Positions 1 through 64,000 of a stretch of DNA of 64,000 bases are shown here, one piece after another. Position numbers and translations under genes: made by a program. The notes under the pieces are model-generated. The model made no database searches. It was not told where the DNA came from and saw only the letters and a program-made list of their open reading frames with translations. How positions within the stretch are numbered: position 1 is the first letter of the stretch; each line of letters begins with the position of its first letter. The DNA is from Rhodoferax koreense (GTDB lineage Bacteria > Pseudomonadota > Gammaproteobacteria > Burkholderiales > Burkholderiaceae_C): NCBI RefSeq assembly GCF_001955695.1, contig NZ_CP019236.1:2604001-2668000 (forward strand), read 5' to 3'.

Positions 1-226
1 TGGGGCTGTCGAGCAGGCCGCGGCGCCGGTTCTCGTCATAGGTCTTGCGCTTGTCCTCGTCCGCCAACACCTCATAGGCCTCCTGCACCGCGCGAAACCG
101 CTGCGCCGCGTCGGGCGATGGATTGCGGTCGGGATGGGTCTGCGCGGCTTTTTGCCGGAAAGCCTTCTTGATGTCAGCCAGGGAGGCCGAACTGCTCAGG
201 CCAAGGGCCGCGTAGTGGTCTTGCAT
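1..226 (-). CDS. J-domain (DnaJ-like) protein, 5' part only
   Basis: The first 75 codons of a J-domain protein are visible; the rest lies off the left edge. The start ATG is at 226-224. The sequence begins MQDHYAALGL and carries the HPD signature at residues 31-33 between helices II and III, followed by a typical helix III/IV (FRAVQEAYEVLADE). J-domains stimulate the ATPase of Hsp70 (DnaK). With only the J-domain visible, full DnaJ, CbpA and a small J-only protein cannot be told apart. No glycine-rich linker is visible before the edge. A hairpin with a T-run lies 36 nt upstream of the start codon on the same strand (see 262-291), so expression may be attenuated. The J-domain call is secure; the exact subfamily is not. 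Confidence 0.9.
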   Translation of the reverse strand, partial: MQDHYAALGLSSSASLADIKKAFRQKAAQTHPDRNPSPDAAQRFRAVQEAYEVLADEDKRKTYDENRRRGLLDSP

Positions 227-261
227 GCTTGCTTCTTGTTGCTCCATCGGCGCCCCATCGC

Positions 262-291
262 AAAAAAAGACAGCCGCTAGGGCTGTCTTTT
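262..291 (-). terminator. Intrinsic terminator or attenuator hairpin upstream of the J-domain gene
   Basis: Read on the minus strand there is an 11-bp perfect stem (AAAAGACAGCC / GGCTGTCTTTT) with a 5-nt loop, followed by seven T residues. It sits between the minus-strand J-domain start (226) and any upstream promoter. No minus-strand gene ends in front of it, so it is not an ordinary end-of-gene terminator. A TAAAAT -10-like box at 328-323 (minus) would start a leader of about 55 nt that ends here. The + strand version has only four Ts. Confidence 0.55.
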
Positions 292-520
292 GGCATCGCA
301 AACACGGGCTTGGTTCCCTTCCATTTTACCCGTTGCAGCCTCGCCCCCGGCTGTAGGCGGGTTTTCGCGCCCCGGCAGCCCGCCAACCGGCGGACCGCGC
401 GTGATCCATCCAACCCTGGATCGGGCTTCCTGAATTCATCGACCGCCCGGATCGATCACCGATACCATCAAAAATTTAAGAAGTATCAGGTTTTGGACAA
501 TCTATTTTTGGAGTTTTATT

Positions 521-530
521 TGGTATAAAT
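521..530 (+). promoter_or_regulatory. Candidate extended -10 element for the giant surface-protein gene
   Basis: TGGTATAAAT fits the extended -10 form TGnTATAAT with one mismatch. It lies in the AT-rich island about 280 bp upstream of the likely start codon. Position and composition are the only support, and no -35 is recognisable at 16-18 bp. Confidence 0.3.
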
Positions 531-805
531 GTATGCAAAAATAAAACAAAAGACAAAAGAAACATAAAGATACAAATAGGTGTTTGTCGGAATTGTTAGT
601 CTCATCATGAACTTAAATGAACTGTTTGATCTGATTAAATCTAGAAACAATAGATTACATAAAAGATTTCTTTCAAACGTCAAAACTACGGTTCGACAGG
701 TTTACGAATACTTACATATAACGTAAATTGTTTTCTATCTGGTCCGGATACCTGCTTCCGGATCGATCACGTGTCATGGGCGAGTTGGCAAAGCACCGGA
801 TGGTC

Positions 806-3800
806 ATGAAGATGAAGAATCTCCTGCATGGGATGAACAGCGCCGGGATTCGGCTGCTATGGCTATGGCTGGCCCTGACTGTTCAGGCGGCTCTGGCGGC
901 AACCTCGGTGACGAACACGGCCACCATCGCGCCGCCGGTGGGCGTCACGGATGTCATTGGGGGGTGCGACACGGCCGTCCCGCCGAACTGCACTGGCAAC
1001 AACACCTCGACCGTTACCGCCGCCGTCTGGTCCGCCACGCTCACGAAGTCCGCTTCGCCCGCTTCCGGCACCGTGATCCTGCCCGGTTCACTCGTCACCT
1101 ACACGCTGTCGGTCAACGTGACCGGTGCCGTCACCTCGAGCCCGGTGGTACTCACGGACACGCTGGGTACCGGCCTGTCGTTCGGCGCCATCACCGCCAA
1201 CGCCGGCGGCTTCACCGCCAACACCGCCAGCAACCCTTTGAGCTTTACCCTGCCTGCCGGCGCAGCGATCGGCATTCACACCATCCAGTACACGGCGCAG
1301 GTCGCGGCGAATGCGACTGGCAGCGTCGGCAATTCGGTGGTTGGCGCCGGCAACTGCACCGCCGCCGCGCCCTGCACCACGAGCCATCCCCTGGGCGCGT
1401 TGACGGTCGGCAAGCAGTTGACGGCGGAAAGCGGTAGCCAGACCGGCATCGCCGAGCCGGGCGAAACCCTGACCTACACCATCACCATCACCAATTCCAG
1501 CGGCACGGCCGTCAGCAACTACGCGCTGACAGACACCTTGGGCGCCGGGCTGACGTTTTCCAGCGCCACGCTCGGCGGCGTGCGCACGGGGCAGAATGTC
1601 AACTGGACGAATCTCAGCATCCCGGCGAACGGCTCCTTGCAGGTCACCGTGGTGGCAACGGTCGATTCGCCAATCGCCACGGCCAGCGTCCGCAACCTGG
1701 CCAAGCGCACCGGCGATCCGGACCCTGCCTGCGGCAGCGCGGCCTGCGTGGTGACGCCCACAGCGACCTCGGTGACGGTCGCGAAGACCTCCAATCCGGC
1801 CAGTGGCACCACGGTGATACCGGGCCAGACCATCACCTACACCTTGACCGCCACGGTCACGGGAGCCTCGACGACTTCCGCCAATGTGATCACCGACACA
1901 CTGGGTGCCGGCCAGACCTTTGGCAGCGTCGTTCCCGGGAGCATCTTCGCGCTCGGCGGGACGGGCAATGTGCGCACTTTCACCATGCCTGCCGGCACGG
2001 CCGCAGGCACGTATTCAGTGAGCTACACCGCAGCGGTCAATGCGGGCGCCGCCGCGGGTTCGGTCACCAATTCCGTGAGCGGGGTGCCATGCACGACGGC
2101 AGGAGGCTGCACCACCGATCACCCGGTGGGCGCGATCGGCATCACCAAGGCGCTGACGGGCGAGAGCGGCAGCCAGGCTGGCACGGCGGAGGCCGGCGAA
2201 CAGCTGAGCTACACCCTCACGCTGAGCAACCCGACGGCCACGGCGGTGAGCGGCTACGCTTTGACCGACACCCTGAGCGCCGGGCTGAGCTTCGTGAGCG
2301 CCAGCCTGGGCGGCGTGAACAGCGGGCAGAACGTCAACTGGAGCAACCTGACGATTCCCGCCAACGGCACGCTGCAGGTGACAGTGGTGGCGCTGGTCGG
2401 CCCGATTGGCAGCATCAACGTGAGCAACCTGGCCAAGCCCACGGGCGGCCCGGACCCGGCGTGCCCGAGCGCGGCCTGCGTGGTCACCCCGACCACCAGC
2501 ACGGTGACCGTGGCCAAGACCGCCAACACCGCCAGCGGCACGACCGTGATTCCCGGCCAGACCCTGACCTACACGCTGACGGCCACCGTCACCGGCGCCA
2601 ACACCACTGGGCCGACCGTGCTGACCGACACCATGAGCGCCGGCCAGACCTACGTCGGCGTGAGCAGCGCCGGCGGCTTCACCGTGGGCACGGTCAGCCC
2701 GCTGGTGCACACCTTCACCTTGCCGGCCAACACCCCGGCCGGCACCTATGCGGTGAGCTACACCGTGACGGTCAACGCCGGGGCGACCGGCGCGCTGGGC
2801 AACAGCGTGAGCGGCGTGCCCTGCAGCGCCGGGGGCGTGTGCACGACGACCCATCCCGTGGGCGCCATCGGCGTGGCCAAGGCGCTGGCGGCGGAAAGCG
2901 GCAGCCGCGCGGGCATCGCCGAGCCGGGCGAAACCCTGACCTACACCATCACGCTGAGCAACCCGGCGGCCGCGCCGGTGACGGGTTATGCGCTGACCGA
3001 CATCCTGAGCGCGGGGCTGAGCTACGTCAGCTCGACATCGGGTGGTGTCAATGCCGGGCAGACCACCAACTGGAGCGGCCTGACGATCCCGTCCAATGGC
3101 ACGCTGGCGATCATGGTGGTGGCCACGGTGAACACCCCGATCACGCTGGCCAGCGTGAGCAACCTGGCCAAGCAGACCGGCGACCCCGACCCGGGCTGCC
3201 CAAGCGTGGCCTGTGTGCAGACACCCACCGCCAGCACCGTGACGGTGGCCAAGAGTTCCTTCCCGGCCACCGGCACTCCCGCGATCGCGGGGCAGACCAT
3301 CACCTACACCATCATCGCCACGGTGACAGGCGGCAAGACGACCACACCGACGGTGTTCACCGACACCCTGGGCAGCGGGCAGACCTTCGGCAGCGTCACG
3401 GCCGCCGGCGTGTTCACGGTGGGGGGCTCGGGCAACACGCGCACCTTCACCCTGCCCAGCAACAGCATGGCCGGCACCTACTGGGTGAGCTACACCGCCA
3501 CGGTGAACGCCGGGGCGGTCAACGGCACCGTCAACAACAGCGTCACCGGCGCGCCTTGCACCACGGTGGGTGAGTGCACCACAGACCATCCGGTGGGCTC
3601 GATCGGCGTGGCCAAGGCACTGACCGGCGAGAGCGGCAGCCAGGCCGGCATCGCCGAGCCCAGCGAAACACTGACCTACACCATCACCCTGACCAATCCC
3701 ACCGGCGCACCGGTGACGAACTACGCATTGACCGATGTGCTCAGTGCCGGGCTGAGCTACGCGAGTTCGACGCCGGGCGGCGTGAACAGCGGGCAGACTA

Positions 3801-6800
3801 CAAGTTGGACCAATCTGACGATCCCCGCGAACAGTAGCCTGCAGGTCAAGGTGCTGGCCACGGTCAATACGCCGATCACGGTCGCCAGCATCCGTAACCT
3901 GGCCAAACCAACGGGCGACCCCGATCCGACTTGCCCAGGTGCGGCGTGTGTCGTCACACCGACGGCCAGCTCGGTCACGGTGGCCAAGACTTCCAGCCCG
4001 ACCAGCGGGACCCCGGTGCTGGCCGGCCAGGCGATCACCTATACGCTCACGGCCACGGTGTCTGGCGGCAATACCACCGCGCCCACGGTATTCACCGACA
4101 CGCTGGGCGGGGGACAGACGTTCGGGACCATCAGCCCCACCACCGATTTCACCTTTGGGGGAGCGGGTAACACCCGTACTTTCACCTTGCCCGCGGGCCA
4201 GCCGGCCGGTACCTATTCCGTGACCTACACGGCCACGGTGAACGCGGGTGCCAGCAGCTCGGTGAACAACGCCGTCACCGGTGTACCGTGTACGCCTGCG
4301 GCCAACTGCACCACCACACACCCGGTGGGCGCGATCGGCATCACCAAGGCGCTGACGGGCGAGAGCGGCAGCCAGGCTGGCACGGCGGAGGCCGGCGAAC
4401 AGCTGAGCTACACCCTCACGCTGAGCAACCCGACGGCCACGGCGGTAAGCGGCTACGCTTTGACCGACACCCTGAGCGCCGGGCTGAGCTTCGTGAGCGC
4501 CAGCCTGGGCGGCGTGAACAGCGGGCAGAACGTCAACTGGAGCAACCTGACGATTCCCGCCAACGGCACGCTGCAGGTGACGGTGGTGGCGCTGGTCGGC
4601 CCGATTGGCAGCATCAACGTGAGCAACCTGGCCAAGCCCACGGGCGGCCCGGACCCGGCGTGCCCGAGCGCGGCCTGCGTGGTCACCCCGACCACCAGCA
4701 CGGTGACCGTGGCCAAGACCGCCAACACCGCCAGCGGCACGACCGTGATTCCCGGCCAGACCCTGACCTACACGCTGACGGCCACCGTCACCGGCGCCAA
4801 CACCACTGGGCCGACCGTGCTGACCGACACCATGAGCGCCGGCCAGACCTACGTCGGCGTGAGCAGCGCCGGCGGCTTCACCGTGGGCACGGTCAGCCCG
4901 CTGGTGCACACCTTCACCTTGCCGGCCAACACCCCGGCCGGCACCTATGCGGTGAGCTACACCGTGACGGTCAACGCCGGGGCGACCGGCGCGCTGGGCA
5001 ACAGCGTGAGCGGCGTGCCCTGCAGCGCCGGGGGCGTGTGCACGACGACCCATCCCGTGGGCGCCATCGGCGTGGCCAAGGCGCTGGCGGCGGAAAGCGG
5101 CAGCCGCGCGGGCATCGCCGAGCCGGGCGAAACCCTGACCTACACCATCACGCTGAGCAACCCGGCGGCCGCGCCGGTGACGGGTTATGCGCTGACCGAC
5201 ATCCTGAGCGCGGGGCTGAGCTACGTCAGCTCGACATCGGGTGGTGTCAATGCCGGGCAGACCACCAGCTGGAGCGGCCTGACGATCCCGTCCAATGGCA
5301 CGCTGGCGATCACGGTGGTGGCCACGGTGAACACCCCGATCACGCTGGCCAGCGTGAGCAACCTGGCCAAGCAGACCGGCGACCCCGACCCCGGCTGCCC
5401 GAGCGTGGCCTGCGTGCAGACACCCACCGCCAGCACCGTGACGGTGGCCAAGGCCTCCAACCCGGCGACGGGGGCGACCGTGATCGCGGGGCAGACCATC
5501 ACCTACACCTTGACGGCCACGGTGACGGGCGGCAAGACGACCGCACCGACGGTGTTCACCGACACCCTGGGCAGCGGGCAGACCTTCGGCAGCGTCACGG
5601 CCGCCGGCGCGTTCACGGTGGGGGGCTCGGGCAATACGCGCACCTTCACATTGCCCAGCGACACCGTGGCCGGCACGTATGCGGTGAGCTACACCGCCAC
5701 GGTGAACGCCGGGGCGGTCAACGGCACGGTCAACAACAGCGTCACCGGCGCGCCTTGCACCACGGTGGGTGGATGCACCACGGACCATCCGGTGGGCTCG
5801 ATCGGCGTGGCCAAGGCACTGACCGGCGAGAGCGGCAGCCAGGCCGGCATTGCCGAGCCCGGCGAAACACTGACCTACACCATCACCCTGACCAATACCA
5901 CCGGCGCACCGGTGACGAACTACGCGTTGACCGATGTGCGAAGCCCGGGCCTCACCTATGTGAGCTCGAGCCCGACAGGGGCCAACGCCGGCCAGACCAC
6001 GAGTTGGACCGGGCTGACCATTCCGGCGAACGGTACGCTGCAACTGACGATCGTCTTCACCGTCAACTCGCCGATCACCACCGCCAACGTAAGCAACCTG
6101 GCCAAGCCCACGGGTGGCCCCGACCCTGCATGCCCCGGCGCGGCCTGCCCCGTCGTCCCGACCGTGAGTACGGTCACGGTGGCCAAGACTTCCAGTCCGC
6201 CCAACGGTTCGACCGTGATCCCCGGCCAGTCCCTCAGCTATACCTTGACCGTGACCGTCATCGGTGGCGATACAACTTCGCCGACCGTATTGACCGACAC
6301 CATGGGCAGCGGACAGACCTTCGGCAGCGTGGGTGCGAATGCCGGCTTCGGCTTCGCCACCATCAGCGCCCTGGTCCATACCTTCACCCTGCCGCAGGGC
6401 ACACCGGCGGGCACCTATTCGGTGACCTACACGACAACGGTGAATGCCGGGGCCACGACGGGCTCCGTGGACAACGCAGTGACCGGCGCGAACTGCGCCA
6501 CCATTGGAAGTTGCGCCACCGACCATCCTGTGGGCGCCATCACGGTGACCAAGGCGCTGACGGGCGAGAGCGGCAGCCAGGCTGGCACGGCGGAGGCCGG
6601 CGAACAGCTGAGCTACACCCTCACGCTGAGCAACCCGACGGCCACGGCGGTGAGCGGCTACGCTTTGACCGACACCCTGAGCGCCGGGCTGAGCTTCGTG
6701 AGCGCCAGCCTGGGCGGCGTGAACAGCGGGCAGAACGTCAACTGGAGCAACCTGACGATTCCCGCCAACGGCACGCTGCAGGTGACAGTGGTGGCGCTGG

Positions 6801-9800
6801 TCGGCCCGATTGGCAGCATCAACGTGAGCAACCTGGCCAAGCCCACGGGCGGCCCGGACCCGGCGTGCCCGAGCGCGGCCTGCGTGGTCACCCCGACCAC
6901 CAGCACGGTGACCGTGGCCAAGACCGCCAACACCGCCAGCGGCACGACCGTGATTCCCGGCCAGACCCTGACCTACACGCTGACGGCCACCGTCACCGGC
7001 GCCAACACCACTGGGCCGACCGTGCTGACCGACACCATGAGCGCCGGCCAGACCTACGTCGGCGTGAGCAGCGCCGGCGGCTTCACCGTGGGCACGGTCA
7101 GCCCGCTGGTGCACACCTTCACCTTGCCGGCCAACACCCCGGCCGGCACCTATGCGGTGAGCTACACCGTGACGGTCAACGCCGGGGCGACCGGCGCGCT
7201 GGGCAACAGCGTGAGCGGCGTGCCCTGCAGCGCCGGGGGCGTGTGCACGACGACCCATCCCGTGGGCGCCATCGGCGTGGCCAAGGCGCTGGCGGCGGAA
7301 AGCGGCAGCCGCGCGGGCATCGCCGAGCCGGGCGAAACCCTGACCTACACCATCACGCTGAGCAACCCGGCGGCCGCGCCGGTGACGGGTTATGCGCTGA
7401 CCGACATCCTGAGCGCGGGGCTGAGCTACGTCAGCTCGACATCGGGTGGTGTCAATGCCGGGCAGACCACCAACTGGAGCGGCCTGACGATCCCGTCCAA
7501 TGGCACGCTGGCGATCATGGTGGTGGCCACGGTGAACACCCCGATCACGCTGGCCAGCGTGAGCAACCTGGCCAAGCAGACCGGCGACCCCGACCCGGGC
7601 TGCCCAAGCGTGGCCTGTGTGCAGACACCCACCGCCAGCACCGTGACGGTGGCCAAGAGTTCCTTCCCGGCCACCGGCACTCCCGCGATCGCGGGGCAGA
7701 CCATCACCTACACCATCATCGCCACGGTGACAGGCGGCAAGACGACCACACCGACGGTGTTCACCGACACCCTGGGCAGCGGGCAGACCTTCGGCAGCGT
7801 CACGGCCGCCGGCGTGTTCACGGTGGGGGGCTCGGGCAACACGCGCACCTTCACCCTGCCCAGCAACAGCATGGCCGGCACCTACTGGGTGAGCTACACC
7901 GCCACGGTGAACGCCGGGGCGGTCAACGGCACCGTCAACAACAGCGTCACCGGCGCGCCTTGCACCACGGTGGGTGAGTGCACCACAGACCATCCGGTGG
8001 GCTCGATCGGCGTGGCCAAGGCGCTCACGGCGGAAAGCATCACCACGAATGGCATCGCCGAACCCGGCGAACTGCTGACCTACACCATCACACTGACAAA
8101 CCCCACGGGTGCCGCAGTCACCGGTTATGCGCTGACCGACAGGTTAAGCACAGGGTTGACCTATTCGAGCTCCACCCCGGTCGGCGCGAACAGTGGCCAG
8201 ACAACCGACTGGACGGGGCTGACGATTCCGGCCAACGGCAGCATCCAGCTCACCTTGGTGGCCACGGTGAACACACCGCTCACCACCGTCAATGTCAGCA
8301 ACCTGGCCAAGCCGGCGGGCGGCATCGACCCGGCCTGTCCGGGTGCGGGCTGCGTGGTGACGCCGACCAGCAGCGTCGTGACCGTGGCCAAGACCTCGAA
8401 TCCGGCCACAGGTGCGATCTTGGTTGCAGGGCAAACCGTGAGCTACACGCTGACGGTGACAGTCAGCGGAGCCAATACCGGTGCGGCGACCGTGCTGACC
8501 GATACGCTGGGCGGCGGCCAGACGTTCGGGAGCGTGACCAGTGTCGGTGCGTTCACGGTGGGCACGGTGAGCCCACTGGTCCACACTTTCACCTTGCCCG
8601 CGGGCCAGCCAGCCGGTACCTATTCCGTGACCTACACGGCCACGGTGAACGCGGGTGCCAGCGGCTCGGTGAATAACGCCGTCACCGGTGTACCGTGTAC
8701 GCCTGCGGCCAACTGCACCACCACGCACCCGGTGGGCGCGATCGGCATCACCAAGGCGCTGACGGGCGAGAGCGGCAGCCAGGCTGGCACGGCGGAGGCC
8801 GGCGAACAGCTGAGCTACACCCTCACGTTGAGCAACCCGACGGCCACGGCGGTAAGCGGCTACGCTTTGACCGACACCCTGAGCGCCGGGCTGAGCTTCG
8901 TGAGCGCCAGCCTGGGCGGCGTGAACAGCGGGCAGAACGTCAACTGGAGCAACCTGACGATTCCCGCCAACGGCACGCTGCAGGTGACGGTGGTGGCGCT
9001 GGTCGGCCCGATTGGCAGCATCAACGTGAGCAACCTGGCCAAGCCCACCGGCGGCCCGGACCCGGCGTGCCCGAGCGCGGCCTGCGTGGTCACCCCGACC
9101 ACCAGCACGGTGACCGTGGCCAAGACCGCCAACACCGCCAGCGGCACGACCGTGATTCCCGGCCAGACCCTGACCTACACGCTGACGGCCACCGTCACCG
9201 GCGCCAACACCACTGGGCCGACCGTGCTGACCGACACCATGAGCGCCGGCCAGACCTACGTCGGCGTGAGCAGCGCCGGCGGCTTCACCGTGGGCACGGT
9301 CAGCCCGCTGGTGCACACCTTCACCTTGCCGGCCAACACCCCGGCCGGCACCTATGCGGTGAGCTACACCGTGACGGTCAACGCCGGGGCGACCGGCGCG
9401 CTGGGCAACAGCGTGAGCGGCGTGCCCTGCAGCGCCGGGGGCGTGTGCACGACGACCCATCCCGTGGGCGCCATCGGCGTGGCCAAGGCGCTGGCGGCGG
9501 AAAGCGGCAGCCGCGCGGGCATCGCCGAGCCGGGCGAAACCCTGACCTACACCATCACGCTGAGCAACCCGGCGGCCGCGCCGGTGACGGGTTATGCGCT
9601 GACCGACATCCTGAGCGCGGGGCTGAGCTACGTCAGCTCGACATCGGGTGGTGTCAATGCCGGGCAGACCACCAGCTGGAGCGGCCTGACGATCCCGTCC
9701 AATGGCACGCTGGCGATCACGGTGGTGGCCACGGTGAACACCCCGATCACGCTGGCCAGCGTGAGCAACCTGGCCAAGCAGACCGGCGACCCCGACCCCG

Positions 9801-12800
9801 GCTGCCCAAGCGTGGCCTGTGCGCAGACACCCACCGCCAGCACGGTCACGATGAGCAAGACATCCAACCCGGTGAACGGCGTGACCGTCATCGCCGGCCA
9901 GACCCTCACCTATACCCTTTCGGTCAGGGTAAGCGGCGGTGACACCACGACCGCCACCGTGCTGACCGACACGCTGGGCAGCGGCCAGACTTTCGGCAGC
10001 CTCACGCCGGGCAGTCAGTTCGCCATGTCCGGCGCCGGCAACACTCGGACTTTCACCCTGCCTGCGGGTGTAGCGGCTGGCACCTATTCGGTGAGCTACA
10101 CAGCCTTGGTGAACGCGGGTGCGGTCACCGGCACGGTGAACAACGCCGTGACTTCCAGCAATGCCACATGTGAAACGGCCGGTGCTTGCGCCACCAATCA
10201 CCCCATCGGCGCCATCGGCCTCAACAAGGCGCTGACCGGTGAAAGCATCGCGCTCAACAACATTGCCCAGCCGGGTGAACAGCTGACCTACACCATCACC
10301 TTGACGAATCCGACGGGTATCGCGGTCACGGGCTATGCGCTGACGGACACCCTGAGCGCCGGGTTGACCTATGTGAGTTCCAGCCTGGGCGGCGTGAACA
10401 GCGGACAGAGCGTCAACTGGACCAACCTGAGCATTCCCGCCAATGGCCTGCTGCAGGTGACGGTGGTGGCCTTGGTAAACCCGATCGCCACCGCCTCGGT
10501 CAGCAACCTGGCCAAGCCAAGCGGCGCTCCCGATCCGAGCTGCCCGAGTGCTGCCTGCGTGGTGACGCCGACCATGACGACGGTGACCGTCGCCAAGAGT
10601 TCGAACCCGGCACCGGGCACGGTGGTGATTCCCGGCCAGACGATCACCTACACACTGACGGCCACGGTGATCGGGGCAGACACGGCGACGCCCACCGTGC
10701 TGACCGACACGCTTGGCAGCGGCCAGACCTTCGGCAGCATGACGCCCACGGCCAATTTCAGCTCGGGCGGCTCGGGCAATGTGCGGACCTTCACGCTGCT
10801 GGCGGGCAGGGCGGCGGGAACGTATTCCGTGACCTACACGGCCACCGTGAACGCGGGCGCGACCACGGGTCTGGTGAACAACGCGGTCAGCGGCGTGCCT
10901 TGCTCCGCAGTCGGCGCCTGCCAGACCGACCACCCGGTTGGCGCAGTGAGCGTGAACAAGGTGCTGACGGGCGAAAGCATCAACTCGAACGGGGTCGCCG
11001 AGGCGGGCGAGCTGCTGACCTACACCATCACGCTGGTCAATCCATCCACGGCGACGGTCACCGGGTACGCTTTGACCGACCGGCTCGGCACCGGGCTGAC
11101 CTATGTGAGCTCCACGCTCGGCGGGGTGAATGCCGGCCAGACGACCACCTGGGCATCGCTGACAGTTCCCGCAAACGGCACGCTCCAGGTCATCGTCGTG
11201 GCCAGGGTGAACGTCCCGATCGCCACCGCCGCCGTGAGCAACCTGGCCAAACCGACCGGCGGCGTCGACCCCGCCTGCCCGAGCAGCGGCTGCGTGGTGA
11301 TCCCGACGGCCAGCACCGTGAGCGTGGCCAAGGTGGCCAATCCGCCCAACGGCACGCCGGTGATTGCGGGCCAGACCATCACCTACACGCTGACCGCCAC
11401 GGTGAGTGGGTCGGCCACCGGCTCGCCCGTCGTGCTGACCGACACGCTCGGCAGCGGCCAGTCCTTCGGGTCGGTGATTCCTGGCAGCCCATTCGCAGCG
11501 GCCGGGGCGGGCAACGTGCGCACCTTCACCTTGCCGACGAATACGGTGGCTGGCAGCTACACCGTGAGCTACACGGCGACGGTCAACGCCGGCGCCGTCG
11601 CGGGAACGGTGAGCAACGTGGTGACCGGTGCGACCTGCACTTCCGGCGGCGTGTGTGCCACCGACCATCCCGTGGGCGCGATCAGCCTGGCCAAGGCGCT
11701 GACGGCGGAAAGCGGCAGCCAGGCCGGCATCGCCGAGCCCGGCGAAACCCTGACCTACACCATCACGTTGACCAACCCGACGCCGGCCCCGGTCACCGCC
11801 TACGCGCTGACCGATGCGTTGGGTGCCGGCCTGAGCTATGTGAGTTCCACGCTGGGCGGCGTCAATGCCGGCCAGACCACCAACTGGGCCGGCCTGACGA
11901 TCCCAGCCAGCGGCAGCCTGCAGGTGAACCTGTTGGCCAGGGTGAACGCCCCGATCACCACGGAAAGCGTGCGCAACATCGCCAAGTCGACGGGCAGCGC
12001 CGACCCAGCCTGTCCGAGTGCAGGCTGTGTCACGGTGCCCACCAGCAGCACGGTGACATTGACCAAGCTGTCCAACCCGGCCAGTGGCGCGACGGTGATG
12101 GCCGGCCAGACCATCACCTACACGCTGACAGCCACCGTCGTCGGCTCGCCGACCCCGGCGGCGACGGTGCTGACCGACACCATGGGCAGCGGGCAGACCT
12201 TCGGAGCGGTGACGTCCGCTGGCGTCTACAGCGCCGCGGGCACGGGCAACGCGCGCAGCTTCACGCTGCCGGCCGGCACGGTCGCCGGCACCTATTCCTT
12301 GACCTACACCGCGACCGTCAATGCCGCGGCGACCACCGGCACGGTGAACAACGTCGTGACGGGTGCGGCCTGCGCCGCGCCGGGGGCCTGCGCGACCGAC
12401 CATCCGGTGGGCGCGGTCACGCTGACCAAGGCGCTGACCGCGGAAAGCCTGGTCGCCGACGGCATCGCGCAGCCCGGTGAGCAACTGAGCTACACGATCA
12501 CGCTGGCCAATCCGAGCACCGTCGCGGTCACAGGCTACGCCCTGACCGACGTGTTGAGCCCGGGCTTGACCTATGTGAGTTCCACACCCGGCGGCGCCAA
12601 TGCCGGCCAGACGACGAATTGGCCTGCGCTCACGATTCCCGCGAACGGCACGCTGCAGGTATCGGTGGTGGCCAAGGTCGATACGACGCTTGCCGTGGCC
12701 AGCATCCACAACGTCGCCAAGCCCACCGGCGCGGAAGATCCGGCTTGCCCGAGCGCCGCCTGCGTGGTCAATCCGACGGCGGCCGATGTCAAGCCGAGCA

Positions 12801-14914
12801 AGCAACTCACGGCCGAGAGTGGAAGCCGGCCCGGCGTGGCCGAACCCGGGGAGCGCCTGACGTACACCATCACCCTGGCCAATGCTGGCGGCGCACCCTG
12901 GAACAACTACCGGTTCACTGAGAACGTGCCGGCCGGCGCCACCATGACGGGTGTGACCGGCGCCTCCGGCTTAAGTGGCCCGATCACCGGTCCGGGCGCG
13001 GTCAACCTGACAGTGCCGCAGGTGCCCGGCGGTGGCGCCGCGACGGTGACCGTCATGTTCGTCGTCGCGGACAGCCTGCCCAGCGGCATGACCGTGTTAC
13101 CCAACCTGATCAATGGCGGCGACATCGATCCGACCTGCGTGAGCGCCTGTACCGTCTCGGTGCGCGTGGAAGAGCAGCCCCAGGTCAGCATCGTCAAGAC
13201 CGCTGCGGTGCGCGAAGCCAGGATCGGGGATCTGGTGCGCTACACGCTGACGATCACCAACACCGGCACGGTGGACATGGTCAACGGCCGCGTGATCGAC
13301 ACGCCGCCCGCGGGCTTCAGCTACGTGGCCGGCTCCGCGGCCGTGGCGGACGGCGACGGTGCGTTCACGCTGGGCGCGGGCGCGTCGCCACTGCAGTTCG
13401 GCGGCATCGACATCGCCGCCGGCAAACAGGCTGTCATCACCTACCTGTTGAGGGTGGGCGCGGGTGTGCGCCAGGGAAGCTACGCCAACCACGCCAACGC
13501 CGTCAACACGATCGGTCGGGCGATCTCCAACGTGGCAAGTGCCGAAGTGCAGGTCGTGGCGGATCCGATGGTCGATGAGTCCCTGATCTTGGGCACCGTC
13601 TTCAATGACCTGGACGGCGACGGCTGGCAAGATACGGCCAGCCTGAGCGGCGTGCGGGTGCAGGGCGGCTTCGAGCCGGGTGTCTACGTGCCAGGCTCGA
13701 CCCGCATCGACCGCGGCCATGGTGCCCAGCCAGAGCCCGATGCCAGCGCTCCGATGCTGCACGGCATCGACCTGGGTTCGATCTCCGCGCGGCAGTCCGA
13801 AGCCGATCCGGCCGAGAACCACCGCGTGGTCATCCGCCAGCAACTCACGGCGCTCGCGTTCACCGGCGACTTCGTGCTCACCAGCAAGGAGGGCGTGACG
13901 GTGCGCATGGACGCCGCCGGCCGTACCACGGTGGAGAAGACCGGCGATGCGGCCGAGGGACTGAACGGCGCCGCGCCCACGGTCGAACGTCGGGTGTCGC
14001 TGACCGAAAGCGGTTATGTCGTCGAGTACGTGATCACCAACACCGGCATCGAGGAACGCGGCATTCCCGGCGTGCGAATCGCATCCGTCGAGGGCGTGCT
14101 GATCGAGACGGACCAGTATGGGCGTTACAACCTCACGGGCGTGTCCGGCGGCGATTGGAACCGTGGCCGCAACTTCATCCTGAAGGTCGATCCGAACACG
14201 CTACCCGCCGGGGCCGAGTTCACCACGGCGAATCCCTTGGTGCGTCGTATCACGCCCGGGCTGCCGGTGCGGTTCGACTACGGCGTGAGGTTGCCGCAGG
14301 AACAGCTCAAAGGCGTCAAACAGGTCGCGATCGAACTCGGCGAGGTCATCTTCGCGCCTGGCAGTAGCGAAGTGCGCAAGGCTTATCTGCCGGCCATCGA
14401 AAAGATGGCCGCCAGGATCAATGAGTACGAGGGCGGCGAAGTGCTGATCCGTGCCAACGGCGAGAGCCAGGTGCTGGCATTGGGTCGCGCCCAAGCGGTG
14501 CAGGACGCGCTGCAGAGCCTGGTGTCGCCGAAGGCGGCGAAGGCGCTGCGGATCACTGCCCGCACCGAACTCACGGATCCGCAGTCATTGGTAGTGGGCG
14601 TGCAACAGCAGCGCTTAATGCTCGGCTCGGTGTTGTTCGACACCGCCAAATGGGCGATCCGGCCGGAATTCGAGCCCATGCTGCAGGAGGTTGCGCAGAC
14701 CCTCGCGAAACGCGAAGGAGGGGTCGTGACCCTGGTCGGCCATGCGGACGTTCGAGGGACCGATGCCTACAACCTCGATCTCGGCATGTGCCGTGCCAAG
14801 GCGGTGCTCGACGCGATTCTCCCGCACCTACCACCCTCCCTGCGCGCCAAGGTGCGTGTCGAACCGCCACGTGATGCGCCGCCGCCGGCTTCAGGCCGTC
14901 TGGTGTGCCGGTAG
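806..14914 (+). CDS. Giant DUF11/Ig-like repeat surface protein with C-terminal OmpA domain
   Basis: An uninterrupted frame of about 4,700 codons. I prefer the ATG at 806, giving MKMKNLL, because the partner gene also begins MKMK; ATGs at 776 and 800 and a TTG at 728 are alternatives, and none has a strong RBS. A Sec signal peptide follows (hydrophobic LLWLWLALTV, then QAALA). The body is about 34 tandem DUF11-type beta-sandwich domains of about 120 residues. Two kinds alternate: one starting near VTVAKTSNPASG, the other near KALTGESGSQAG. Domain ends carry Cys pairs (CPSAAC, C-x5-C). Four almost identical blocks recur about 734 residues apart. After the repeats come a last DUF11 domain, an SdrD-B-like stretch (VFNDLDGDGWQD, about residue 4265) and an OmpA-like peptidoglycan-binding domain in the last 200 residues (SVLFDTAKWAIRPE, VGHADVRGTDAYN). 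It is probably an envelope-anchored fibre or adhesin working with the barrel encoded 12 bp downstream. Domain assignments are firm; function is inferred. Confidence 0.85.
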   Translation: MKMKNLLHGMNSAGIRLLWLWLALTVQAALAATSVTNTATIAPPVGVTDVIGGCDTAVPPNCTGNNTSTVTAAVWSATLTKSASPASGTVILPGSLVTYTLSVNVTGAVTSSPVVLTDTLGTGLSFGAITANAGGFTANTASNPLSFTLPAGAAIGIHTIQYTAQVAANATGSVGNSVVGAGNCTAAAPCTTSHPLGALTVGKQLTAESGSQTGIAEPGETLTYTITITNSSGTAVSNYALTDTLGAGLTFSSATLGGVRTGQNVNWTNLSIPANGSLQVTVVATVDSPIATASVRNLAKRTGDPDPACGSAACVVTPTATSVTVAKTSNPASGTTVIPGQTITYTLTATVTGASTTSANVITDTLGAGQTFGSVVPGSIFALGGTGNVRTFTMPAGTAAGTYSVSYTAAVNAGAAAGSVTNSVSGVPCTTAGGCTTDHPVGAIGITKALTGESGSQAGTAEAGEQLSYTLTLSNPTATAVSGYALTDTLSAGLSFVSASLGGVNSGQNVNWSNLTIPANGTLQVTVVALVGPIGSINVSNLAKPTGGPDPACPSAACVVTPTTSTVTVAKTANTASGTTVIPGQTLTYTLTATVTGANTTGPTVLTDTMSAGQTYVGVSSAGGFTVGTVSPLVHTFTLPANTPAGTYAVSYTVTVNAGATGALGNSVSGVPCSAGGVCTTTHPVGAIGVAKALAAESGSRAGIAEPGETLTYTITLSNPAAAPVTGYALTDILSAGLSYVSSTSGGVNAGQTTNWSGLTIPSNGTLAIMVVATVNTPITLASVSNLAKQTGDPDPGCPSVACVQTPTASTVTVAKSSFPATGTPAIAGQTITYTIIATVTGGKTTTPTVFTDTLGSGQTFGSVTAAGVFTVGGSGNTRTFTLPSNSMAGTYWVSYTATVNAGAVNGTVNNSVTGAPCTTVGECTTDHPVGSIGVAKALTGESGSQAGIAEPSETLTYTITLTNPTGAPVTNYALTDVLSAGLSYASSTPGGVNSGQTTSWTNLTIPANSSLQVKVLATVNTPITVASIRNLAKPTGDPDPTCPGAACVVTPTASSVTVAKTSSPTSGTPVLAGQAITYTLTATVSGGNTTAPTVFTDTLGGGQTFGTISPTTDFTFGGAGNTRTFTLPAGQPAGTYSVTYTATVNAGASSSVNNAVTGVPCTPAANCTTTHPVGAIGITKALTGESGSQAGTAEAGEQLSYTLTLSNPTATAVSGYALTDTLSAGLSFVSASLGGVNSGQNVNWSNLTIPANGTLQVTVVALVGPIGSINVSNLAKPTGGPDPACPSAACVVTPTTSTVTVAKTANTASGTTVIPGQTLTYTLTATVTGANTTGPTVLTDTMSAGQTYVGVSSAGGFTVGTVSPLVHTFTLPANTPAGTYAVSYTVTVNAGATGALGNSVSGVPCSAGGVCTTTHPVGAIGVAKALAAESGSRAGIAEPGETLTYTITLSNPAAAPVTGYALTDILSAGLSYVSSTSGGVNAGQTTSWSGLTIPSNGTLAITVVATVNTPITLASVSNLAKQTGDPDPGCPSVACVQTPTASTVTVAKASNPATGATVIAGQTITYTLTATVTGGKTTAPTVFTDTLGSGQTFGSVTAAGAFTVGGSGNTRTFTLPSDTVAGTYAVSYTATVNAGAVNGTVNNSVTGAPCTTVGGCTTDHPVGSIGVAKALTGESGSQAGIAEPGETLTYTITLTNTTGAPVTNYALTDVRSPGLTYVSSSPTGANAGQTTSWTGLTIPANGTLQLTIVFTVNSPITTANVSNLAKPTGGPDPACPGAACPVVPTVSTVTVAKTSSPPNGSTVIPGQSLSYTLTVTVIGGDTTSPTVLTDTMGSGQTFGSVGANAGFGFATISALVHTFTLPQGTPAGTYSVTYTTTVNAGATTGSVDNAVTGANCATIGSCATDHPVGAITVTKALTGESGSQAGTAEAGEQLSYTLTLSNPTATAVSGYALTDTLSAGLSFVSASLGGVNSGQNVNWSNLTIPANGTLQVTVVALVGPIGSINVSNLAKPTGGPDPACPSAACVVTPTTSTVTVAKTANTASGTTVIPGQTLTYTLTATVTGANTTGPTVLTDTMSAGQTYVGVSSAGGFTVGTVSPLVHTFTLPANTPAGTYAVSYTVTVNAGATGALGNSVSGVPCSAGGVCTTTHPVGAIGVAKALAAESGSRAGIAEPGETLTYTITLSNPAAAPVTGYALTDILSAGLSYVSSTSGGVNAGQTTNWSGLTIPSNGTLAIMVVATVNTPITLASVSNLAKQTGDPDPGCPSVACVQTPTASTVTVAKSSFPATGTPAIAGQTITYTIIATVTGGKTTTPTVFTDTLGSGQTFGSVTAAGVFTVGGSGNTRTFTLPSNSMAGTYWVSYTATVNAGAVNGTVNNSVTGAPCTTVGECTTDHPVGSIGVAKALTAESITTNGIAEPGELLTYTITLTNPTGAAVTGYALTDRLSTGLTYSSSTPVGANSGQTTDWTGLTIPANGSIQLTLVATVNTPLTTVNVSNLAKPAGGIDPACPGAGCVVTPTSSVVTVAKTSNPATGAILVAGQTVSYTLTVTVSGANTGAATVLTDTLGGGQTFGSVTSVGAFTVGTVSPLVHTFTLPAGQPAGTYSVTYTATVNAGASGSVNNAVTGVPCTPAANCTTTHPVGAIGITKALTGESGSQAGTAEAGEQLSYTLTLSNPTATAVSGYALTDTLSAGLSFVSASLGGVNSGQNVNWSNLTIPANGTLQVTVVALVGPIGSINVSNLAKPTGGPDPACPSAACVVTPTTSTVTVAKTANTASGTTVIPGQTLTYTLTATVTGANTTGPTVLTDTMSAGQTYVGVSSAGGFTVGTVSPLVHTFTLPANTPAGTYAVSYTVTVNAGATGALGNSVSGVPCSAGGVCTTTHPVGAIGVAKALAAESGSRAGIAEPGETLTYTITLSNPAAAPVTGYALTDILSAGLSYVSSTSGGVNAGQTTSWSGLTIPSNGTLAITVVATVNTPITLASVSNLAKQTGDPDPGCPSVACAQTPTASTVTMSKTSNPVNGVTVIAGQTLTYTLSVRVSGGDTTTATVLTDTLGSGQTFGSLTPGSQFAMSGAGNTRTFTLPAGVAAGTYSVSYTALVNAGAVTGTVNNAVTSSNATCETAGACATNHPIGAIGLNKALTGESIALNNIAQPGEQLTYTITLTNPTGIAVTGYALTDTLSAGLTYVSSSLGGVNSGQSVNWTNLSIPANGLLQVTVVALVNPIATASVSNLAKPSGAPDPSCPSAACVVTPTMTTVTVAKSSNPAPGTVVIPGQTITYTLTATVIGADTATPTVLTDTLGSGQTFGSMTPTANFSSGGSGNVRTFTLLAGRAAGTYSVTYTATVNAGATTGLVNNAVSGVPCSAVGACQTDHPVGAVSVNKVLTGESINSNGVAEAGELLTYTITLVNPSTATVTGYALTDRLGTGLTYVSSTLGGVNAGQTTTWASLTVPANGTLQVIVVARVNVPIATAAVSNLAKPTGGVDPACPSSGCVVIPTASTVSVAKVANPPNGTPVIAGQTITYTLTATVSGSATGSPVVLTDTLGSGQSFGSVIPGSPFAAAGAGNVRTFTLPTNTVAGSYTVSYTATVNAGAVAGTVSNVVTGATCTSGGVCATDHPVGAISLAKALTAESGSQAGIAEPGETLTYTITLTNPTPAPVTAYALTDALGAGLSYVSSTLGGVNAGQTTNWAGLTIPASGSLQVNLLARVNAPITTESVRNIAKSTGSADPACPSAGCVTVPTSSTVTLTKLSNPASGATVMAGQTITYTLTATVVGSPTPAATVLTDTMGSGQTFGAVTSAGVYSAAGTGNARSFTLPAGTVAGTYSLTYTATVNAAATTGTVNNVVTGAACAAPGACATDHPVGAVTLTKALTAESLVADGIAQPGEQLSYTITLANPSTVAVTGYALTDVLSPGLTYVSSTPGGANAGQTTNWPALTIPANGTLQVSVVAKVDTTLAVASIHNVAKPTGAEDPACPSAACVVNPTAADVKPSKQLTAESGSRPGVAEPGERLTYTITLANAGGAPWNNYRFTENVPAGATMTGVTGASGLSGPITGPGAVNLTVPQVPGGGAATVTVMFVVADSLPSGMTVLPNLINGGDIDPTCVSACTVSVRVEEQPQVSIVKTAAVREARIGDLVRYTLTITNTGTVDMVNGRVIDTPPAGFSYVAGSAAVADGDGAFTLGAGASPLQFGGIDIAAGKQAVITYLLRVGAGVRQGSYANHANAVNTIGRAISNVASAEVQVVADPMVDESLILGTVFNDLDGDGWQDTASLSGVRVQGGFEPGVYVPGSTRIDRGHGAQPEPDASAPMLHGIDLGSISARQSEADPAENHRVVIRQQLTALAFTGDFVLTSKEGVTVRMDAAGRTTVEKTGDAAEGLNGAAPTVERRVSLTESGYVVEYVITNTGIEERGIPGVRIASVEGVLIETDQYGRYNLTGVSGGDWNRGRNFILKVDPNTLPAGAEFTTANPLVRRITPGLPVRFDYGVRLPQEQLKGVKQVAIELGEVIFAPGSSEVRKAYLPAIEKMAARINEYEGGEVLIRANGESQVLALGRAQAVQDALQSLVSPKAAKALRITARTELTDPQSLVVGVQQQRLMLGSVLFDTAKWAIRPEFEPMLQEVAQTLAKREGGVVTLVGHADVRGTDAYNLDLGMCRAKAVLDAILPHLPPSLRAKVRVEPPRDAPPPASGRLVCR
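2145..3618 (+). repeat. Higher-order repeat copy 1 in the giant gene (matches copy 3)
   Basis: A 1,474-bp in-frame block encoding about four DUF11 domains. It appears identical by eye to 6549-8022 (offset 4,404 bp). It diverges on the 5' side at the ACCAAGG junction and on the 3' side after GCCAAGGC. Its first 1.1 kb is also shared, with scattered differences, by copies 2 and 4. Confidence 0.85.
4178..5436 (+). repeat. Higher-order repeat copy 2 in the giant gene (matches copy 4)
   Basis: This 1,259-bp block aligns to 8585-9843 at a constant offset of 4,407 bp with only a few base differences. The match begins upstream of the block shared by all four copies and ends at the CGCCAGCAC junction. 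The period between successive copies is about 2.2 kb. Confidence 0.8.
6549..8022 (+). repeat. Higher-order repeat copy 3 in the giant gene (matches copy 1)
   Basis: Second occurrence of the 1,474-bp block of 2145-3618. The translated segments (for example SSFPATGTPAIAG and SNSMAGTYWVSY) are the same in both and absent from copies 2 and 4. This indicates a duplication or gene conversion more recent than the divergence of the other modules. Confidence 0.85.
8585..9843 (+). repeat. Higher-order repeat copy 4 in the giant gene (matches copy 2)
   Basis: Same block as 4178-5436 with small differences (for example CCAGCC for CCGGCC near its start and GCCAGCGG for GCCAGCAG). Downstream of this copy the DUF11 modules are more diverged and have no near-identical partner. 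Confidence 0.8.
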
Positions 14915-14926
14915 CGGGAGTCCAGC

Positions 14927-17900
14927 ATGAAAATGAAAATCCTCGACTACGCGCTGCTCACCCTGTTCTCGAGCGCCTCACCACTGGCCTGGGCTCAGCA
15001 GACCACTACCCCCGCAGTGCCCGCCGTGCCCGTGGCCGATGCCGCAGCCGGGGCACCCGAATGCAGCGCCACCGACTGCCGCAGCGGCGAAGACCTGTTG
15101 TTCCAGCTGCAGACCCACGGCGAGCGGGACCCGGCGACGCATGGCACGAGCGAACGTTCGGGTTCGAAGGCCCTCGAGCCCGACCGACGGGTGAGCATCG
15201 AGGCCGGCGCGGCCCCTCCCGCCCAGCAACCGGGCGTCGCGACGGCCACGGGCAAGTTCTCGCTCCAGTTGCCCAATGGCGGCATCGTCTGGGCCACCGA
15301 GGATCCGACCCTGGGCGTGGCAGAACTCAGCGTGTCCGGCCCCTCGCAGGTGGCTTTCGAGAACGGGCGCATCATCGCGCCAGTGCAGTTCTTCCTGCGC
15401 AGCAACTATCCTGGGTTTATCCAGCGCATCGAACTCGGCATCTACCGCGCCACTGACACGGATCTCACCGAGCCGCTGGCCAGCATGCCGATGCCGGTGG
15501 CGGGCGTGAGCCGTGCCGACTGGAACGGTGTGATGGCCCCGCGTTTTCCGCTACGCGCGGGGGATGACCTGATCTATATCGTGCGTGCCTACGGCGCCGA
15601 TGGGGCCTTCGACGAGACCATGCCGCGCACGCTGTCGCTGGTGCGCCGCGAGGAGGCCGAACGCGGCGCCAGCCTGACGCGCGACCAGGTCGAGAAGACA
15701 CTCGGCACCGCAATGACGACCCAACAGGCCGAGACCCAGAGCCTGCTGAGCAACGTCTTCAGCGGCAACGGACTGCGCCGGCAGAACATCCCGATCTACG
15801 GTTCGCGCATCCGCATCCAGGGACGCAATCTGCCGCTGGACCACAACCTGCAGATCAACGGGCAGGACTACCCGGTGGATCTGGACCGCAAGTTCGTCGC
15901 CGAATTCCTCGAGCCGGTCGGGTCGCACAGCTACGACCTGGTACTGAAGGACGGCAACAGCCAGACCGTGCTCACGCACACCATGCGTGTCGAGGTCAGC
16001 GGCAACTACTTCTTCGGCGTGGCCATGGCCGACCTGACGGTGTTCCAGAACAAGGCCACCGGGCCGGGCATGGGACTGGCGCTCAATGGCCGTACCGACA
16101 GCCTGCTCGTCGACGGCCGGCTCGCCTTCTACGGCAAGACCAAGATCGACGGCAAATACCTGGTGACGGCCCAGGCCGATACCCAGGAACGCGACATCCG
16201 CGACCTGTTCAGCGGCTTCACCCATGCCGATCCCACCGACGTGTTCCGCCGCCTCGATCCCAACCAGTACTACCCGGTCTATGGCGACGATTCGACGACC
16301 TACCGCGATGTCGATACCCAGGGCCGTTTCTACCTGCGTGTGGATTGGGACAAGAACCAGGCACTATGGGGCAACTTCGCCACCGGCTTCACCGGCACGC
16401 AGTACGCGCAATACGTGCGCTCGCTGTATGGTGCCGCGGTCAATTGGCGTGCCCGCGAGACCAATCCCTGGGGCGAGACCAAGGCTTTCGTGCGGGCCTT
16501 CGCATCGGAGGCGCGAACCGCGCCCGGCCATAGCGAGTTCATCGGCACCGGCGGCAGCCTCTACTACCTGCGCCACACCGATGTCCTGCCGGGCTCGGAC
16601 ATCGTCACGCTCGAGGTCCGCAACCCGACGACGGGCAACGTCGAAAGCCGGAGCACGCTGGTGCGCGGCACCGACTACACCATCAACGAGACGCAGGGCC
16701 GTATCCTGCTGACCAAGGCGTTGGCGCAGGTGGCGGGCGACAGCAACGCCATCACGCGCGACACGCCGCTGGCCGGCAACGAACAACGCCTGCTGGTCGA
16801 TTACGAATGGATACCGAGCGGCTTCGATGCGGGCAACCTCACGGCAGGCGCGCGCGGCAAGCAATGGGTCACCGACCACGTGGCGATCGGGGGCACCGTC
16901 GTCAACGAGAAACAGTCCGGCGACAACTACACCCTCAGAGGCGTCGACCTCACGCTGCAGGCCGGACGCGGCACTTTCCTGAAGCTCGAACACACCGAAA
17001 CCGAGTCCACGGGCGCGCCAGTCTTCTTCTCGAGCAACGGCGGCCTGAGCTTCACGCAGACCAATGCCACTACCGGGCACCGCGCCGGTAGCGCCGACGC
17101 GCTCGACGCGCAGGCCAATCTGAAGGAAATGGGCTGGACCGATCGCAACTGGACGCTCAGCGGCTGGCGCCGGCGGGTCGATGCCGGCTATTCCGTGGCC
17201 CGCAACGACACCGGCCAGGACCTGCGCGAAACCGGCCTGACCGTGCGCGGCGAGGTGTCCGACACGCTGTCGATCTATGCCCTGGCCAGCCGGGTCGAAC
17301 GCGGCGCGGAGTCGCTCGATCAGGCCCAGTTCACCGCGCAATGGCGTCCGACCGATGACGACACGGTGAGCGCCGAAATCCGCCGGATCACGCAAAACCT
17401 CGCCACGGGCGATGTGAACGGCACGCTGGGTGCTGCCAAATACACGCGCCGCGTGTCACCCAACCTCGACGTCTACGGCATCGCGCAGAAAACGCTGGAC
17501 AACGACGATGGGCGCTATCCCGACAACGATGCCTATACCGTCGGCGCGAAGTACCGCTTCGCCAACCTGTCCAGCGTCGGTGCCGAAACCACGCATGGCG
17601 ACCGCGGCAATTCGACGCAGGTCAACGCCGAATACAGGCTCTCGGCGGACCACACCGTTTACGGCACCTTCACCGCCAGCAGCGACGGCACCGAATACGA
17701 CTCGGTGTTCAACCCGCGGCAGCAGGGGGGCTGGACCTTGGGTCAACGCTGGCGGCTCACCGACAAGACCAACCTCTTCAACGAAAGCCAATACCTGAAG
17801 GATCCGAACACCGGCAAGGGGCTCGCCAACACCTTCGGCATGGATTTCTATCCCGCCGTGGGCTGGAACTTCGGCTTCACGTTGCAGCAGGGCGAACTCA

Positions 17901-18646
17901 CCAGCAGTCAGGGCGACGTGCACCGCCGCGCCGTCAGCGTGACCGGTGGGCACACCACGCCGCAGACGACCTGGTCGAGCAAAGCCGAGTGGCGGCGCGA
18001 CACTGGGGCTGAGCAACGCACCCAATGGGTGCTGGCCAACCGGATCGACCACAAGGTCAACGAAAGTTGGCGGGTGTCGGGCAAGCTCAACCATTCCGAC
18101 ACCGACGACAAGCTGAACGCCGCAGCGGGGGCCAGGTACACCGAAGCCGTGGCCGGCTTCGCCTGGCGGCCGTTGGACGCGACGCGTTATGCCCTGTTGG
18201 GGCGCTACACCCATCTCTATGACCTGGCCAGCCTGGGTCAGGTGAATCAGGTGGGTTCCGAATACGACCAGAAGTCCGACATCGTCTCGATCGAGGGCAT
18301 CTACAAGTACGACCGCCAGTGGGAGTTTGCCGCCAAGCTGGCCCGGCGCGAGGGTTCGGCCCGTTTCGGCCGTGGCACCGGGCAGTGGTTCGATTCGGCC
18401 ACCACCTATGCCGGCTTCCAGACCCGCTACGAATTACCGGACAAGTGGCACGGCCTGGTCGAGTTCCGCACCTTGGCCGTGAAGCAGGGAGGCGCGCGCC
18501 ATGGTTGGCTGGCCGGCATCGACCGAGACATCACGAAGAATCTGCGCGTGGGCATCGGCTACAACTTCACCAGCTTCAGTGACGATCTCACCAAGCTCGG
18601 CTACACCTACAAGGGGTTCTTCCTGAACATCGTCGGCTACTACTGA
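14927..18646 (+). CDS. Large predicted outer-membrane beta-barrel protein, partner of the giant repeat protein
   Basis: 1,239 residues. The start ATG has a GGGAG Shine-Dalgarno 6 nt away, and the gene begins 12 bp after the giant gene, so the two are almost certainly co-transcribed. A Sec signal peptide ends near PLAWA-QQ. Residues about 30-350 form a soluble, probably periplasmic, region with beta-sandwich-like segments (for example IYGSRIRIQGRNLPLD). From about residue 355 (NYFFGVAMADLTVF) to the end the sequence has alternating aromatic/polar beta-strands with short turns, as in outer-membrane barrels, and it ends in an aromatic residue (NIVGYY), the usual OMP assembly signal. No TonB box or plug domain is recognised. 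I infer that it is a barrel serving or exporting the giant protein; it could instead be an independent porin-like protein. Topology is well supported, role is not. Confidence 0.75.
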   Translation: MKMKILDYALLTLFSSASPLAWAQQTTTPAVPAVPVADAAAGAPECSATDCRSGEDLLFQLQTHGERDPATHGTSERSGSKALEPDRRVSIEAGAAPPAQQPGVATATGKFSLQLPNGGIVWATEDPTLGVAELSVSGPSQVAFENGRIIAPVQFFLRSNYPGFIQRIELGIYRATDTDLTEPLASMPMPVAGVSRADWNGVMAPRFPLRAGDDLIYIVRAYGADGAFDETMPRTLSLVRREEAERGASLTRDQVEKTLGTAMTTQQAETQSLLSNVFSGNGLRRQNIPIYGSRIRIQGRNLPLDHNLQINGQDYPVDLDRKFVAEFLEPVGSHSYDLVLKDGNSQTVLTHTMRVEVSGNYFFGVAMADLTVFQNKATGPGMGLALNGRTDSLLVDGRLAFYGKTKIDGKYLVTAQADTQERDIRDLFSGFTHADPTDVFRRLDPNQYYPVYGDDSTTYRDVDTQGRFYLRVDWDKNQALWGNFATGFTGTQYAQYVRSLYGAAVNWRARETNPWGETKAFVRAFASEARTAPGHSEFIGTGGSLYYLRHTDVLPGSDIVTLEVRNPTTGNVESRSTLVRGTDYTINETQGRILLTKALAQVAGDSNAITRDTPLAGNEQRLLVDYEWIPSGFDAGNLTAGARGKQWVTDHVAIGGTVVNEKQSGDNYTLRGVDLTLQAGRGTFLKLEHTETESTGAPVFFSSNGGLSFTQTNATTGHRAGSADALDAQANLKEMGWTDRNWTLSGWRRRVDAGYSVARNDTGQDLRETGLTVRGEVSDTLSIYALASRVERGAESLDQAQFTAQWRPTDDDTVSAEIRRITQNLATGDVNGTLGAAKYTRRVSPNLDVYGIAQKTLDNDDGRYPDNDAYTVGAKYRFANLSSVGAETTHGDRGNSTQVNAEYRLSADHTVYGTFTASSDGTEYDSVFNPRQQGGWTLGQRWRLTDKTNLFNESQYLKDPNTGKGLANTFGMDFYPAVGWNFGFTLQQGELTSSQGDVHRRAVSVTGGHTTPQTTWSSKAEWRRDTGAEQRTQWVLANRIDHKVNESWRVSGKLNHSDTDDKLNAAAGARYTEAVAGFAWRPLDATRYALLGRYTHLYDLASLGQVNQVGSEYDQKSDIVSIEGIYKYDRQWEFAAKLARREGSARFGRGTGQWFDSATTYAGFQTRYELPDKWHGLVEFRTLAVKQGGARHGWLAGIDRDITKNLRVGIGYNFTSFSDDLTKLGYTYKGFFLNIVGYY

Positions 18647-18704
18647 GCCGAGCGACGCGGGGAAGGGCGGTTCGCGCGCTGAGCGCCGCCCCGGGGAGAT
18701 CGAT

Positions 18705-19061
18705 TCAGACCGGATCGATGCAGCGCTGAAAACGCGACACCCGGAATGTCATGGCCGCATCGCGGCGGGACAGCACCCAGCGGAAATACGCGTCGATCCA
18801 CCGGGCGACCGCCGTCGCCTCGGTTCCGGCGATGACCACCGTGACGTATTTATGGGCCTCCCAGCACTCGAGCTGGCCACCGAGCGTGGCAACAAGCGCG
18901 CTCGGGTCCAGGTGTGAAGGGTAGGCGGCGTTGATGCGGTCGTCTCCATATTGAATCCATTTGCCTGTCTCCTGCGCGAGCTGGAAAGTCGCACACAGGG
19001 TCGGGTCTGACATCGCGTGGCGTATTCGCTGGGAGATGTCTGCAATTTCTTCTGAGTTCAT
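18705..19061 (-). CDS. Small hypothetical protein, 118 aa
   Basis: I do not recognise the family. The start ATG at 19061 (MNSEEIADISQ) has an AGGAG sequence 6 nt upstream, and a reasonable sigma70 promoter lies at 19133-19105, which argues that this is a real gene; the longer frame from 19091 lacks such support. The protein is soluble, with no signal peptide or membrane segment, and mixed alpha/beta composition (WEAHKYVTVVIAGTEATAV, then ARWIDAYFRW). It converges on the barrel gene and shows no obvious functional link to it or to the egt genes. Confidence 0.6.
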   Translation of the reverse strand: MNSEEIADISQRIRHAMSDPTLCATFQLAQETGKWIQYGDDRINAAYPSHLDPSALVATLGGQLECWEAHKYVTVVIAGTEATAVARWIDAYFRWVLSRRDAAMTFRVSRFQRCIDPV

Positions 19062-19571
19062 GCGTGCTCCTGATCCGGCTGAGGGCGGCATTGCTCCAGC
19101 GGCCAGTATGTATCGATAATCCTAAAATTGCAACGATAGGTGTCCTCGTCGGCCCATGCCCGAACAGGGTATCGAGCCCGGGCAATCGGTCGAGCAAAAT
19201 CATAGCGGGCATGGAACTGTTTTTGTAGGTTTTGTCCTACAGAGGCTCGGTCGTTTGGCCCGCACGCCGAACTGCGCCTTGGCGATGCTCGCCGGACTGG
19301 TCCAGCACTAACCTCGGTCCTCTGCCCGAAAAACGAGCGAATGGCAACTTGGGACGCGGATCATTTTTGGCGAAGACGTCTGTCCATGTCAGGGGGCGGC
19401 AGCGACTTCACGTCCCAGGGTTTGTCCCGACCTCGGGCGAGATCGGCCGATGTGGTTCATGATGGCGGCTTTTCGCGTGGCTCCGAGCCATGCCGCCACT
19501 GCGGCCCGTCGTGAGCCGCATTCGCGCCGATTCGAACATTCAACGCAACAAGGTCGTCAGGAGACTTTTGC
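19062..19571. other. Intergenic region upstream of egtB
   Basis: 510 bp without a convincing gene. It holds the promoter of the divergent hypothetical gene (19105-19133) and a hairpin-forming inverted repeat TGTAGG-TTTTG-TCCTACA-like at 19224-19241. The 76-codon + strand frame at 19232-19462 has no RBS and an atypical composition. No -10/-35 pair for egtB stands out. Confidence 0.5.
19105..19133 (-). promoter_or_regulatory. Candidate sigma70 promoter of the 118-aa hypothetical gene
   Basis: On the minus strand, TTGCAA (19133-19128) and CATACT (19110-19105) are separated by exactly 17 bp. Each matches four of six consensus positions. The predicted start site would give a 5' leader of about 37 nt. 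Confidence 0.45.
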
Positions 19572-20873
19572 ATGTCCCTTGTTTTACAACCGACGCATCC
19601 GGCAGTGCCTGTGAGTGCACCGGCCGTCGATTCGTCGGCAGCCCTTTCATCGAGTCTGCGGCGCTACGCCGAGGTCCGGGCGCGCAGCCTGGCGCTGGCC
19701 GCGCCACTGTCCGCCGAAGACCAATGCGTGCAGTCCATGCCCGACGCAAGCCCCACCAAGTGGCATCTGGCGCACACGACATGGTTTTTCGAGGCCATGG
19801 TGCTGGTTCCGCACGCGCGGGACTACCGACCCTTCGATGCCCGTTTTTTCTATCTCTTCAACTCCTACTACGAGGCGCTCGGGCCCCGGCATCCGCGAGC
19901 CATGCGCGGTCTGCTGACCCGGCCGTCGGTGGACGAGGTGCTGGCTTACCGTGCGCATGTCGATGCGGCCATGCTCGGCTTCATGCGCGGATGCGGAGAA
20001 GATCGCCAGGCGGCGGTACTGCCCCTGATCACCCTCGGGCTGCACCACGAGCAGCAGCACCAGGAACTGCTGTTGACGGACGTCCTGCATGCACTGTCGT
20101 GCAATCCGATGCTGCCTGCCTATCAGAGCAGTGACGTGCCGTTGTTGCGGTTGGCCACCTCACCCGCATCGGCCTCGTGGCTGCCGCATGCGGAACGCAT
20201 CGTCGAGATCGGCCACGGTGACGACAGCTTTGCGTTCGACAACGAAACCCCGCGGCACCGCCGCCTGCTGCCGGCGTTCGAGATCGCCGACCGGCTGGTC
20301 ACCTGCGGCGAGTATGCACAGTTCATCGCCGATGGCGGCTACCGCCGCCCCGAGCTGTGGTTGTCCGACGGCTGGGCCGCGGTGCAGGGCCAAGGCTGGC
20401 AATCGCCGATCTATTGGTTTCCTGCGGCCGACGCCCGGGTCCAGGCGCATCAGCTCGCGAAATCGGGCACTGCCGACTGGTACGTCTTCGGGCTGAATGG
20501 CCTGCAGCCGCTCGATCCTTCCGCGGCGGTGACCCAACTGAGTTTTTTCGAAGCTTCGGCCTACGCCGAGTGGTCCGGCGCGCGCCTGCCAACGGAATTC
20601 GAGTGGGAGGCCGCCTTTGACACACCGGGCATGCGCCAGATGGACGGCACAGCCTGGCAGTGGACCCGCTCTGCCTACGACCCCTATCCCGGCTTCCGGC
20701 CGCTGGCCGGCATGGCCGGTGAATACAACGGCAAGTTCATGGTCGGACAACTCATTTTGCGCGGCAGCAGCCTGGCAACACCGCCGGGCCACGCGCGGCG
20801 CAGCTACCGCAACTTCTTTCCGCCAGCCGCGCGCTGGCAGTTTTCCGGCATCCGTCTGGCGAGGGACCTATGA
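19572..20873 (+). CDS. egtB: EgtB-type iron-dependent sulfoxide synthase (ergothioneine biosynthesis)
   Basis: 433 residues, start ATG with an AGGAG 8 nt upstream. EgtB couples hercynine (trimethylhistidine) to cysteine or gamma-glutamylcysteine using Fe(II) and O2. The N-terminal DinB-like four-helix domain carries the metal ligands, His68 in the WHLAHTT motif and the HHEQQH pair His159/His163. The C-terminal half is a formylglycine-generating-enzyme-like sulfatase-modifying fold (LSFFEASAYAEWSGARLPTE, GTAWQWTRS, LRGSS). The stop codon overlaps the egtD start (ATGA), so the two are translationally coupled. egtA, egtC and egtE are not in this window, so the sulfur donor and the final C-S lyase cannot be judged here. 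Confidence 0.92.
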   Translation: MSLVLQPTHPAVPVSAPAVDSSAALSSSLRRYAEVRARSLALAAPLSAEDQCVQSMPDASPTKWHLAHTTWFFEAMVLVPHARDYRPFDARFFYLFNSYYEALGPRHPRAMRGLLTRPSVDEVLAYRAHVDAAMLGFMRGCGEDRQAAVLPLITLGLHHEQQHQELLLTDVLHALSCNPMLPAYQSSDVPLLRLATSPASASWLPHAERIVEIGHGDDSFAFDNETPRHRRLLPAFEIADRLVTCGEYAQFIADGGYRRPELWLSDGWAAVQGQGWQSPIYWFPAADARVQAHQLAKSGTADWYVFGLNGLQPLDPSAAVTQLSFFEASAYAEWSGARLPTEFEWEAAFDTPGMRQMDGTAWQWTRSAYDPYPGFRPLAGMAGEYNGKFMVGQLILRGSSLATPPGHARRSYRNFFPPAARWQFSGIRLARDL

Positions 20874-21868
20874 AACCAGCAACTTTTGCCGCGCCGCGGC
20901 GGCGTTTCGAAGCCGTACCGGCCGAGCCTTTGGAGACAGCCGGATTGTCGGCCTTCGGGCAGGACATGCTGGCCGCGCTGGCGGCCTCGCCGCGCAGTAT
21001 CGCGCCCAAGTACTTCTACGATGCCCCCGGCTCGGCGCTGTTCGATCGCATCTGCGAACTGCCCGAGTACTACCCGACGCGCACCGAGGTCGGGATCCTT
21101 CAAGCACAGGCCGTCCACATCGCCGAAGCCATCGGACCGAACGCCGAGATCGTCGAGTTCGGTGCCGGTTCGCTTTTGAAGATTCGCCTGCTGCTCGACG
21201 CCATGGACCGGCCGTCGCGCTACCTGCCGATCGACATCTCGGGCGAACACCTGGCGCAGGCTGCGGCCAGATTGCAGCAGGACTACGCCGGGCTCGAGGT
21301 CCTGCCCGTGGTGGCCGACTACACCCAGGACCTGATCCTGCCGCGTGCGGCGCCCCATGCGGGACGGCGCGTGGGCTTTTTTCCGGGTTCGACCATTGGC
21401 AATTTCACGCCGCCGCAGGCCCTGCATTTCCTGCGCATGGCCGCGCGCGTTCTGCGTGGCGGCGCCTTGCTGCTGGGTGCCGACCTGTTCAAGGACCCAG
21501 CGCTCCTGCACGCCGCCTACAACGATGCGCAAGGTGTGACGGCGGCCTTCAACCTGAACCTGCTGGCCCGCGCCAACCGTGAACTCGGGGCCGATTTCGT
21601 GCTGTCGCAGTTCGCCCACAGCGCCTTCTACAATGCACCGCTGCGCCGCATCGAAATGCACCTGGTGAGCCTGCGCGAGCAACAAGTCACCGTCTGCGGA
21701 AGGCGCTTCAGCTTCTCCGAAGGCGAGAGCCTGCACACCGAGAATTCGCACAAGTTCACCGTGGACAGCCTGCGCGCCCTGGCCACCGAAGCCGGCTTCA
21801 CGCCCGGCCGCGTGTGGACCGATCCGAACCAACTTTTCAGCCTGCATTGGTTGCAGGCACCTTCCTGA
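20870..21868 (+). CDS. egtD: L-histidine N-alpha-methyltransferase EgtD
   Basis: 332 residues, overlapping egtB by 4 nt. EgtD trimethylates histidine with SAM to make hercynine, the substrate of EgtB. Family features are the N-terminal PKYFYDAPGSALFD segment, the SAM-binding motif IVEFGAGSLLKIRLLLDA, the GFFPGSTIGNF motif and the C-terminal NSHKFTVD. The length is usual for the family. EgtB-EgtD as an overlapping pair is the minimal core of ergothioneine synthesis in many proteobacteria. Cytosolic. Confidence 0.93.
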   Translation: MKPATFAAPRRRFEAVPAEPLETAGLSAFGQDMLAALAASPRSIAPKYFYDAPGSALFDRICELPEYYPTRTEVGILQAQAVHIAEAIGPNAEIVEFGAGSLLKIRLLLDAMDRPSRYLPIDISGEHLAQAAARLQQDYAGLEVLPVVADYTQDLILPRAAPHAGRRVGFFPGSTIGNFTPPQALHFLRMAARVLRGGALLLGADLFKDPALLHAAYNDAQGVTAAFNLNLLARANRELGADFVLSQFAHSAFYNAPLRRIEMHLVSLREQQVTVCGRRFSFSEGESLHTENSHKFTVDSLRALATEAGFTPGRVWTDPNQLFSLHWLQAPS

Positions 21869-21877
21869 GGAACCCGC

Positions 21878-22159
21878 ATGAAAGCAACCTGGAACGGCGC
21901 TACGATCGCCGAAAGCGACGACATCGCCGTGGTCGAAGGCAACCACTATTTCCCCATGAGTTCGCTCAACCGCGACGTGGTGAGCTTCAGCAACCACAAG
22001 ACCACCTGCGCCTGGAAAGGCCAGGCAAGCTACCTCTCGCTGCTGGTGAACGGCGAGATGAACACCGATGCGGCCTGGTACTACGCCGAGCCCAAGTCCG
22101 GAGCCGAGGAAGTGGCCGACCGGGTGGCGTTCTGGAAAGGCGTGAAGATCGAGCCCTGA
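21878..22159 (+). CDS. DUF427 domain protein, 93 aa
   Basis: A small protein matching the DUF427 pattern (MKATWNGATIAESDD, then HYFPMSSLN, KGQASYLSL and AAWYYAEP). The family has a compact beta-rich fold without an established reaction. It starts 9 bp after egtD with a GAGG upstream, so it is probably in the egt operon. Whether it assists ergothioneine metabolism is unknown. Confidence 0.85.
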   Translation: MKATWNGATIAESDDIAVVEGNHYFPMSSLNRDVVSFSNHKTTCAWKGQASYLSLLVNGEMNTDAAWYYAEPKSGAEEVADRVAFWKGVKIEP

Positions 22160-22205
22160 CGCGGCCGGGGCCGGTGCGGCCCAAAGTTCAGTACGATAGC
22201 GTGAC

Positions 22206-22961
22206 ATGAGTACCGTCACACTTTCCCCTTCGTTCGCACCACCGGCCCAGGTCGTGCCCATCCTGCGCCAACAGGGCTATGCCGTGCTGAGCGCGGCCAG
22301 CGTCACGCAACTGGCGGGCTGCGAGCTGGCGGCGCTCATGGCGCTCAATCCCTCATGGAACGACCTGCCGCCCGACGCTTACCTCAAGGATGGCGGTCAC
22401 TACCGACGCCGCCGCCATTCCTGTTTCGTCGTGCAGGGCGACGCGCTTACGCAGGTGCCGCATCGCGCGCACTGGCAACCGCTGGCTTACAACGCCTTGC
22501 ACGGCGGCATGGAGCGATGGTTCGAGCCGATGCGCGACAGCGACGTTCACGCGCCGGGCTGGCGGCAGTTGCTGGTGGCCCTTGGGCGCATCTGCACCGC
22601 GCTCAAGGCCGACGCGGGCGCCCCGGCGGCTCCGCCATGGTTCGTGGAGGCCCATCAGTTCCGAATCGACACCACCGACGGCATCGGACGGCCCACACCG
22701 GAGGGCGCCCACCGTGACGGGGTGGATTTCGTGGCCGTGCTGTTGGTCGACCGGGTGGGCATCAAGGGCGGCGAGACGCGGGTTTTCGAGGCCGAAGGGC
22801 CGAATGGCCAACGTTTCACGCTGACCGAACCCTGGTCGATGCTACTGCTCGACGACACGCGTGTGATCCATGAGTCCACGCCGATCCAGCCCACGGCCGA
22901 CGGCGGCCACCGCGACACGCTGGTGCTGACCTTCCGTGCATCGGGTTTCCAGAGCAGTTGA
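22206..22961 (+). CDS. 2-oxoglutarate/Fe(II) dioxygenase family protein
   Basis: 251 residues, resembling the 2OG-Fe_Oxy_2 (BsmA-like) family. The facial triad can be read as His169-x-Asp171 (EGAHRDGVDF) and His222 (TRVIHESTP), with Arg236 (GHRDTLVLTFR) as the 2OG-binding residue. Members hydroxylate small substrates such as amino acids. It follows the DUF427 gene by 46 bp on the same strand and could be the fourth gene of the egt operon. The substrate is unknown; a link to histidine or hercynine derivatives is only contextual. Confidence 0.8.
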   Translation: MSTVTLSPSFAPPAQVVPILRQQGYAVLSAASVTQLAGCELAALMALNPSWNDLPPDAYLKDGGHYRRRRHSCFVVQGDALTQVPHRAHWQPLAYNALHGGMERWFEPMRDSDVHAPGWRQLLVALGRICTALKADAGAPAAPPWFVEAHQFRIDTTDGIGRPTPEGAHRDGVDFVAVLLVDRVGIKGGETRVFEAEGPNGQRFTLTEPWSMLLLDDTRVIHESTPIQPTADGGHRDTLVLTFRASGFQSS

Positions 22962-23107
22962 GCCCAAGGCTTGACCTGAAGCAAGGCCGATGCCGGGGTG
23001 TGCGTCGATGATGGCTTGCGGTCCTACAGCCGCGCGGGCAGCCGCGCTGTAGAGTTGTTTCAGGCGGCAGAGCGCGGGCCGAGCCGCTCCCAAAGAAGGA
23101 GAAAACC

Positions 23108-23545
23108 ATGTTCAAGCACATTCTGGTTCCCGTGGACGGCTCCGACACCGGCCTGGCCGCCGTCGGCAAGGCGATCGAACTGGCCAAGGTTTTCGACAGC
23201 TGGATCACGCTGGTGCATGTGATCGACCAATACCCCTTCGTCGGCATCGGCACCGACTATGCGTTCGGCCAGACCGAATACATCACGGCCGCCACCTCCA
23301 ACGCCAACAATGCCTTGCAGGCCGGGGAGGACCGCATCAACGCCGCCGGCCTGCGCTGCACACGCCAGGTGATCGAAGGCCACGTGATGGAAGACGGCAT
23401 CCTGCAGGCGGCCAAGACCGCCGGTGCCGACCTGATCGTGATGGGCTCCCATGGCCGCCACGGTATCGAAAAGCTCCTGCTGGGCAGCGTCACGCAGCGC
23501 GTGCTGTCCCACACCACGCTGCCCGTGCTCGTGGTCCGAGGTTAA
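23108..23545 (+). CDS. Universal stress protein (UspA family)
   Basis: 145 residues, start ATG preceded by AAGAAGGAG. A single Usp domain begins with MFKHILVPVDGSD. The ATP-binding G-2x-G-9x-G(S/T) motif is intact near the C-terminus (MGSHGRHGIEKLLLGSV). Usp proteins bind ATP and help survival under stress; the target is not known. It is monocistronic, convergent with bktB. The upstream region shares a TGCGNCGATG(AT)GGCTTGC word and GTCCTAC with the region upstream of the hybrid kinase at 55586. Confidence 0.93.
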   Translation: MFKHILVPVDGSDTGLAAVGKAIELAKVFDSWITLVHVIDQYPFVGIGTDYAFGQTEYITAATSNANNALQAGEDRINAAGLRCTRQVIEGHVMEDGILQAAKTAGADLIVMGSHGRHGIEKLLLGSVTQRVLSHTTLPVLVVRG

Positions 23546-23603
23546 GTTGGATAGAGCGTGGACCGGAGAGGAGATCGGTCCGCGCAGCAGGACGATTCGC
23601 GTC

Positions 23604-24785
23604 CTATCTTTCAAAAATGGCGGCAATCCCTTGCCCACCGCCGATGCACATGGTCACCAGCGCATAACGTCCGCCGATGCGCTCCAGTTCGTACAGCGCC
23701 TTCACGGTGATGAGCGCTCCGGTCGCGCCGATCGGGTGGCCGAGCGAGATGCCCGAGCCGTTCGGGTTGACCTTCGCCGGGTCGAGTTCCAGGTCGCGCG
23801 TCACGGCGCAGGCCTGGGCCGCGAAGGCCTCGTTGGCCTCGATCACGTCGAGGTCGTTGACGGTCAGCCCCGCCAATTGCAGCGCCTTCCGGCTTGCCGG
23901 CACCGGGCCGATGCCCATGTACTTCGGGTCGACGCCGGCATGCGCATAGGCCACGAGCCGCGCCATGGGCTTCAGGCCGCGGGCCTCGGCCACGCCTTTC
24001 TCCATCAGCAGCACGGCGGCCGCCGCATCGTTGATGCCGGAAGCGTTGCCGGCCGTCACCGTGCCGTTTTCCTTGGCGAACACCGGCTTGAGCTTGGCCA
24101 TGTCGGCCAGCGTCGCGCCAGGGCGGAAGTGCTCGTCGGTGGCGTAGGCGACGTCGCCTTTCTTGCTCTTGAGTATGACCGGCGTGATCTGGCTGGTGAA
24201 GTAGCCGGCCTGTGTGGCGCGTTCGGCGCGGTTGTGGCTTTCCACCGCCAGGCGGTCCTGGTCTTCGCGCGTGATGCCCCATTTGGCGGCGATGTTCTCG
24301 GCCGTCACCCCCATGTGGATGTTGTGGAACGGATCGTGCAGGGCACCCATCATCATGTCGATCATCTTGGTGTCGCCCATGCGGGCACCCCAGCGCGCAT
24401 TCAGCGAGGCATAGGGCGCGCGGCTCATATTCTCGGCACCGCCGCCGACGGCGATGTCGGCGTCGCCCAGCAGGATCGACTGCGCCGCCGAGACAATGGC
24501 CTGCAGGCCGGAGCCGCAGAGCCGGTTCACGTTGTAGGCCGGGGTTTCCTGGCTGCAGCCACCGTCGATCGCGGCGACGCGCGACAGGTACATGTCCTTG
24601 GGCTCGGTGTTGACCACATGGCCGAACACCACGTGGCCGACGTCGGCACCGGCCACGTCGGCGCGCGCCAGCGCCTCGCGCACCACCTGCGCGGCCAGTT
24701 GGGTGGGGGGCACGTCCTTCAGGCTGCCGCCGAAAGTTCCGATGGCGGTGCGCACACCGCTGACAACCACGACTTCTCTGCGCAT
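23604..24785 (-). CDS. bktB: Acetyl-CoA C-acyltransferase, BktB-type beta-ketothiolase
   Basis: 393 residues. I chose the start at 24785 (MRREVVVVSG) because AGGAG lies 7 nt upstream. The thiolase catalytic set is complete: nucleophile Cys90 (VNRLCGSG), His350 (GHPIGATGA) and Cys380 (TMCIGGGQG). The sequence resembles Cupriavidus BktB closely over its whole length, as far as I can recall that protein. The enzyme condenses or cleaves acyl-CoAs, including C5 substrates, in beta-oxidation and polyhydroxyalkanoate precursor supply. It is divergent from the DUF465 gene. A perfect TTGACA lies upstream (24834-24829). Confidence 0.9.
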   Translation of the reverse strand: MRREVVVVSGVRTAIGTFGGSLKDVPPTQLAAQVVREALARADVAGADVGHVVFGHVVNTEPKDMYLSRVAAIDGGCSQETPAYNVNRLCGSGLQAIVSAAQSILLGDADIAVGGGAENMSRAPYASLNARWGARMGDTKMIDMMMGALHDPFHNIHMGVTAENIAAKWGITREDQDRLAVESHNRAERATQAGYFTSQITPVILKSKKGDVAYATDEHFRPGATLADMAKLKPVFAKENGTVTAGNASGINDAAAAVLLMEKGVAEARGLKPMARLVAYAHAGVDPKYMGIGPVPASRKALQLAGLTVNDLDVIEANEAFAAQACAVTRDLELDPAKVNPNGSGISLGHPIGATGALITVKALYELERIGGRYALVTMCIGGGQGIAAIFER

Positions 24786-24828
24786 TCCGGTCTCCTGTCT
24801 GGGTTTGATGATCTGGCGCATACTGTAA

Positions 24829-24834
24829 TGTCAA
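24829..24834 (-). promoter_or_regulatory. Candidate -35 box upstream of bktB
   Basis: TTGACA on the minus strand, 44 nt upstream of the bktB start codon. At 17 bp spacing the -10 would be TCATCA, which is poor, so this is a tentative promoter. Confidence 0.25.
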
Positions 24835-24882
24835 TGGCACGCGTTGGCTGTCGCCAACCATTTCAACGAAGGAGACATACCC

Positions 24883-25122
24883 ATGGAATTGCTCAACCAC
24901 GATCTGGCCCACGAGTTTCCGCACCTCGTCGGCAAGATGCGCAGCCTGAAGCTGTCGAGTTCGCGTTTCCTGCACCTGTTCAACGAATACGATGAACTGA
25001 ACAACGGCATCACCAAGATCGAGCAGGACGGCAGCGCGATCGCCGACGAGGCGCTGGAAGACATGAAGAAGAAGCGCCTCAAGGTCAAGGACGACATCTA
25101 CCAGATGCTCATCGCGAAGTAG
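24883..25122 (+). CDS. DUF465 (YdcH-like) small coiled-coil protein
   Basis: 79 residues; the ATG at 24883 has GAAGGAG upstream and is preferred to the frame start at 24844. The sequence (MELLNHDLAHEFPH, FLHLFNEYDELN, MKKKRLKVKDDIYQML) fits the YdcH/DUF465 family of short helical proteins rich in charged residues. The molecular role of the family is not established. It is divergent from bktB. Confidence 0.85.
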   Translation: MELLNHDLAHEFPHLVGKMRSLKLSSSRFLHLFNEYDELNNGITKIEQDGSAIADEALEDMKKKRLKVKDDIYQMLIAK

Positions 25123-25246
25123 CCGGCTCAGGCGGCGTGCCGGTTTTTCACGCCGTTGTCACGGGTCGGGCCTTTTTGTCATCGAACCGACACAGGTTTT
25201 CGCTACCTTTCAAGGCATCTTGACCAGTCTGCCCGCGGGAGAAAAC

Positions 25247-26161
25247 ATGAACAACGAGGAATTGATGCAGCGCGTCACGCGCGATCTGATGGACAGCTAC
25301 GACGAAGAGCTGGAAATGGAGATCGAGGACCGCGTGTGGGCCACGCCGGATGGCGGCGAGGCGGAGGTGATCGACACGCCGAAGGACAAGGAAGCCCGCC
25401 GGGTCTATTTCCGCGAACTGTTCAGGCTGCAGGCCGAACTGGTGAAGCTGCAGGACTGGGTGGTCGCCACCGGTCACAAGGTGGTGATCCTGTTCGAAGG
25501 CCGGGACGCCGCGGGCAAGGGCGGCGTGATCAAGCGCATCACGCAGCGGCTGAACCCGCGCGTCTGCCGTGTGGCCGCGCTGCCCGCGCCGAACGACCGG
25601 GAACGCACGCAGTGGTATTTCCAGCGCTATGTGTCGCACCTGCCGGCGGCCGGCGAGATCGTGCTGTTCGACCGCAGCTGGTACAACCGCGCGGGCGTGG
25701 AACGCGTGATGGGTTTTTGCACCGACGAGCAGTACGAGGAGTTCTTCCGCTCGGTGCCGGAGTTCGAGCGCATGCTGGTGCGCTCGGGCATCCAGCTCAT
25801 GAAGTACTGGTTCTCGATCTCGGATGACGAGCAGCATTCGCGCTTCCTCGGCCGCATCCACGATCCGCTGAAGCAGTGGAAGCTGAGTCCCATGGACCTG
25901 GAGTCACGCAGCCGCTGGGAGGCTTACACCAAGGCCAAGGAAATCATGCTGGAGCGCACGCACATCGAAGAGGCACCCTGGCGCGTGGTGCAGGCCGTGG
26001 ACAAGAAGAAGGCCCGGCTCAACTGCATCCACCACCTGCTGCAGCAGATGCCCTACAAGGAAGTGCCGCATCCGAGCATCGTGTTGCCGCCACGGGTGCG
26101 CCATGAGGACTACATCCGGCATCCCGTGCCGCAGGACATGATCGTCCCCGAGATTTACTGA
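25247..26161 (+). CDS. ppk2: Polyphosphate kinase 2
   Basis: 304 residues from the ATG at 25247, which follows a GGGAG. It uses inorganic polyphosphate to phosphorylate nucleotides, or the reverse. The PPK2 core is complete: Walker A GRDAAGKGG (residues 85-93), Walker B FDRSWYNRAG (Asp142-Arg143), and the lid/arginine-rich segment following it. One PPK2 domain is present, so it is a one-domain type; from sequence alone I cannot say whether NDP or NMP is preferred. It is convergent with the SDR gene, with only 3 bp between the stop codons. Confidence 0.92.
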   Translation: MNNEELMQRVTRDLMDSYDEELEMEIEDRVWATPDGGEAEVIDTPKDKEARRVYFRELFRLQAELVKLQDWVVATGHKVVILFEGRDAAGKGGVIKRITQRLNPRVCRVAALPAPNDRERTQWYFQRYVSHLPAAGEIVLFDRSWYNRAGVERVMGFCTDEQYEEFFRSVPEFERMLVRSGIQLMKYWFSISDDEQHSRFLGRIHDPLKQWKLSPMDLESRSRWEAYTKAKEIMLERTHIEEAPWRVVQAVDKKKARLNCIHHLLQQMPYKEVPHPSIVLPPRVRHEDYIRHPVPQDMIVPEIY

Positions 26162-26164
26162 CGT

Positions 26165-26923
26165 TTATTGATCCCGTACGTCGGCCACGGGGTTGGCGCC
26201 GAAGTCCTCGCGCGCCAGGTAGGCCAGCAGGCGCGCCGCCGCGTCCGAAGGTGACGTGAGCTGGTCGTTCTTCTTCAGGCTGGCGAAGTTGCCCTGGTCG
26301 GGAAAGGCGCGCGCGTCGGCGTTGCGCAGCAACGCCTGCATGTCGGTGTCGATCACGCCGGGGGCGAGGGAGCAGACCTTCGCGCCGTTCTTCTTCAGGG
26401 CCTCGTCGAGTGCCAGGCAGCGCGTGAAATGATCGACACCCGCCTTGGCCGCGCAGTAACCAGCCTGCGAGGCCATGGCGCGGCGGCCCAGTCCGGAGGA
26501 GATGTTGAGCACGCGGCGCAGCCCGGTCCAGGCATCGGTGGCATGCAGGAAGGCGGCGGTGAGCTGCATCGGCGCCTCCAGGCCGACGCGCAGCGCGTGT
26601 GCCAGGTCGGCCGGGTCGGCCTGGCTCAGCGGCACCAGGTTGGCCACCGTGGCGGCGTTGTTGATCAGCGTGGCGGTGGCCCAGTCGGTGCGGCCCTGGT
26701 GCTGCAGCCAATGCGCGAGTTTGGCGGCCACCGGGATGCTCTGCGTCAGGTCATGCGTCCACTGCTCCAGCGCAGCGCCGGCGCTCTGCGCGTGCTGCTG
26801 CAGTTTTTCATTGCTCTTGCGCGAGATGCAGATCAGGCTGTGTTCCGGCTTGAGCAGTTGTTCGGCCATGGCCAGGCCCATGCCGCGGGAGGCACCGGTG
26901 ATGATGTAGAGGTGTTGGGTCAT
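26165..26923 (-). CDS. Short-chain dehydrogenase/reductase
   Basis: 252 residues, start at 26923 (MTQHLYIITGASRG) with GGGAG 5 nt upstream. Classical SDR features: the TGASRGMG nucleotide-binding motif at the N-terminus, NNAATV, the catalytic Ser region (VLNISSGLG) and the Tyr-x3-Lys motif (GYCAAKAG). It resembles the sepiapterin reductase/YueD-like branch (LHATDAW), but the substrate cannot be assigned. Cytosolic, monocistronic. Confidence 0.88.
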   Translation of the reverse strand: MTQHLYIITGASRGMGLAMAEQLLKPEHSLICISRKSNEKLQQHAQSAGAALEQWTHDLTQSIPVAAKLAHWLQHQGRTDWATATLINNAATVANLVPLSQADPADLAHALRVGLEAPMQLTAAFLHATDAWTGLRRVLNISSGLGRRAMASQAGYCAAKAGVDHFTRCLALDEALKKNGAKVCSLAPGVIDTDMQALLRNADARAFPDQGNFASLKKNDQLTSPSDAAARLLAYLAREDFGANPVADVRDQ

Positions 26924-26982
26924 GGGTACTCCCGGTTTGTTTTGGCACAAGCATAGCCAAAAGCGGGCCGCGCAACCAGCGT

Positions 26983-27657
26983 TCAGAACGGCGCCAGGTC
27001 TTCGAAGGCCAGGGGCTCGCCGGTGACGGGATGCGGCAACCTGAGCGCGCAGGCGTGCAGCAGCAGTCGGTCCGACAAGGCCTGGATTTCGGGAGACGCA
27101 TACAGCCGGTCGCCCAGGATCGGATGGCCCAGCGCCTGCAGGTGAACACGCAGCTGGTGAGACCGGCCGGTGACGGGCTGGAGCTCGACGCGTGTGGTGC
27201 CCGGCCGATCGCCGGCGCCCTCGGGCAGGCCGCGCCAGCGCGTGATGCTGGGCTTGCCCTGCAAGGCGTCGATGATGCGCAGCGGCCGCCTTGGCCAGTC
27301 GACGCGGATGGGCAGGTCGATCTCCCGCCAGTCATCCCATTTGGGCAGGTCGCCGGCCACCACGGCCGTGTAGCGTTTGTGGACCTCGCGCCCGGCGAAG
27401 GCTGCGTTGAGCAGGCGCTGCACGGCTGCGCCGCGCGCCATCAGCATCAGGCCCGAGGTGGCCATGTCGAGCCGGTGCACCACGAGTGCGTCTGGGTACA
27501 TCTGCTGCACGCGCAGGCTCAGGCAGTCCTGCTTGTCGGCGCCTCGGCCGGGCACGGCCAGGAGGCCCGAGGGTTTGCGCAGCACGATCAACGCGTCGTC
27601 GGCGAACAACACCTCGGTACCTGGCGCGACGGCCGGCACGGCCTGTTCCTGGTTCAC
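26983..27657 (-). CDS. RluA-family pseudouridine synthase
   Basis: 224 residues if translation starts at the GTG at 27657, which overlaps the stop of the VF530 gene (GTGA). The catalytic Asp lies in [10 protein letters not shown], followed by the GREVHKRY segment and the C-terminal [11 protein letters not shown] and [10 protein letters not shown] motifs. No N-terminal S4 domain is present, which fits RluA-like enzymes acting on rRNA/tRNA such as the RluA or YlyB types. The target uridine is unknown. Coupling to the DNA-binding VF530 gene is common in proteobacteria by my recollection. Confidence 0.9.
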
Positions 27658-27947
27658 CGCCCCTGGCGTTTTTGCTCGCGCAGCATGAACAGGTAGAGGC
27701 TCTCCACCTTCTCGCGCGCCCAAGGCGTCTTGCGCAGGAAGGTGAGACTCGATTTGATGCTCGGGTTGCTCTGGAAACAACGCACCGGCACACGTTCGGC
27801 CAGGCCCTCCCAGCCGTAGCCTTCGACCAGCGCGGTGACGACGGCCTCGAGTGTCAGGCCGTGCAACGGGTTGCGCGGCTGCGCGGGGCGGGCCGGGGTG
27901 GTGCCGTCGGCTGGCGCGGTTTCATTCGGCGGCATGCTGGACGTCAT
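27654..27947 (-). CDS. VF530-family (DUF2132) DNA-binding protein
   Basis: 97 residues from the ATG at 27947, with an in-frame alternative at 27935. The conserved block is [19 protein letters not shown], followed by [19 protein letters not shown] and [11 protein letters not shown], which is the VF530 fold signature. Members are small helical proteins with reported DNA-binding ability. The gene overlaps the 3' end of the upstream kinase gene by about 26 bp and the start of the RluA gene by 4 bp, so the three are probably one transcript. Confidence 0.88.
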
Positions 27948-30171
27948 CGGTGGGTCTGGCTCGGTAGGCGGGGTCGTTGTCCATGATGAGCTGCTGCACG
28001 GTCGCGCACAGCTCTTCCGCATCGTTGGGTTTGTGGATCAGCGCACGTGCGCCTTCGGCGATCGCGCTCTGTTCGATTTCGGCCGTCACGTAGCCCGAGG
28101 CCAGCGCCACCGGCAGGTCGGGTCGGATCATCCGCGCCTCGCGCACCAGGTCGACCCCGCAATAGCCCGGCATGTTGTAGTCGGTGACGAGCAGGTCGTA
28201 GGCCTGGGCATTGGCGCGCAGTTCGGCCGCCGCGCGGTGCGGGTCGCTGAAGCCGCTGACCTGGAAGCCGCGCCGGCGCAGCAGCCGCTCCACCAGGAAC
28301 ACCAGCGCATGGTCGTCGTCCACGTACATCACGTGTTTGCCGCGGCCCTGCACCGTGCCCGACCGCGGCGGCTCGGCCTGCACCGGCGTACTCAGCGCTG
28401 CGGTGGCGGGGAAATACAACGTGAACACGCTGCCCAGGCCGGGAGCGCTCTGCACGTCGACCGCGCCGGCGTGGCTGCGCATCACGCCATGCACCACGGC
28501 CAGACCGAGGCCCGTGCCCTGGCCGACCTCCTTGGTGGTGAAGAACGGCTCGAAGATGCGCAGCAGGGTTTCGTCGTCGATGCCCTTGCCGCTGTCGCGC
28601 ACGGCCAGCATGGCGTAGCGGCCGGGCACCAGGCCCAGGCGTTCGCACAGCCGCGCGTCCGGCAGCACGCCGGCGAGTTCGATGCCCACCGTGCCGCGTT
28701 CGTCGCCGATGGCGTGGATGGCGTTGGTGCACAGGTTGAGCACGGCCTGCTCGACCTGGGTGGCATCGGCCAGCACCACCGGCGTGTTGTCGTTGATGTG
28801 CAGGTGCAGTTCGACCGCGGGCGGCATGGTCACGCGCAGCAGGCGTTCGGTCTCCACCACCACTTCGGCCAGCGACACCGGTTGCCGGCGCGGGGTCTCG
28901 TTGCGGCTGAAGGTCAGGATCTGACGCACCAGGTCGCGCGCGCGGCGGCCGGCCTTTTCGATCTCGTACAGGCTCACCAGCGCGGGGGAGTCGGGGCCGG
29001 CGTCTTCCTTGGCGAGTTCGAGGTTGCCGAGGATGGCGCTCAGGATGTTGTTGAAATCGTGGGCGATGCCGCCGGCCATGGTGCCCACGGCCTGCATCTT
29101 CTGCGACTCGCGCAGCTGGCCTTCGAGCATGTTGCGGTGTGCCTCGGCGCGCTTGCGGCTGGTGAGGTCGCGCGCGAAGATGGTGGTGGTGTCGCCGTCC
29201 GGGTGGCGCTCGAAGGACAGGCTCACCTCCACCGCCAGGCGTTTGCCGCCGGCCGTGAGCGCATTCACCTCGCCCAGCAGGGCCTGGGTCGAGATCTGGT
29301 TGTGCGCCAGCGCATGGGTGGCGTTCGGAAAGAAGCGCTCCAGCGAACTGCCCAGCGCCTGCGAGGACGGGCACTGGAACAGCGCGGCGGCCGTGGGGTT
29401 GAACACCGTGATGCGCTGGTCCTTGTCGACGCAGATGATGGCGTCCAGCGACGAGTTGATCACCGCCTCGAGCCGGGCCTCGCTCACGCGCAGCTGCTCG
29501 TTGCGCTGGCGCAGCGCGGCACCGCTTTGCTGCAGCGCGCGGCGCTCGGCCAGCAGCGGGCCCTGGTCGATCACCGCGCAGATGTAGTGCACGGTCGATT
29601 CGTGGGCATTCTCTAGCCGCGCGATGTGCAGGTCACCGGTGATGGTGCCGTCCTCGCCGATGGCGAACACCACCTCGGTGGCTTCGCAGTGGCCGTCGCT
29701 GTGCGCCTCGCGAAAAGCCTGGCGCACCTGCTCGGTACAGCCGGCGCTGACGAAGGGCATCAGGAAGTTCAGCGGGCGGTCGCGTTCCGTGGGTTGGAAC
29801 AGGCGCTGCGCCATGGAGTTGCTCTGCACCACCATGTCGTGTTCATCCACCACCATCAGCGCCAGCGGCACGCTGGAGAACAGGGTCTCGAAACGTTCGG
29901 AAGCCCCTTCGGCCACGGCCTGGCTGTAGCGCAGCACCTTGTTCTGGCTCTCCAGCTCGGCCTGGTAGCTGCGCAGGTCGCGCACGAGCTGGGCCAGCTG
30001 GTAGCCCTCGACCGGACCATCGCCCGACGGCAGCGAAGGCAGCGTGGCGGCGTTCGTCGCGTTCGCGGCGTTGGCCGTGGCGGCGGCGTGGGCCACGCTG
30101 GAAGGGTCCAGCGAGGCGGGCGGGGCAGGGCGCATGGTGTGGGCTTCGGCGTGCAGCGGGCGAGGTGACAT
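27922..30171 (-). CDS. Hybrid sensor histidine kinase (PAS-PAS-HisKA-HATPase-REC)
   Basis: About 749 residues from the ATG at 30171; the start is uncertain (30135 is an alternative, and neither has a clear RBS). No transmembrane segment is visible, so it is likely cytoplasmic. After an Ala-rich N-terminus there are two PAS-type domains ([28 protein letters not shown]), a HisKA H-box ([17 protein letters not shown]), an ATPase with N-box ([10 protein letters not shown]) and G-boxes ([17 protein letters not shown]), and a C-terminal receiver ([19 protein letters not shown]). The family senses redox, small molecules or light. The signal is unknown. It is divergent from the GGDEF/EAL gene. Confidence 0.88.
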
Positions 30172-30391
30172 CGCGCCGGCGCGGCGCGGTCGACAGTGCC
30201 CGAGTGTAAGCCCAGGCCGGGCGGGCCGCCATGCCGCGCCCGGCGCTCGATGCCGCGCCGATTTGTGCGTCCGGGGGCTGCCCGCCGGGCCACGCGGTGC
30301 GATACTCCGAGCCGTCCCGCCGCTGCCAACGTCAGGCCACCGTCCTTTTTCTTCCGATTTCGGGAAGCACCCACACCGCCATGCGACTTCC

Positions 30392-32698
30392 ATGATGCCC
30401 GCCGTCGGCCCCGCGCTGCTGTATTCGCTGCTGGTCAACTCGGCCGTGAGTCTGATCATCGGCGTGGCACTGCTGCTGGTCTGGCGCCATCATCGGCGGC
30501 AGCGTTTCACCTTCGACCTCGGCCTGGCCCACCTGGTGCAGGTGCTGGTACCGCTGTGCCTGCTGGCAGTACGCTCGAGCGGCGCCTGGTCCGCGCTGGG
30601 CCAAGCCGGCGGCATGGTCTGCACGGTGGCCTACACCGGCCTGATGGTGGTGGGCATCGGCGGGCTGTCGCAATGGTCGGTCGCGCAGCGCGAATGGCTT
30701 GTCCTGGTGGCCCTGTTGGCGCTGGCCGGATTGGCAGCCCTCGTGTCCGGGCTGGCGCTGTTGACGGCAAGCCTGGCGCCGATCTTCAACACGCTGGTGG
30801 GCGTGGTGGCCACGCGCCGGCTTTGGCGCGGCCATAACGCCGAGCGCCTGGTGGGGCCGTTGCTGCTCGCCCTCGGCCTGAGCCAGTTCGGCGCCCTGGC
30901 CGAACCCGACATCGCGCAGGCCTGGCAGCTCAGCCTGGGCAGCGTGCTGCGCGTGGCCCTTGGCCTGTCCTTGGTGTATGCGGCGCTCGAGCGTTCCACC
31001 GAGGAAATCCGCCGTCTGCGCGACCGTTATCGCCGGCTGATCGAGCACTCGCACCAGGGCGTGCTGGTGCGTGCCGGTGACGAGTTGCTCTACGCCAATG
31101 CGGCCGTGCTGGAAACCTACGGCTACGAAAACCAGGCGCAGATGTCGCTGCCAGGGATCGAACGCGCATTGCCGGCGGTCGAGCGGGAGCGGCTGCGCCA
31201 CCACATGCGGCAATTGCAAAACGGGGAAGTCGACGAGATCGACTGGGAAGGGGTTCGCGTGCGCCGCGATGGCACGCCGATGTGGCTGCGCTTCACCGCC
31301 TGGCGCACCCTGTGGGACGAACGCCCGGCCACCCAGATCCTGGTGACGAACCAGACAGCCCAGCACGACGCCACGCATGCCCTGCTGCACCAGGCCATGC
31401 ACGACGATCTGACGGGTCTGCCCAACCGTGCGGCCCTGCTGCAGCAGCTGCGCGAACGCTGTGCCAAGGTGGCAGAGGGCGAGGGCGGCGCGTTCGGCCT
31501 GGTCCTGCTGGGTGTGGACCGGTTCAAGCTGTTCAACGAAGCGCACGGGCATTCGCTCGGCGACGAGGTGCTGAAGGCGCTGGGCCAGGCGCTGCAGCGC
31601 GAACTCGGTGGCGACGCCCAGGTCATGCGCATCGGCGCCGACGAGTTCGCCTGGCTGGTGACGTCGGACGGCGCCTTGCCCGACGCCGCGGCGCTCGTGG
31701 CGCGGTTGCGCCACCTGCTGCGCCAGCCCATGGTGCTGCGGCACCACCGCTTTTTCCTGGACGCGTCGATGGGCATGGCTTTGTGTCCCGACGACGCCGG
31801 CGACGCCGAGGCGCTGCTGCGCGCCGCGAATGCCGCCATGCATGTGGCCAAGCGCACGCCGGGCACCTCGATGGCGCTGGCGGAAGCGCGCTTTGCGCTG
31901 GGCTCGAGCGACCTGCTGGCGCAGGAGCAGGCCCTGCGCACGGCCATCGTACAGCGGCAGTTCAGCCTGCACTACCAGCCGAAGGTGGAGGCCTGGAGCG
32001 GCCGGCTGATCGGCTTCGAGGCGCTGGCGCGTTGGCAGCGGCCCGGCTTCGGCCCCGTGGGGCCGGGCGAGTTCATCGCCACGGCCGAGCGCACCGGCCT
32101 GATCGGCGAACTTGGTGAGATGCTGCTGCGCCTGGCCTTCGAACAGGTGAAGGTGTGGCGCGATGCCTTCGACAGGGTGGTGCCGGTGGCGGTCAACGTC
32201 TCGCCGCTGCAGATGCTCGACGGCGAATTCCCGCGGCTGGTGACGCGGATGCTCGACGAACACGGCCTGCCGCCGCAGGCGATCACGCTGGAGCTGACGG
32301 AAAGCGCCGCGGTGGCCAACCTCGATCTCGCGCGCGACCAGATCCTGCAGCTGCGCCGCCTCGGTGTGGAAGTGGCCCTCGACGATTTCGGCACCGGCTT
32401 TTCTTCGCTCAACATGCTGCGCAGCCTGCCGGTGCACACGGTGAAGATCGACCGTGGCCTGATCGAGCCGCTGCCGGCGCCCGACGCCCTGGCGGTGGTG
32501 CGCGCCATCTGCCAGCTCGCCACGGCGCTCGATCTGCAGGTGATCGCCGAAGGCGTGGAAAACGAGGCCCAGGCCGATGCCGCCCGCCAGGCCGGCTGCC
32601 AGGTGCTGCAGGGTGAACTGTTCGCCCAGCCGCTGACCCTGGGCGAGGCCGGCGACTGGTTGTCGGAAAGCGTCAGCGATCTGATGCGGCTCACCTGA
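30392..32698 (+). CDS. Membrane PAS-GGDEF-EAL protein (cyclic-di-GMP turnover)
   Basis: About 768 residues from the ATG at 30392. The N-terminal quarter has about seven hydrophobic helices (for example SLIIGVALLLVW). A PAS domain follows (YRRLIEHSHQGVLV), then a diguanylate-cyclase-like domain whose signature is degenerate, GADEF instead of GGDEF (about residue 415), and no RxxD I-site. The EAL domain is complete (FEALARW about residue 541, ELTESA, DDFGTGFSSL, VKIDRG, IAEGVEN). It is therefore most likely a c-di-GMP phosphodiesterase, perhaps regulated by GTP binding at the degenerate domain. It converges on gcvP. Confidence 0.88.
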   Translation: MMPAVGPALLYSLLVNSAVSLIIGVALLLVWRHHRRQRFTFDLGLAHLVQVLVPLCLLAVRSSGAWSALGQAGGMVCTVAYTGLMVVGIGGLSQWSVAQREWLVLVALLALAGLAALVSGLALLTASLAPIFNTLVGVVATRRLWRGHNAERLVGPLLLALGLSQFGALAEPDIAQAWQLSLGSVLRVALGLSLVYAALERSTEEIRRLRDRYRRLIEHSHQGVLVRAGDELLYANAAVLETYGYENQAQMSLPGIERALPAVERERLRHHMRQLQNGEVDEIDWEGVRVRRDGTPMWLRFTAWRTLWDERPATQILVTNQTAQHDATHALLHQAMHDDLTGLPNRAALLQQLRERCAKVAEGEGGAFGLVLLGVDRFKLFNEAHGHSLGDEVLKALGQALQRELGGDAQVMRIGADEFAWLVTSDGALPDAAALVARLRHLLRQPMVLRHHRFFLDASMGMALCPDDAGDAEALLRAANAAMHVAKRTPGTSMALAEARFALGSSDLLAQEQALRTAIVQRQFSLHYQPKVEAWSGRLIGFEALARWQRPGFGPVGPGEFIATAERTGLIGELGEMLLRLAFEQVKVWRDAFDRVVPVAVNVSPLQMLDGEFPRLVTRMLDEHGLPPQAITLELTESAAVANLDLARDQILQLRRLGVEVALDDFGTGFSSLNMLRSLPVHTVKIDRGLIEPLPAPDALAVVRAICQLATALDLQVIAEGVENEAQADAARQAGCQVLQGELFAQPLTLGEAGDWLSESVSDLMRLT

Positions 32699-32710
32699 GC
32701 CGCATCGGCC

Positions 32711-35602
<2,892 letters not shown>

Positions 35603-35635
35603 GGCGGGGGCTCCGGGGATCGTGGCGAGGGCTTG

Positions 35636-35811
35636 TCCTTCGACAGGCTCAGGATGAACGGTTGGCGAGAGACTTCGACAAGCTCAGTGCGAACGGGGGG
35701 CGGCTGAGTGCGAACAGGGGCGGTTCAGTGCGAACGGGGTTGCTGATTCTCCGTTCGTGCTGAGCTTGTCGAAGCATGGTGCGGGTCCTCCGACCGGCTC
35801 AGGACGAACGG
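35636..35811. repeat. Cluster of REP-like TTCGACAAGCTCAG elements
   Basis: At least four recognisable copies of a CTTCGACAAGCTCAGxxCGAACGG-type unit, in both orientations, plus two partial copies. Examples start at 35638, 35673 and 35787 (+) and 35751 (inverted). These elements can fold into hairpins. Copies also occur at 47750-47766 and 49198-49318, showing that they are dispersed. They fill the gcvH-gcvP gap. Confidence 0.85.
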
Positions 35812-35820
35812 GAGAGATGT

Positions 35821-36195
35821 TTATTCCGCGGCTTCGGCGAACTTGGCGTAGGCGGTCTCGTCGAGCAGGGCGTCCAGCTGCGAGGCATCCGACAGCTTCA
35901 CCTTGAAGAACCAGCCCGCACCCAGCGGGTCGCTGTTGGCCAGGGCCGGGTCGGCACGCAGGGCCTCGTTGACTTCGGTGATCTCGCCCGACACCGGCAT
36001 GTAGACGTCGGCGGCAGCCTTGACCGACTCGACCACGCCGGCCACGGCCTTCTGGTCCAGCGTCGCGCCGACTTCGGGCAGGTCGACGAAGACCACGTCG
36101 CCCAGCGCATCCTGCGCATGGTGGGTGATGCCGACGGTGGCGATGCCGCCCTCGACGTTGATCCATTCGTGGTCTTCGGTGTATTGGATGGGCAT
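35821..36195 (-). CDS. gcvH: Glycine cleavage system H protein
   Basis: 124 residues from the ATG at 36195, which has TGGAG 5 nt upstream; the longer frame is rejected. The lipoylation site is Lys59 in [11 protein letters not shown], and the family blocks [10 protein letters not shown] and [10 protein letters not shown] are intact. It carries the aminomethyl intermediate between P, T and L proteins. It lies between gcvT and gcvP. Confidence 0.97.
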
Positions 36196-36265
36196 GGGTT
36201 TCTCCAGGGAACAAAAGTGGTGGGGGCCGTGCAATTCTGCAGGAAGGCGATGGGCCTGCGAGGCC

Positions 36266-37387
36266 TCAACCTCGGAAATAACGATTGGGTACAAAAGGCA
36301 TGGAAGCGACTTCCATGGGCACCGGCTTGCCGCGCACGATGGCGTTGACCCGCGTGCCCAGCGCCGCGTGGTCCGGCGTCACATAGCCCATGGCGACGGG
36401 TCTGTCGATGCTCGGGCCGAGCAGGCCGCTCGTGACTTCACCGATCTTCCGGCCGGACGGGTCCTGCAGTTCGGTGTGGTCGCGCACGGGAATGCGCTCC
36501 AGCGCCACCAGGCCGACGCGCTTGCGCGGCACACCGTCCGCAAGCTGGGCCAGCACCTTGTCGGCACCGGGAAATCCGCCCGCGCGTGCGCCGCCCGTGC
36601 GGCGCACCTTCTGCATCGCCCAGTTCAGGCCGGCCTCGACCGGCGTGGTGCTCTCGTCGATGTCGTTGCCGTACAGGCACAGACCGGCCTCGAGCCGCAG
36701 CGAGTTGCGCGCGCCCAGGCCGATGGGCTTGACCTCGGGCTGCGTCAGCAGCTGGCGCGCCAGCCAGTCGGCCTGTTCGGCCGGTACGGAAATCTCGAAG
36801 CCGTCTTCGCCGGTATAGCCGCTGCGCGTGATGAAACAGTCGGTATCGGCCACCTGGAATCTGCCGCCGGTCATGAACACCAGCTTCGCGACCTCGGGTG
36901 CGAAACGCGCAAGGGCGGTTACCGCCTGCGGTCCCTGCAGCGCGAGCAGCGCCATCTCGGGCATGGGAATGACTTCGCAGCGGTGGCCGATGCGTTTTTC
37001 GATGTGGTCGATGTCGGCGACCTTGCAGGCGCCGTTGACGATGACGAAGAGGTCGGCGCCGCGGTTGAAGAACATCAGGTCGTCAAGGATGCCGCCATCA
37101 TCGTTGAGCAGCAGGCCGTAGCGCTGCTTGCCCACGGGCAGGTCGATCACATCCACCGGCATCAGGCTCTCGAACGCCGCCGCCGCATCGCCGCCCTCGA
37201 GCCGCAACTGGCCCATGTGCGAGACGTCGAAAAGACCGGCGGCCGTACGCGTGTGCAGGTGTTCGGCCATCAGGCCGGAAGGGTATTGCACCGGCATGCT
37301 GTAGCCGGCGAAAGGCACCATGCGCGCACCGAGTTCGAGGTGCAGCGCGTGCAGCGGGGTCTTGAGCAGATCGGCGGGGACGGACAT
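36266..37387 (-). CDS. gcvT: Aminomethyltransferase, glycine cleavage T protein
   Basis: 373 residues, start at 37387 ([12 protein letters not shown]) after CAGGAG. It transfers the methylene group from GcvH-bound aminomethyl-lipoate to tetrahydrofolate, releasing ammonia. Family motifs: FDVSHMGQL, the folate-site region [18 protein letters not shown] ([12 protein letters not shown]) and [13 protein letters not shown]. First gene of the gcv operon, directly downstream of the tandem glycine riboswitch. Confidence 0.97.
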
Positions 37388-37444
37388 GGTTTTCTCCTGG
37401 GGCACATGGTCACCATGGCACGGATTCCGCGCCATGTGCTGCCC

Positions 37445-37660
37445 CCGCTGTCCGCTTTACCTGAGAGATTCGCCCAGCGATGTGGGTTTGCTCCTTCGGT
37501 GAGCCGGCCCTTGGCAGGGCAGGCTTCTCTCCAGTGGGGAACGCCGGCCTTCGATGCGCCGGCGCTTGTCAGTCCCTGGTACCTGAGCGTTACCCTTGCG
37601 GTGCGCCTTCGGTGGTCTGCTGCGTGGATTCACGCGCCAGACGCTCTCCTGACCGTGTCG
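37445..37660 (-). ncRNA. Tandem glycine riboswitch (two aptamers) in the gcvT leader
   Basis: On the minus strand two glycine aptamers follow each other. The first runs from GTCAGGAGAG (about 37655) through CCACCGAAGG and CGCTCAGGTACCAGGGAC to CTGAC (about 37570). The second starts at CACTGGAGAG (about 37540) and runs through TCACCGAAGGAGC and TCTCAGGTAAAGCGGACAG (to about 37449). The GGAGAG, ACCGAAGG and CUCAGGU cores are the class signatures. The second aptamer ends about 60 nt before the gcvT start, so control could be at translation or transcription; family knowledge says glycine binding turns gcv expression on. Confidence 0.93.
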
Positions 37661-37666
37661 ATTCTA
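37661..37666 (-). promoter_or_regulatory. Candidate -10 box of the gcv operon
   Basis: TAGAAT on the minus strand, just before the first aptamer. A start site 7 nt downstream falls exactly at the GGTCAG that begins the first riboswitch stem, which supports the assignment. No -35 box is visible. Confidence 0.4.
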
Positions 37667-37670
37667 GCGC

Positions 37671-38462
37671 TCAGATGGCCAATTCCCGCCGCAGTTGCGC
37701 CACCATTTTGGCCACGCCGTCCTGGTGCACGGCGTCGGTCACGCGGTCGGCCACGGCAAGCAGCTCGGGATGCGAATTGCCCATGGCGATGCCGGTGCCC
37801 ACGCCCTGCAGCATCTCCAGGTCGTTGAGGCCGTCGCCGAAGGCGTAGGCGTGCGCGGCGTCGATGCCGGCGTCGGCCAGCACCCAGGCGCAGCCCGACA
37901 TCTTGTGGATGCCCTTGGGCAGCACGTCCACCGCCGTGGCATGCCAACGCACGTAGTCGAACTGCGGGAAGGTGCGCAGCAGTTCGGGCAGCAGGCTGTC
38001 GTCCAGCGATTCATGGAAGAACAGCCAGCCCTGCGAGACGACGAACGGCGGCACATCGTCTATGTCGGCGGGAAAAGCCTTCAGGTCGACCGTGCCCATC
38101 GGCGTGAGCACATCGGGCGTTCGCGCGCTGACGTGGATGTTGTGGCCATCGGTGGCGCCGTAGGCGAAGCCGCGCGACGCCATCAGGCCGAACAGCGCCT
38201 GCAGGCCGTCGCGTTCCAGCGGATGGCACTGCACTTCCTGGTCGCCACGCTGGATGCGTGCGCCGTTCTGTGTGATGGCGTAGGCCGGCTGCACCTGCTC
38301 GATGTATTCCAGCGCATGGCCGTAGCCGCGCCCGGTGGCGATGGCAATGGTGTGGCCGTCGGCCTTCAGCGAGGCGATGGCCTCCAGCGCGGAGGGCGGT
38401 ATGCGGCTGCTGCGGTGGTCGAGCAGGGTGTTGTCGATGTCGAAGAAGAAGATTTTGGGCAT
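37671..38462 (-). CDS. Cof-type HAD-superfamily phosphatase
   Basis: 263 residues. HAD motif I is FFDIDNTLLD (nucleophile and acid/base Asp), motif II TGRGYG, the Lys of motif III is in LPKGIHKM, and motif IV is GDGLNDLEM. The large cap insertion between motifs II and III fits Cof/YidA-like phosphatases that act on sugar phosphates or nucleotides. It lies 49 bp downstream of dctM on the same strand and could be the last gene of the TRAP operon. Substrate unknown. Confidence 0.9.
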   Translation of the reverse strand: MPKIFFFDIDNTLLDHRSSRIPPSALEAIASLKADGHTIAIATGRGYGHALEYIEQVQPAYAITQNGARIQRGDQEVQCHPLERDGLQALFGLMASRGFAYGATDGHNIHVSARTPDVLTPMGTVDLKAFPADIDDVPPFVVSQGWLFFHESLDDSLLPELLRTFPQFDYVRWHATAVDVLPKGIHKMSGCAWVLADAGIDAAHAYAFGDGLNDLEMLQGVGTGIAMGNSHPELLAVADRVTDAVHQDGVAKMVAQLRRELAI

Positions 38463-38511
38463 GGCGGGTGTGGCGCGGAAAGCTGAAGCTTACCCGCGCG
38501 CCATCCACGGA

Positions 38512-39789
38512 TCATTTGGCGTAGACCAGGTCGCGCAACGCGAGCGAAATCCACGGCACATAGGTGATCACCATCAGGCAGGCCAGGATCACCAGCACAA
38601 AAGGCACCAGGTGCTTGACGATGCGGTCGAGCGAAATCCGCGCCACCGTGCAGGCCGCGAACAGGTTCACGCCGAACGGCGGGGTGATCATGCCCAGCGC
38701 CAGGTTCACCACCATCACCAGCCCGAAGTGCACCGGGTCGATGCCGAAGTGTTGCGCCACGGGTGCCAGGATCGGCGCCAGCACGATGATGGCCGCGCTG
38801 GTCTCGATGAACATGCCGATCACGAACAGCGCCGCATTCACGCCCAGCAGGAAGTAGGCCGGTGTCTTCAGCACCTCCTGCAACCACAGGCCGATGGCCT
38901 CCGGCACGCCGGCGCGGGTGATCAGGAAGGCGAACAGGCCGGCGTTGGCGATGATGAACATGATCACCGACGAGGAGATCACCGACTTCTTCAGCACCGC
39001 GTAGAGTTCGCGCGGCTTGATCTCGCGGTAGATCAGCGTGCCCACCAGCAGCGCGTACAGCACCGCCACGGCCGAGGCCTCGGTGGGCGTGAACACGCCG
39101 CCGTAGATGCCGCCCAGGATGATCACCGGCATCAGCAGTGCCCAGCCGGCCTGCCAGGTGGCGCGGCCCACGCTGAGCCGGCCCTCGCCGTCGTTCTTGC
39201 CCCAGCCCTTCCACTTGCAGTAGACGTAGACGAAGGCCATCAGCGCCAGGCTGATCAGGATGCCCGGGCCGAAGCCGGCGATGAACAGCTCGCCGATGGA
39301 GACCTCGGCGCTCACGCCGTACAGGATCATCGGGATCGACGGCGGGATGATCACGCCGAGCTCGGCACTCGTGGCCTGCAGCGCGGCGGCATAACTCGTG
39401 GGATAGCCGTGCTTGATCAGCGCCGGGATCAGGATCGCACCGATGGCGAAGGTGGTGGCCACCGAAGATCCCGACACCGCGGCGAAGATCATGCAGGTCA
39501 GCACGCAGGTCATCGGCAGGCCGCCCTGCACGCCGCCGACCAGGCTCTTGGCGAACTCGACCAGCCGGCGCGAAATGCCGCCGGTTTCCATCAGGTTGCC
39601 GGCGAGGATGAAGAACGGGATCGCCGCCAGCGGGAATTTGTTGATGGCGTTGAACATCTCCTTCACGGAGATCAGCATGTTGGCGTTGCTGGCCTGGATG
39701 CCGAGGATGGACGCCAGTCCGATGGAGACGGCAACCGAGACGGTGAGTGCGAAACACAGCACCATCGTGGTGATCATGATGGGGGTCAT
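38512..39789 (-). CDS. dctM: TRAP transporter large permease (DctM family)
   Basis: 425 residues with about 12 hydrophobic helices. It is the transport channel of a sodium-driven TRAP system. Typical motifs are the N-terminal FALTVSVAVSIGLAS, IPFFILAGNLMETGG, IPPSIPMILYG and GMITPPFGVNLFA. The ATG overlaps the dctQ stop (ATGA). Together with DctQ and DctP it forms a complete TRAP system. Confidence 0.95.
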   Translation of the reverse strand: MTPIMITTMVLCFALTVSVAVSIGLASILGIQASNANMLISVKEMFNAINKFPLAAIPFFILAGNLMETGGISRRLVEFAKSLVGGVQGGLPMTCVLTCMIFAAVSGSSVATTFAIGAILIPALIKHGYPTSYAAALQATSAELGVIIPPSIPMILYGVSAEVSIGELFIAGFGPGILISLALMAFVYVYCKWKGWGKNDGEGRLSVGRATWQAGWALLMPVIILGGIYGGVFTPTEASAVAVLYALLVGTLIYREIKPRELYAVLKKSVISSSVIMFIIANAGLFAFLITRAGVPEAIGLWLQEVLKTPAYFLLGVNAALFVIGMFIETSAAIIVLAPILAPVAQHFGIDPVHFGLVMVVNLALGMITPPFGVNLFAACTVARISLDRIVKHLVPFVLVILACLMVITYVPWISLALRDLVYAK

Positions 39790-40280
39790 TGCGCAGTGTC
39801 CAGTTCGTTGCGTTGCGGATCGACCAGATTGGCCAGAATGCCTACGACGCTGAAAAGTCCGCCGACCGGTAGCGCCAGGTAGGCCCAGAACATCGACACG
39901 GATTCAAGCCCGGCCATCGACTGCACGCTGCCGCGTTGCGCATAGTCCCAGCCCCACCAGATGATCACGCCGATCAGCGACAGGGCGGCCAGGCAGACGA
40001 ACCAGTCGAGCACGCGGCGCACCTTGGGCGGGCTCCAGCGGTACAGCACGTCGACGCTGACCATGGCGCCCTGGCGAAACGCGGTGGGGATGCCCATGAA
40101 CACCATCCAGATGAGGCTGATGCGGATCAGGATTTCGGACCACTCGGCGGGTTGCTCGAGCACGAAGCGGGTGACGATCTGGAACACGCCGAGCGCCGAT
40201 GCGATCGTCAGCATCAGGCAGGCCACGGCCATGGCGGCGGTGGTCGACCAGCGATCCAGTTGAAGCAGTGCTTGTTTCAT
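39786..40280 (-). CDS. dctQ: TRAP transporter small permease (DctQ family)
   Basis: 164 residues with four hydrophobic helices. The DctQ pattern WSEILIRISLIWMVFMG and FWAYLALPVGG is clear. It partners DctM in the membrane. It is separated from dctP by 83 bp containing a terminator-like hairpin, and is translationally coupled to dctM. Confidence 0.93.
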   Translation of the reverse strand: MKQALLQLDRWSTTAAMAVACLMLTIASALGVFQIVTRFVLEQPAEWSEILIRISLIWMVFMGIPTAFRQGAMVSVDVLYRWSPPKVRRVLDWFVCLAALSLIGVIIWWGWDYAQRGSVQSMAGLESVSMFWAYLALPVGGLFSVVGILANLVDPQRNELDTAQ

Positions 40281-40300
40281 GAGAGGCCAAAAGTATCAAT

Positions 40301-40332
40301 AAAAACGCCCGTCAGGCGGGCTGAACGGGCGT
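40301..40332 (-). terminator. Intercistronic terminator-like hairpin between dctP and dctQ
   Basis: Minus strand: 8-bp stem ACGCCCGT / ACGGGCGT with a loop of 12 nt that itself contains a GC-rich stem, followed by TTTTTATT. It lies after the dctP stop and before the dctQ start. Partial termination here would give more binding protein than permease, a common pattern for transporters. Confidence 0.6.
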
Positions 40333-40363
40333 GAAGTACCACGCGGGTGCGTGGCATGGCGAA

Positions 40364-41335
40364 TCACTTGTAGTCGCGGATCCTGTCGAGATTGGCCTTG
40401 CCGAACTGTTTCTCGAATTCGGCATTCACCGGTGCCAGCATCGTCACGAACCTGGCCTTGTCGACGTTCTCGATCACCGTCATGCCCTGGGCGCGGAGTT
40501 CCTTCACGCCGTTGGCGTCGTCCTGGTCCACACGGTCGCGGTTGGCCTTGACGGCCACCTTGGCGGCTTCGAGGAAGTTGGTCTTGTCGGCGGCGCTGAG
40601 CTTGTCGAACGCGGCCTTGTTCATCACCAGCACGCAGGGCGAATACACGTGCCCGGTCAGTGTCAGGTGCTTCTGCACCTGCGAGAACTTGGCGGCCATG
40701 ATCACCGGCAGCGGGTTTTCCTGGCCGTCGACCGTGCCCTGCTGCAGGGCAGTGAACACTTCGGGGAAAGCCATCGGCGTCGTGATGATGCCCAGGCCCT
40801 TGTAGGCGGCGATGTGCACCGGGTTTTCCATGGTGCGCATCTTCAGGCCCTTGAGGTCTTCGGGGCCGTTGACGTCGCGCTTGCTGTTGGTCATGTGGCG
40901 GAAGCCGTTCTCGGCCCAGGCCAGGGCCTTGAAGCCCTTGGCGTCGAACTTGGTGAGCAGATCCTGGCCGATCGGGCCGTCGAGCACGGCGCGCGCATGC
41001 GCCTTGTCGCGGAACAGGAAGGGCACGTCGAGGATCTTGGTCTCGGGTACGAAATTCGGCACCGGGCCTGTGGAGGAGAACGCCAGCTCCTGCGTGCCGA
41101 GCTGTACCGCCTCGATGGATTCACGCTCGCCGCCGAGTGAGCCGTTGTAGAAGGTCTCGATCTTGTAGCGCCCGCCGGTGCGGGCCGCAACCTCCTTGGC
41201 GAAGGTGTCGATGGCCACGCCCTGGTGCGAGTTCTGTGCCACGGAGATGCTGATCTTCATCGTGGTCTGGGCCGCGGCCGAGGCGAGAAAGCCCAGCGCG
41301 AGCGTCATCCCGGCGAGCAGTCTGGATAATTTCAT
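40364..41335 (-). CDS. dctP: TRAP transporter substrate-binding protein (DctP family)
   Basis: 323 residues from the ATG at 41335 with CAGGAG upstream. The signal peptide is MKLSRLLAGM through FLASAAAQ. The DctP/TRAP-binding features include HQGVAIDTFAKEVAART, GSLGGERESIEAVQLGTQ, LKGLKMRTMENPVH and TVDGQENPLPVI. The Arg in the LKMRTM segment is the family's usual carboxylate-binding residue. Next to a DenD-like dehydrogenase, the ligand may be a tetronate or a related sugar acid; this is inferred from context. Confidence 0.93.
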   Translation of the reverse strand: MKLSRLLAGMTLALGFLASAAAQTTMKISISVAQNSHQGVAIDTFAKEVAARTGGRYKIETFYNGSLGGERESIEAVQLGTQELAFSSTGPVPNFVPETKILDVPFLFRDKAHARAVLDGPIGQDLLTKFDAKGFKALAWAENGFRHMTNSKRDVNGPEDLKGLKMRTMENPVHIAAYKGLGIITTPMAFPEVFTALQQGTVDGQENPLPVIMAAKFSQVQKHLTLTGHVYSPCVLVMNKAAFDKLSAADKTNFLEAAKVAVKANRDRVDQDDANGVKELRAQGMTVIENVDKARFVTMLAPVNAEFEKQFGKANLDRIRDYK

Positions 41336-41382
41336 GAGGTCTCCTGTGAGTGGAAATCCGACGGGTCTCTGGGCCCGTTGAT

Positions 41383-41403
41383 CAAAGTTGTACGACAACT
41401 TTG
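41383..41403. promoter_or_regulatory. GntR/FadR-like operator between denD and dctP
   Basis: Perfect 9-bp inverted repeat CAAAGTTGT-ACG-ACAACTTTG. Its core TTGT-N3-ACAA fits the TNGTNNNACNA consensus of FadR-type GntR regulators. A CATAAT -10-like hexamer lies directly upstream on the minus strand, so a bound repressor would block a promoter for dctPQM. No GntR gene is in the window. Confidence 0.55.
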
Positions 41404-41405
41404 CA

Positions 41406-42425
41406 TTATGTGCGGGCGACCTCGGCAATGGCATGGGGGTTTTCGCGGATGTAGTCGCGGATCACGGTATCGAAGTCCGCGTCGGGCAGCAGGCCCAGGC
41501 CGCGCGCGCGCTGCGCATCGATCCTGCCGGGCCAGGTGGCCACGATCTTCTGGATGCGCGCGTCCGGCGTCCAGTCGATCAGCGCGGCCACGGCCTTGCC
41601 GGCCACGCGTTCCAGTGCCGCGGCCATCTCGCCGGTGGTGGTGGCAAGTGCAGGCAGGTTCACGGCCGTGCGCGGGCCCCATTCGGCGTCGGTCGCCTCG
41701 GCGGCGCGGATGATGCCGCGCACGGTCAGGCCCGGCGAGGACAAGGCCACCGGTGTGTCGCGCGGCACCGGGCAGGCGCCGGGCACGCCGGCCAGCGGCT
41801 CGCGGATCATGCCGCTGAAGAAGCTCGACGCCGCGCCATTGGGTTTGCCCGGCCGCACGCTCACCGTCATCAGCCGCACGTTGCGGCCGCGGATGAAGCC
41901 CTTGCGGCCGAAGTCGGCCGTGAGCTGTTCACCGATGAATTTCTGGATGCCGTAGCTCGTGAGCGGTGTGGGCAGCGTGTTGTCTTCGATCACCGCGGGC
42001 AGCGGCTGCTCTTCCGAATGGCCGAACACGGCCAGCGAACTCGCGAAGACCACGGTCGGCACGGTCTTGCGCGCGCGGCAGGCCTCCAGCAGTGCACGCG
42101 TGGCGTCGAGGTTGCTGTGCATGCCGAGATCGAAGTCGGCCTCGCATTCCCCGCTCACGGCCGCGGCCAGGTGGAAGACGATCTTCGCGTCGGAGGGGAC
42201 TACGCGTTCCGGGCTTTGCGCGAGCAGGGCGTTCAGGTCGCCGACGACGGCGGTCACACGGCTGTCGGCCAGCAGGTCGGCAGGTGGCTCGGCGCGGTCC
42301 ACCAACGAAAGCCTGGTGATGGCCTCGGCCGGTGCGCCGGCGATGGCGAGGCTTTTCTTTTCGATGAGGGCGCGTGCCAGGCGAACGCCCAGGAATCCCG
42401 CGCCGCCGGTGATGACGATGTGCAT
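41406..42425 (-). CDS. denD: NAD-dependent epimerase/dehydratase family oxidoreductase, DenD-like
   Basis: 339 residues. An extended SDR with the N-terminal Rossmann motif GGAGFLGVRLARAL and the catalytic Tyr-x3-Lys in SYGIQKFIGE. The sequence (MTVSVRPGKPNGAASSF, LTVRGIIRAAE) is like D-erythronate dehydrogenase DenD and related uronate/tetronate dehydrogenases. It stands directly upstream of dctP. The oxidation of D-erythronate is proposed from family similarity and the TRAP neighbour. No tetronate kinase (DenK/OtnK) is in the window. The Shine-Dalgarno GGAGAC can pair with GTCTCC upstream (42431-42448). Confidence 0.75.
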   Translation of the reverse strand: MHIVITGGAGFLGVRLARALIEKKSLAIAGAPAEAITRLSLVDRAEPPADLLADSRVTAVVGDLNALLAQSPERVVPSDAKIVFHLAAAVSGECEADFDLGMHSNLDATRALLEACRARKTVPTVVFASSLAVFGHSEEQPLPAVIEDNTLPTPLTSYGIQKFIGEQLTADFGRKGFIRGRNVRLMTVSVRPGKPNGAASSFFSGMIREPLAGVPGACPVPRDTPVALSSPGLTVRGIIRAAEATDAEWGPRTAVNLPALATTTGEMAAALERVAGKAVAALIDWTPDARIQKIVATWPGRIDAQRARGLGLLPDADFDTVIRDYIRENPHAIAEVART

Positions 42426-42483
42426 GTCTTGTCTCCTTTTATGGAGACGGAGTCTACACAGTCGCCAAGCGCACGCGCGCCCG

Positions 42484-43296
42484 TCAAGACTTGCCGGCCG
42501 ACGCCGCGATGCGCGTTAATGCCGCGCGGTAGGCGGGCGGGATGCCGTCCGCGTCCTTGCTGCCATCGCCCGCGGCGCGGATGATCTCGATCCCTTGCGG
42601 GGTGTGCACTCTCTCCAGTGCCATCAAGGCCAGGTCGGCCTTGCCGGGCGAGAGTTGGCCGAGCAGGTACTGGACGCTGTCCATGGTGCCGATGTTGGCA
42701 ATGCCGTACAGCGCAGACATGACCAGCGCCGAACGTTTCTCGGTAGTGTCCGCGGCGACGATGCTCGTCAGGCCGTCGACAGCGGCCGGATTCGAGACGT
42801 TTTCCAAGGTCTGGAGGATGCGCCCGCGGCTGTCAGGTGGCAGCACGCTGTATTCACCGGCCAGTGCCAGGATCTGCTCGCTGCCTGCAGAACGCGCGAG
42901 TGCCGCCATCGCGGAACGCTCGACCGCCGGGTTGTCGGCTTTCAGAAGCGCCTGCACATAACCCGCGGCGTTCTCCGGTGTCATGCCCGCCTCGAGCTGG
43001 CGGCCCAGTGCGATCGCGGCGTCTCCAGGCACCATGCTGCGCAACCGGTCGAACTGCTGCAGCACAGCACCGGCCTGGGCATTCAGCGGCATGTCCACGC
43101 GCGGCATCGGCTTCGCCGGTGCATCATGGTCATGCGGGTGATCGTTGCCGTGCTCGTGCGCTTCCGACGACCCTTCGGTCTTCTGCGCGGCCGTCCTCGC
43201 CGCCGAAGCGGTGGTGGGGGCCTGAGCGTCGGTCATGTAGAAGTAGGTGCCGGCGATGCCCACGAACACCGCCGCCAGTGCGATCTTCCATTTCAT
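42484..43296 (-). CDS. Exported or membrane-anchored HEAT-like protein with His-rich segment
   Basis: 270 residues, start at 43296 with GAGAGG upstream. The N-terminus (MKWKIALAAVFVGIAGTYFY) is a signal anchor or signal peptide. Residues 47-58 (HEHGNDHPHDHD) are His/Asp-rich and could bind metal. From about residue 70 the sequence has short helical repeats of HEAT type (NPAVERSAMAALARS, NPAAVDGLTSIVA, SPGKADLALMALERV). I do not recognise a named family. It lies 30 bp downstream of the lysyl-oxidase-like gene on the same strand, so it is probably co-transcribed and might deliver copper to that enzyme; this is a guess from context. Confidence 0.6.
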   Translation of the reverse strand: MKWKIALAAVFVGIAGTYFYMTDAQAPTTASAARTAAQKTEGSSEAHEHGNDHPHDHDAPAKPMPRVDMPLNAQAGAVLQQFDRLRSMVPGDAAIALGRQLEAGMTPENAAGYVQALLKADNPAVERSAMAALARSAGSEQILALAGEYSVLPPDSRGRILQTLENVSNPAAVDGLTSIVAADTTEKRSALVMSALYGIANIGTMDSVQYLLGQLSPGKADLALMALERVHTPQGIEIIRAAGDGSKDADGIPPAYRAALTRIAASAGKS

Positions 43297-43326
43297 ATCG
43301 ATGCCTCTCTGTGTCAGGAGTTTCGA

Positions 43327-44880
43327 TCAGGGTACCGTCACGTTGATCCGTGTCACGTTGTTGGTTTCGTCGAGTTCGTCGATGATGTTCAACGGATCCA
43401 GCGTGATTTCAAGGATATACGGTCCCGCAGGCACCCCCGTGACATCGATCCATTGCCCGGAAAGGTTCGAGCTGTAGACGTCGGCCCAACCGGCCTGGAT
43501 GCCCTGGTTGCTGCAGTTGTAGCGCGCCGACGGATTGGCGGAGCCGTCGATTCGGCTGATGTCCATCAGGCAGAAGCCCACTTTCTTGCCCGTGCGCACC
43601 AGCGAGCCCGACGTGGTGAGCAGGCGGTACTGGGCAAAGCTGCGGAAGTGGTAATGGCCATGGCACTGCCCCCATTCGAACAGCGGACTGGCGGCCGGAT
43701 TCCCGAGCACCAGGTCGGCCGTGCCGATGTTGCGGGTCTGCGTCGTGAAGCGCATCAGCTTCTTGGTGCCGGCGGTGATGGTGCCCTCCTCGATCTCGCA
43801 GGAATTGCTGGTGAAAGTCTCCGTGGTGAAGTAGGGGTTCAGCGCCGCGGCATTCACGACGAGATCGGGTTTGCCGGTGGCGACAGTACCGCTGTAGGTG
43901 GCCTTGATCGTTAGCCCCGAATAGGCGGTGTAGCCGTGCACCATCACGAAGTAGTCGCCGCTGCGTGCCGGATTGATGGTGACGGTCTCGTTGCTGCCCG
44001 GGAGATAGGGGCGCTGGTCATACGCGCTGGTGGTGGCAAGCTGGCCGAATTTCACGTAGATGTCCGCGTCGCCCGTGTTGCCGGTGATGCTGAAGGTTGC
44101 GCTGGTGGCGCCGGCCGGCACCGCGAATTTGAAGTTCGCCACGCTGTCCTTGGCGCCCGACAGGTCCGTGATGGGGGTGTTGTTCGCCAGCGTCTGGATC
44201 GCATCGCGGACCGTGAAGGTGCCGCTGGCGATGGCGCTGGTGGCGTAGCCGTTCGCGAAGGTGGCTGCCTTCACCGTGGTGGTGGCGGTGATGAGGATGG
44301 GGGCGGTGTACACCTCCGAGCCGGTGGTGGGCGTTGTGCCGTTGAGCGTGAAGCGGATGACGGCCGCAGGTGTTGTCGTCGCGAGTGTCGCGCTGACCTG
44401 GCCGGAGTAGGTTCCCGGGGCGGGCGAGAAGGTCGGCATGGCTGCCGCTGTGGCGCTGCCAGCGTTGTGGGTGGCCCTCAAGCTGACGCCGCTGTAGGCG
44501 GTGTAGCCGCGAACCATCACGTACCAGGCGCCGGCGGCGGGGTTGCTGACGGTGACGGTCTCGTTCGGGGTGGCCGAATAAGGACGATAGTCCCAGCTCG
44601 ACTCGGTGGGCACCGCGCCGAACTTGACGTAGAGATCGGCGTCGCCGGCGGTTCCCGTGATCGCGAAGATGGCTTGGCTGGCCCCGGCCGGCACCGTGAA
44701 GACATAGTAGATCTTGTCGCCTGCGGCGGCGGAGTTCGGGCCGACCGCCACGCCATTGCTCAATGGCAGCGGGGCGCTGGCGGTCTGCCCGAAGGTGGCA
44801 CCGCAGAACAGACTTGTTGCCGCCAACACCCAGGCGAGGACGAGGGCGCGAACCGACGATGACAACTGCTTCGACGCCAT
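43327..44880 (-). CDS. Secreted lysyl-oxidase-like protein with PPC and chitobiase-type domains
   Basis: 517 residues. The signal peptide ends around FCGATFGQ. Domains in order: PPC-like beta-sandwich (about 45-135), CHB_HEX_C-type domain (about 148-224, PAAVIRFTLNGTTPTTGSEV), second PPC (about 225-330, with repeated DADIYVKFGQ and VMVHGYTAYSG), and a lysyl-oxidase domain (about 337-517). The LOX copper motif is CHGHYHF (His407, His409, His411). The residues that form the lysine tyrosylquinone cofactor in animal LOX align with Lys433 (GKKVGFCLMD) and Tyr469 (GWADVYSS, before QWIDVTGVPAGPY). If active, it would deaminate lysine side chains outside the cell. The assignment comes from motif reading; activity is unproven. 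Confidence 0.82.
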   Translation of the reverse strand: MASKQLSSSVRALVLAWVLAATSLFCGATFGQTASAPLPLSNGVAVGPNSAAAGDKIYYVFTVPAGASQAIFAITGTAGDADLYVKFGAVPTESSWDYRPYSATPNETVTVSNPAAGAWYVMVRGYTAYSGVSLRATHNAGSATAAAMPTFSPAPGTYSGQVSATLATTTPAAVIRFTLNGTTPTTGSEVYTAPILITATTTVKAATFANGYATSAIASGTFTVRDAIQTLANNTPITDLSGAKDSVANFKFAVPAGATSATFSITGNTGDADIYVKFGQLATTSAYDQRPYLPGSNETVTINPARSGDYFVMVHGYTAYSGLTIKATYSGTVATGKPDLVVNAAALNPYFTTETFTSNSCEIEEGTITAGTKKLMRFTTQTRNIGTADLVLGNPAASPLFEWGQCHGHYHFRSFAQYRLLTTSGSLVRTGKKVGFCLMDISRIDGSANPSARYNCSNQGIQAGWADVYSSNLSGQWIDVTGVPAGPYILEITLDPLNIIDELDETNNVTRINVTVP

Positions 44881-45018
44881 GATTTGGAGAATCCTCGAGT
44901 GAAAAGCATCAATAACCCCTCGATGGACGAGGCTAAATAAATGCTATCACCCGCTGCGTCCGGATTGGCCTCCAAACGCAGTTTCAAGAGGTAAGCAAGA
45001 CGTGCCGGTGTTACGGCG

Positions 45019-46716
45019 TCACATCCCCGAATAGTTCGGTCCGCCGCCACCTTCGGGCGTCACCCACACGATGTTCTGCGTCGGATCCTTGATGTCACAC
45101 GTCTTGCAGTGCACGCAGTTCTGCGCATTGATCTGCAGCCGGTCGGTGTTCTCCGGCGTCTTCACGAACTCGTAGACACCGGCCGGGCAGTAGCGCGCCT
45201 CGGGGCCGGCGTACTTGGCGAGGTTGATGTTCACCGGCACCGAGGCATCCTTCAGCGTCAGGTGCGCGGGCTGGTTCTCGGCGTGGTTGGTGTTGCTGAT
45301 GAACACGCTGGAGAGGCGGTCGAAGGTCAGCTTGCCATCGGGCTTGGGGTAGACGATGGGTTGGCAGTCGGCCGCGGGCTTGAGGTAGGCGTAGTCGGGC
45401 TTGTCGCGGTGCAGGGTCCAGGGGATGTTGCCCTTCAGCACGAACTGCTCGATGCCGTTCATCAGCGTGGCCGTGGTCAGTCCCTTCTTGAACCAGGCCT
45501 TGAAGTTGCGCGACTTGTTGAGCTCGGCATGGAGCCAGCTCTTCTCGAAGGCCGCGGGGTAGGCGCTCAATTCGTCGTGTTGGCGTCCGTTGGTGACGGC
45601 GTCGTAGGCGGCTTCGGCGGCCAGCATGCCGGTCTTGATCGCGGCATGGCTGCCCTTGATGCGGCTCACGTTCAGGTAGCCGGCCTCGCAGCCGATCAGG
45701 GCGCCGCCCGGGAACACGGTCTTGGGCAGCGACAGCAGGCCGCCGGCCGTGATGGCGCGCGCGCCGTAGCCGATGCGCTTGGCCGGTTTCACGCCCGCCG
45801 CCTCGTCGCCTTCGAGGTACCAGCGGATGTTCGGGTGGGTCTTCCAGCGCTGCATTTCCTCGAAGGGGCTGAGGTAGGGGTTGGCATAGTCCAGGCCGGT
45901 GATGAAGCCCATCGTCACCTTGTTGTCTTCCATGTGGTACAGGAAGGCGCCGCCATAGGTGTTGCTGTCCATCGGCCAGCCGGCGGTGTGCAGCACGAAG
46001 CCGGGCTGGTGGCGCTTGGGATCGATCTCCCAGACTTCCTTCACGCCCAGGCCGTAGGTCTGCGGGTCCTTGCCGGCATCGAGCTGGAAGCGGGCGATGA
46101 GTTGGCGGCCCAGGTGGCCGCGCGCGCCTTCGGCGAAGATGGTGTATTTGCCATGCAACTCCATGCCGAGCTGGAAGTCGGCCGTGGGTTCACCTTCCTT
46201 GCTGATGCCCATGTTGCCGGTGGCCACACCCTTGACCGAACCGTCCGCGTTGTACAGCACCTCGGCGGCAGGGAAGCCGGGGAAGATTTCCACGCCCAGC
46301 GCCTCGGCCTGTTCGGCCAGCCAGCGCGTGACGTTGCCCAGGCTCACGATGTAGTTGCCGTGGTTCTGGAAGCATTGCGGCAGCAGGAAGTTCGGTGTGC
46401 GCACGCTGCCCTTGGGGCCGAGGAAAACCATGGCGTCGTCGGTCACGGGCTGGTTCAGCGGCGCGCCCTTGGCTTTCCAGTCCGGGATGAGCTCGCTCAG
46501 GGCGCGCGGGTCCATGATGGCGCCCGAGAGGATGTGTGCGCCGGGCTCCGAGCCTTTTTCCAGCACCACGACGGAGACGTCCGTGCCTTTCTCCGCGGCC
46601 AGTTGCTTCAGGCGGATCGCGGTCGCCAGGCCGCCAGGGCCGCCGCCGACGATCACCACGTCGTATTCCATGGCTTCGCGGGGTCCGTACTGGGCAAGGA
46701 TTTCTTCGTTTGTCAT
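45019..46716 (-). CDS. Electron transfer flavoprotein-ubiquinone oxidoreductase
   Basis: 565 residues. It passes electrons from ETF (reduced by acyl-CoA dehydrogenases) to ubiquinone at the inner membrane. The N-terminal FAD motif is VIVGGGPGGLATAIRL. The C-terminal 4Fe-4S cluster cysteines lie in RYCPAGVYEF and NCVHCKTCDIKDP. The sequence ends with the family's typical PEGGGGPNYSGM. Length and motifs are complete. It is divergent from the SDR at 46881. Confidence 0.96.
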   Translation of the reverse strand: MTNEEILAQYGPREAMEYDVVIVGGGPGGLATAIRLKQLAAEKGTDVSVVVLEKGSEPGAHILSGAIMDPRALSELIPDWKAKGAPLNQPVTDDAMVFLGPKGSVRTPNFLLPQCFQNHGNYIVSLGNVTRWLAEQAEALGVEIFPGFPAAEVLYNADGSVKGVATGNMGISKEGEPTADFQLGMELHGKYTIFAEGARGHLGRQLIARFQLDAGKDPQTYGLGVKEVWEIDPKRHQPGFVLHTAGWPMDSNTYGGAFLYHMEDNKVTMGFITGLDYANPYLSPFEEMQRWKTHPNIRWYLEGDEAAGVKPAKRIGYGARAITAGGLLSLPKTVFPGGALIGCEAGYLNVSRIKGSHAAIKTGMLAAEAAYDAVTNGRQHDELSAYPAAFEKSWLHAELNKSRNFKAWFKKGLTTATLMNGIEQFVLKGNIPWTLHRDKPDYAYLKPAADCQPIVYPKPDGKLTFDRLSSVFISNTNHAENQPAHLTLKDASVPVNINLAKYAGPEARYCPAGVYEFVKTPENTDRLQINAQNCVHCKTCDIKDPTQNIVWVTPEGGGGPNYSGM

Positions 46717-46880
46717 CGTGTCTCTCTGGCGTTGGCCGTATGGGCTCAGGTCTTGGAGGAGGGCACTGCGCGGCCACGGCGTGGTTGCAGCGACGGATTT
46801 GGATCGCGGCCGATTTTATTCGTAGCGTCAAGGCAGCCTGTCACAATCGCTCGATACTTTTGCAGTGGAGACTTATCGCA

Positions 46881-47666
46881 ATGGCTTACAGCATCGACCT
46901 TTCAGGCCGCATCGCCCTGGTCACCGGTGCTTCCGGCGGGCTGGGCGCGCAGTTCGCCCGCAGCCTTTCGCGCGCCGGTGCCGCCGTGGTGCTGGCCAGC
47001 CGCAACGTCGACCGGTTGAAGGACCTGCGCGCCCGCATCGAAGGCGAGGGCGGCGACTGCCATGTGGTCGAGCTCGACGTGACCGACCACGCCTCGATCA
47101 AGTCGGCCGTGGCCCATGCCGAGACCGAGGTCGGCTCCATCGACATCCTGGTCAACAATTCCGGCGTGAGCGCACCGGCGCGGCTCGAAGAGGTGGACGA
47201 GAACGAATTCGACTTCATGTTCGACACGAACGTGAAGGGCGCGTTCTTCGTGGCGCAGGAAGTGGCCAGGCGCATGCTCGCACGCGCCAACGGCTCGGCC
47301 CCCGGCACCTACACCGGCGGGCGCATCATCAACATCGCCAGCATGGCCGGGCTCAAGGTGCTGCCGCAGATCGGCGTGTACTGCATGAGCAAGGCTGCGG
47401 TGATCCAGATGACCCGCGCCATGGCGGTGGAGTGGGGCCGGCACGGCATCAATGTGAACGCCATCTGCCCTGGCTACATCGATACCGACATCAACCACCA
47501 CCACTGGCAGACCGACCACGGCGAGAAGCTGATACAGACGCTGCCGCGCAAGCGCATGGGCAAGCCCGAGGACCTGGACGGCCTGCTGGTGCTGCTGGCC
47601 AGCGGGCAGAGCCATTTCGTCAACGGCGCGATCATTGCGGCGGACGACGGCTTCGGCGCAGCCTGA
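46881..47666 (+). CDS. SDR-family oxidoreductase
   Basis: 261 residues from the ATG at 46881. Classical SDR with TGASGGLGAQFARSL, the NNSGVSAP motif, the catalytic Ser in INIASMAGL, Tyr-x3-Lys in GVYCMSKAAV and the conserved NAICPGYIDTD. It resembles 3-hydroxyacyl-CoA or beta-ketoacyl reductases; the substrate is not assignable. Neighbouring acyl-CoA genes (ETF-QO, thioesterase) would fit acyl metabolism. Confidence 0.9.
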   Translation: MAYSIDLSGRIALVTGASGGLGAQFARSLSRAGAAVVLASRNVDRLKDLRARIEGEGGDCHVVELDVTDHASIKSAVAHAETEVGSIDILVNNSGVSAPARLEEVDENEFDFMFDTNVKGAFFVAQEVARRMLARANGSAPGTYTGGRIINIASMAGLKVLPQIGVYCMSKAAVIQMTRAMAVEWGRHGINVNAICPGYIDTDINHHHWQTDHGEKLIQTLPRKRMGKPEDLDGLLVLLASGQSHFVNGAIIAADDGFGAA

Positions 47667-47672
47667 CTTGGC

Positions 47673-47741
47673 AAACCCCCAGGTTGCGCACTGCGTGTCG
47701 CGCCCACCCCCTTGCAGGGGGCAACACCAGTGGCCCGGCAA
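47673..47741 (+). repeat. Dispersed Comamonadaceae-type intergenic repeat
   Basis: The stretch includes CCCCCAGGTTGCGCACTGCG and CACCCCCTTGCAGGGGGCAA, then CACCAGTGGCCCGGCAAA. I recall near-identical intergenic elements in Comamonadaceae genomes. The CCCCCTTGCAGGGGG part forms a strong hairpin that could end transcription from the SDR gene. A single TTCGACAAGCTCAG-type half element follows at 47750-47766. Confidence 0.6.
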
Positions 47742-47823
47742 AGGCTCACCTGAGCTTGTCGAAGGGCCGGTTCCACGGTGTTCCTGGAATAGAAAGAGAC
47801 GTAATGACGGGTGTGCCTGATCA

Positions 47824-48738
47824 ATGTTGACTGGTGTTTTAGCGGGCCTGGCGGCCGGGGCCTTCTGGGGCCTGGTGTTTGTCGTGCCGCGCTTGCTGAA
47901 CGGGTTTTCGCCAGTCGACATCGCCGCGGGGCGTTACGTGGCCTGGGGCCTGCTCTCGGCCCTGCTGGTGTTCGGCACGCCGCGTGAAAGGCGTTGGCCG
48001 ACCTGGCCGCAACTCGGGGCCGCGTTCACCATGAGCGTGCTCGGCGCCACGGGCTATTACCTGCTGGTGGTGCTGGCCGTGCGTGACGCCGGCACCGCTT
48101 TGCCGAGCCTGATCGTCGGCACGATCCCGATCTGGCTGATGCTGCTGGGCAAGCCCGGGCACCTGCGCTGGGCCACGCTGCTGCCGGGGTTGGCGCTCAC
48201 GGCCGCAGGGCTGAGCCTGATGTTCGCGGCCGAGCAATCGTCGGACGTGGCCACGGATATGGTCAGCAACGCAGCCGCCCATCCGCACATCTGGCGCGGC
48301 ATCGCGCTGGCCGTGGTGAGCATGGTGTCGTGGACGGTGTTCGCGCTGTACAACGCGGCCTGGCTCAGGCGCCATCCCGAGGTCACGGGCACGGTCTGGT
48401 CGAACTGGCTGGGCCTCGTCACCGGCGCCAGTGCCGTGGCCATGTGGATGGTTGCCGGGTCTGAGGCAAAATCGCTGCTCGCGCAGAACCAGACTGCGCT
48501 GGCTGCTCTTGTATTTGTAGCAACCGGCGTCGGCTCCGCCTGGCTCGGCTCCATTTTGTGGAATGTGGCCAGCCGGCGGCTGAGCACCAGCCTGTGCGGC
48601 CAGCTGATCGTGAGCGAGACCCTGTTCGCGCTGTTCTATTCCTTCGTGTGGGACGGCGCCTGGCCCAGCCCGCTGCAGTGGGCGGCCTGCGTGCTATTCA
48701 CGCTGGGCATCATCGCCTCGATCCGCGCCCATCGCTGA
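47824..48738 (+). CDS. EamA/DMT-superfamily transporter
   Basis: 304 residues with about ten hydrophobic helices in two EamA-like halves (GAFWGLVFVVPRLL at the start; SLCGQLIVSETLFALFYSF in the second half). The family exports metabolites such as amino acids or takes up small organic compounds. The start ATG at 47824 (MLTGVLAG) has only a weak RBS. Substrate unknown. Confidence 0.88.
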   Translation: MLTGVLAGLAAGAFWGLVFVVPRLLNGFSPVDIAAGRYVAWGLLSALLVFGTPRERRWPTWPQLGAAFTMSVLGATGYYLLVVLAVRDAGTALPSLIVGTIPIWLMLLGKPGHLRWATLLPGLALTAAGLSLMFAAEQSSDVATDMVSNAAAHPHIWRGIALAVVSMVSWTVFALYNAAWLRRHPEVTGTVWSNWLGLVTGASAVAMWMVAGSEAKSLLAQNQTALAALVFVATGVGSAWLGSILWNVASRRLSTSLCGQLIVSETLFALFYSFVWDGAWPSPLQWAACVLFTLGIIASIRAHR

Positions 48739-48758
48739 GCGCGCGGTAGAGTTGCGCC

Positions 48759-49181
48759 ATGAAAATCGAAATTCCCGAGAAGAAGAAGCTCGTCTTCGAG
48801 ATGCGCATCCCGATCCGCTGGGGCGACATGGATGCGATGAACCATGTCAACAACGGCAGCTATTTCCGCTACCTGGAGATCGTGCGCATCGACTGGATGC
48901 GTTCCATCGGCTGCATGCCCGACCCGCAGGGCGACGGGCCGGTGATCGTCAACGCCTTCTGCAATTTCTACAGGCAGCTCGAATACCCGGGCGACGTGCT
49001 GGTGAAGATGTACGTCAGCGACGCAGCCCGCACCACCTTCGAGAGCTGGGCGACGATGGAGCGAGCCGACAACCCGGGCACCATCCACGCCGCGGGCGGC
49101 GCGACGACGATCTGGGTCAATTTCCCGAGCCAGAAGGCGGTGGCTTTGCCCGACTGGATGCGCAAGCTGGTGTCGGAGTAA
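48759..49181 (+). CDS. 4HBT hotdog-fold acyl-CoA thioesterase
   Basis: 140 residues. The 4-hydroxybenzoyl-CoA thioesterase-like signature is clear: WGDMDAMNHVNNGSYFRYLE, with the catalytic Asp in the GDMDAMNH segment. It is a YbgC/FadM-like hydrolase of acyl-CoA thioesters; chain-length preference is unknown. It begins 20 bp after the EamA gene and may be co-transcribed. Confidence 0.9.
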   Translation: MKIEIPEKKKLVFEMRIPIRWGDMDAMNHVNNGSYFRYLEIVRIDWMRSIGCMPDPQGDGPVIVNAFCNFYRQLEYPGDVLVKMYVSDAARTTFESWATMERADNPGTIHAAGGATTIWVNFPSQKAVALPDWMRKLVSE

Positions 49182-49197
49182 GGCTGCACCACCCATC

Positions 49198-49318
49198 CTC
49201 CGTTCGTGCCGAGCCTGTGGAGCCAGGCCCTTCGACGCGCTCAGGAAGCTCGGATGTCCTTCGACGAGCTCAGGACGAACGGATCGATCAACCCCTTTCG
49301 TGCTGAGCCCGTCGAAGC
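49198..49318. repeat. REP-like elements downstream of the thioesterase gene
   Basis: Several copies, in both orientations, of the same unit as at 35636-35811: CCGTTCGTGCCGAGCCTGTG, CCCTTCGACGCGCTCAGGAA, CCTTCGACGAGCTCAGGACG and CGTGCTGAGCCCGTCGAAGC. They occupy the gap between two convergent genes. Confidence 0.8.
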
Positions 49319-49350
49319 ATTCGCACCGAGTCCTTCTACGAAGCGGGGGC

Positions 49351-49950
49351 TCATCCCGCCGTCAGCCGCTGCACCAGGTCGGCCGTGCTGTTCGCCGCGT
49401 ACTTGCGCATCAGCCGTGCGCGGTAGATCTCCACCGTGCGGTGGCTGATGCCGAGCAGGCGGCCGATGGCCTTGGAGGTGAGGCCGTCGAGCAGGGCGGC
49501 GGCCACCTCGCGTTCGCGTACCGTGAGCTCGGCCTTCACCGGCCGGCTCGACGACAAGTCTTCGAAAGTCCAGATGCCGGCATCGTGCGGCGCGCGGCGG
49601 TCGAAGGCCCGGCCGGTCACGTGGCACCAGAAGGTCTCGCCCTTGAAGCGGCCGTCCACGCGTTTCATGATGCGGTTGTCGGCGTAGTGGCCGCGGGTGT
49701 TGAGGATGGGCGCGATGCGCGCGCCGGTGCGTTCAAACTCGAGCGCGCTCGGGTACAGCACCAGGAAGGACTGGTTCACCAGCTGTTCGCGGGAGGCGCC
49801 GAACATCTCGCACAGATGCTGATTGCAGTCCACAATCGTGCGGTGGCGCGACAGCACGAGGCCCACCGGCGCCAGCTCGAAAGCGAGCCGGTAGTCGATC
49901 GCCGCGGCCATGGCGGCCAGGGGCTGGGGCGCCTCGGATTTTTCGTCCAT
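49351..49950 (-). CDS. PAS-LuxR transcriptional regulator
   Basis: 199 residues. An N-terminal PAS-like domain (LAFELAPVGLVLSRHRTIVD, FWCHVTGRAFDRR) is followed by a LuxR/FixJ helix-turn-helix (LTVREREVAAALLDG, SKAIGRLLGISHRTVEIYRA). There is no receiver domain, so it probably senses a ligand directly. It is divergent from scoA with 77 bp between them, which makes it the likely regulator of scoAB. Confidence 0.9.
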   Translation of the reverse strand: MDEKSEAPQPLAAMAAAIDYRLAFELAPVGLVLSRHRTIVDCNQHLCEMFGASREQLVNQSFLVLYPSALEFERTGARIAPILNTRGHYADNRIMKRVDGRFKGETFWCHVTGRAFDRRAPHDAGIWTFEDLSSSRPVKAELTVREREVAAALLDGLTSKAIGRLLGISHRTVEIYRARLMRKYAANSTADLVQRLTAG

Positions 49951-49960
49951 CTTTGGGTTG

Positions 49961-49997
49961 CTACTTACGAGCTTCTACGTATGCGAATAGGTAGTAT
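49961..49997. promoter_or_regulatory. Candidate LuxR/FixJ-type binding region between the regulator and scoA
   Basis: Three related words occur: CTACTTACG (49961-49969), CTACGTATG (49975-49983, with the palindrome TACGTA) and, inverted, TAGGTAGTA (49989-49997). The last overlaps a TAGTAT -10-like box for scoA. Such CTACnTA repeats resemble NarL/FixJ-family sites. Confidence 0.4.
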
Positions 49998-50027
49998 CGT
50001 CGGTCGTGTTTTTCATAGGAGCACTGT

Positions 50028-50840
50028 GTGAATAAAATTTTCCCCTCTGCGGACGCGGCCCTGAAAGGCGTCGTGCAGGACGGCCAGTTGATGGCGGTAG
50101 GCGGCTTCGGCCTGTGCGGCATCCCCGAAGCGCTGATCGACGCGCTGCGCGACAGCGCCGTCAAGAACCTGACGGTGGTCTCGAACAATGCGGGCGTGGA
50201 CGGCTTCGGCCTGGGCAAGCTGTTGGAGACGCGGCAGATCAAGAAGATGATCTCCAGCTACGTCGGCGAGAACAAGGAGTTCGAACGCCAGTTCCTGGCC
50301 GGCGAACTCGAACTCGAGTTCACGCCGCAGGGCACGCTGGCCGAGAAGCTGCGCGCCGGCGGCGCGGGCATTCCGGCCTTCTTCACAAAGACCGGCGTGG
50401 GCACGCTCGTGGCCGAAGGCAAGGAGCAGCGCGACTTCGACGGTGAGACCTATGTCATGGAACGCTCGATCGTGCCCGACGTTTCTCTGGTCAAGGCGCA
50501 TGTGGCCGACAAGTCGGGCAACCTGCAGTTCCGCCTGACCGCGCGCAACTTCAACCCGGCCGCGGCGATGGCGGGCAAGATCTGTATCGTCGAGGTCGAG
50601 AAGATCGTCGAGACCGGTGAACTCGCGCCCGACGAGATCCACCTGCCCGGCATCTACGTGCACCGCATCGTGCTCAATGCGAGCCCGGAAAAACGCATCG
50701 AGAAGCGCACCGTGAGCGCTGCCGCGCCCGTGGATGCGGCTGCCGCCAAGATCGAGGCGCAAGCCGTGATCGCCCAGGCCGCATCCGTCGATGCCGTGCC
50801 GCTGCCGCAAGTGCCCGTGAACAACAAGGAAGGTGTCTGA
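50028..50840 (+). CDS. scoA: 3-oxoacid CoA-transferase subunit A
   Basis: 270 residues, GTG start with AGGAG 6 nt upstream. With ScoB it moves CoA from succinyl-CoA to acetoacetate or a related 3-oxoacid. The A-subunit patterns [16 protein letters not shown] and [18 protein letters not shown] are typical. The C-terminal tail after about residue 225 ([20 protein letters not shown]) is an Ala-rich extension beyond the usual length of about 235. scoB follows by 2 bp. Confidence 0.93.
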
Positions 50841-50842
50841 CC

Positions 50843-51481
50843 ATGCCCTGGACCCAAGATCAGATGGCCGCGCGTGCGGCCCAGGAACTCGAAGACGGTT
50901 TCTACGTGAACCTCGGCATCGGCATTCCGACGCTGGTCGCGAATTTCGTGCCGGCGGACAAGGAAGTCTGGCTCCAGTCGGAAAACGGCATGCTCGGCAT
51001 CGGCCCGTTCCCCACCGAAGACGCCGTGGATGCCGACCTGATCAACGCCGGCAAGCAGACGGTGACCACCATCCCCGGCTCGGCCATCTTCGGCAGCCAC
51101 GACAGCTTTGCCATGATCCGCGGCGGCAAGATCAACCTCAGCATCCTGGGCGCGATGCAGGTCAGCGAACATGGCGACCTGGCCAACTGGATGATCCCCG
51201 GCAAGATGGTCAAGGGCATGGGCGGCGCCATGGACCTGGTGGCCGGCGTCAAGCGCGTCATCGTGCTGATGGAACACGTCGCGAAGAAGAAGGACGGCAC
51301 GGAAGACCTGAAGATCCTGCCCAAGTGCACCCTGCCGCTGACGGGGGTGGGCGTGGTGGACCGCATCATCACCGACTTGGCCGTGATGGACGTCACCTCC
51401 GACGGCCTGAAGGTGGTGGAACTCGCGCCCGGCGTGACGAAGGAACAGCTCCAGTCGAAGACGGGTGTGACGCTGATCTGA
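50843..51481 (+). CDS. scoB: 3-oxoacid CoA-transferase subunit B
   Basis: 212 residues. The catalytic glutamate is in the conserved [12 protein letters not shown] segment; [15 protein letters not shown] and [19 protein letters not shown] are also typical. It forms the heteromeric enzyme with ScoA. Both support use of ketone bodies or 3-oxoacids together with thiolases such as BktB. It converges on the MCP gene with 6 bp between. Confidence 0.94.
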
Positions 51482-51487
51482 GGCGAA

Positions 51488-53041
51488 TCAGCCAGCCGTC
51501 AATCGCAACGGCTGGTTCTCCAGGCGGAACACCGCCACGGCCTGCACCAGTTGCAGCGCCTGTGACTTGAGGCTGTCGGCCGCGGCGGCGCTTTGCTCGA
51601 CCAGCGCCGCATTCTGTTGCGTGGCCTGGTCCATCTGCATCACGGCCTCGCCGATCTGCTGCACGCCGCTGCTTTGTTCGCCGCTGGCCGCGCTGATCTC
51701 GCCCATGATGTCGGTCACGCGGCGGATGGCCGTTACCACTTCCTGCATGGTGTGGCCCGCGCGGTCGACCAGGGCCGAGCCATGGCCCACCCGCTCCACG
51801 CTGGCGTGGATCAAGGTCTTGATCTCCTTCGCGGCTTCGGCGCTGCGCTGCGCCAAACTGCGCACCTCGCTGGCCACGACAGCGAAACCGCGACCCTGTT
51901 CGCCGGCGCGCGCGGCTTCGACGGCAGCGTTCAGCGCCAGGATGTTGGTCTGGAACGCGATGCCGTCGATCACGCCGATGATGTCGGCGATGCGGCTGGA
52001 ACTGTCGTTGATGCCCTTCATCGTGCTCACCACCTGCGCCACCACGTCGCCGCCCTGCACGGCCACGGTGGACGCGTTCAACGCCAGCTGGTTGGCCTGG
52101 CGCGCATTGGCCGCGTTCTGCGTCACGGTGGAGCTGAGCTCCTCCATCGAAGCGGCCGTTTCCTCCAGTGCGCTGGCCTGCTGCTCGGTGCGTGCCGACA
52201 GGTCGTTGTTGCCCTGTGCGATCTCGGCGCTGGCCAGGGCCACGCTGTCGGCATTCAGGCGCACCCCGGCCACCACCTTGGACAGGCTGGACTGCATGTC
52301 GTAGAGCGCGTTGAGCAATTGCGCGACTTCATCCCGGCCGGGGCTCTGGCTGGCCACGGTGAGGTCGCCGTCGGCCACCGCGCGCGAGACCTGGACCGCC
52401 TGATGCAGGGGCCGTACCACCGATCGGCTGAACATCACCGCGGCGGCGATGCCGAGTGCACACACCACCGACATCACCGCCAGGCTGATCAGGGTCGCCT
52501 GTTGCGCGGCCTGGGTGGCGTCCGCAGAGACGGCGGCGCTGGCCTTCTGGATCATCTCGCCGGCCTGGTCCAGCAACTGGGCCGGCTCGCGGTCGATGCC
52601 TTGCACGGCCTTGTCGCCGGCCTGCGGATCGTGATCGGCGGCGTTGAAGGCGTCGAGGCCTTTGCGGTAGGCCACGCCCATGCGCTGGTGCGCCTGCGCG
52701 AATTTGTCCACCGCGTCCTTGCTCGGCCCGGCGGGCAGGCTGGCCTGCAGTTGCCGCGCCTGGGCGGCGACCTCCCGGTCCTTGGCCTCGAACGCGGCCC
52801 AGTAGCGCTCGAGCTGTTTGGCGTCCTTGCCGCGCAGCAGCACGTTTTTCCATTCCTGGGTCTGGGTGCGGAAGTCGTTGAGCATGCCGGCCACGGCACG
52901 TTCGTTCTGGAAGTTATCGGCCACCGTGGTGCGGTAGGTGGTGACGGCCTGGTTCAGGCGGTCGATGCCGAACAGGGCCGCTGCGAACAAAACCAGCAGC
53001 GCTGTGGCGAAGGCGAGGGGCAATTTGAGGCTGAGCTTCAT
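51488..53041 (-). CDS. Methyl-accepting chemotaxis protein
   Basis: 517 residues: one N-terminal TM helix, a periplasmic four-helix-bundle-type sensor (about 30-185), a second TM ([20 protein letters not shown]), HAMP, and a cytoplasmic signalling domain with the hairpin tip [16 protein letters not shown]. The C-terminus ([10 protein letters not shown]) lacks the NWETF-type CheR-docking pentapeptide. Its ligand is unknown. It is not adjacent to cheA/cheW, so it may feed a chemotaxis cluster elsewhere. Confidence 0.92.
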
Positions 53042-53326
53042 GGGGTACCCTGGGTGAAACTGGTTGTAACGAGTTGCATTGTGGCGTTAAACCAGGCCCA
53101 GCGGGGGCGAAGTCCGGCACGGCCCCAGCCCCCTCGTTTGGGTGGATTGATCCCGCTCAACCATGACCCCGAAAATTCATCGGATACCAGAATTAATTCA
53201 CGAATTCATAGAAACAGTACGCAAGAAAAAAACAAGTGTGCGCAATACGAGGAGGTGCCGATCGTCTTGAAGCGCAGGTCGCCGCAAGCCAGCCCGAGAC
53301 GGGCGAAGGCGACCAAGGGGAATATC
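53042..53326. other. Intergenic region between MCP and EIIC-EAL genes
   Basis: Divergent promoter region. An AT-rich patch at about 53170-53245 contains repeated AATTCA words. I see no secure promoter. Alternative in-frame starts of the downstream gene (TTG at 53267 after GAGGAGG) lie inside. Confidence 0.4.
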
Positions 53327-55378
53327 TTGAACAAGCGAAATTACGGGCTTTGGTATTTCAGGACGCTGCGTGCGCTGTCCAGCGCGGGCCCGCTGATGGC
53401 GATCCGCGAGACGTTCATTGCGCTGCTGCCCTTCTACATCGCTTCTTCGCTGCTGGAATTCTGGGTTTCGGCCGCCGATCTCTCGACGGTGGTGCCGCTG
53501 TGGCGCGTCGTCAACCTGGCCGTCGTCAACCTGCACGATTGCCTGACGCAGTTCTTTCCGCTGGTGGTGTCGCTGGTCCTGGGCGCGACCCTGGCCAAGT
53601 ACAAGAACATGGACGGCTTGCAGGGCGGGGCGCTCTCGGCTTTCTGCCTGCATCTCATCGTGTTCATGCTGCGTCAGCGTTACGGCGAGGACTTCGCGCT
53701 CAAGATGGGGGCGCTGTTCGGCATCTTCATGCCCTTCCTGGTGGTTTATACCTTGCTCCTCGTCCAGGCATACGCGCCCCGCACCTTGCACGACGTGGGC
53801 CTGAGCCCGTTGTTGACCAGGAGCATCAACCTCATCTGCCCGGCGGTGGTCACGGTGGCCCTGGTGCACCTGCTGTTGCTGCAGGTGGCGCAAGTCTTCG
53901 CATCGCTGCAGGGGCAGCACAACCCGATCCTGCACTTGCCGCTGGTGTTGCAGGGCGTCATCCGGGTGTGCGTGGCCAACCTGCTGTGGAGTTTCGGGCT
54001 GCACGGTGAGAACCTTTTCAACCTGGTGGTCGGCAAGGAAATGTTGCAGCAGACGGTGGTGGGCGACTTCACCATGGCCAGCCTGTTGAACAGCTTCGTT
54101 CTTTTCGGAGGAGCGGGCGGCACGCTGTCGCTGCTGCTGGCAATGGTGCTGCGCGGCCGGGTCAGCGCCATCGGCAAGATCTCCGCGCCGTTCCAGCTCT
54201 TCAACATCAACGAGATCATGGTGTACGGCCATCCGGTGGTCTTCAATCCTTATTTGATCCTGCCGTTCCTGCTGTTCCCGGTCATCGGTTTCCTGTTGTC
54301 CTACGCGGTGGTGTCCAGCGGATGGGTGGCGGCCGTGCACAACGTGCAATGGATGATGCCGGTGGGATTGAGCGGCTATGTCGCGGGTGGCGGGCGCGCT
54401 TCGGCCATCGTCTTCCAGATCGCCATGCTGCTGCTCGGCGCGCTGATCTATCTGCCATTCCTGAAGCTGGAGCAGCAGGATTCCATGGTGCACAAGCTCG
54501 AGAAGCTGTTTTCCGAGGAGGCGCGGCCACAGCTGGACATCGCCAACGCGGCGGAAATGCGCTACGCCATCATCTACAAGAAGCGGCTGACGATCTATTC
54601 GGAGGCCATGCAGGCCATCGATCTGCTCAGCGCGGGCCGGATGTGCCTCTGGTACCAGCCGAAGATCGACGTGCGCACCGCCCAGGTCAGCGGCTTCGAG
54701 GCCCTGTTGCGCGTGGAATTGCGTGGTGGCAAGGTGGTGGGGCCGGCCTTCGTCGAGAAACTGGAGGCCGCCGGCTACTCTGACGCGCTCAACGCCTGGG
54801 TGGTGCAGGAGGCCGTGCGCAACCTGCAGGCGTGGAAGGAACTTGGCTTCGCGCCGGAGGTGAGCCTGAACGTGACGGCCGATTTCCTGGCCAACAAGGA
54901 CAGCGTGGCCAACATCATTGAGCGGGTGGGCGGCTTTGCGGGGCAGGTCAAGCTGGAGATGCTGGAGAGCTCTTTCAGCCACGACTTCCAGAAGACACAG
55001 CGGCATGTGGATGAACTGAGCCGTGCCGGCATCCGGCTGTCGATCGACGATTTTGGCAGTGGCTACTCCAACCTCGCGCTGCTCAACAAGCTCGACATCG
55101 AAGCCATCAAGATCGACCGCAGCCTGTTGCTCGACGTGTCTTCGGAGCGGGGCCGTGTGTTGTATCGCGAGCTGTGTGCCCTCATTCGCCAGCTCGACTA
55201 CGAGCTCGTGGCCGAGGGGGTGGAGACGGAGGCCGACGCGGCCTTCGTCAAGTCGTGCGGCGTGAAGGTCATCCAGGGGTGGTTGTATTCCCGGGCCCTG
55301 CCGTTGCAGCAGGCGATGGAATACGCGGTTCAGCGTGGCATGGTCGGTTCGGGAGGCCGCGTCGCTCTGGCTGCTTGA
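53327..55378 (+). CDS. PTS EIIC-like membrane domain fused to an EAL phosphodiesterase
   Basis: About 683 residues from a TTG at 53327 that has AAGGGG 6 nt upstream (ATG 53396 and TTG 53267 are alternatives). Residues about 25-385 form a polytopic domain of the lactose/chitobiose EIIC type: WSFGLHGENLF with His226 and FNINEIMVYGHPVVFNPY with Glu296, the positions that bind sugar in ChbC-like EIIC proteins. The EAL domain (about 430-670) is complete: FEALLRV (about 456), LEMLESSF, DDFGSGYSNL, IKIDRS, VAEGVET. There is no EIIA or EIIB domain, so it may sense a sugar rather than transport it, and degrade c-di-GMP in response. This role is inferred. Confidence 0.85.
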   Translation: MNKRNYGLWYFRTLRALSSAGPLMAIRETFIALLPFYIASSLLEFWVSAADLSTVVPLWRVVNLAVVNLHDCLTQFFPLVVSLVLGATLAKYKNMDGLQGGALSAFCLHLIVFMLRQRYGEDFALKMGALFGIFMPFLVVYTLLLVQAYAPRTLHDVGLSPLLTRSINLICPAVVTVALVHLLLLQVAQVFASLQGQHNPILHLPLVLQGVIRVCVANLLWSFGLHGENLFNLVVGKEMLQQTVVGDFTMASLLNSFVLFGGAGGTLSLLLAMVLRGRVSAIGKISAPFQLFNINEIMVYGHPVVFNPYLILPFLLFPVIGFLLSYAVVSSGWVAAVHNVQWMMPVGLSGYVAGGGRASAIVFQIAMLLLGALIYLPFLKLEQQDSMVHKLEKLFSEEARPQLDIANAAEMRYAIIYKKRLTIYSEAMQAIDLLSAGRMCLWYQPKIDVRTAQVSGFEALLRVELRGGKVVGPAFVEKLEAAGYSDALNAWVVQEAVRNLQAWKELGFAPEVSLNVTADFLANKDSVANIIERVGGFAGQVKLEMLESSFSHDFQKTQRHVDELSRAGIRLSIDDFGSGYSNLALLNKLDIEAIKIDRSLLLDVSSERGRVLYRELCALIRQLDYELVAEGVETEADAAFVKSCGVKVIQGWLYSRALPLQQAMEYAVQRGMVGSGGRVALAA

Positions 55379-55585
55379 GCCGGATCGGCGACCCTTCGAG
55401 CCGGCGGTTGTCGGTCTGGTCCTACGAGGACCTGCGACGATGGCTTGCTGAAAGTCGGGTGGCAGGCGCGTAAGGTGCGTGCTGGTTTTGCGGTCGGGCT
55501 GGTGGTGGCCGCGGGACTGGCAGACGGTTGTTGTCTGCCCTCACTTGCTCTCACTTGCCCCTTCCGGCGCTCCGTACATCGCTAC

Positions 55586-59092
<3,507 letters not shown>

Positions 59093-59110
59093 GCGACGAG
59101 GTCCACCACC

Positions 59111-59938
59111 GTGCCCCACCGCCTCTTCGACATCGAGATGCGTCTGCTGATCGACGCCATCTACCTCAAGTACCACTTCGACTTCAGGAGCTACGCCAGC
59201 GCCTCGCTGAAGCGGCGCCTCACCGCGGCCATGGGGCGTTTCGGCTGCGACACGCTTTCGCAGCTGCAGGACAAGGTGCTGCACGACGCGGCGGTGTTTC
59301 CTGCGCTGCTCGACTACCTCACCGTGCAGGTCAGCGAGATGTTCCGCGATCCGGACTACTTCCGCTCCCTACGCCGCGAGGTGGTGCCGCTGCTGCGCAC
59401 TTATCCCTCGCTGAAGATCTGGGTGGCCGGCTGCAGCACCGGGGAGGAGGTGTACTCGCTGGCCATCCTGCTGCGCGAGGAGGGACTGCTTGCGCGCACG
59501 CTGATCTACGCCACCGACATCAATCCGCAGGCGCTGCAGCGTGCGGAGACCGGCATCTACGACCTGGACCGCATCGCGCTGTTCACCACCAACCACCAGA
59601 AATCGGGTGCGCGCAACTCTTTGTCGGACTACTACACCGCGGCTTACGGCCGGGCCGTGTTCGACAAGTCGCTGCGCGAGCACATCGTGTTCTCCGACCA
59701 CAGCCTGGCCACCGACAGCGTGTTTGCCGAGGTGCACCTGGTGTCTTGCCGCAATGTGCTGATCTACTTCGACCGGGCGCTGCAGGATCGCGCGCTCACC
59801 CTGTTCCGAGACGCGCTGTGCCGCAAGGGCTTCCTCGGCCTGGGCGCGAAGGAGTCGCTGCGCTTCTCGGCCTGCGCCGACGACTTCGACGAGCTGGTGC
59901 GCGAAGACCGCATCTTCCAGAAAAAGGCGAGCGCATGA
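59111..59938 (+). CDS. CheR-type protein-glutamate methyltransferase
   Basis: 275 residues, GTG start. It methylates glutamates of receptors with SAM. The N-terminal helical domain (ASLKRRLTAAMGRFG) and the catalytic domain (EMFRDPDYF, VAGCSTGEEVYSLAILL, ATDINPQAL, NVLIYFD) are all present. It overlaps the next gene by ATGA. The operon has no MCP gene, so its substrate may be the coiled-coil region of the hybrid kinase rather than a classical MCP; this is inferred. Confidence 0.95.
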   Translation: MPHRLFDIEMRLLIDAIYLKYHFDFRSYASASLKRRLTAAMGRFGCDTLSQLQDKVLHDAAVFPALLDYLTVQVSEMFRDPDYFRSLRREVVPLLRTYPSLKIWVAGCSTGEEVYSLAILLREEGLLARTLIYATDINPQALQRAETGIYDLDRIALFTTNHQKSGARNSLSDYYTAAYGRAVFDKSLREHIVFSDHSLATDSVFAEVHLVSCRNVLIYFDRALQDRALTLFRDALCRKGFLGLGAKESLRFSACADDFDELVREDRIFQKKASA

Positions 59939-60551
59939 AGGACGCGCTGGCGTTGCGGGGGCAGGTGGACGCCGTGGTCGTCGGCGCCTCGGCCGGCGGC
60001 GTGGAGGCGCTGATCCAGTTGCTGCCGGCGTTCGCCGCGGGGTTCCAAGGCGCGGTGATCGTCGTGCTGCACCTGCCGCGCGACCGGCGCAGCCTGCTGG
60101 TGGACATCTTCCAGCCCCGGTGCGCACTGGCGGTGCGCGAGGCGCAGGACAAGGAGTCGGTGGCCGGCGGCACGATCTATTTCGCGCCGCCGGACTATCA
60201 CCTGCTGGTCGATCGCGGCCCCGACGCGAGGCCCCAGTTGGCGCTGTCGGTGGATGAGGCGGTGAACTATTCGCGGCCTTCGATCGACGTGTTGTTCGAG
60301 TCGGCCGCCGACGTCTACCGCGAGCGGCTGATGGGCATCGTGCTCACCGGCGGCAACCAGGACGGCGCCTCGGGCCTGATGGCGGTGCAGCGCGCCGGCG
60401 GCGTGAGCGTGGTGCAAGACCCCGAGACCGCGCAGGTGAGCCTGATGCCGGCATCGGCCTTGGCGGCGGTGAAAGACGGCCCGGTCGACTTCGTGCTGCC
60501 GCTGCCGGACATGGCGGATCTTTTGAAAACGATGAGCGAAGGGGAGATGAC

Positions 60552-60555
<4 letters not shown>
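59935..60555 (+). CDS. CheB-type methylesterase domain protein (no receiver)
   Basis: 206 residues. It keeps the CheB catalytic triad: Ser in VVGASAGGVEAL, His in VIVVLHLPRDRRS and Asp in GIVLTGGNQDGASG. The N-terminal receiver of classical CheB is missing, so activation by phosphorylation must come in trans or be absent. It overlaps cheR (ATGA) and the downstream kinase (GTGA). Confidence 0.94.
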
Positions 60556-61706
<1,151 letters not shown>

Positions 61707-61711
61707 ATTTC

Positions 61712-61722
61712 GGGGGGGGGGG
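61712..61722. repeat. Homopolymer run of 11 G
   Basis: Directly after the last kinase gene (stop at 61704-61706) and before the tRNA. It is the longest homopolymer I noticed in the window and could vary in length. Confidence 0.8.
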
Positions 61723-61731
61723 AGGCGGATC

Positions 61732-61805
61732 TGGAGCGGGTGAAGGGAATCGAACCCTCGTCAGTTGCTTGGGAAGCAACAGCTCTGCCATTGAGCTACA
61801 CCCGC
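61732..61805 (-). tRNA. tRNA-Gly (anticodon CCC)
   Basis: 74 nt on the minus strand including an encoded CCA. The acceptor stem GCGGGTG pairs with CACCCGC, with discriminator T. The anticodon arm is GTTGC-TTCCCAA-GCAAC, giving anticodon CCC. The T-arm is GAGGG-TTCGATT-CCCTT. It lies between convergent signalling and transporter genes. Confidence 0.97.
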
Positions 61806-61905
61806 ATGCAGCAACCCGCCTGTGTTGGGCGGGTTGTGAAGGCTCTGGATTGTAGGGGATTCCTGGCCCCGGCCTTGGCGGCGGGACCGGGGAATTCCCG
61901 AGGGC

Positions 61906-63471
61906 TCAGGTGGGCGTGTCGAGCACCGGGCTGGCTTTGGTCTGGTGATCGATGCGCTCCTCGGCCGTCTCGATGTGGATCGGCTTGCCATGGGCCTTCT
62001 TCAGCTTGATCAGGAAGGCCACGATCTGCCACACGACCAGGATCGCGATCACGCTCAGCAAGGTGGCGCTGATGGGCCGCGTCACGAAGGCGCTGAAGCT
62101 GCCGCGGCTCAGCAGCATGGTGCGTCGGAAGTTCTCCTCCAGCATCGGGCCGAGAATGAAGCCCAGCATCAGCGGCGCGGCTTCCATGTCCAGGCGCAGG
62201 AACAGGTAGCCGATCAGGCCGAACACCGCGGTGGTGTAGATGTCGTCCAGGCTGTTGTTGATGCTGAAGGTGCCGATGCAGCAGAAGAACATGATGGCCG
62301 GGAACAGCACGGTGTACGGGATCTTGAACACCGACAGCCAGTAGCGCACCAGCGGCACGTTCAGCACCACCAGGAACACGTTGCCGACCCACATGCTGGC
62401 CACCAGGCCCCAGAACAGGTCGGGATGGGTGGCGATCATGTTCGGGCCGGGCTGGATGCCCTTGACCACGAAGGCGGCCATCATCAGCGCCATGACGGCG
62501 TTTTCGGGAATGCCGATGGCCATCAGCGGAATGAAGCTGGTGCGCGCGGCAGCTTCGTCGGCAGCGGCCTGGCCGGCCACGCCTTCGATGCAGCCGGTGC
62601 CGATCTCGTGCTTGTACTTGCTGAACTTCTTGTCCGCTGCGTAGGCGGCGAACTGGGCGATGGTCGGGCCGCCGCCGGGCAAAATGCCCAGGATCGAGCC
62701 GATCACGCTGCCGCGCAGGGCGCTGGGGATGATGCGCTTGAACTCGGGCCAGGTCGGCATGAGCTTGATGGTGCCGTTGAACGGTGTGAGCACGCTCTTG
62801 CTGTCCAGGTTCTTCACCACTTCGGCGATGCCGAAGCAGCCCAGCGCGATGCTGATGAGGCCGATGCCATCCATCAGGAACGGCAGGTTCATGGTGTAGC
62901 GGGCCACGCCGGAATTGACGTCGGTGCCGACCATGCCGAGCAGCACCCCGACCATGGCCATGGCCAGGCCGTTGAGCAGGCTGCCGGCGGAGACGAAGCT
63001 CACGCAGAAGAAGCCGAGCAGCATCAGCGCGCAGTAGTCGGCCGGGCCGAACAGGAAGCCGACTTCGCCGAGCGCCGGCGCCATCGTCGACAGCACCACG
63101 ATGGCCACCGTACCGCCGATGAAGCTGGAGATGCCTGCGGTGAACAGCGCCAGTCCAGTCTTGCCCTTGAGCGTCATCTGGTAGCCATCGATACAGGCGA
63201 CGATGCTGCTGGCGTGCGGTATCTTCATCGTGATCGCGCTCACGCTATCCCCGTACTGAGCCCCGTAGTAGATACCGGCCAGCATGATCAGCGCGCCGCC
63301 CGTGGGGATGGAATAGGTCAGGGGCAGCAGCAGGCTGATGGTCGACAGCGGGCCGAGGCCCGGCAACAGGCCGATCAGGGTGCCGACGGTGCAGCCGAGT
63401 GCGCAGTACAAGAGGTTCTGCCACGTCAAGGCGTGCTCGAACCCGAGGGAGAGGTTGTTGATGATTTCCAT
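61906..63471 (-). CDS. tctA: Tripartite tricarboxylate transporter large permease TctA
   Basis: 521 residues, about 12 hydrophobic helices. Characteristic motifs are GLLPGLGPLSTISLLLP near the N-terminus, GGALIMLAGIYYGAQYGDS and GILPGGGPTIAQFAAYA. It takes up carboxylates with TctB and a periplasmic TctC (Bug-type) protein. It starts 2 bp after the tctB stop. tctC is not in the window and could lie upstream of tctB beyond the right edge. Confidence 0.96.
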   Translation of the reverse strand: MEIINNLSLGFEHALTWQNLLYCALGCTVGTLIGLLPGLGPLSTISLLLPLTYSIPTGGALIMLAGIYYGAQYGDSVSAITMKIPHASSIVACIDGYQMTLKGKTGLALFTAGISSFIGGTVAIVVLSTMAPALGEVGFLFGPADYCALMLLGFFCVSFVSAGSLLNGLAMAMVGVLLGMVGTDVNSGVARYTMNLPFLMDGIGLISIALGCFGIAEVVKNLDSKSVLTPFNGTIKLMPTWPEFKRIIPSALRGSVIGSILGILPGGGPTIAQFAAYAADKKFSKYKHEIGTGCIEGVAGQAAADEAAARTSFIPLMAIGIPENAVMALMMAAFVVKGIQPGPNMIATHPDLFWGLVASMWVGNVFLVVLNVPLVRYWLSVFKIPYTVLFPAIMFFCCIGTFSINNSLDDIYTTAVFGLIGYLFLRLDMEAAPLMLGFILGPMLEENFRRTMLLSRGSFSAFVTRPISATLLSVIAILVVWQIVAFLIKLKKAHGKPIHIETAEERIDHQTKASPVLDTPT

Positions 63472-63473
63472 GA

Positions 63474-63902
63474 TCAGTACAGCGGCAGGCTCAGGCCGAG
63501 GAAGTTCTTGAAGGCGAACGCAATCAGGATCAGGCCGATCGAAATCTTGACGTTGCGCGCTACCGAATAGGACGTGCCAGCGAAGGTCGAGCAGAACACC
63601 AGGAAGATGATGCCGACGATCATGTTCACGAATTCGGAGAGCACCGCGAAGCCCACCAGGCTCAGCAGGATCAGCGCGATGTTCTTGACGTTGTAGTCCA
63701 GCGGCACCTGTTCGACGAAATGCGAACGCACCACGGTGAGCACGCCGATCAGGAACAGGAAGCCACTGATCATCACCGGGAACAGCCCGGGGCCGGAGCG
63801 GCTGAGCTCGCCTATCGAATAGTTGGTAGCCACCCCGCCGAACAGCAGGGCGATCGCCATGAGGAACAGGCCTCTGACGAAGTTTCGGTTTTTGAAATTC
63901 AT
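63474..63902 (-). CDS. tctB: Tripartite tricarboxylate transporter small permease TctB
   Basis: 142 residues, four hydrophobic helices (GLFLMAIALLFGGVATNY, MISGFLFLIGVLTVV and two more). It is the small membrane subunit paired with TctA. The ATG at 63902 overlaps the stop of a 20-codon ORF (ATGA), which has a better Shine-Dalgarno than tctB itself. Confidence 0.92.
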   Translation of the reverse strand: MNFKNRNFVRGLFLMAIALLFGGVATNYSIGELSRSGPGLFPVMISGFLFLIGVLTVVRSHFVEQVPLDYNVKNIALILLSLVGFAVLSEFVNMIVGIIFLVFCSTFAGTSYSVARNVKISIGLILIAFAFKNFLGLSLPLY

Positions 63903-63961
63903 GCGAAGCGACTCCGTGGTTGCGCCGAGAGCGGCGATGTCATCAACAGGGGATGGGTCAT
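63899..63961 (-). CDS. Possible 20-aa leader ORF coupled to tctB
   Basis: Minus-strand ATG at 63961 with AAGGAG 6-7 nt upstream, encoding MTHPLLMTSPLSAQPRSRFA and ending in a TGA that overlaps the tctB ATG by 4 nt. Too short for recognition. It may be a leader that couples tctB translation to an upstream ribosome, or chance. If tctC precedes it off-window, this lies in the tctC-tctB gap. Confidence 0.4.
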   Translation of the reverse strand: MTHPLLMTSPLSAQPRSRFA

Positions 63962-64000
63962 CCGTGTCTCCTTGGTTTGTCCCGTGCCGGCGAGGCCCGG

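Follow-up and report, generated by a model that had tools for sequence, protein, structure and literature searches.

A giant DUF11 fibre gene paired with a very large predicted outer-membrane barrel in Rhodoferax koreense: a candidate surface-display system

Intimin and invasin are inverse autotransporters, in which the barrel lies N-terminal to the Ig passenger within one chain. Closer to the locus described here is B9T28_05395 of Acinetobacter silvestris, a putative Gram-negative fibrillar adhesin with a CLIPPER/DUF11 stalk and an OmpA anchor (PMC12617251, 9IFR). Isopeptide and disulfide bonds were seen in the crystal structure of its DUF11 domain, and an N-terminal CshA_NR2-like adhesive domain was assigned to it (PMC12617251). 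In a word search of the main text of that paper, barrel, operon, secret- and outer membrane were absent. Complexes of a surface protein with a barrel are known from the type IX secretion system (T9SS), namely PorE-PorP-PG1035 and SprB-SprF, and PorP-like barrels have 14 strands according to the available part of PMC9143113. SprA of the T9SS is a single-chain barrel of 36 strands (excerpt of PMC10994853). In AtaA-TpgA of Acinetobacter Tol 5 the periplasmic, peptidoglycan-binding TpgA reinforces the membrane anchor of the fibre (excerpt of PMC13082670). Complexes of surface protein, barrel and wall anchor are already known from PorE-PorP-PG1035 and AtaA-TpgA, as far as these two partial texts go.

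The locus lies in a stretch of 64,000 nucleotides from Rhodoferax koreense (NZ_CP019236.1, positions 2,604,001 to 2,668,000), hereafter called the window. One of its relatives, L084, is very probably the gene B9T28_05395 itself, since it comes from the same strain, has 2,129 aa and carries K715, N806 and C818-T-T-C821 at the printed positions. The SdrD-OmpA end of this protein is 53% identical to the window fibre over 392 aa, and a barrel homologue with 53% identity follows directly behind its fibre gene. A reading of the DNA without database searches (the sequence-only reading) had proposed a new display system. The fibre half of the system is, however, already partly published in the A. silvestris homologue, which has less than half the length of the window fibre, whereas no description of the barrel partner was found in print.

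The fibre gene and its predicted wall anchor

Table 1. Features of the fibre-barrel locus (positions within the window).
Feature	Position	Strand	Basis and remarks
Giant fibre gene	806..14914	+	4,702 aa with ATG 806 as start; frame open since TTG 728 (ORF 728-14914); DUF11 and OmpA by Pfam
Putative Sec signal peptide of fibre	806..901	+	From sequence; cut site placed by eye after ...VQAALA
DUF11/CLIPPER array, 33 domains individually placed	1067..13507	+	Pfam: 34 stretches
Block of ~2.2 kb (~six domains), ~four copies	2120..9807	+	Exact DNA repeats of up to 1,475 bp; TRF
SdrD-like domain with insert of ~140 aa	13565..14284	+	Family alignment; fibre-end module of the co-occurrence survey
First, degenerate OmpA-like domain	14324..14560	+	Approximate borders; directly before canonical OmpA
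Canonical OmpA domain	14633..14818	+	Pfam E 3.9e-8, residues 4636-4697 of TTG frame
Intergenic spacer, 12 bp	14915..14926	+	GGGAG, ribosome-site-like, 5' of barrel ATG
Partner gene for the outer-membrane barrel, 1,239 aa	14927..18646	+	ORF 14927-18646
Putative signal peptide of barrel protein	14927..14998	+	Conserved consensus MKMKxLDxALxxLLAG...; cut site by eye
Soluble N-terminal region, beta domains and two helices	14999..15919	+	AlphaFold model (from residue 105 on)
Predicted giant transmembrane barrel	15920..18643	+	AlphaFold: 45 strands of at least 8 residues, 34 of at least 10, from model residue 228
Conserved core, motif DYxIDxxxGRILF...YE	15965..16918	+	Part with weak SprA match

The giant fibre frame with its DUF11 array and C-terminal OmpA domain is present as the sequence-only reading had it (Table 1). 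We regard the ATG at 806 as a sensible start. The fibre gene stops with TAG at 14912-14914 and the barrel gene opens with ATG at 14927; a promoter and terminator scan 5' of the locus gave nothing above chance level. In the individually placed DUF11 domains the isopeptide positions are occupied by K (33/33), D (32, with E in the remaining one) and N (33/33), and paired cysteines are present. The SdrD-like segment, which had also been noticed before, is not matched by Pfam SdrD_B in the window fibre protein itself. It was recognised through the family alignment and through SdrD_B matches in relatives that carry all parts in one chain, and its insert of about 140 aa is missing in some relatives.

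In the canonical OmpA domain residue 4674 is D and residue 4689 is R (TTG frame). Among the 56 aligned rows having the domain, D is present in 54 and R in all 56. The role of these two residues in OmpA domains is known, and the domain is expected to bind peptidoglycan. The preceding degenerate domain is without the GHxD motif and has an invariant R in 58 of 58 aligned rows. This additional OmpA-like domain and the repeated block of about 2.2 kb had not been listed by the sequence-only reading.

Like DUF11/CLIPPER fibrillar adhesins, the window fibre thus combines a tandem stalk, the isopeptide triad and a C-terminal OmpA-like anchor. Their N-terminal adhesive domain was not found, and no adhesive Pfam family matched its first 650 aa at E 1e-4. 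Eight of the 55 fibre N-termini scanned (54 of the 57 complete partners plus the window fibre) carry CshA_NR2.

In agreement with the sequence-only reading, searches of both proteins with Pfam and NCBIfam gave no match to RTX or T1SS C-terminal signal families, and no autotransporter, POTRA/FhaC (two-partner) or YadA family above cut-off. A YadA_anchor match of 13.4 bits (cut-off 22.7; E 0.084) was taken as noise. The NCBIfam library contains models of the T9SS C-terminal signal; none of them appears in the list of 19 families that the window fibre gave at E 0.1. The inverse-autotransporter barrel family had no Pfam match at E 0.1, and a scan of ten neighbouring frames revealed no export gene.

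The sequence-only reading had judged the fibre far too long for an extended state in the periplasm. This holds radially, but lengthwise a fibre of this size could lie along the cell. It is therefore conceivable, if quite improbable, that the fibre never leaves the periplasm and runs along the wall, where it would serve as a strap or scaffold connecting the outer membrane (through the barrel) with peptidoglycan (through OmpA). Both OmpA and barrel are envelope tethers, and many one-chain relatives have one or two DUF11 matches only, so that a long external fibre would not be required there. On the other hand, the CshA_NR2 adhesin domain at the scanned N-termini and the assignment of the homologue to the putative fibrillar adhesins in PMC12617251 argue for exposure. 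Isopeptide locking and a length range from 822 aa (L057) to 4,702 aa (window) would likewise be expected of exposed stalks. We consider it likely that the fibre is outside the cell.

Pairing of the genes and order of the parts

In a scan of genome contigs the best 80 of 112 relatives were kept, which favours near kin, and partners were recognised by the end module rather than by DUF11. A fibre-end (SdrD-OmpA) gene lies directly upstream of the barrel in 78 of these 80 loci. Of the other two, one has it directly downstream and one reaches the end of its contig 71 bp before the barrel match. In the upstream pairs the distance from the fibre-end stop to the equivalent of the first Met of the window barrel ranges from -47 to +26 bp. 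Environmental carriers of the pair include a Hydrogenophaga (L034) and a Variovorax (L035).

A sample of the window's class, presumably Gammaproteobacteria in the GTDB sense, gave the barrel in 41 of 274 genomes (E 1e-10) and the fibre-end module in 24 of 274 (E 1e-5), with the own genome included in both counts. All 24 of these genomes also have the barrel (hypergeometric P 8e-24, without correction for kinship). From the 48 places examined in this class, 10 cut ones were set aside; in 37 of the 38 uncut loci fibre domains are fused or adjacent to the barrel, in one of these weakly. An OmpA match lies in the barrel frame or a neighbouring frame in 31 of the 38, and the OmpA profile found none in or beside the barrel frame in the remaining seven. 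The pairing of fibre and barrel is not due to chance, and the barrel rarely occurs without the fibre. Co-occurrence and conserved order bear out the earlier view that the two genes form a unit and that the fibre carries the anchor at its C-terminus.

A search among relatives found the barrel in 16 of 60 genomes, own included. Its context analysis left out G001, where a 5.6-kb contig carries a fragment of the barrel, and G026:C72, a frame of 205 aa, and the class search left out the fragments G070, G254, G185:C29 and G327:C35. In the tree, L033 and L106 (wrong long frames, partners known), L129 (OmpA frame overlapping the barrel end) and the window were relabelled, and four rows are unlabelled. 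The row subsets comprised 84 (A1), 58 (A3; window plus 57 of 77 eligible), 90 (A4), 33 (A5) and 74 rows (A6; window plus 73 of 78), and 26 of 29 drawn from every second A3 row (A7). In L037, L047, L056, L062, L101 and L106 the long barrel frames result from extension in a wrong frame; the barrel frame of L033 (2,188 aa) continues beyond the barrel.

The order of the parts is constant, while the gene break shifts. In the window the break lies after OmpA. It lies before OmpA in L166, L168 and L171-L173 (Pfam OmpA E 8e-15 to 6e-28), and one chain without a break is found in L174 and L176-L178 and in a protein of 11,758 aa from G171. These one-chain relatives have the barrel at the C-terminal side. 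Of nine downstream genes tested, seven encode OmpA as a protein of its own and two (L126 and L130) lack it; in P0160 OmpA is fused behind the barrel. Two of the 58 aligned fibre ends (L094 and L096) lack canonical OmpA. Since OmpA is also missing from seven of the uncut class loci and from the two downstream genes, the wall anchor is not obligatory.

From the gene pairing and the fusions, fibre and barrel very probably form one complex. Both observations are equally compatible with a barrel that is a docking collar only, as with PorP/SprF and T9SS type B cargo, so that the fibre would exit elsewhere and then be held by barrel and OmpA. PorE-PorP-PG1035 and SprB-SprF follow such a logic in the accessible text of PMC9143113, and in that of PMC13082670 AtaA-TpgA reinforces the periplasmic side of a fibre anchor. 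However, the 14 strands of PorP-like barrels (same part of PMC9143113) are far below the prediction for the window barrel. Moreover, fused chains would require a second exporter for their N-terminal part, and the neighbouring frames scanned offered none. We therefore consider a mere collar unlikely.

The predicted barrel and its likenesses

The barrel gene, 12 bp downstream and ending in a codon for an aromatic residue, agrees with what had been read from the DNA, and AlphaFold predicts for two models a barrel rather than a soluble fold. In the window protein a soluble N-terminal region, expected to be periplasmic, extends to about residue 331 and is followed by the beta barrel. Mean pLDDT is 80.7 for this model and 73.6 for that of a distant homologue, which has 38 strands of at least 8 residues. 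The barrel is thus predicted to be very large, with about 34-45 strands by DSSP count on the window model depending on the length cut-off, and to resemble large barrels in general. The own genome holds a single copy. Pfam, NCBIfam and PADLOC gave no family above cut-off for the barrel, and Pfam searches of 33 core segments gave just single-member matches with E 0.008 or worse. An NCBIfam phage-tail match reached 17 of 60 bits (E 0.003) and was dismissed as noise.

Two profiles of the conserved core had SprA as their best match among PDB sequences (E 0.0079 and 0.004), with a main patch at SprA 709-778 and further weak patches; because profiles of the same family were tried repeatedly, the value of 0.004 is weaker than it appears. 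SprA is also the top Foldseek match of the window model (E 1.6e-8). These matches would fit a true remote relative of SprA, in which case the pair would amount to a minimal secretion system of the SprA kind in bacteria other than Bacteroidota. This reading is compatible with the display complex proposed below, of which it would be a special case. Against this, the full-length barrel profile found nothing in the PDB sequences at E 1, and the full-length sequence gave two chains (E 0.022 and 0.82) and nothing useful. In the second model SprA ranks 18th, below chains of the Deinoxanthin complex/SlpA and of the Mtr complex, and VIA-align placed FimD first for both models. Over the whole fold, Foldseek aligned known barrels poorly (rmsd mostly >20 Å; TM 0.08-0.23 when normalised by query length). 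SprA_N (PF14349) had no match at E 10 in 20 genomes including the own one, and 14 controls were equally without match. The rank of 18 and the first place of FimD led us to lower our estimate, and we regard homology to SprA as doubtful but possible. An usher sequence family together with a chaperone gene, as in chaperone-usher (FimD) systems, was not found.

Proposed display complex and comparison with known systems

Consequently, we propose, with somewhat better than even confidence, a modular surface-fibre display complex in which a locked DUF11 stalk and an OmpA wall anchor are combined with an outer-membrane barrel of very large size. Both proteins would be exported by Sec, as their signal peptides (judged by eye) suggest. 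The DUF11 domains would fold in the periplasm and be locked by lysine-asparagine isopeptide bonds and probably by disulfides, since the triad and the paired cysteines are present and both bonds occur in the homologue crystal. The barrel would be inserted in the outer membrane with its N-terminal domains in the periplasm. There, the SdrD-OmpA end of the fibre may dock on these domains while OmpA grips the wall; same-order fusions and conserved residues point to this contact. The fibre would finally stand outside with its N-terminus outermost, most likely by way of the barrel. Folded, locked domains, which would resist the full unfolding that a narrow pore demands, might fit through a barrel of the predicted width. 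For the barrel as the exit of the fibre we see an even chance; the barrel is probably exit and collar. The fibre may serve as adhesin or spacer, with CshA_NR2 on other members of the family.

More tentatively, the pair may represent a widespread display class within the window's class of bacteria. One giant barrel of SprA-like size, possibly of SprA-like ancestry, would export a folded, isopeptide-locked fibre N-terminus first and without a motor, and the C-terminal OmpA would keep the fibre plugged and wall-anchored. The three parts would be freely split or fused, with their order kept in most lineages. Since isopeptide-locked domains cannot be fully unfolded, such stalks raise the question of how they cross the Gram-negative outer membrane. 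This family joins the stalk and a wall anchor with a barrel that ranks among the largest predicted. The conserved unit is present in 41 of the 274 genomes sampled from the class, and the question becomes testable by a single deletion. If the link to SprA is true, a T9SS-type barrel with its own dedicated cargo exists outside Bacteroidota.

Relative to intimin and invasin, the order is reversed, with the fibre N-terminal and the barrel C-terminal, and the parts are divided over two chains with a far larger predicted barrel. AtaA-TpgA resembles the window pair in its long fibre with a membrane anchor held by a periplasmic peptidoglycan binder, but is a trimeric autotransporter whose wall binder is a separate protein and for which the partial text of PMC13082670 gives no giant barrel. 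The OmpA end of P0160 scored 66 of 350 bits with the TpgA model, under its cut-off. No link of the window fibre to the BAP-type adhesins of Acinetobacter was seen in the available part of PMC4647330. TraA-TraB of Myxococcus likewise combines a protein with a repeat region and a partner with an OmpA domain in an overlapping two-gene operon, whereas TraA has PA14, Cys-rich repeats and MYXO-CTERM and the pair functions in outer-membrane exchange (excerpt of PMC3325183). PorE-PorP-PG1035 and SprB-SprF share with the window pair a surface protein and an outer-membrane barrel, to which the PorE complex adds a wall binder of the OmpA type, and PorE, like the window fibre end, joins a carboxypeptidase-regulatory-like fold to OmpA. 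PorP/SprF differ in their 14 strands and their dependence on SprA/Sov, again within the accessible text of PMC9143113. Like the window barrel, SprA is a very large single-chain barrel. However, SprA has 2,403 residues and, according to the part of PMC10994853 available, a lateral opening, PorV or Plug as partners and PMF-driven transport, whereas the window barrel has a dedicated fibre partner.

Pairing of the fibre and the barrel

The fibre gene and the barrel gene of the window (C1:2604001-2668000), separated by a spacer of 12 bp, form a real, conserved and widespread unit. Of 7,995 candidates scored, 1,417 proved to be homologues of the barrel, which is single-copy in its own genome. The best 80 of 112 loci were named and surveyed. 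Directly upstream of the barrel, 78 of these 80 have a gene that carries the fibre-end module (SdrD-OmpA), at a distance of -47 to +26 bp from its stop to the position equivalent to the first Met of the window barrel. In the remaining two, the fibre-end gene is directly downstream (L068) or the contig starts 71 bp before the match (L041). The reversed arrangement of L068, barrel gene first and fibre-end gene directly behind, occupies positions 9938-21637 of that locus. In more distant relatives, fibre domains are adjacent or fused in 15 of 16 loci; the lone exception is L128, where no fibre domains were recognised.

Within a sample of 274 genomes of the class, own genome included, the barrel occurs in 41 (E 1e-10) and the fibre-end module in 24 (E 1e-5), all of which fall within the 41 (P 8e-24, uncorrected for kinship). 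Barrel loci were examined at 48 places in this sample, and the 38 uncut ones are the basis of the counts. Fibre domains are present in 37, in the same frame in 23 and adjoining in 14 (one of these weak); in the remaining locus, L182, the frame has 608 aa and the contig 6.7 kb. OmpA lies in the same frame in 25 and in a neighbouring frame in 6 (31 of 38), and was not found by profile in 7.

Features of the fibre and barrel locus and further DUF11 genes of the same genome
Feature	Position	Strand	Remark
Giant fibre gene	806-14914	+	open reading frame in the window
Barrel gene, 1,239 aa	14927-18646	+	open reading frame in the window
Three further DUF11 proteins (L113)	own genome C1:1575000-1594900, frames 4569-7733, 8107-11457, 13010-16330		about 1,055-1,117 aa

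Ten neighbouring frames were scanned with Pfam. Upstream lies a DnaJ-domain frame, the downstream neighbours with matches are FGE-sulfatase/DinB, methyltransferase, dioxygenase and polyphosphate-kinase genes, and no export gene was found among the matched frames of these ten. A simple scan of 300-1000 gave no sigma-70 promoter or terminator signals above chance. At 19572-21868, an FGE-sulfatase/DinB_2 gene is followed by a histidine-specific methyltransferase gene, an arrangement that we take to resemble the ergothioneine EgtB/EgtD pair. Two of the three L113 proteins share a nearly identical C-terminal end, and neither a barrel homologue nor a fibre-end match was found in that 19.9-kb stretch.

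Fibre and barrel proteins

The fibre begins with a signal peptide (judged by eye), followed by 34 DUF11 stretches (Pfam), 33 of which were placed one by one. An SdrD-like domain lies on its C-terminal side, along with a pair of OmpA-like domains of which the second is canonical. Across the 33 aligned DUF11 domains the isopeptide positions hold Lys in 33, Asp in 32 and Glu in one, and Asn in 33. The second OmpA domain has Asp in 54 and Arg in 56 of the 56 rows possessing it. The fibre C-termini of L094 and L096 (Stenotrophomonas) are without the canonical second OmpA and keep a degenerate first one. Between positions 2120 and 9807 of the window, a block of about six domains (approximately 2.2 kb) is present in about four copies. 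Exact DNA repeats inside the gene reach 1,475 bp and are spaced approximately 2.2 and 4.4 kb; through recombination they are likely to give rise to changes in length.

This half of the unit is a known kind of protein. B9T28_05395 from A. silvestris ANC 4999 (2,129 aa) is a putative fibrillar adhesin with a CshA_NR2-like domain, a DUF11 stalk and an OmpA-like anchor; a DUF11 domain of this protein was solved, and an isopeptide bond, the stabilising effect of this bond and a disulfide were demonstrated in it (PMC12617251). The main text of that paper contains none of the words barrel, operon, secret- or outer membrane. In our survey, the partner encoded at the ANC 4999 locus (L084) is likewise 2,129 aa long and has K715, N806 and CTTC 818-821 where the paper places them, and the printed catalytic D748 corresponds to the neighbouring D749 in our translation. 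Among proteobacterial proteins that carry CshA-type domains, OmpA anchors and DUF11 stalks are reported in PMC10952558.

The barrel protein matches no family above cut-off in Pfam, NCBIfam or PADLOC. Its signal peptide (14927-14998) has the consensus MKMKxLDxALxxLLAG, kept across homologues of 50-60% identity. An AlphaFold2 model of residues 105-1239, based on an alignment of 84 sequences (mean pLDDT 80.7, pTM 0.72), is soluble to about residue 331 and then consists of strands: 45 of at least 8 residues, 38 of at least 9 and 34 of at least 10. A separate alignment was used to model the distant homologue P0123 (21% identity; mean pLDDT 73.6, pTM 0.68), which has 38 strands of at least 8 residues. 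Many porins align to this second model from the first barrel strand (196-200) to the last (1081), in keeping with a closed barrel. For 36 to 40 strands, the standard barrel formula predicts a backbone diameter of 64 to 71 Å, compared with 23 Å for 12 strands and 45 Å for 24.

The export signals, the domain order, the isopeptide triads, the conserved OmpA residues and the pairing are established or nearly so, and a mechanism can be proposed from here. The SdrD-OmpA end of the fibre would dock on the barrel's periplasmic side. The fibre itself is presumably located on the surface, since a CshA_NR2 adhesin domain is found on 8 of 55 scanned fibre N-termini. The most speculative step is export of the fibre through the barrel, which we propose because isopeptide-locked domains cannot fully unfold for a narrow pore and the prediction for the partner is a wide barrel. 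Counting against such a passage, the DUF11 hits in many one-chain relatives number no more than one or two, and the seven uncut class loci without a profile OmpA weigh in the same direction.

Shuffling of the parts

Among the relatives, the order of the parts is mostly kept while the gene breaks move. The break follows OmpA in the window. It precedes OmpA in L166, L168 and L171-L173, where between one and three stretches of OmpA (Pfam E 8e-15 to 6e-28) stand at the start of the barrel gene, and is missing in L174 and L176-L178, where a single chain runs from DUF11 or other Ig-type domains through SdrD and OmpA to the barrel. Genome G171 has a single 11,758-aa frame with 41 DUF11 hits, SdrD, OmpA and the barrel in the order of the window's two genes; a clear signal peptide is absent at its first start codon. 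Where fibre meets barrel, this frame and L163 retain a segment resembling a signal peptide. Hence, both have the look of recent fusions and may be cleaved at that point. Among the 32 one-chain frames, the remaining 30 (some cut by contig ends) showed no such segment by eye. In another set of loci OmpA has a gene of its own downstream; of nine such genes tested, seven have a Pfam OmpA match and those of L126 and L130 have none, and in P0160 OmpA is fused behind the barrel. Thus, fibre, anchor and barrel occur fused in every pairwise combination. At least five changes between one chain and two chains are needed on a tree built from 75 barrel cores, in which a branch with SH-aLRT 100 sets the 17 rows with the window's architecture apart from the rest.

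Separate DUF11 proteins with 1 to 12 DUF11 hits follow the one-chain barrel protein in L124, L178, L181, L200 and L201 (in L130 at 737 bp) and are possibly extra cargo or subunits. In L033, a Variovorax MAG, the barrel frame (2541-9104) reaches 2,188 aa, past the barrel, by stop loss, frameshift or real extension.

Relation to known systems

Among the matches listed from the open-licence PubMed Central literature, neither the barrel partner nor the three-part unit was the subject of a paper. As far as searched, the giant barrel partner and the shuffling architecture are undescribed, and there is an open chance that the unit is a new export class. It joins a known theme, that of adhesin, barrel and wall anchor. 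The nearest working models are PorE-PorP-PG1035 and SprB-SprF (PMC9143113), SprA, a 36-strand barrel (PMC10994853), AtaA-TpgA (PMC13082670) and TraAB (PMC3325183).
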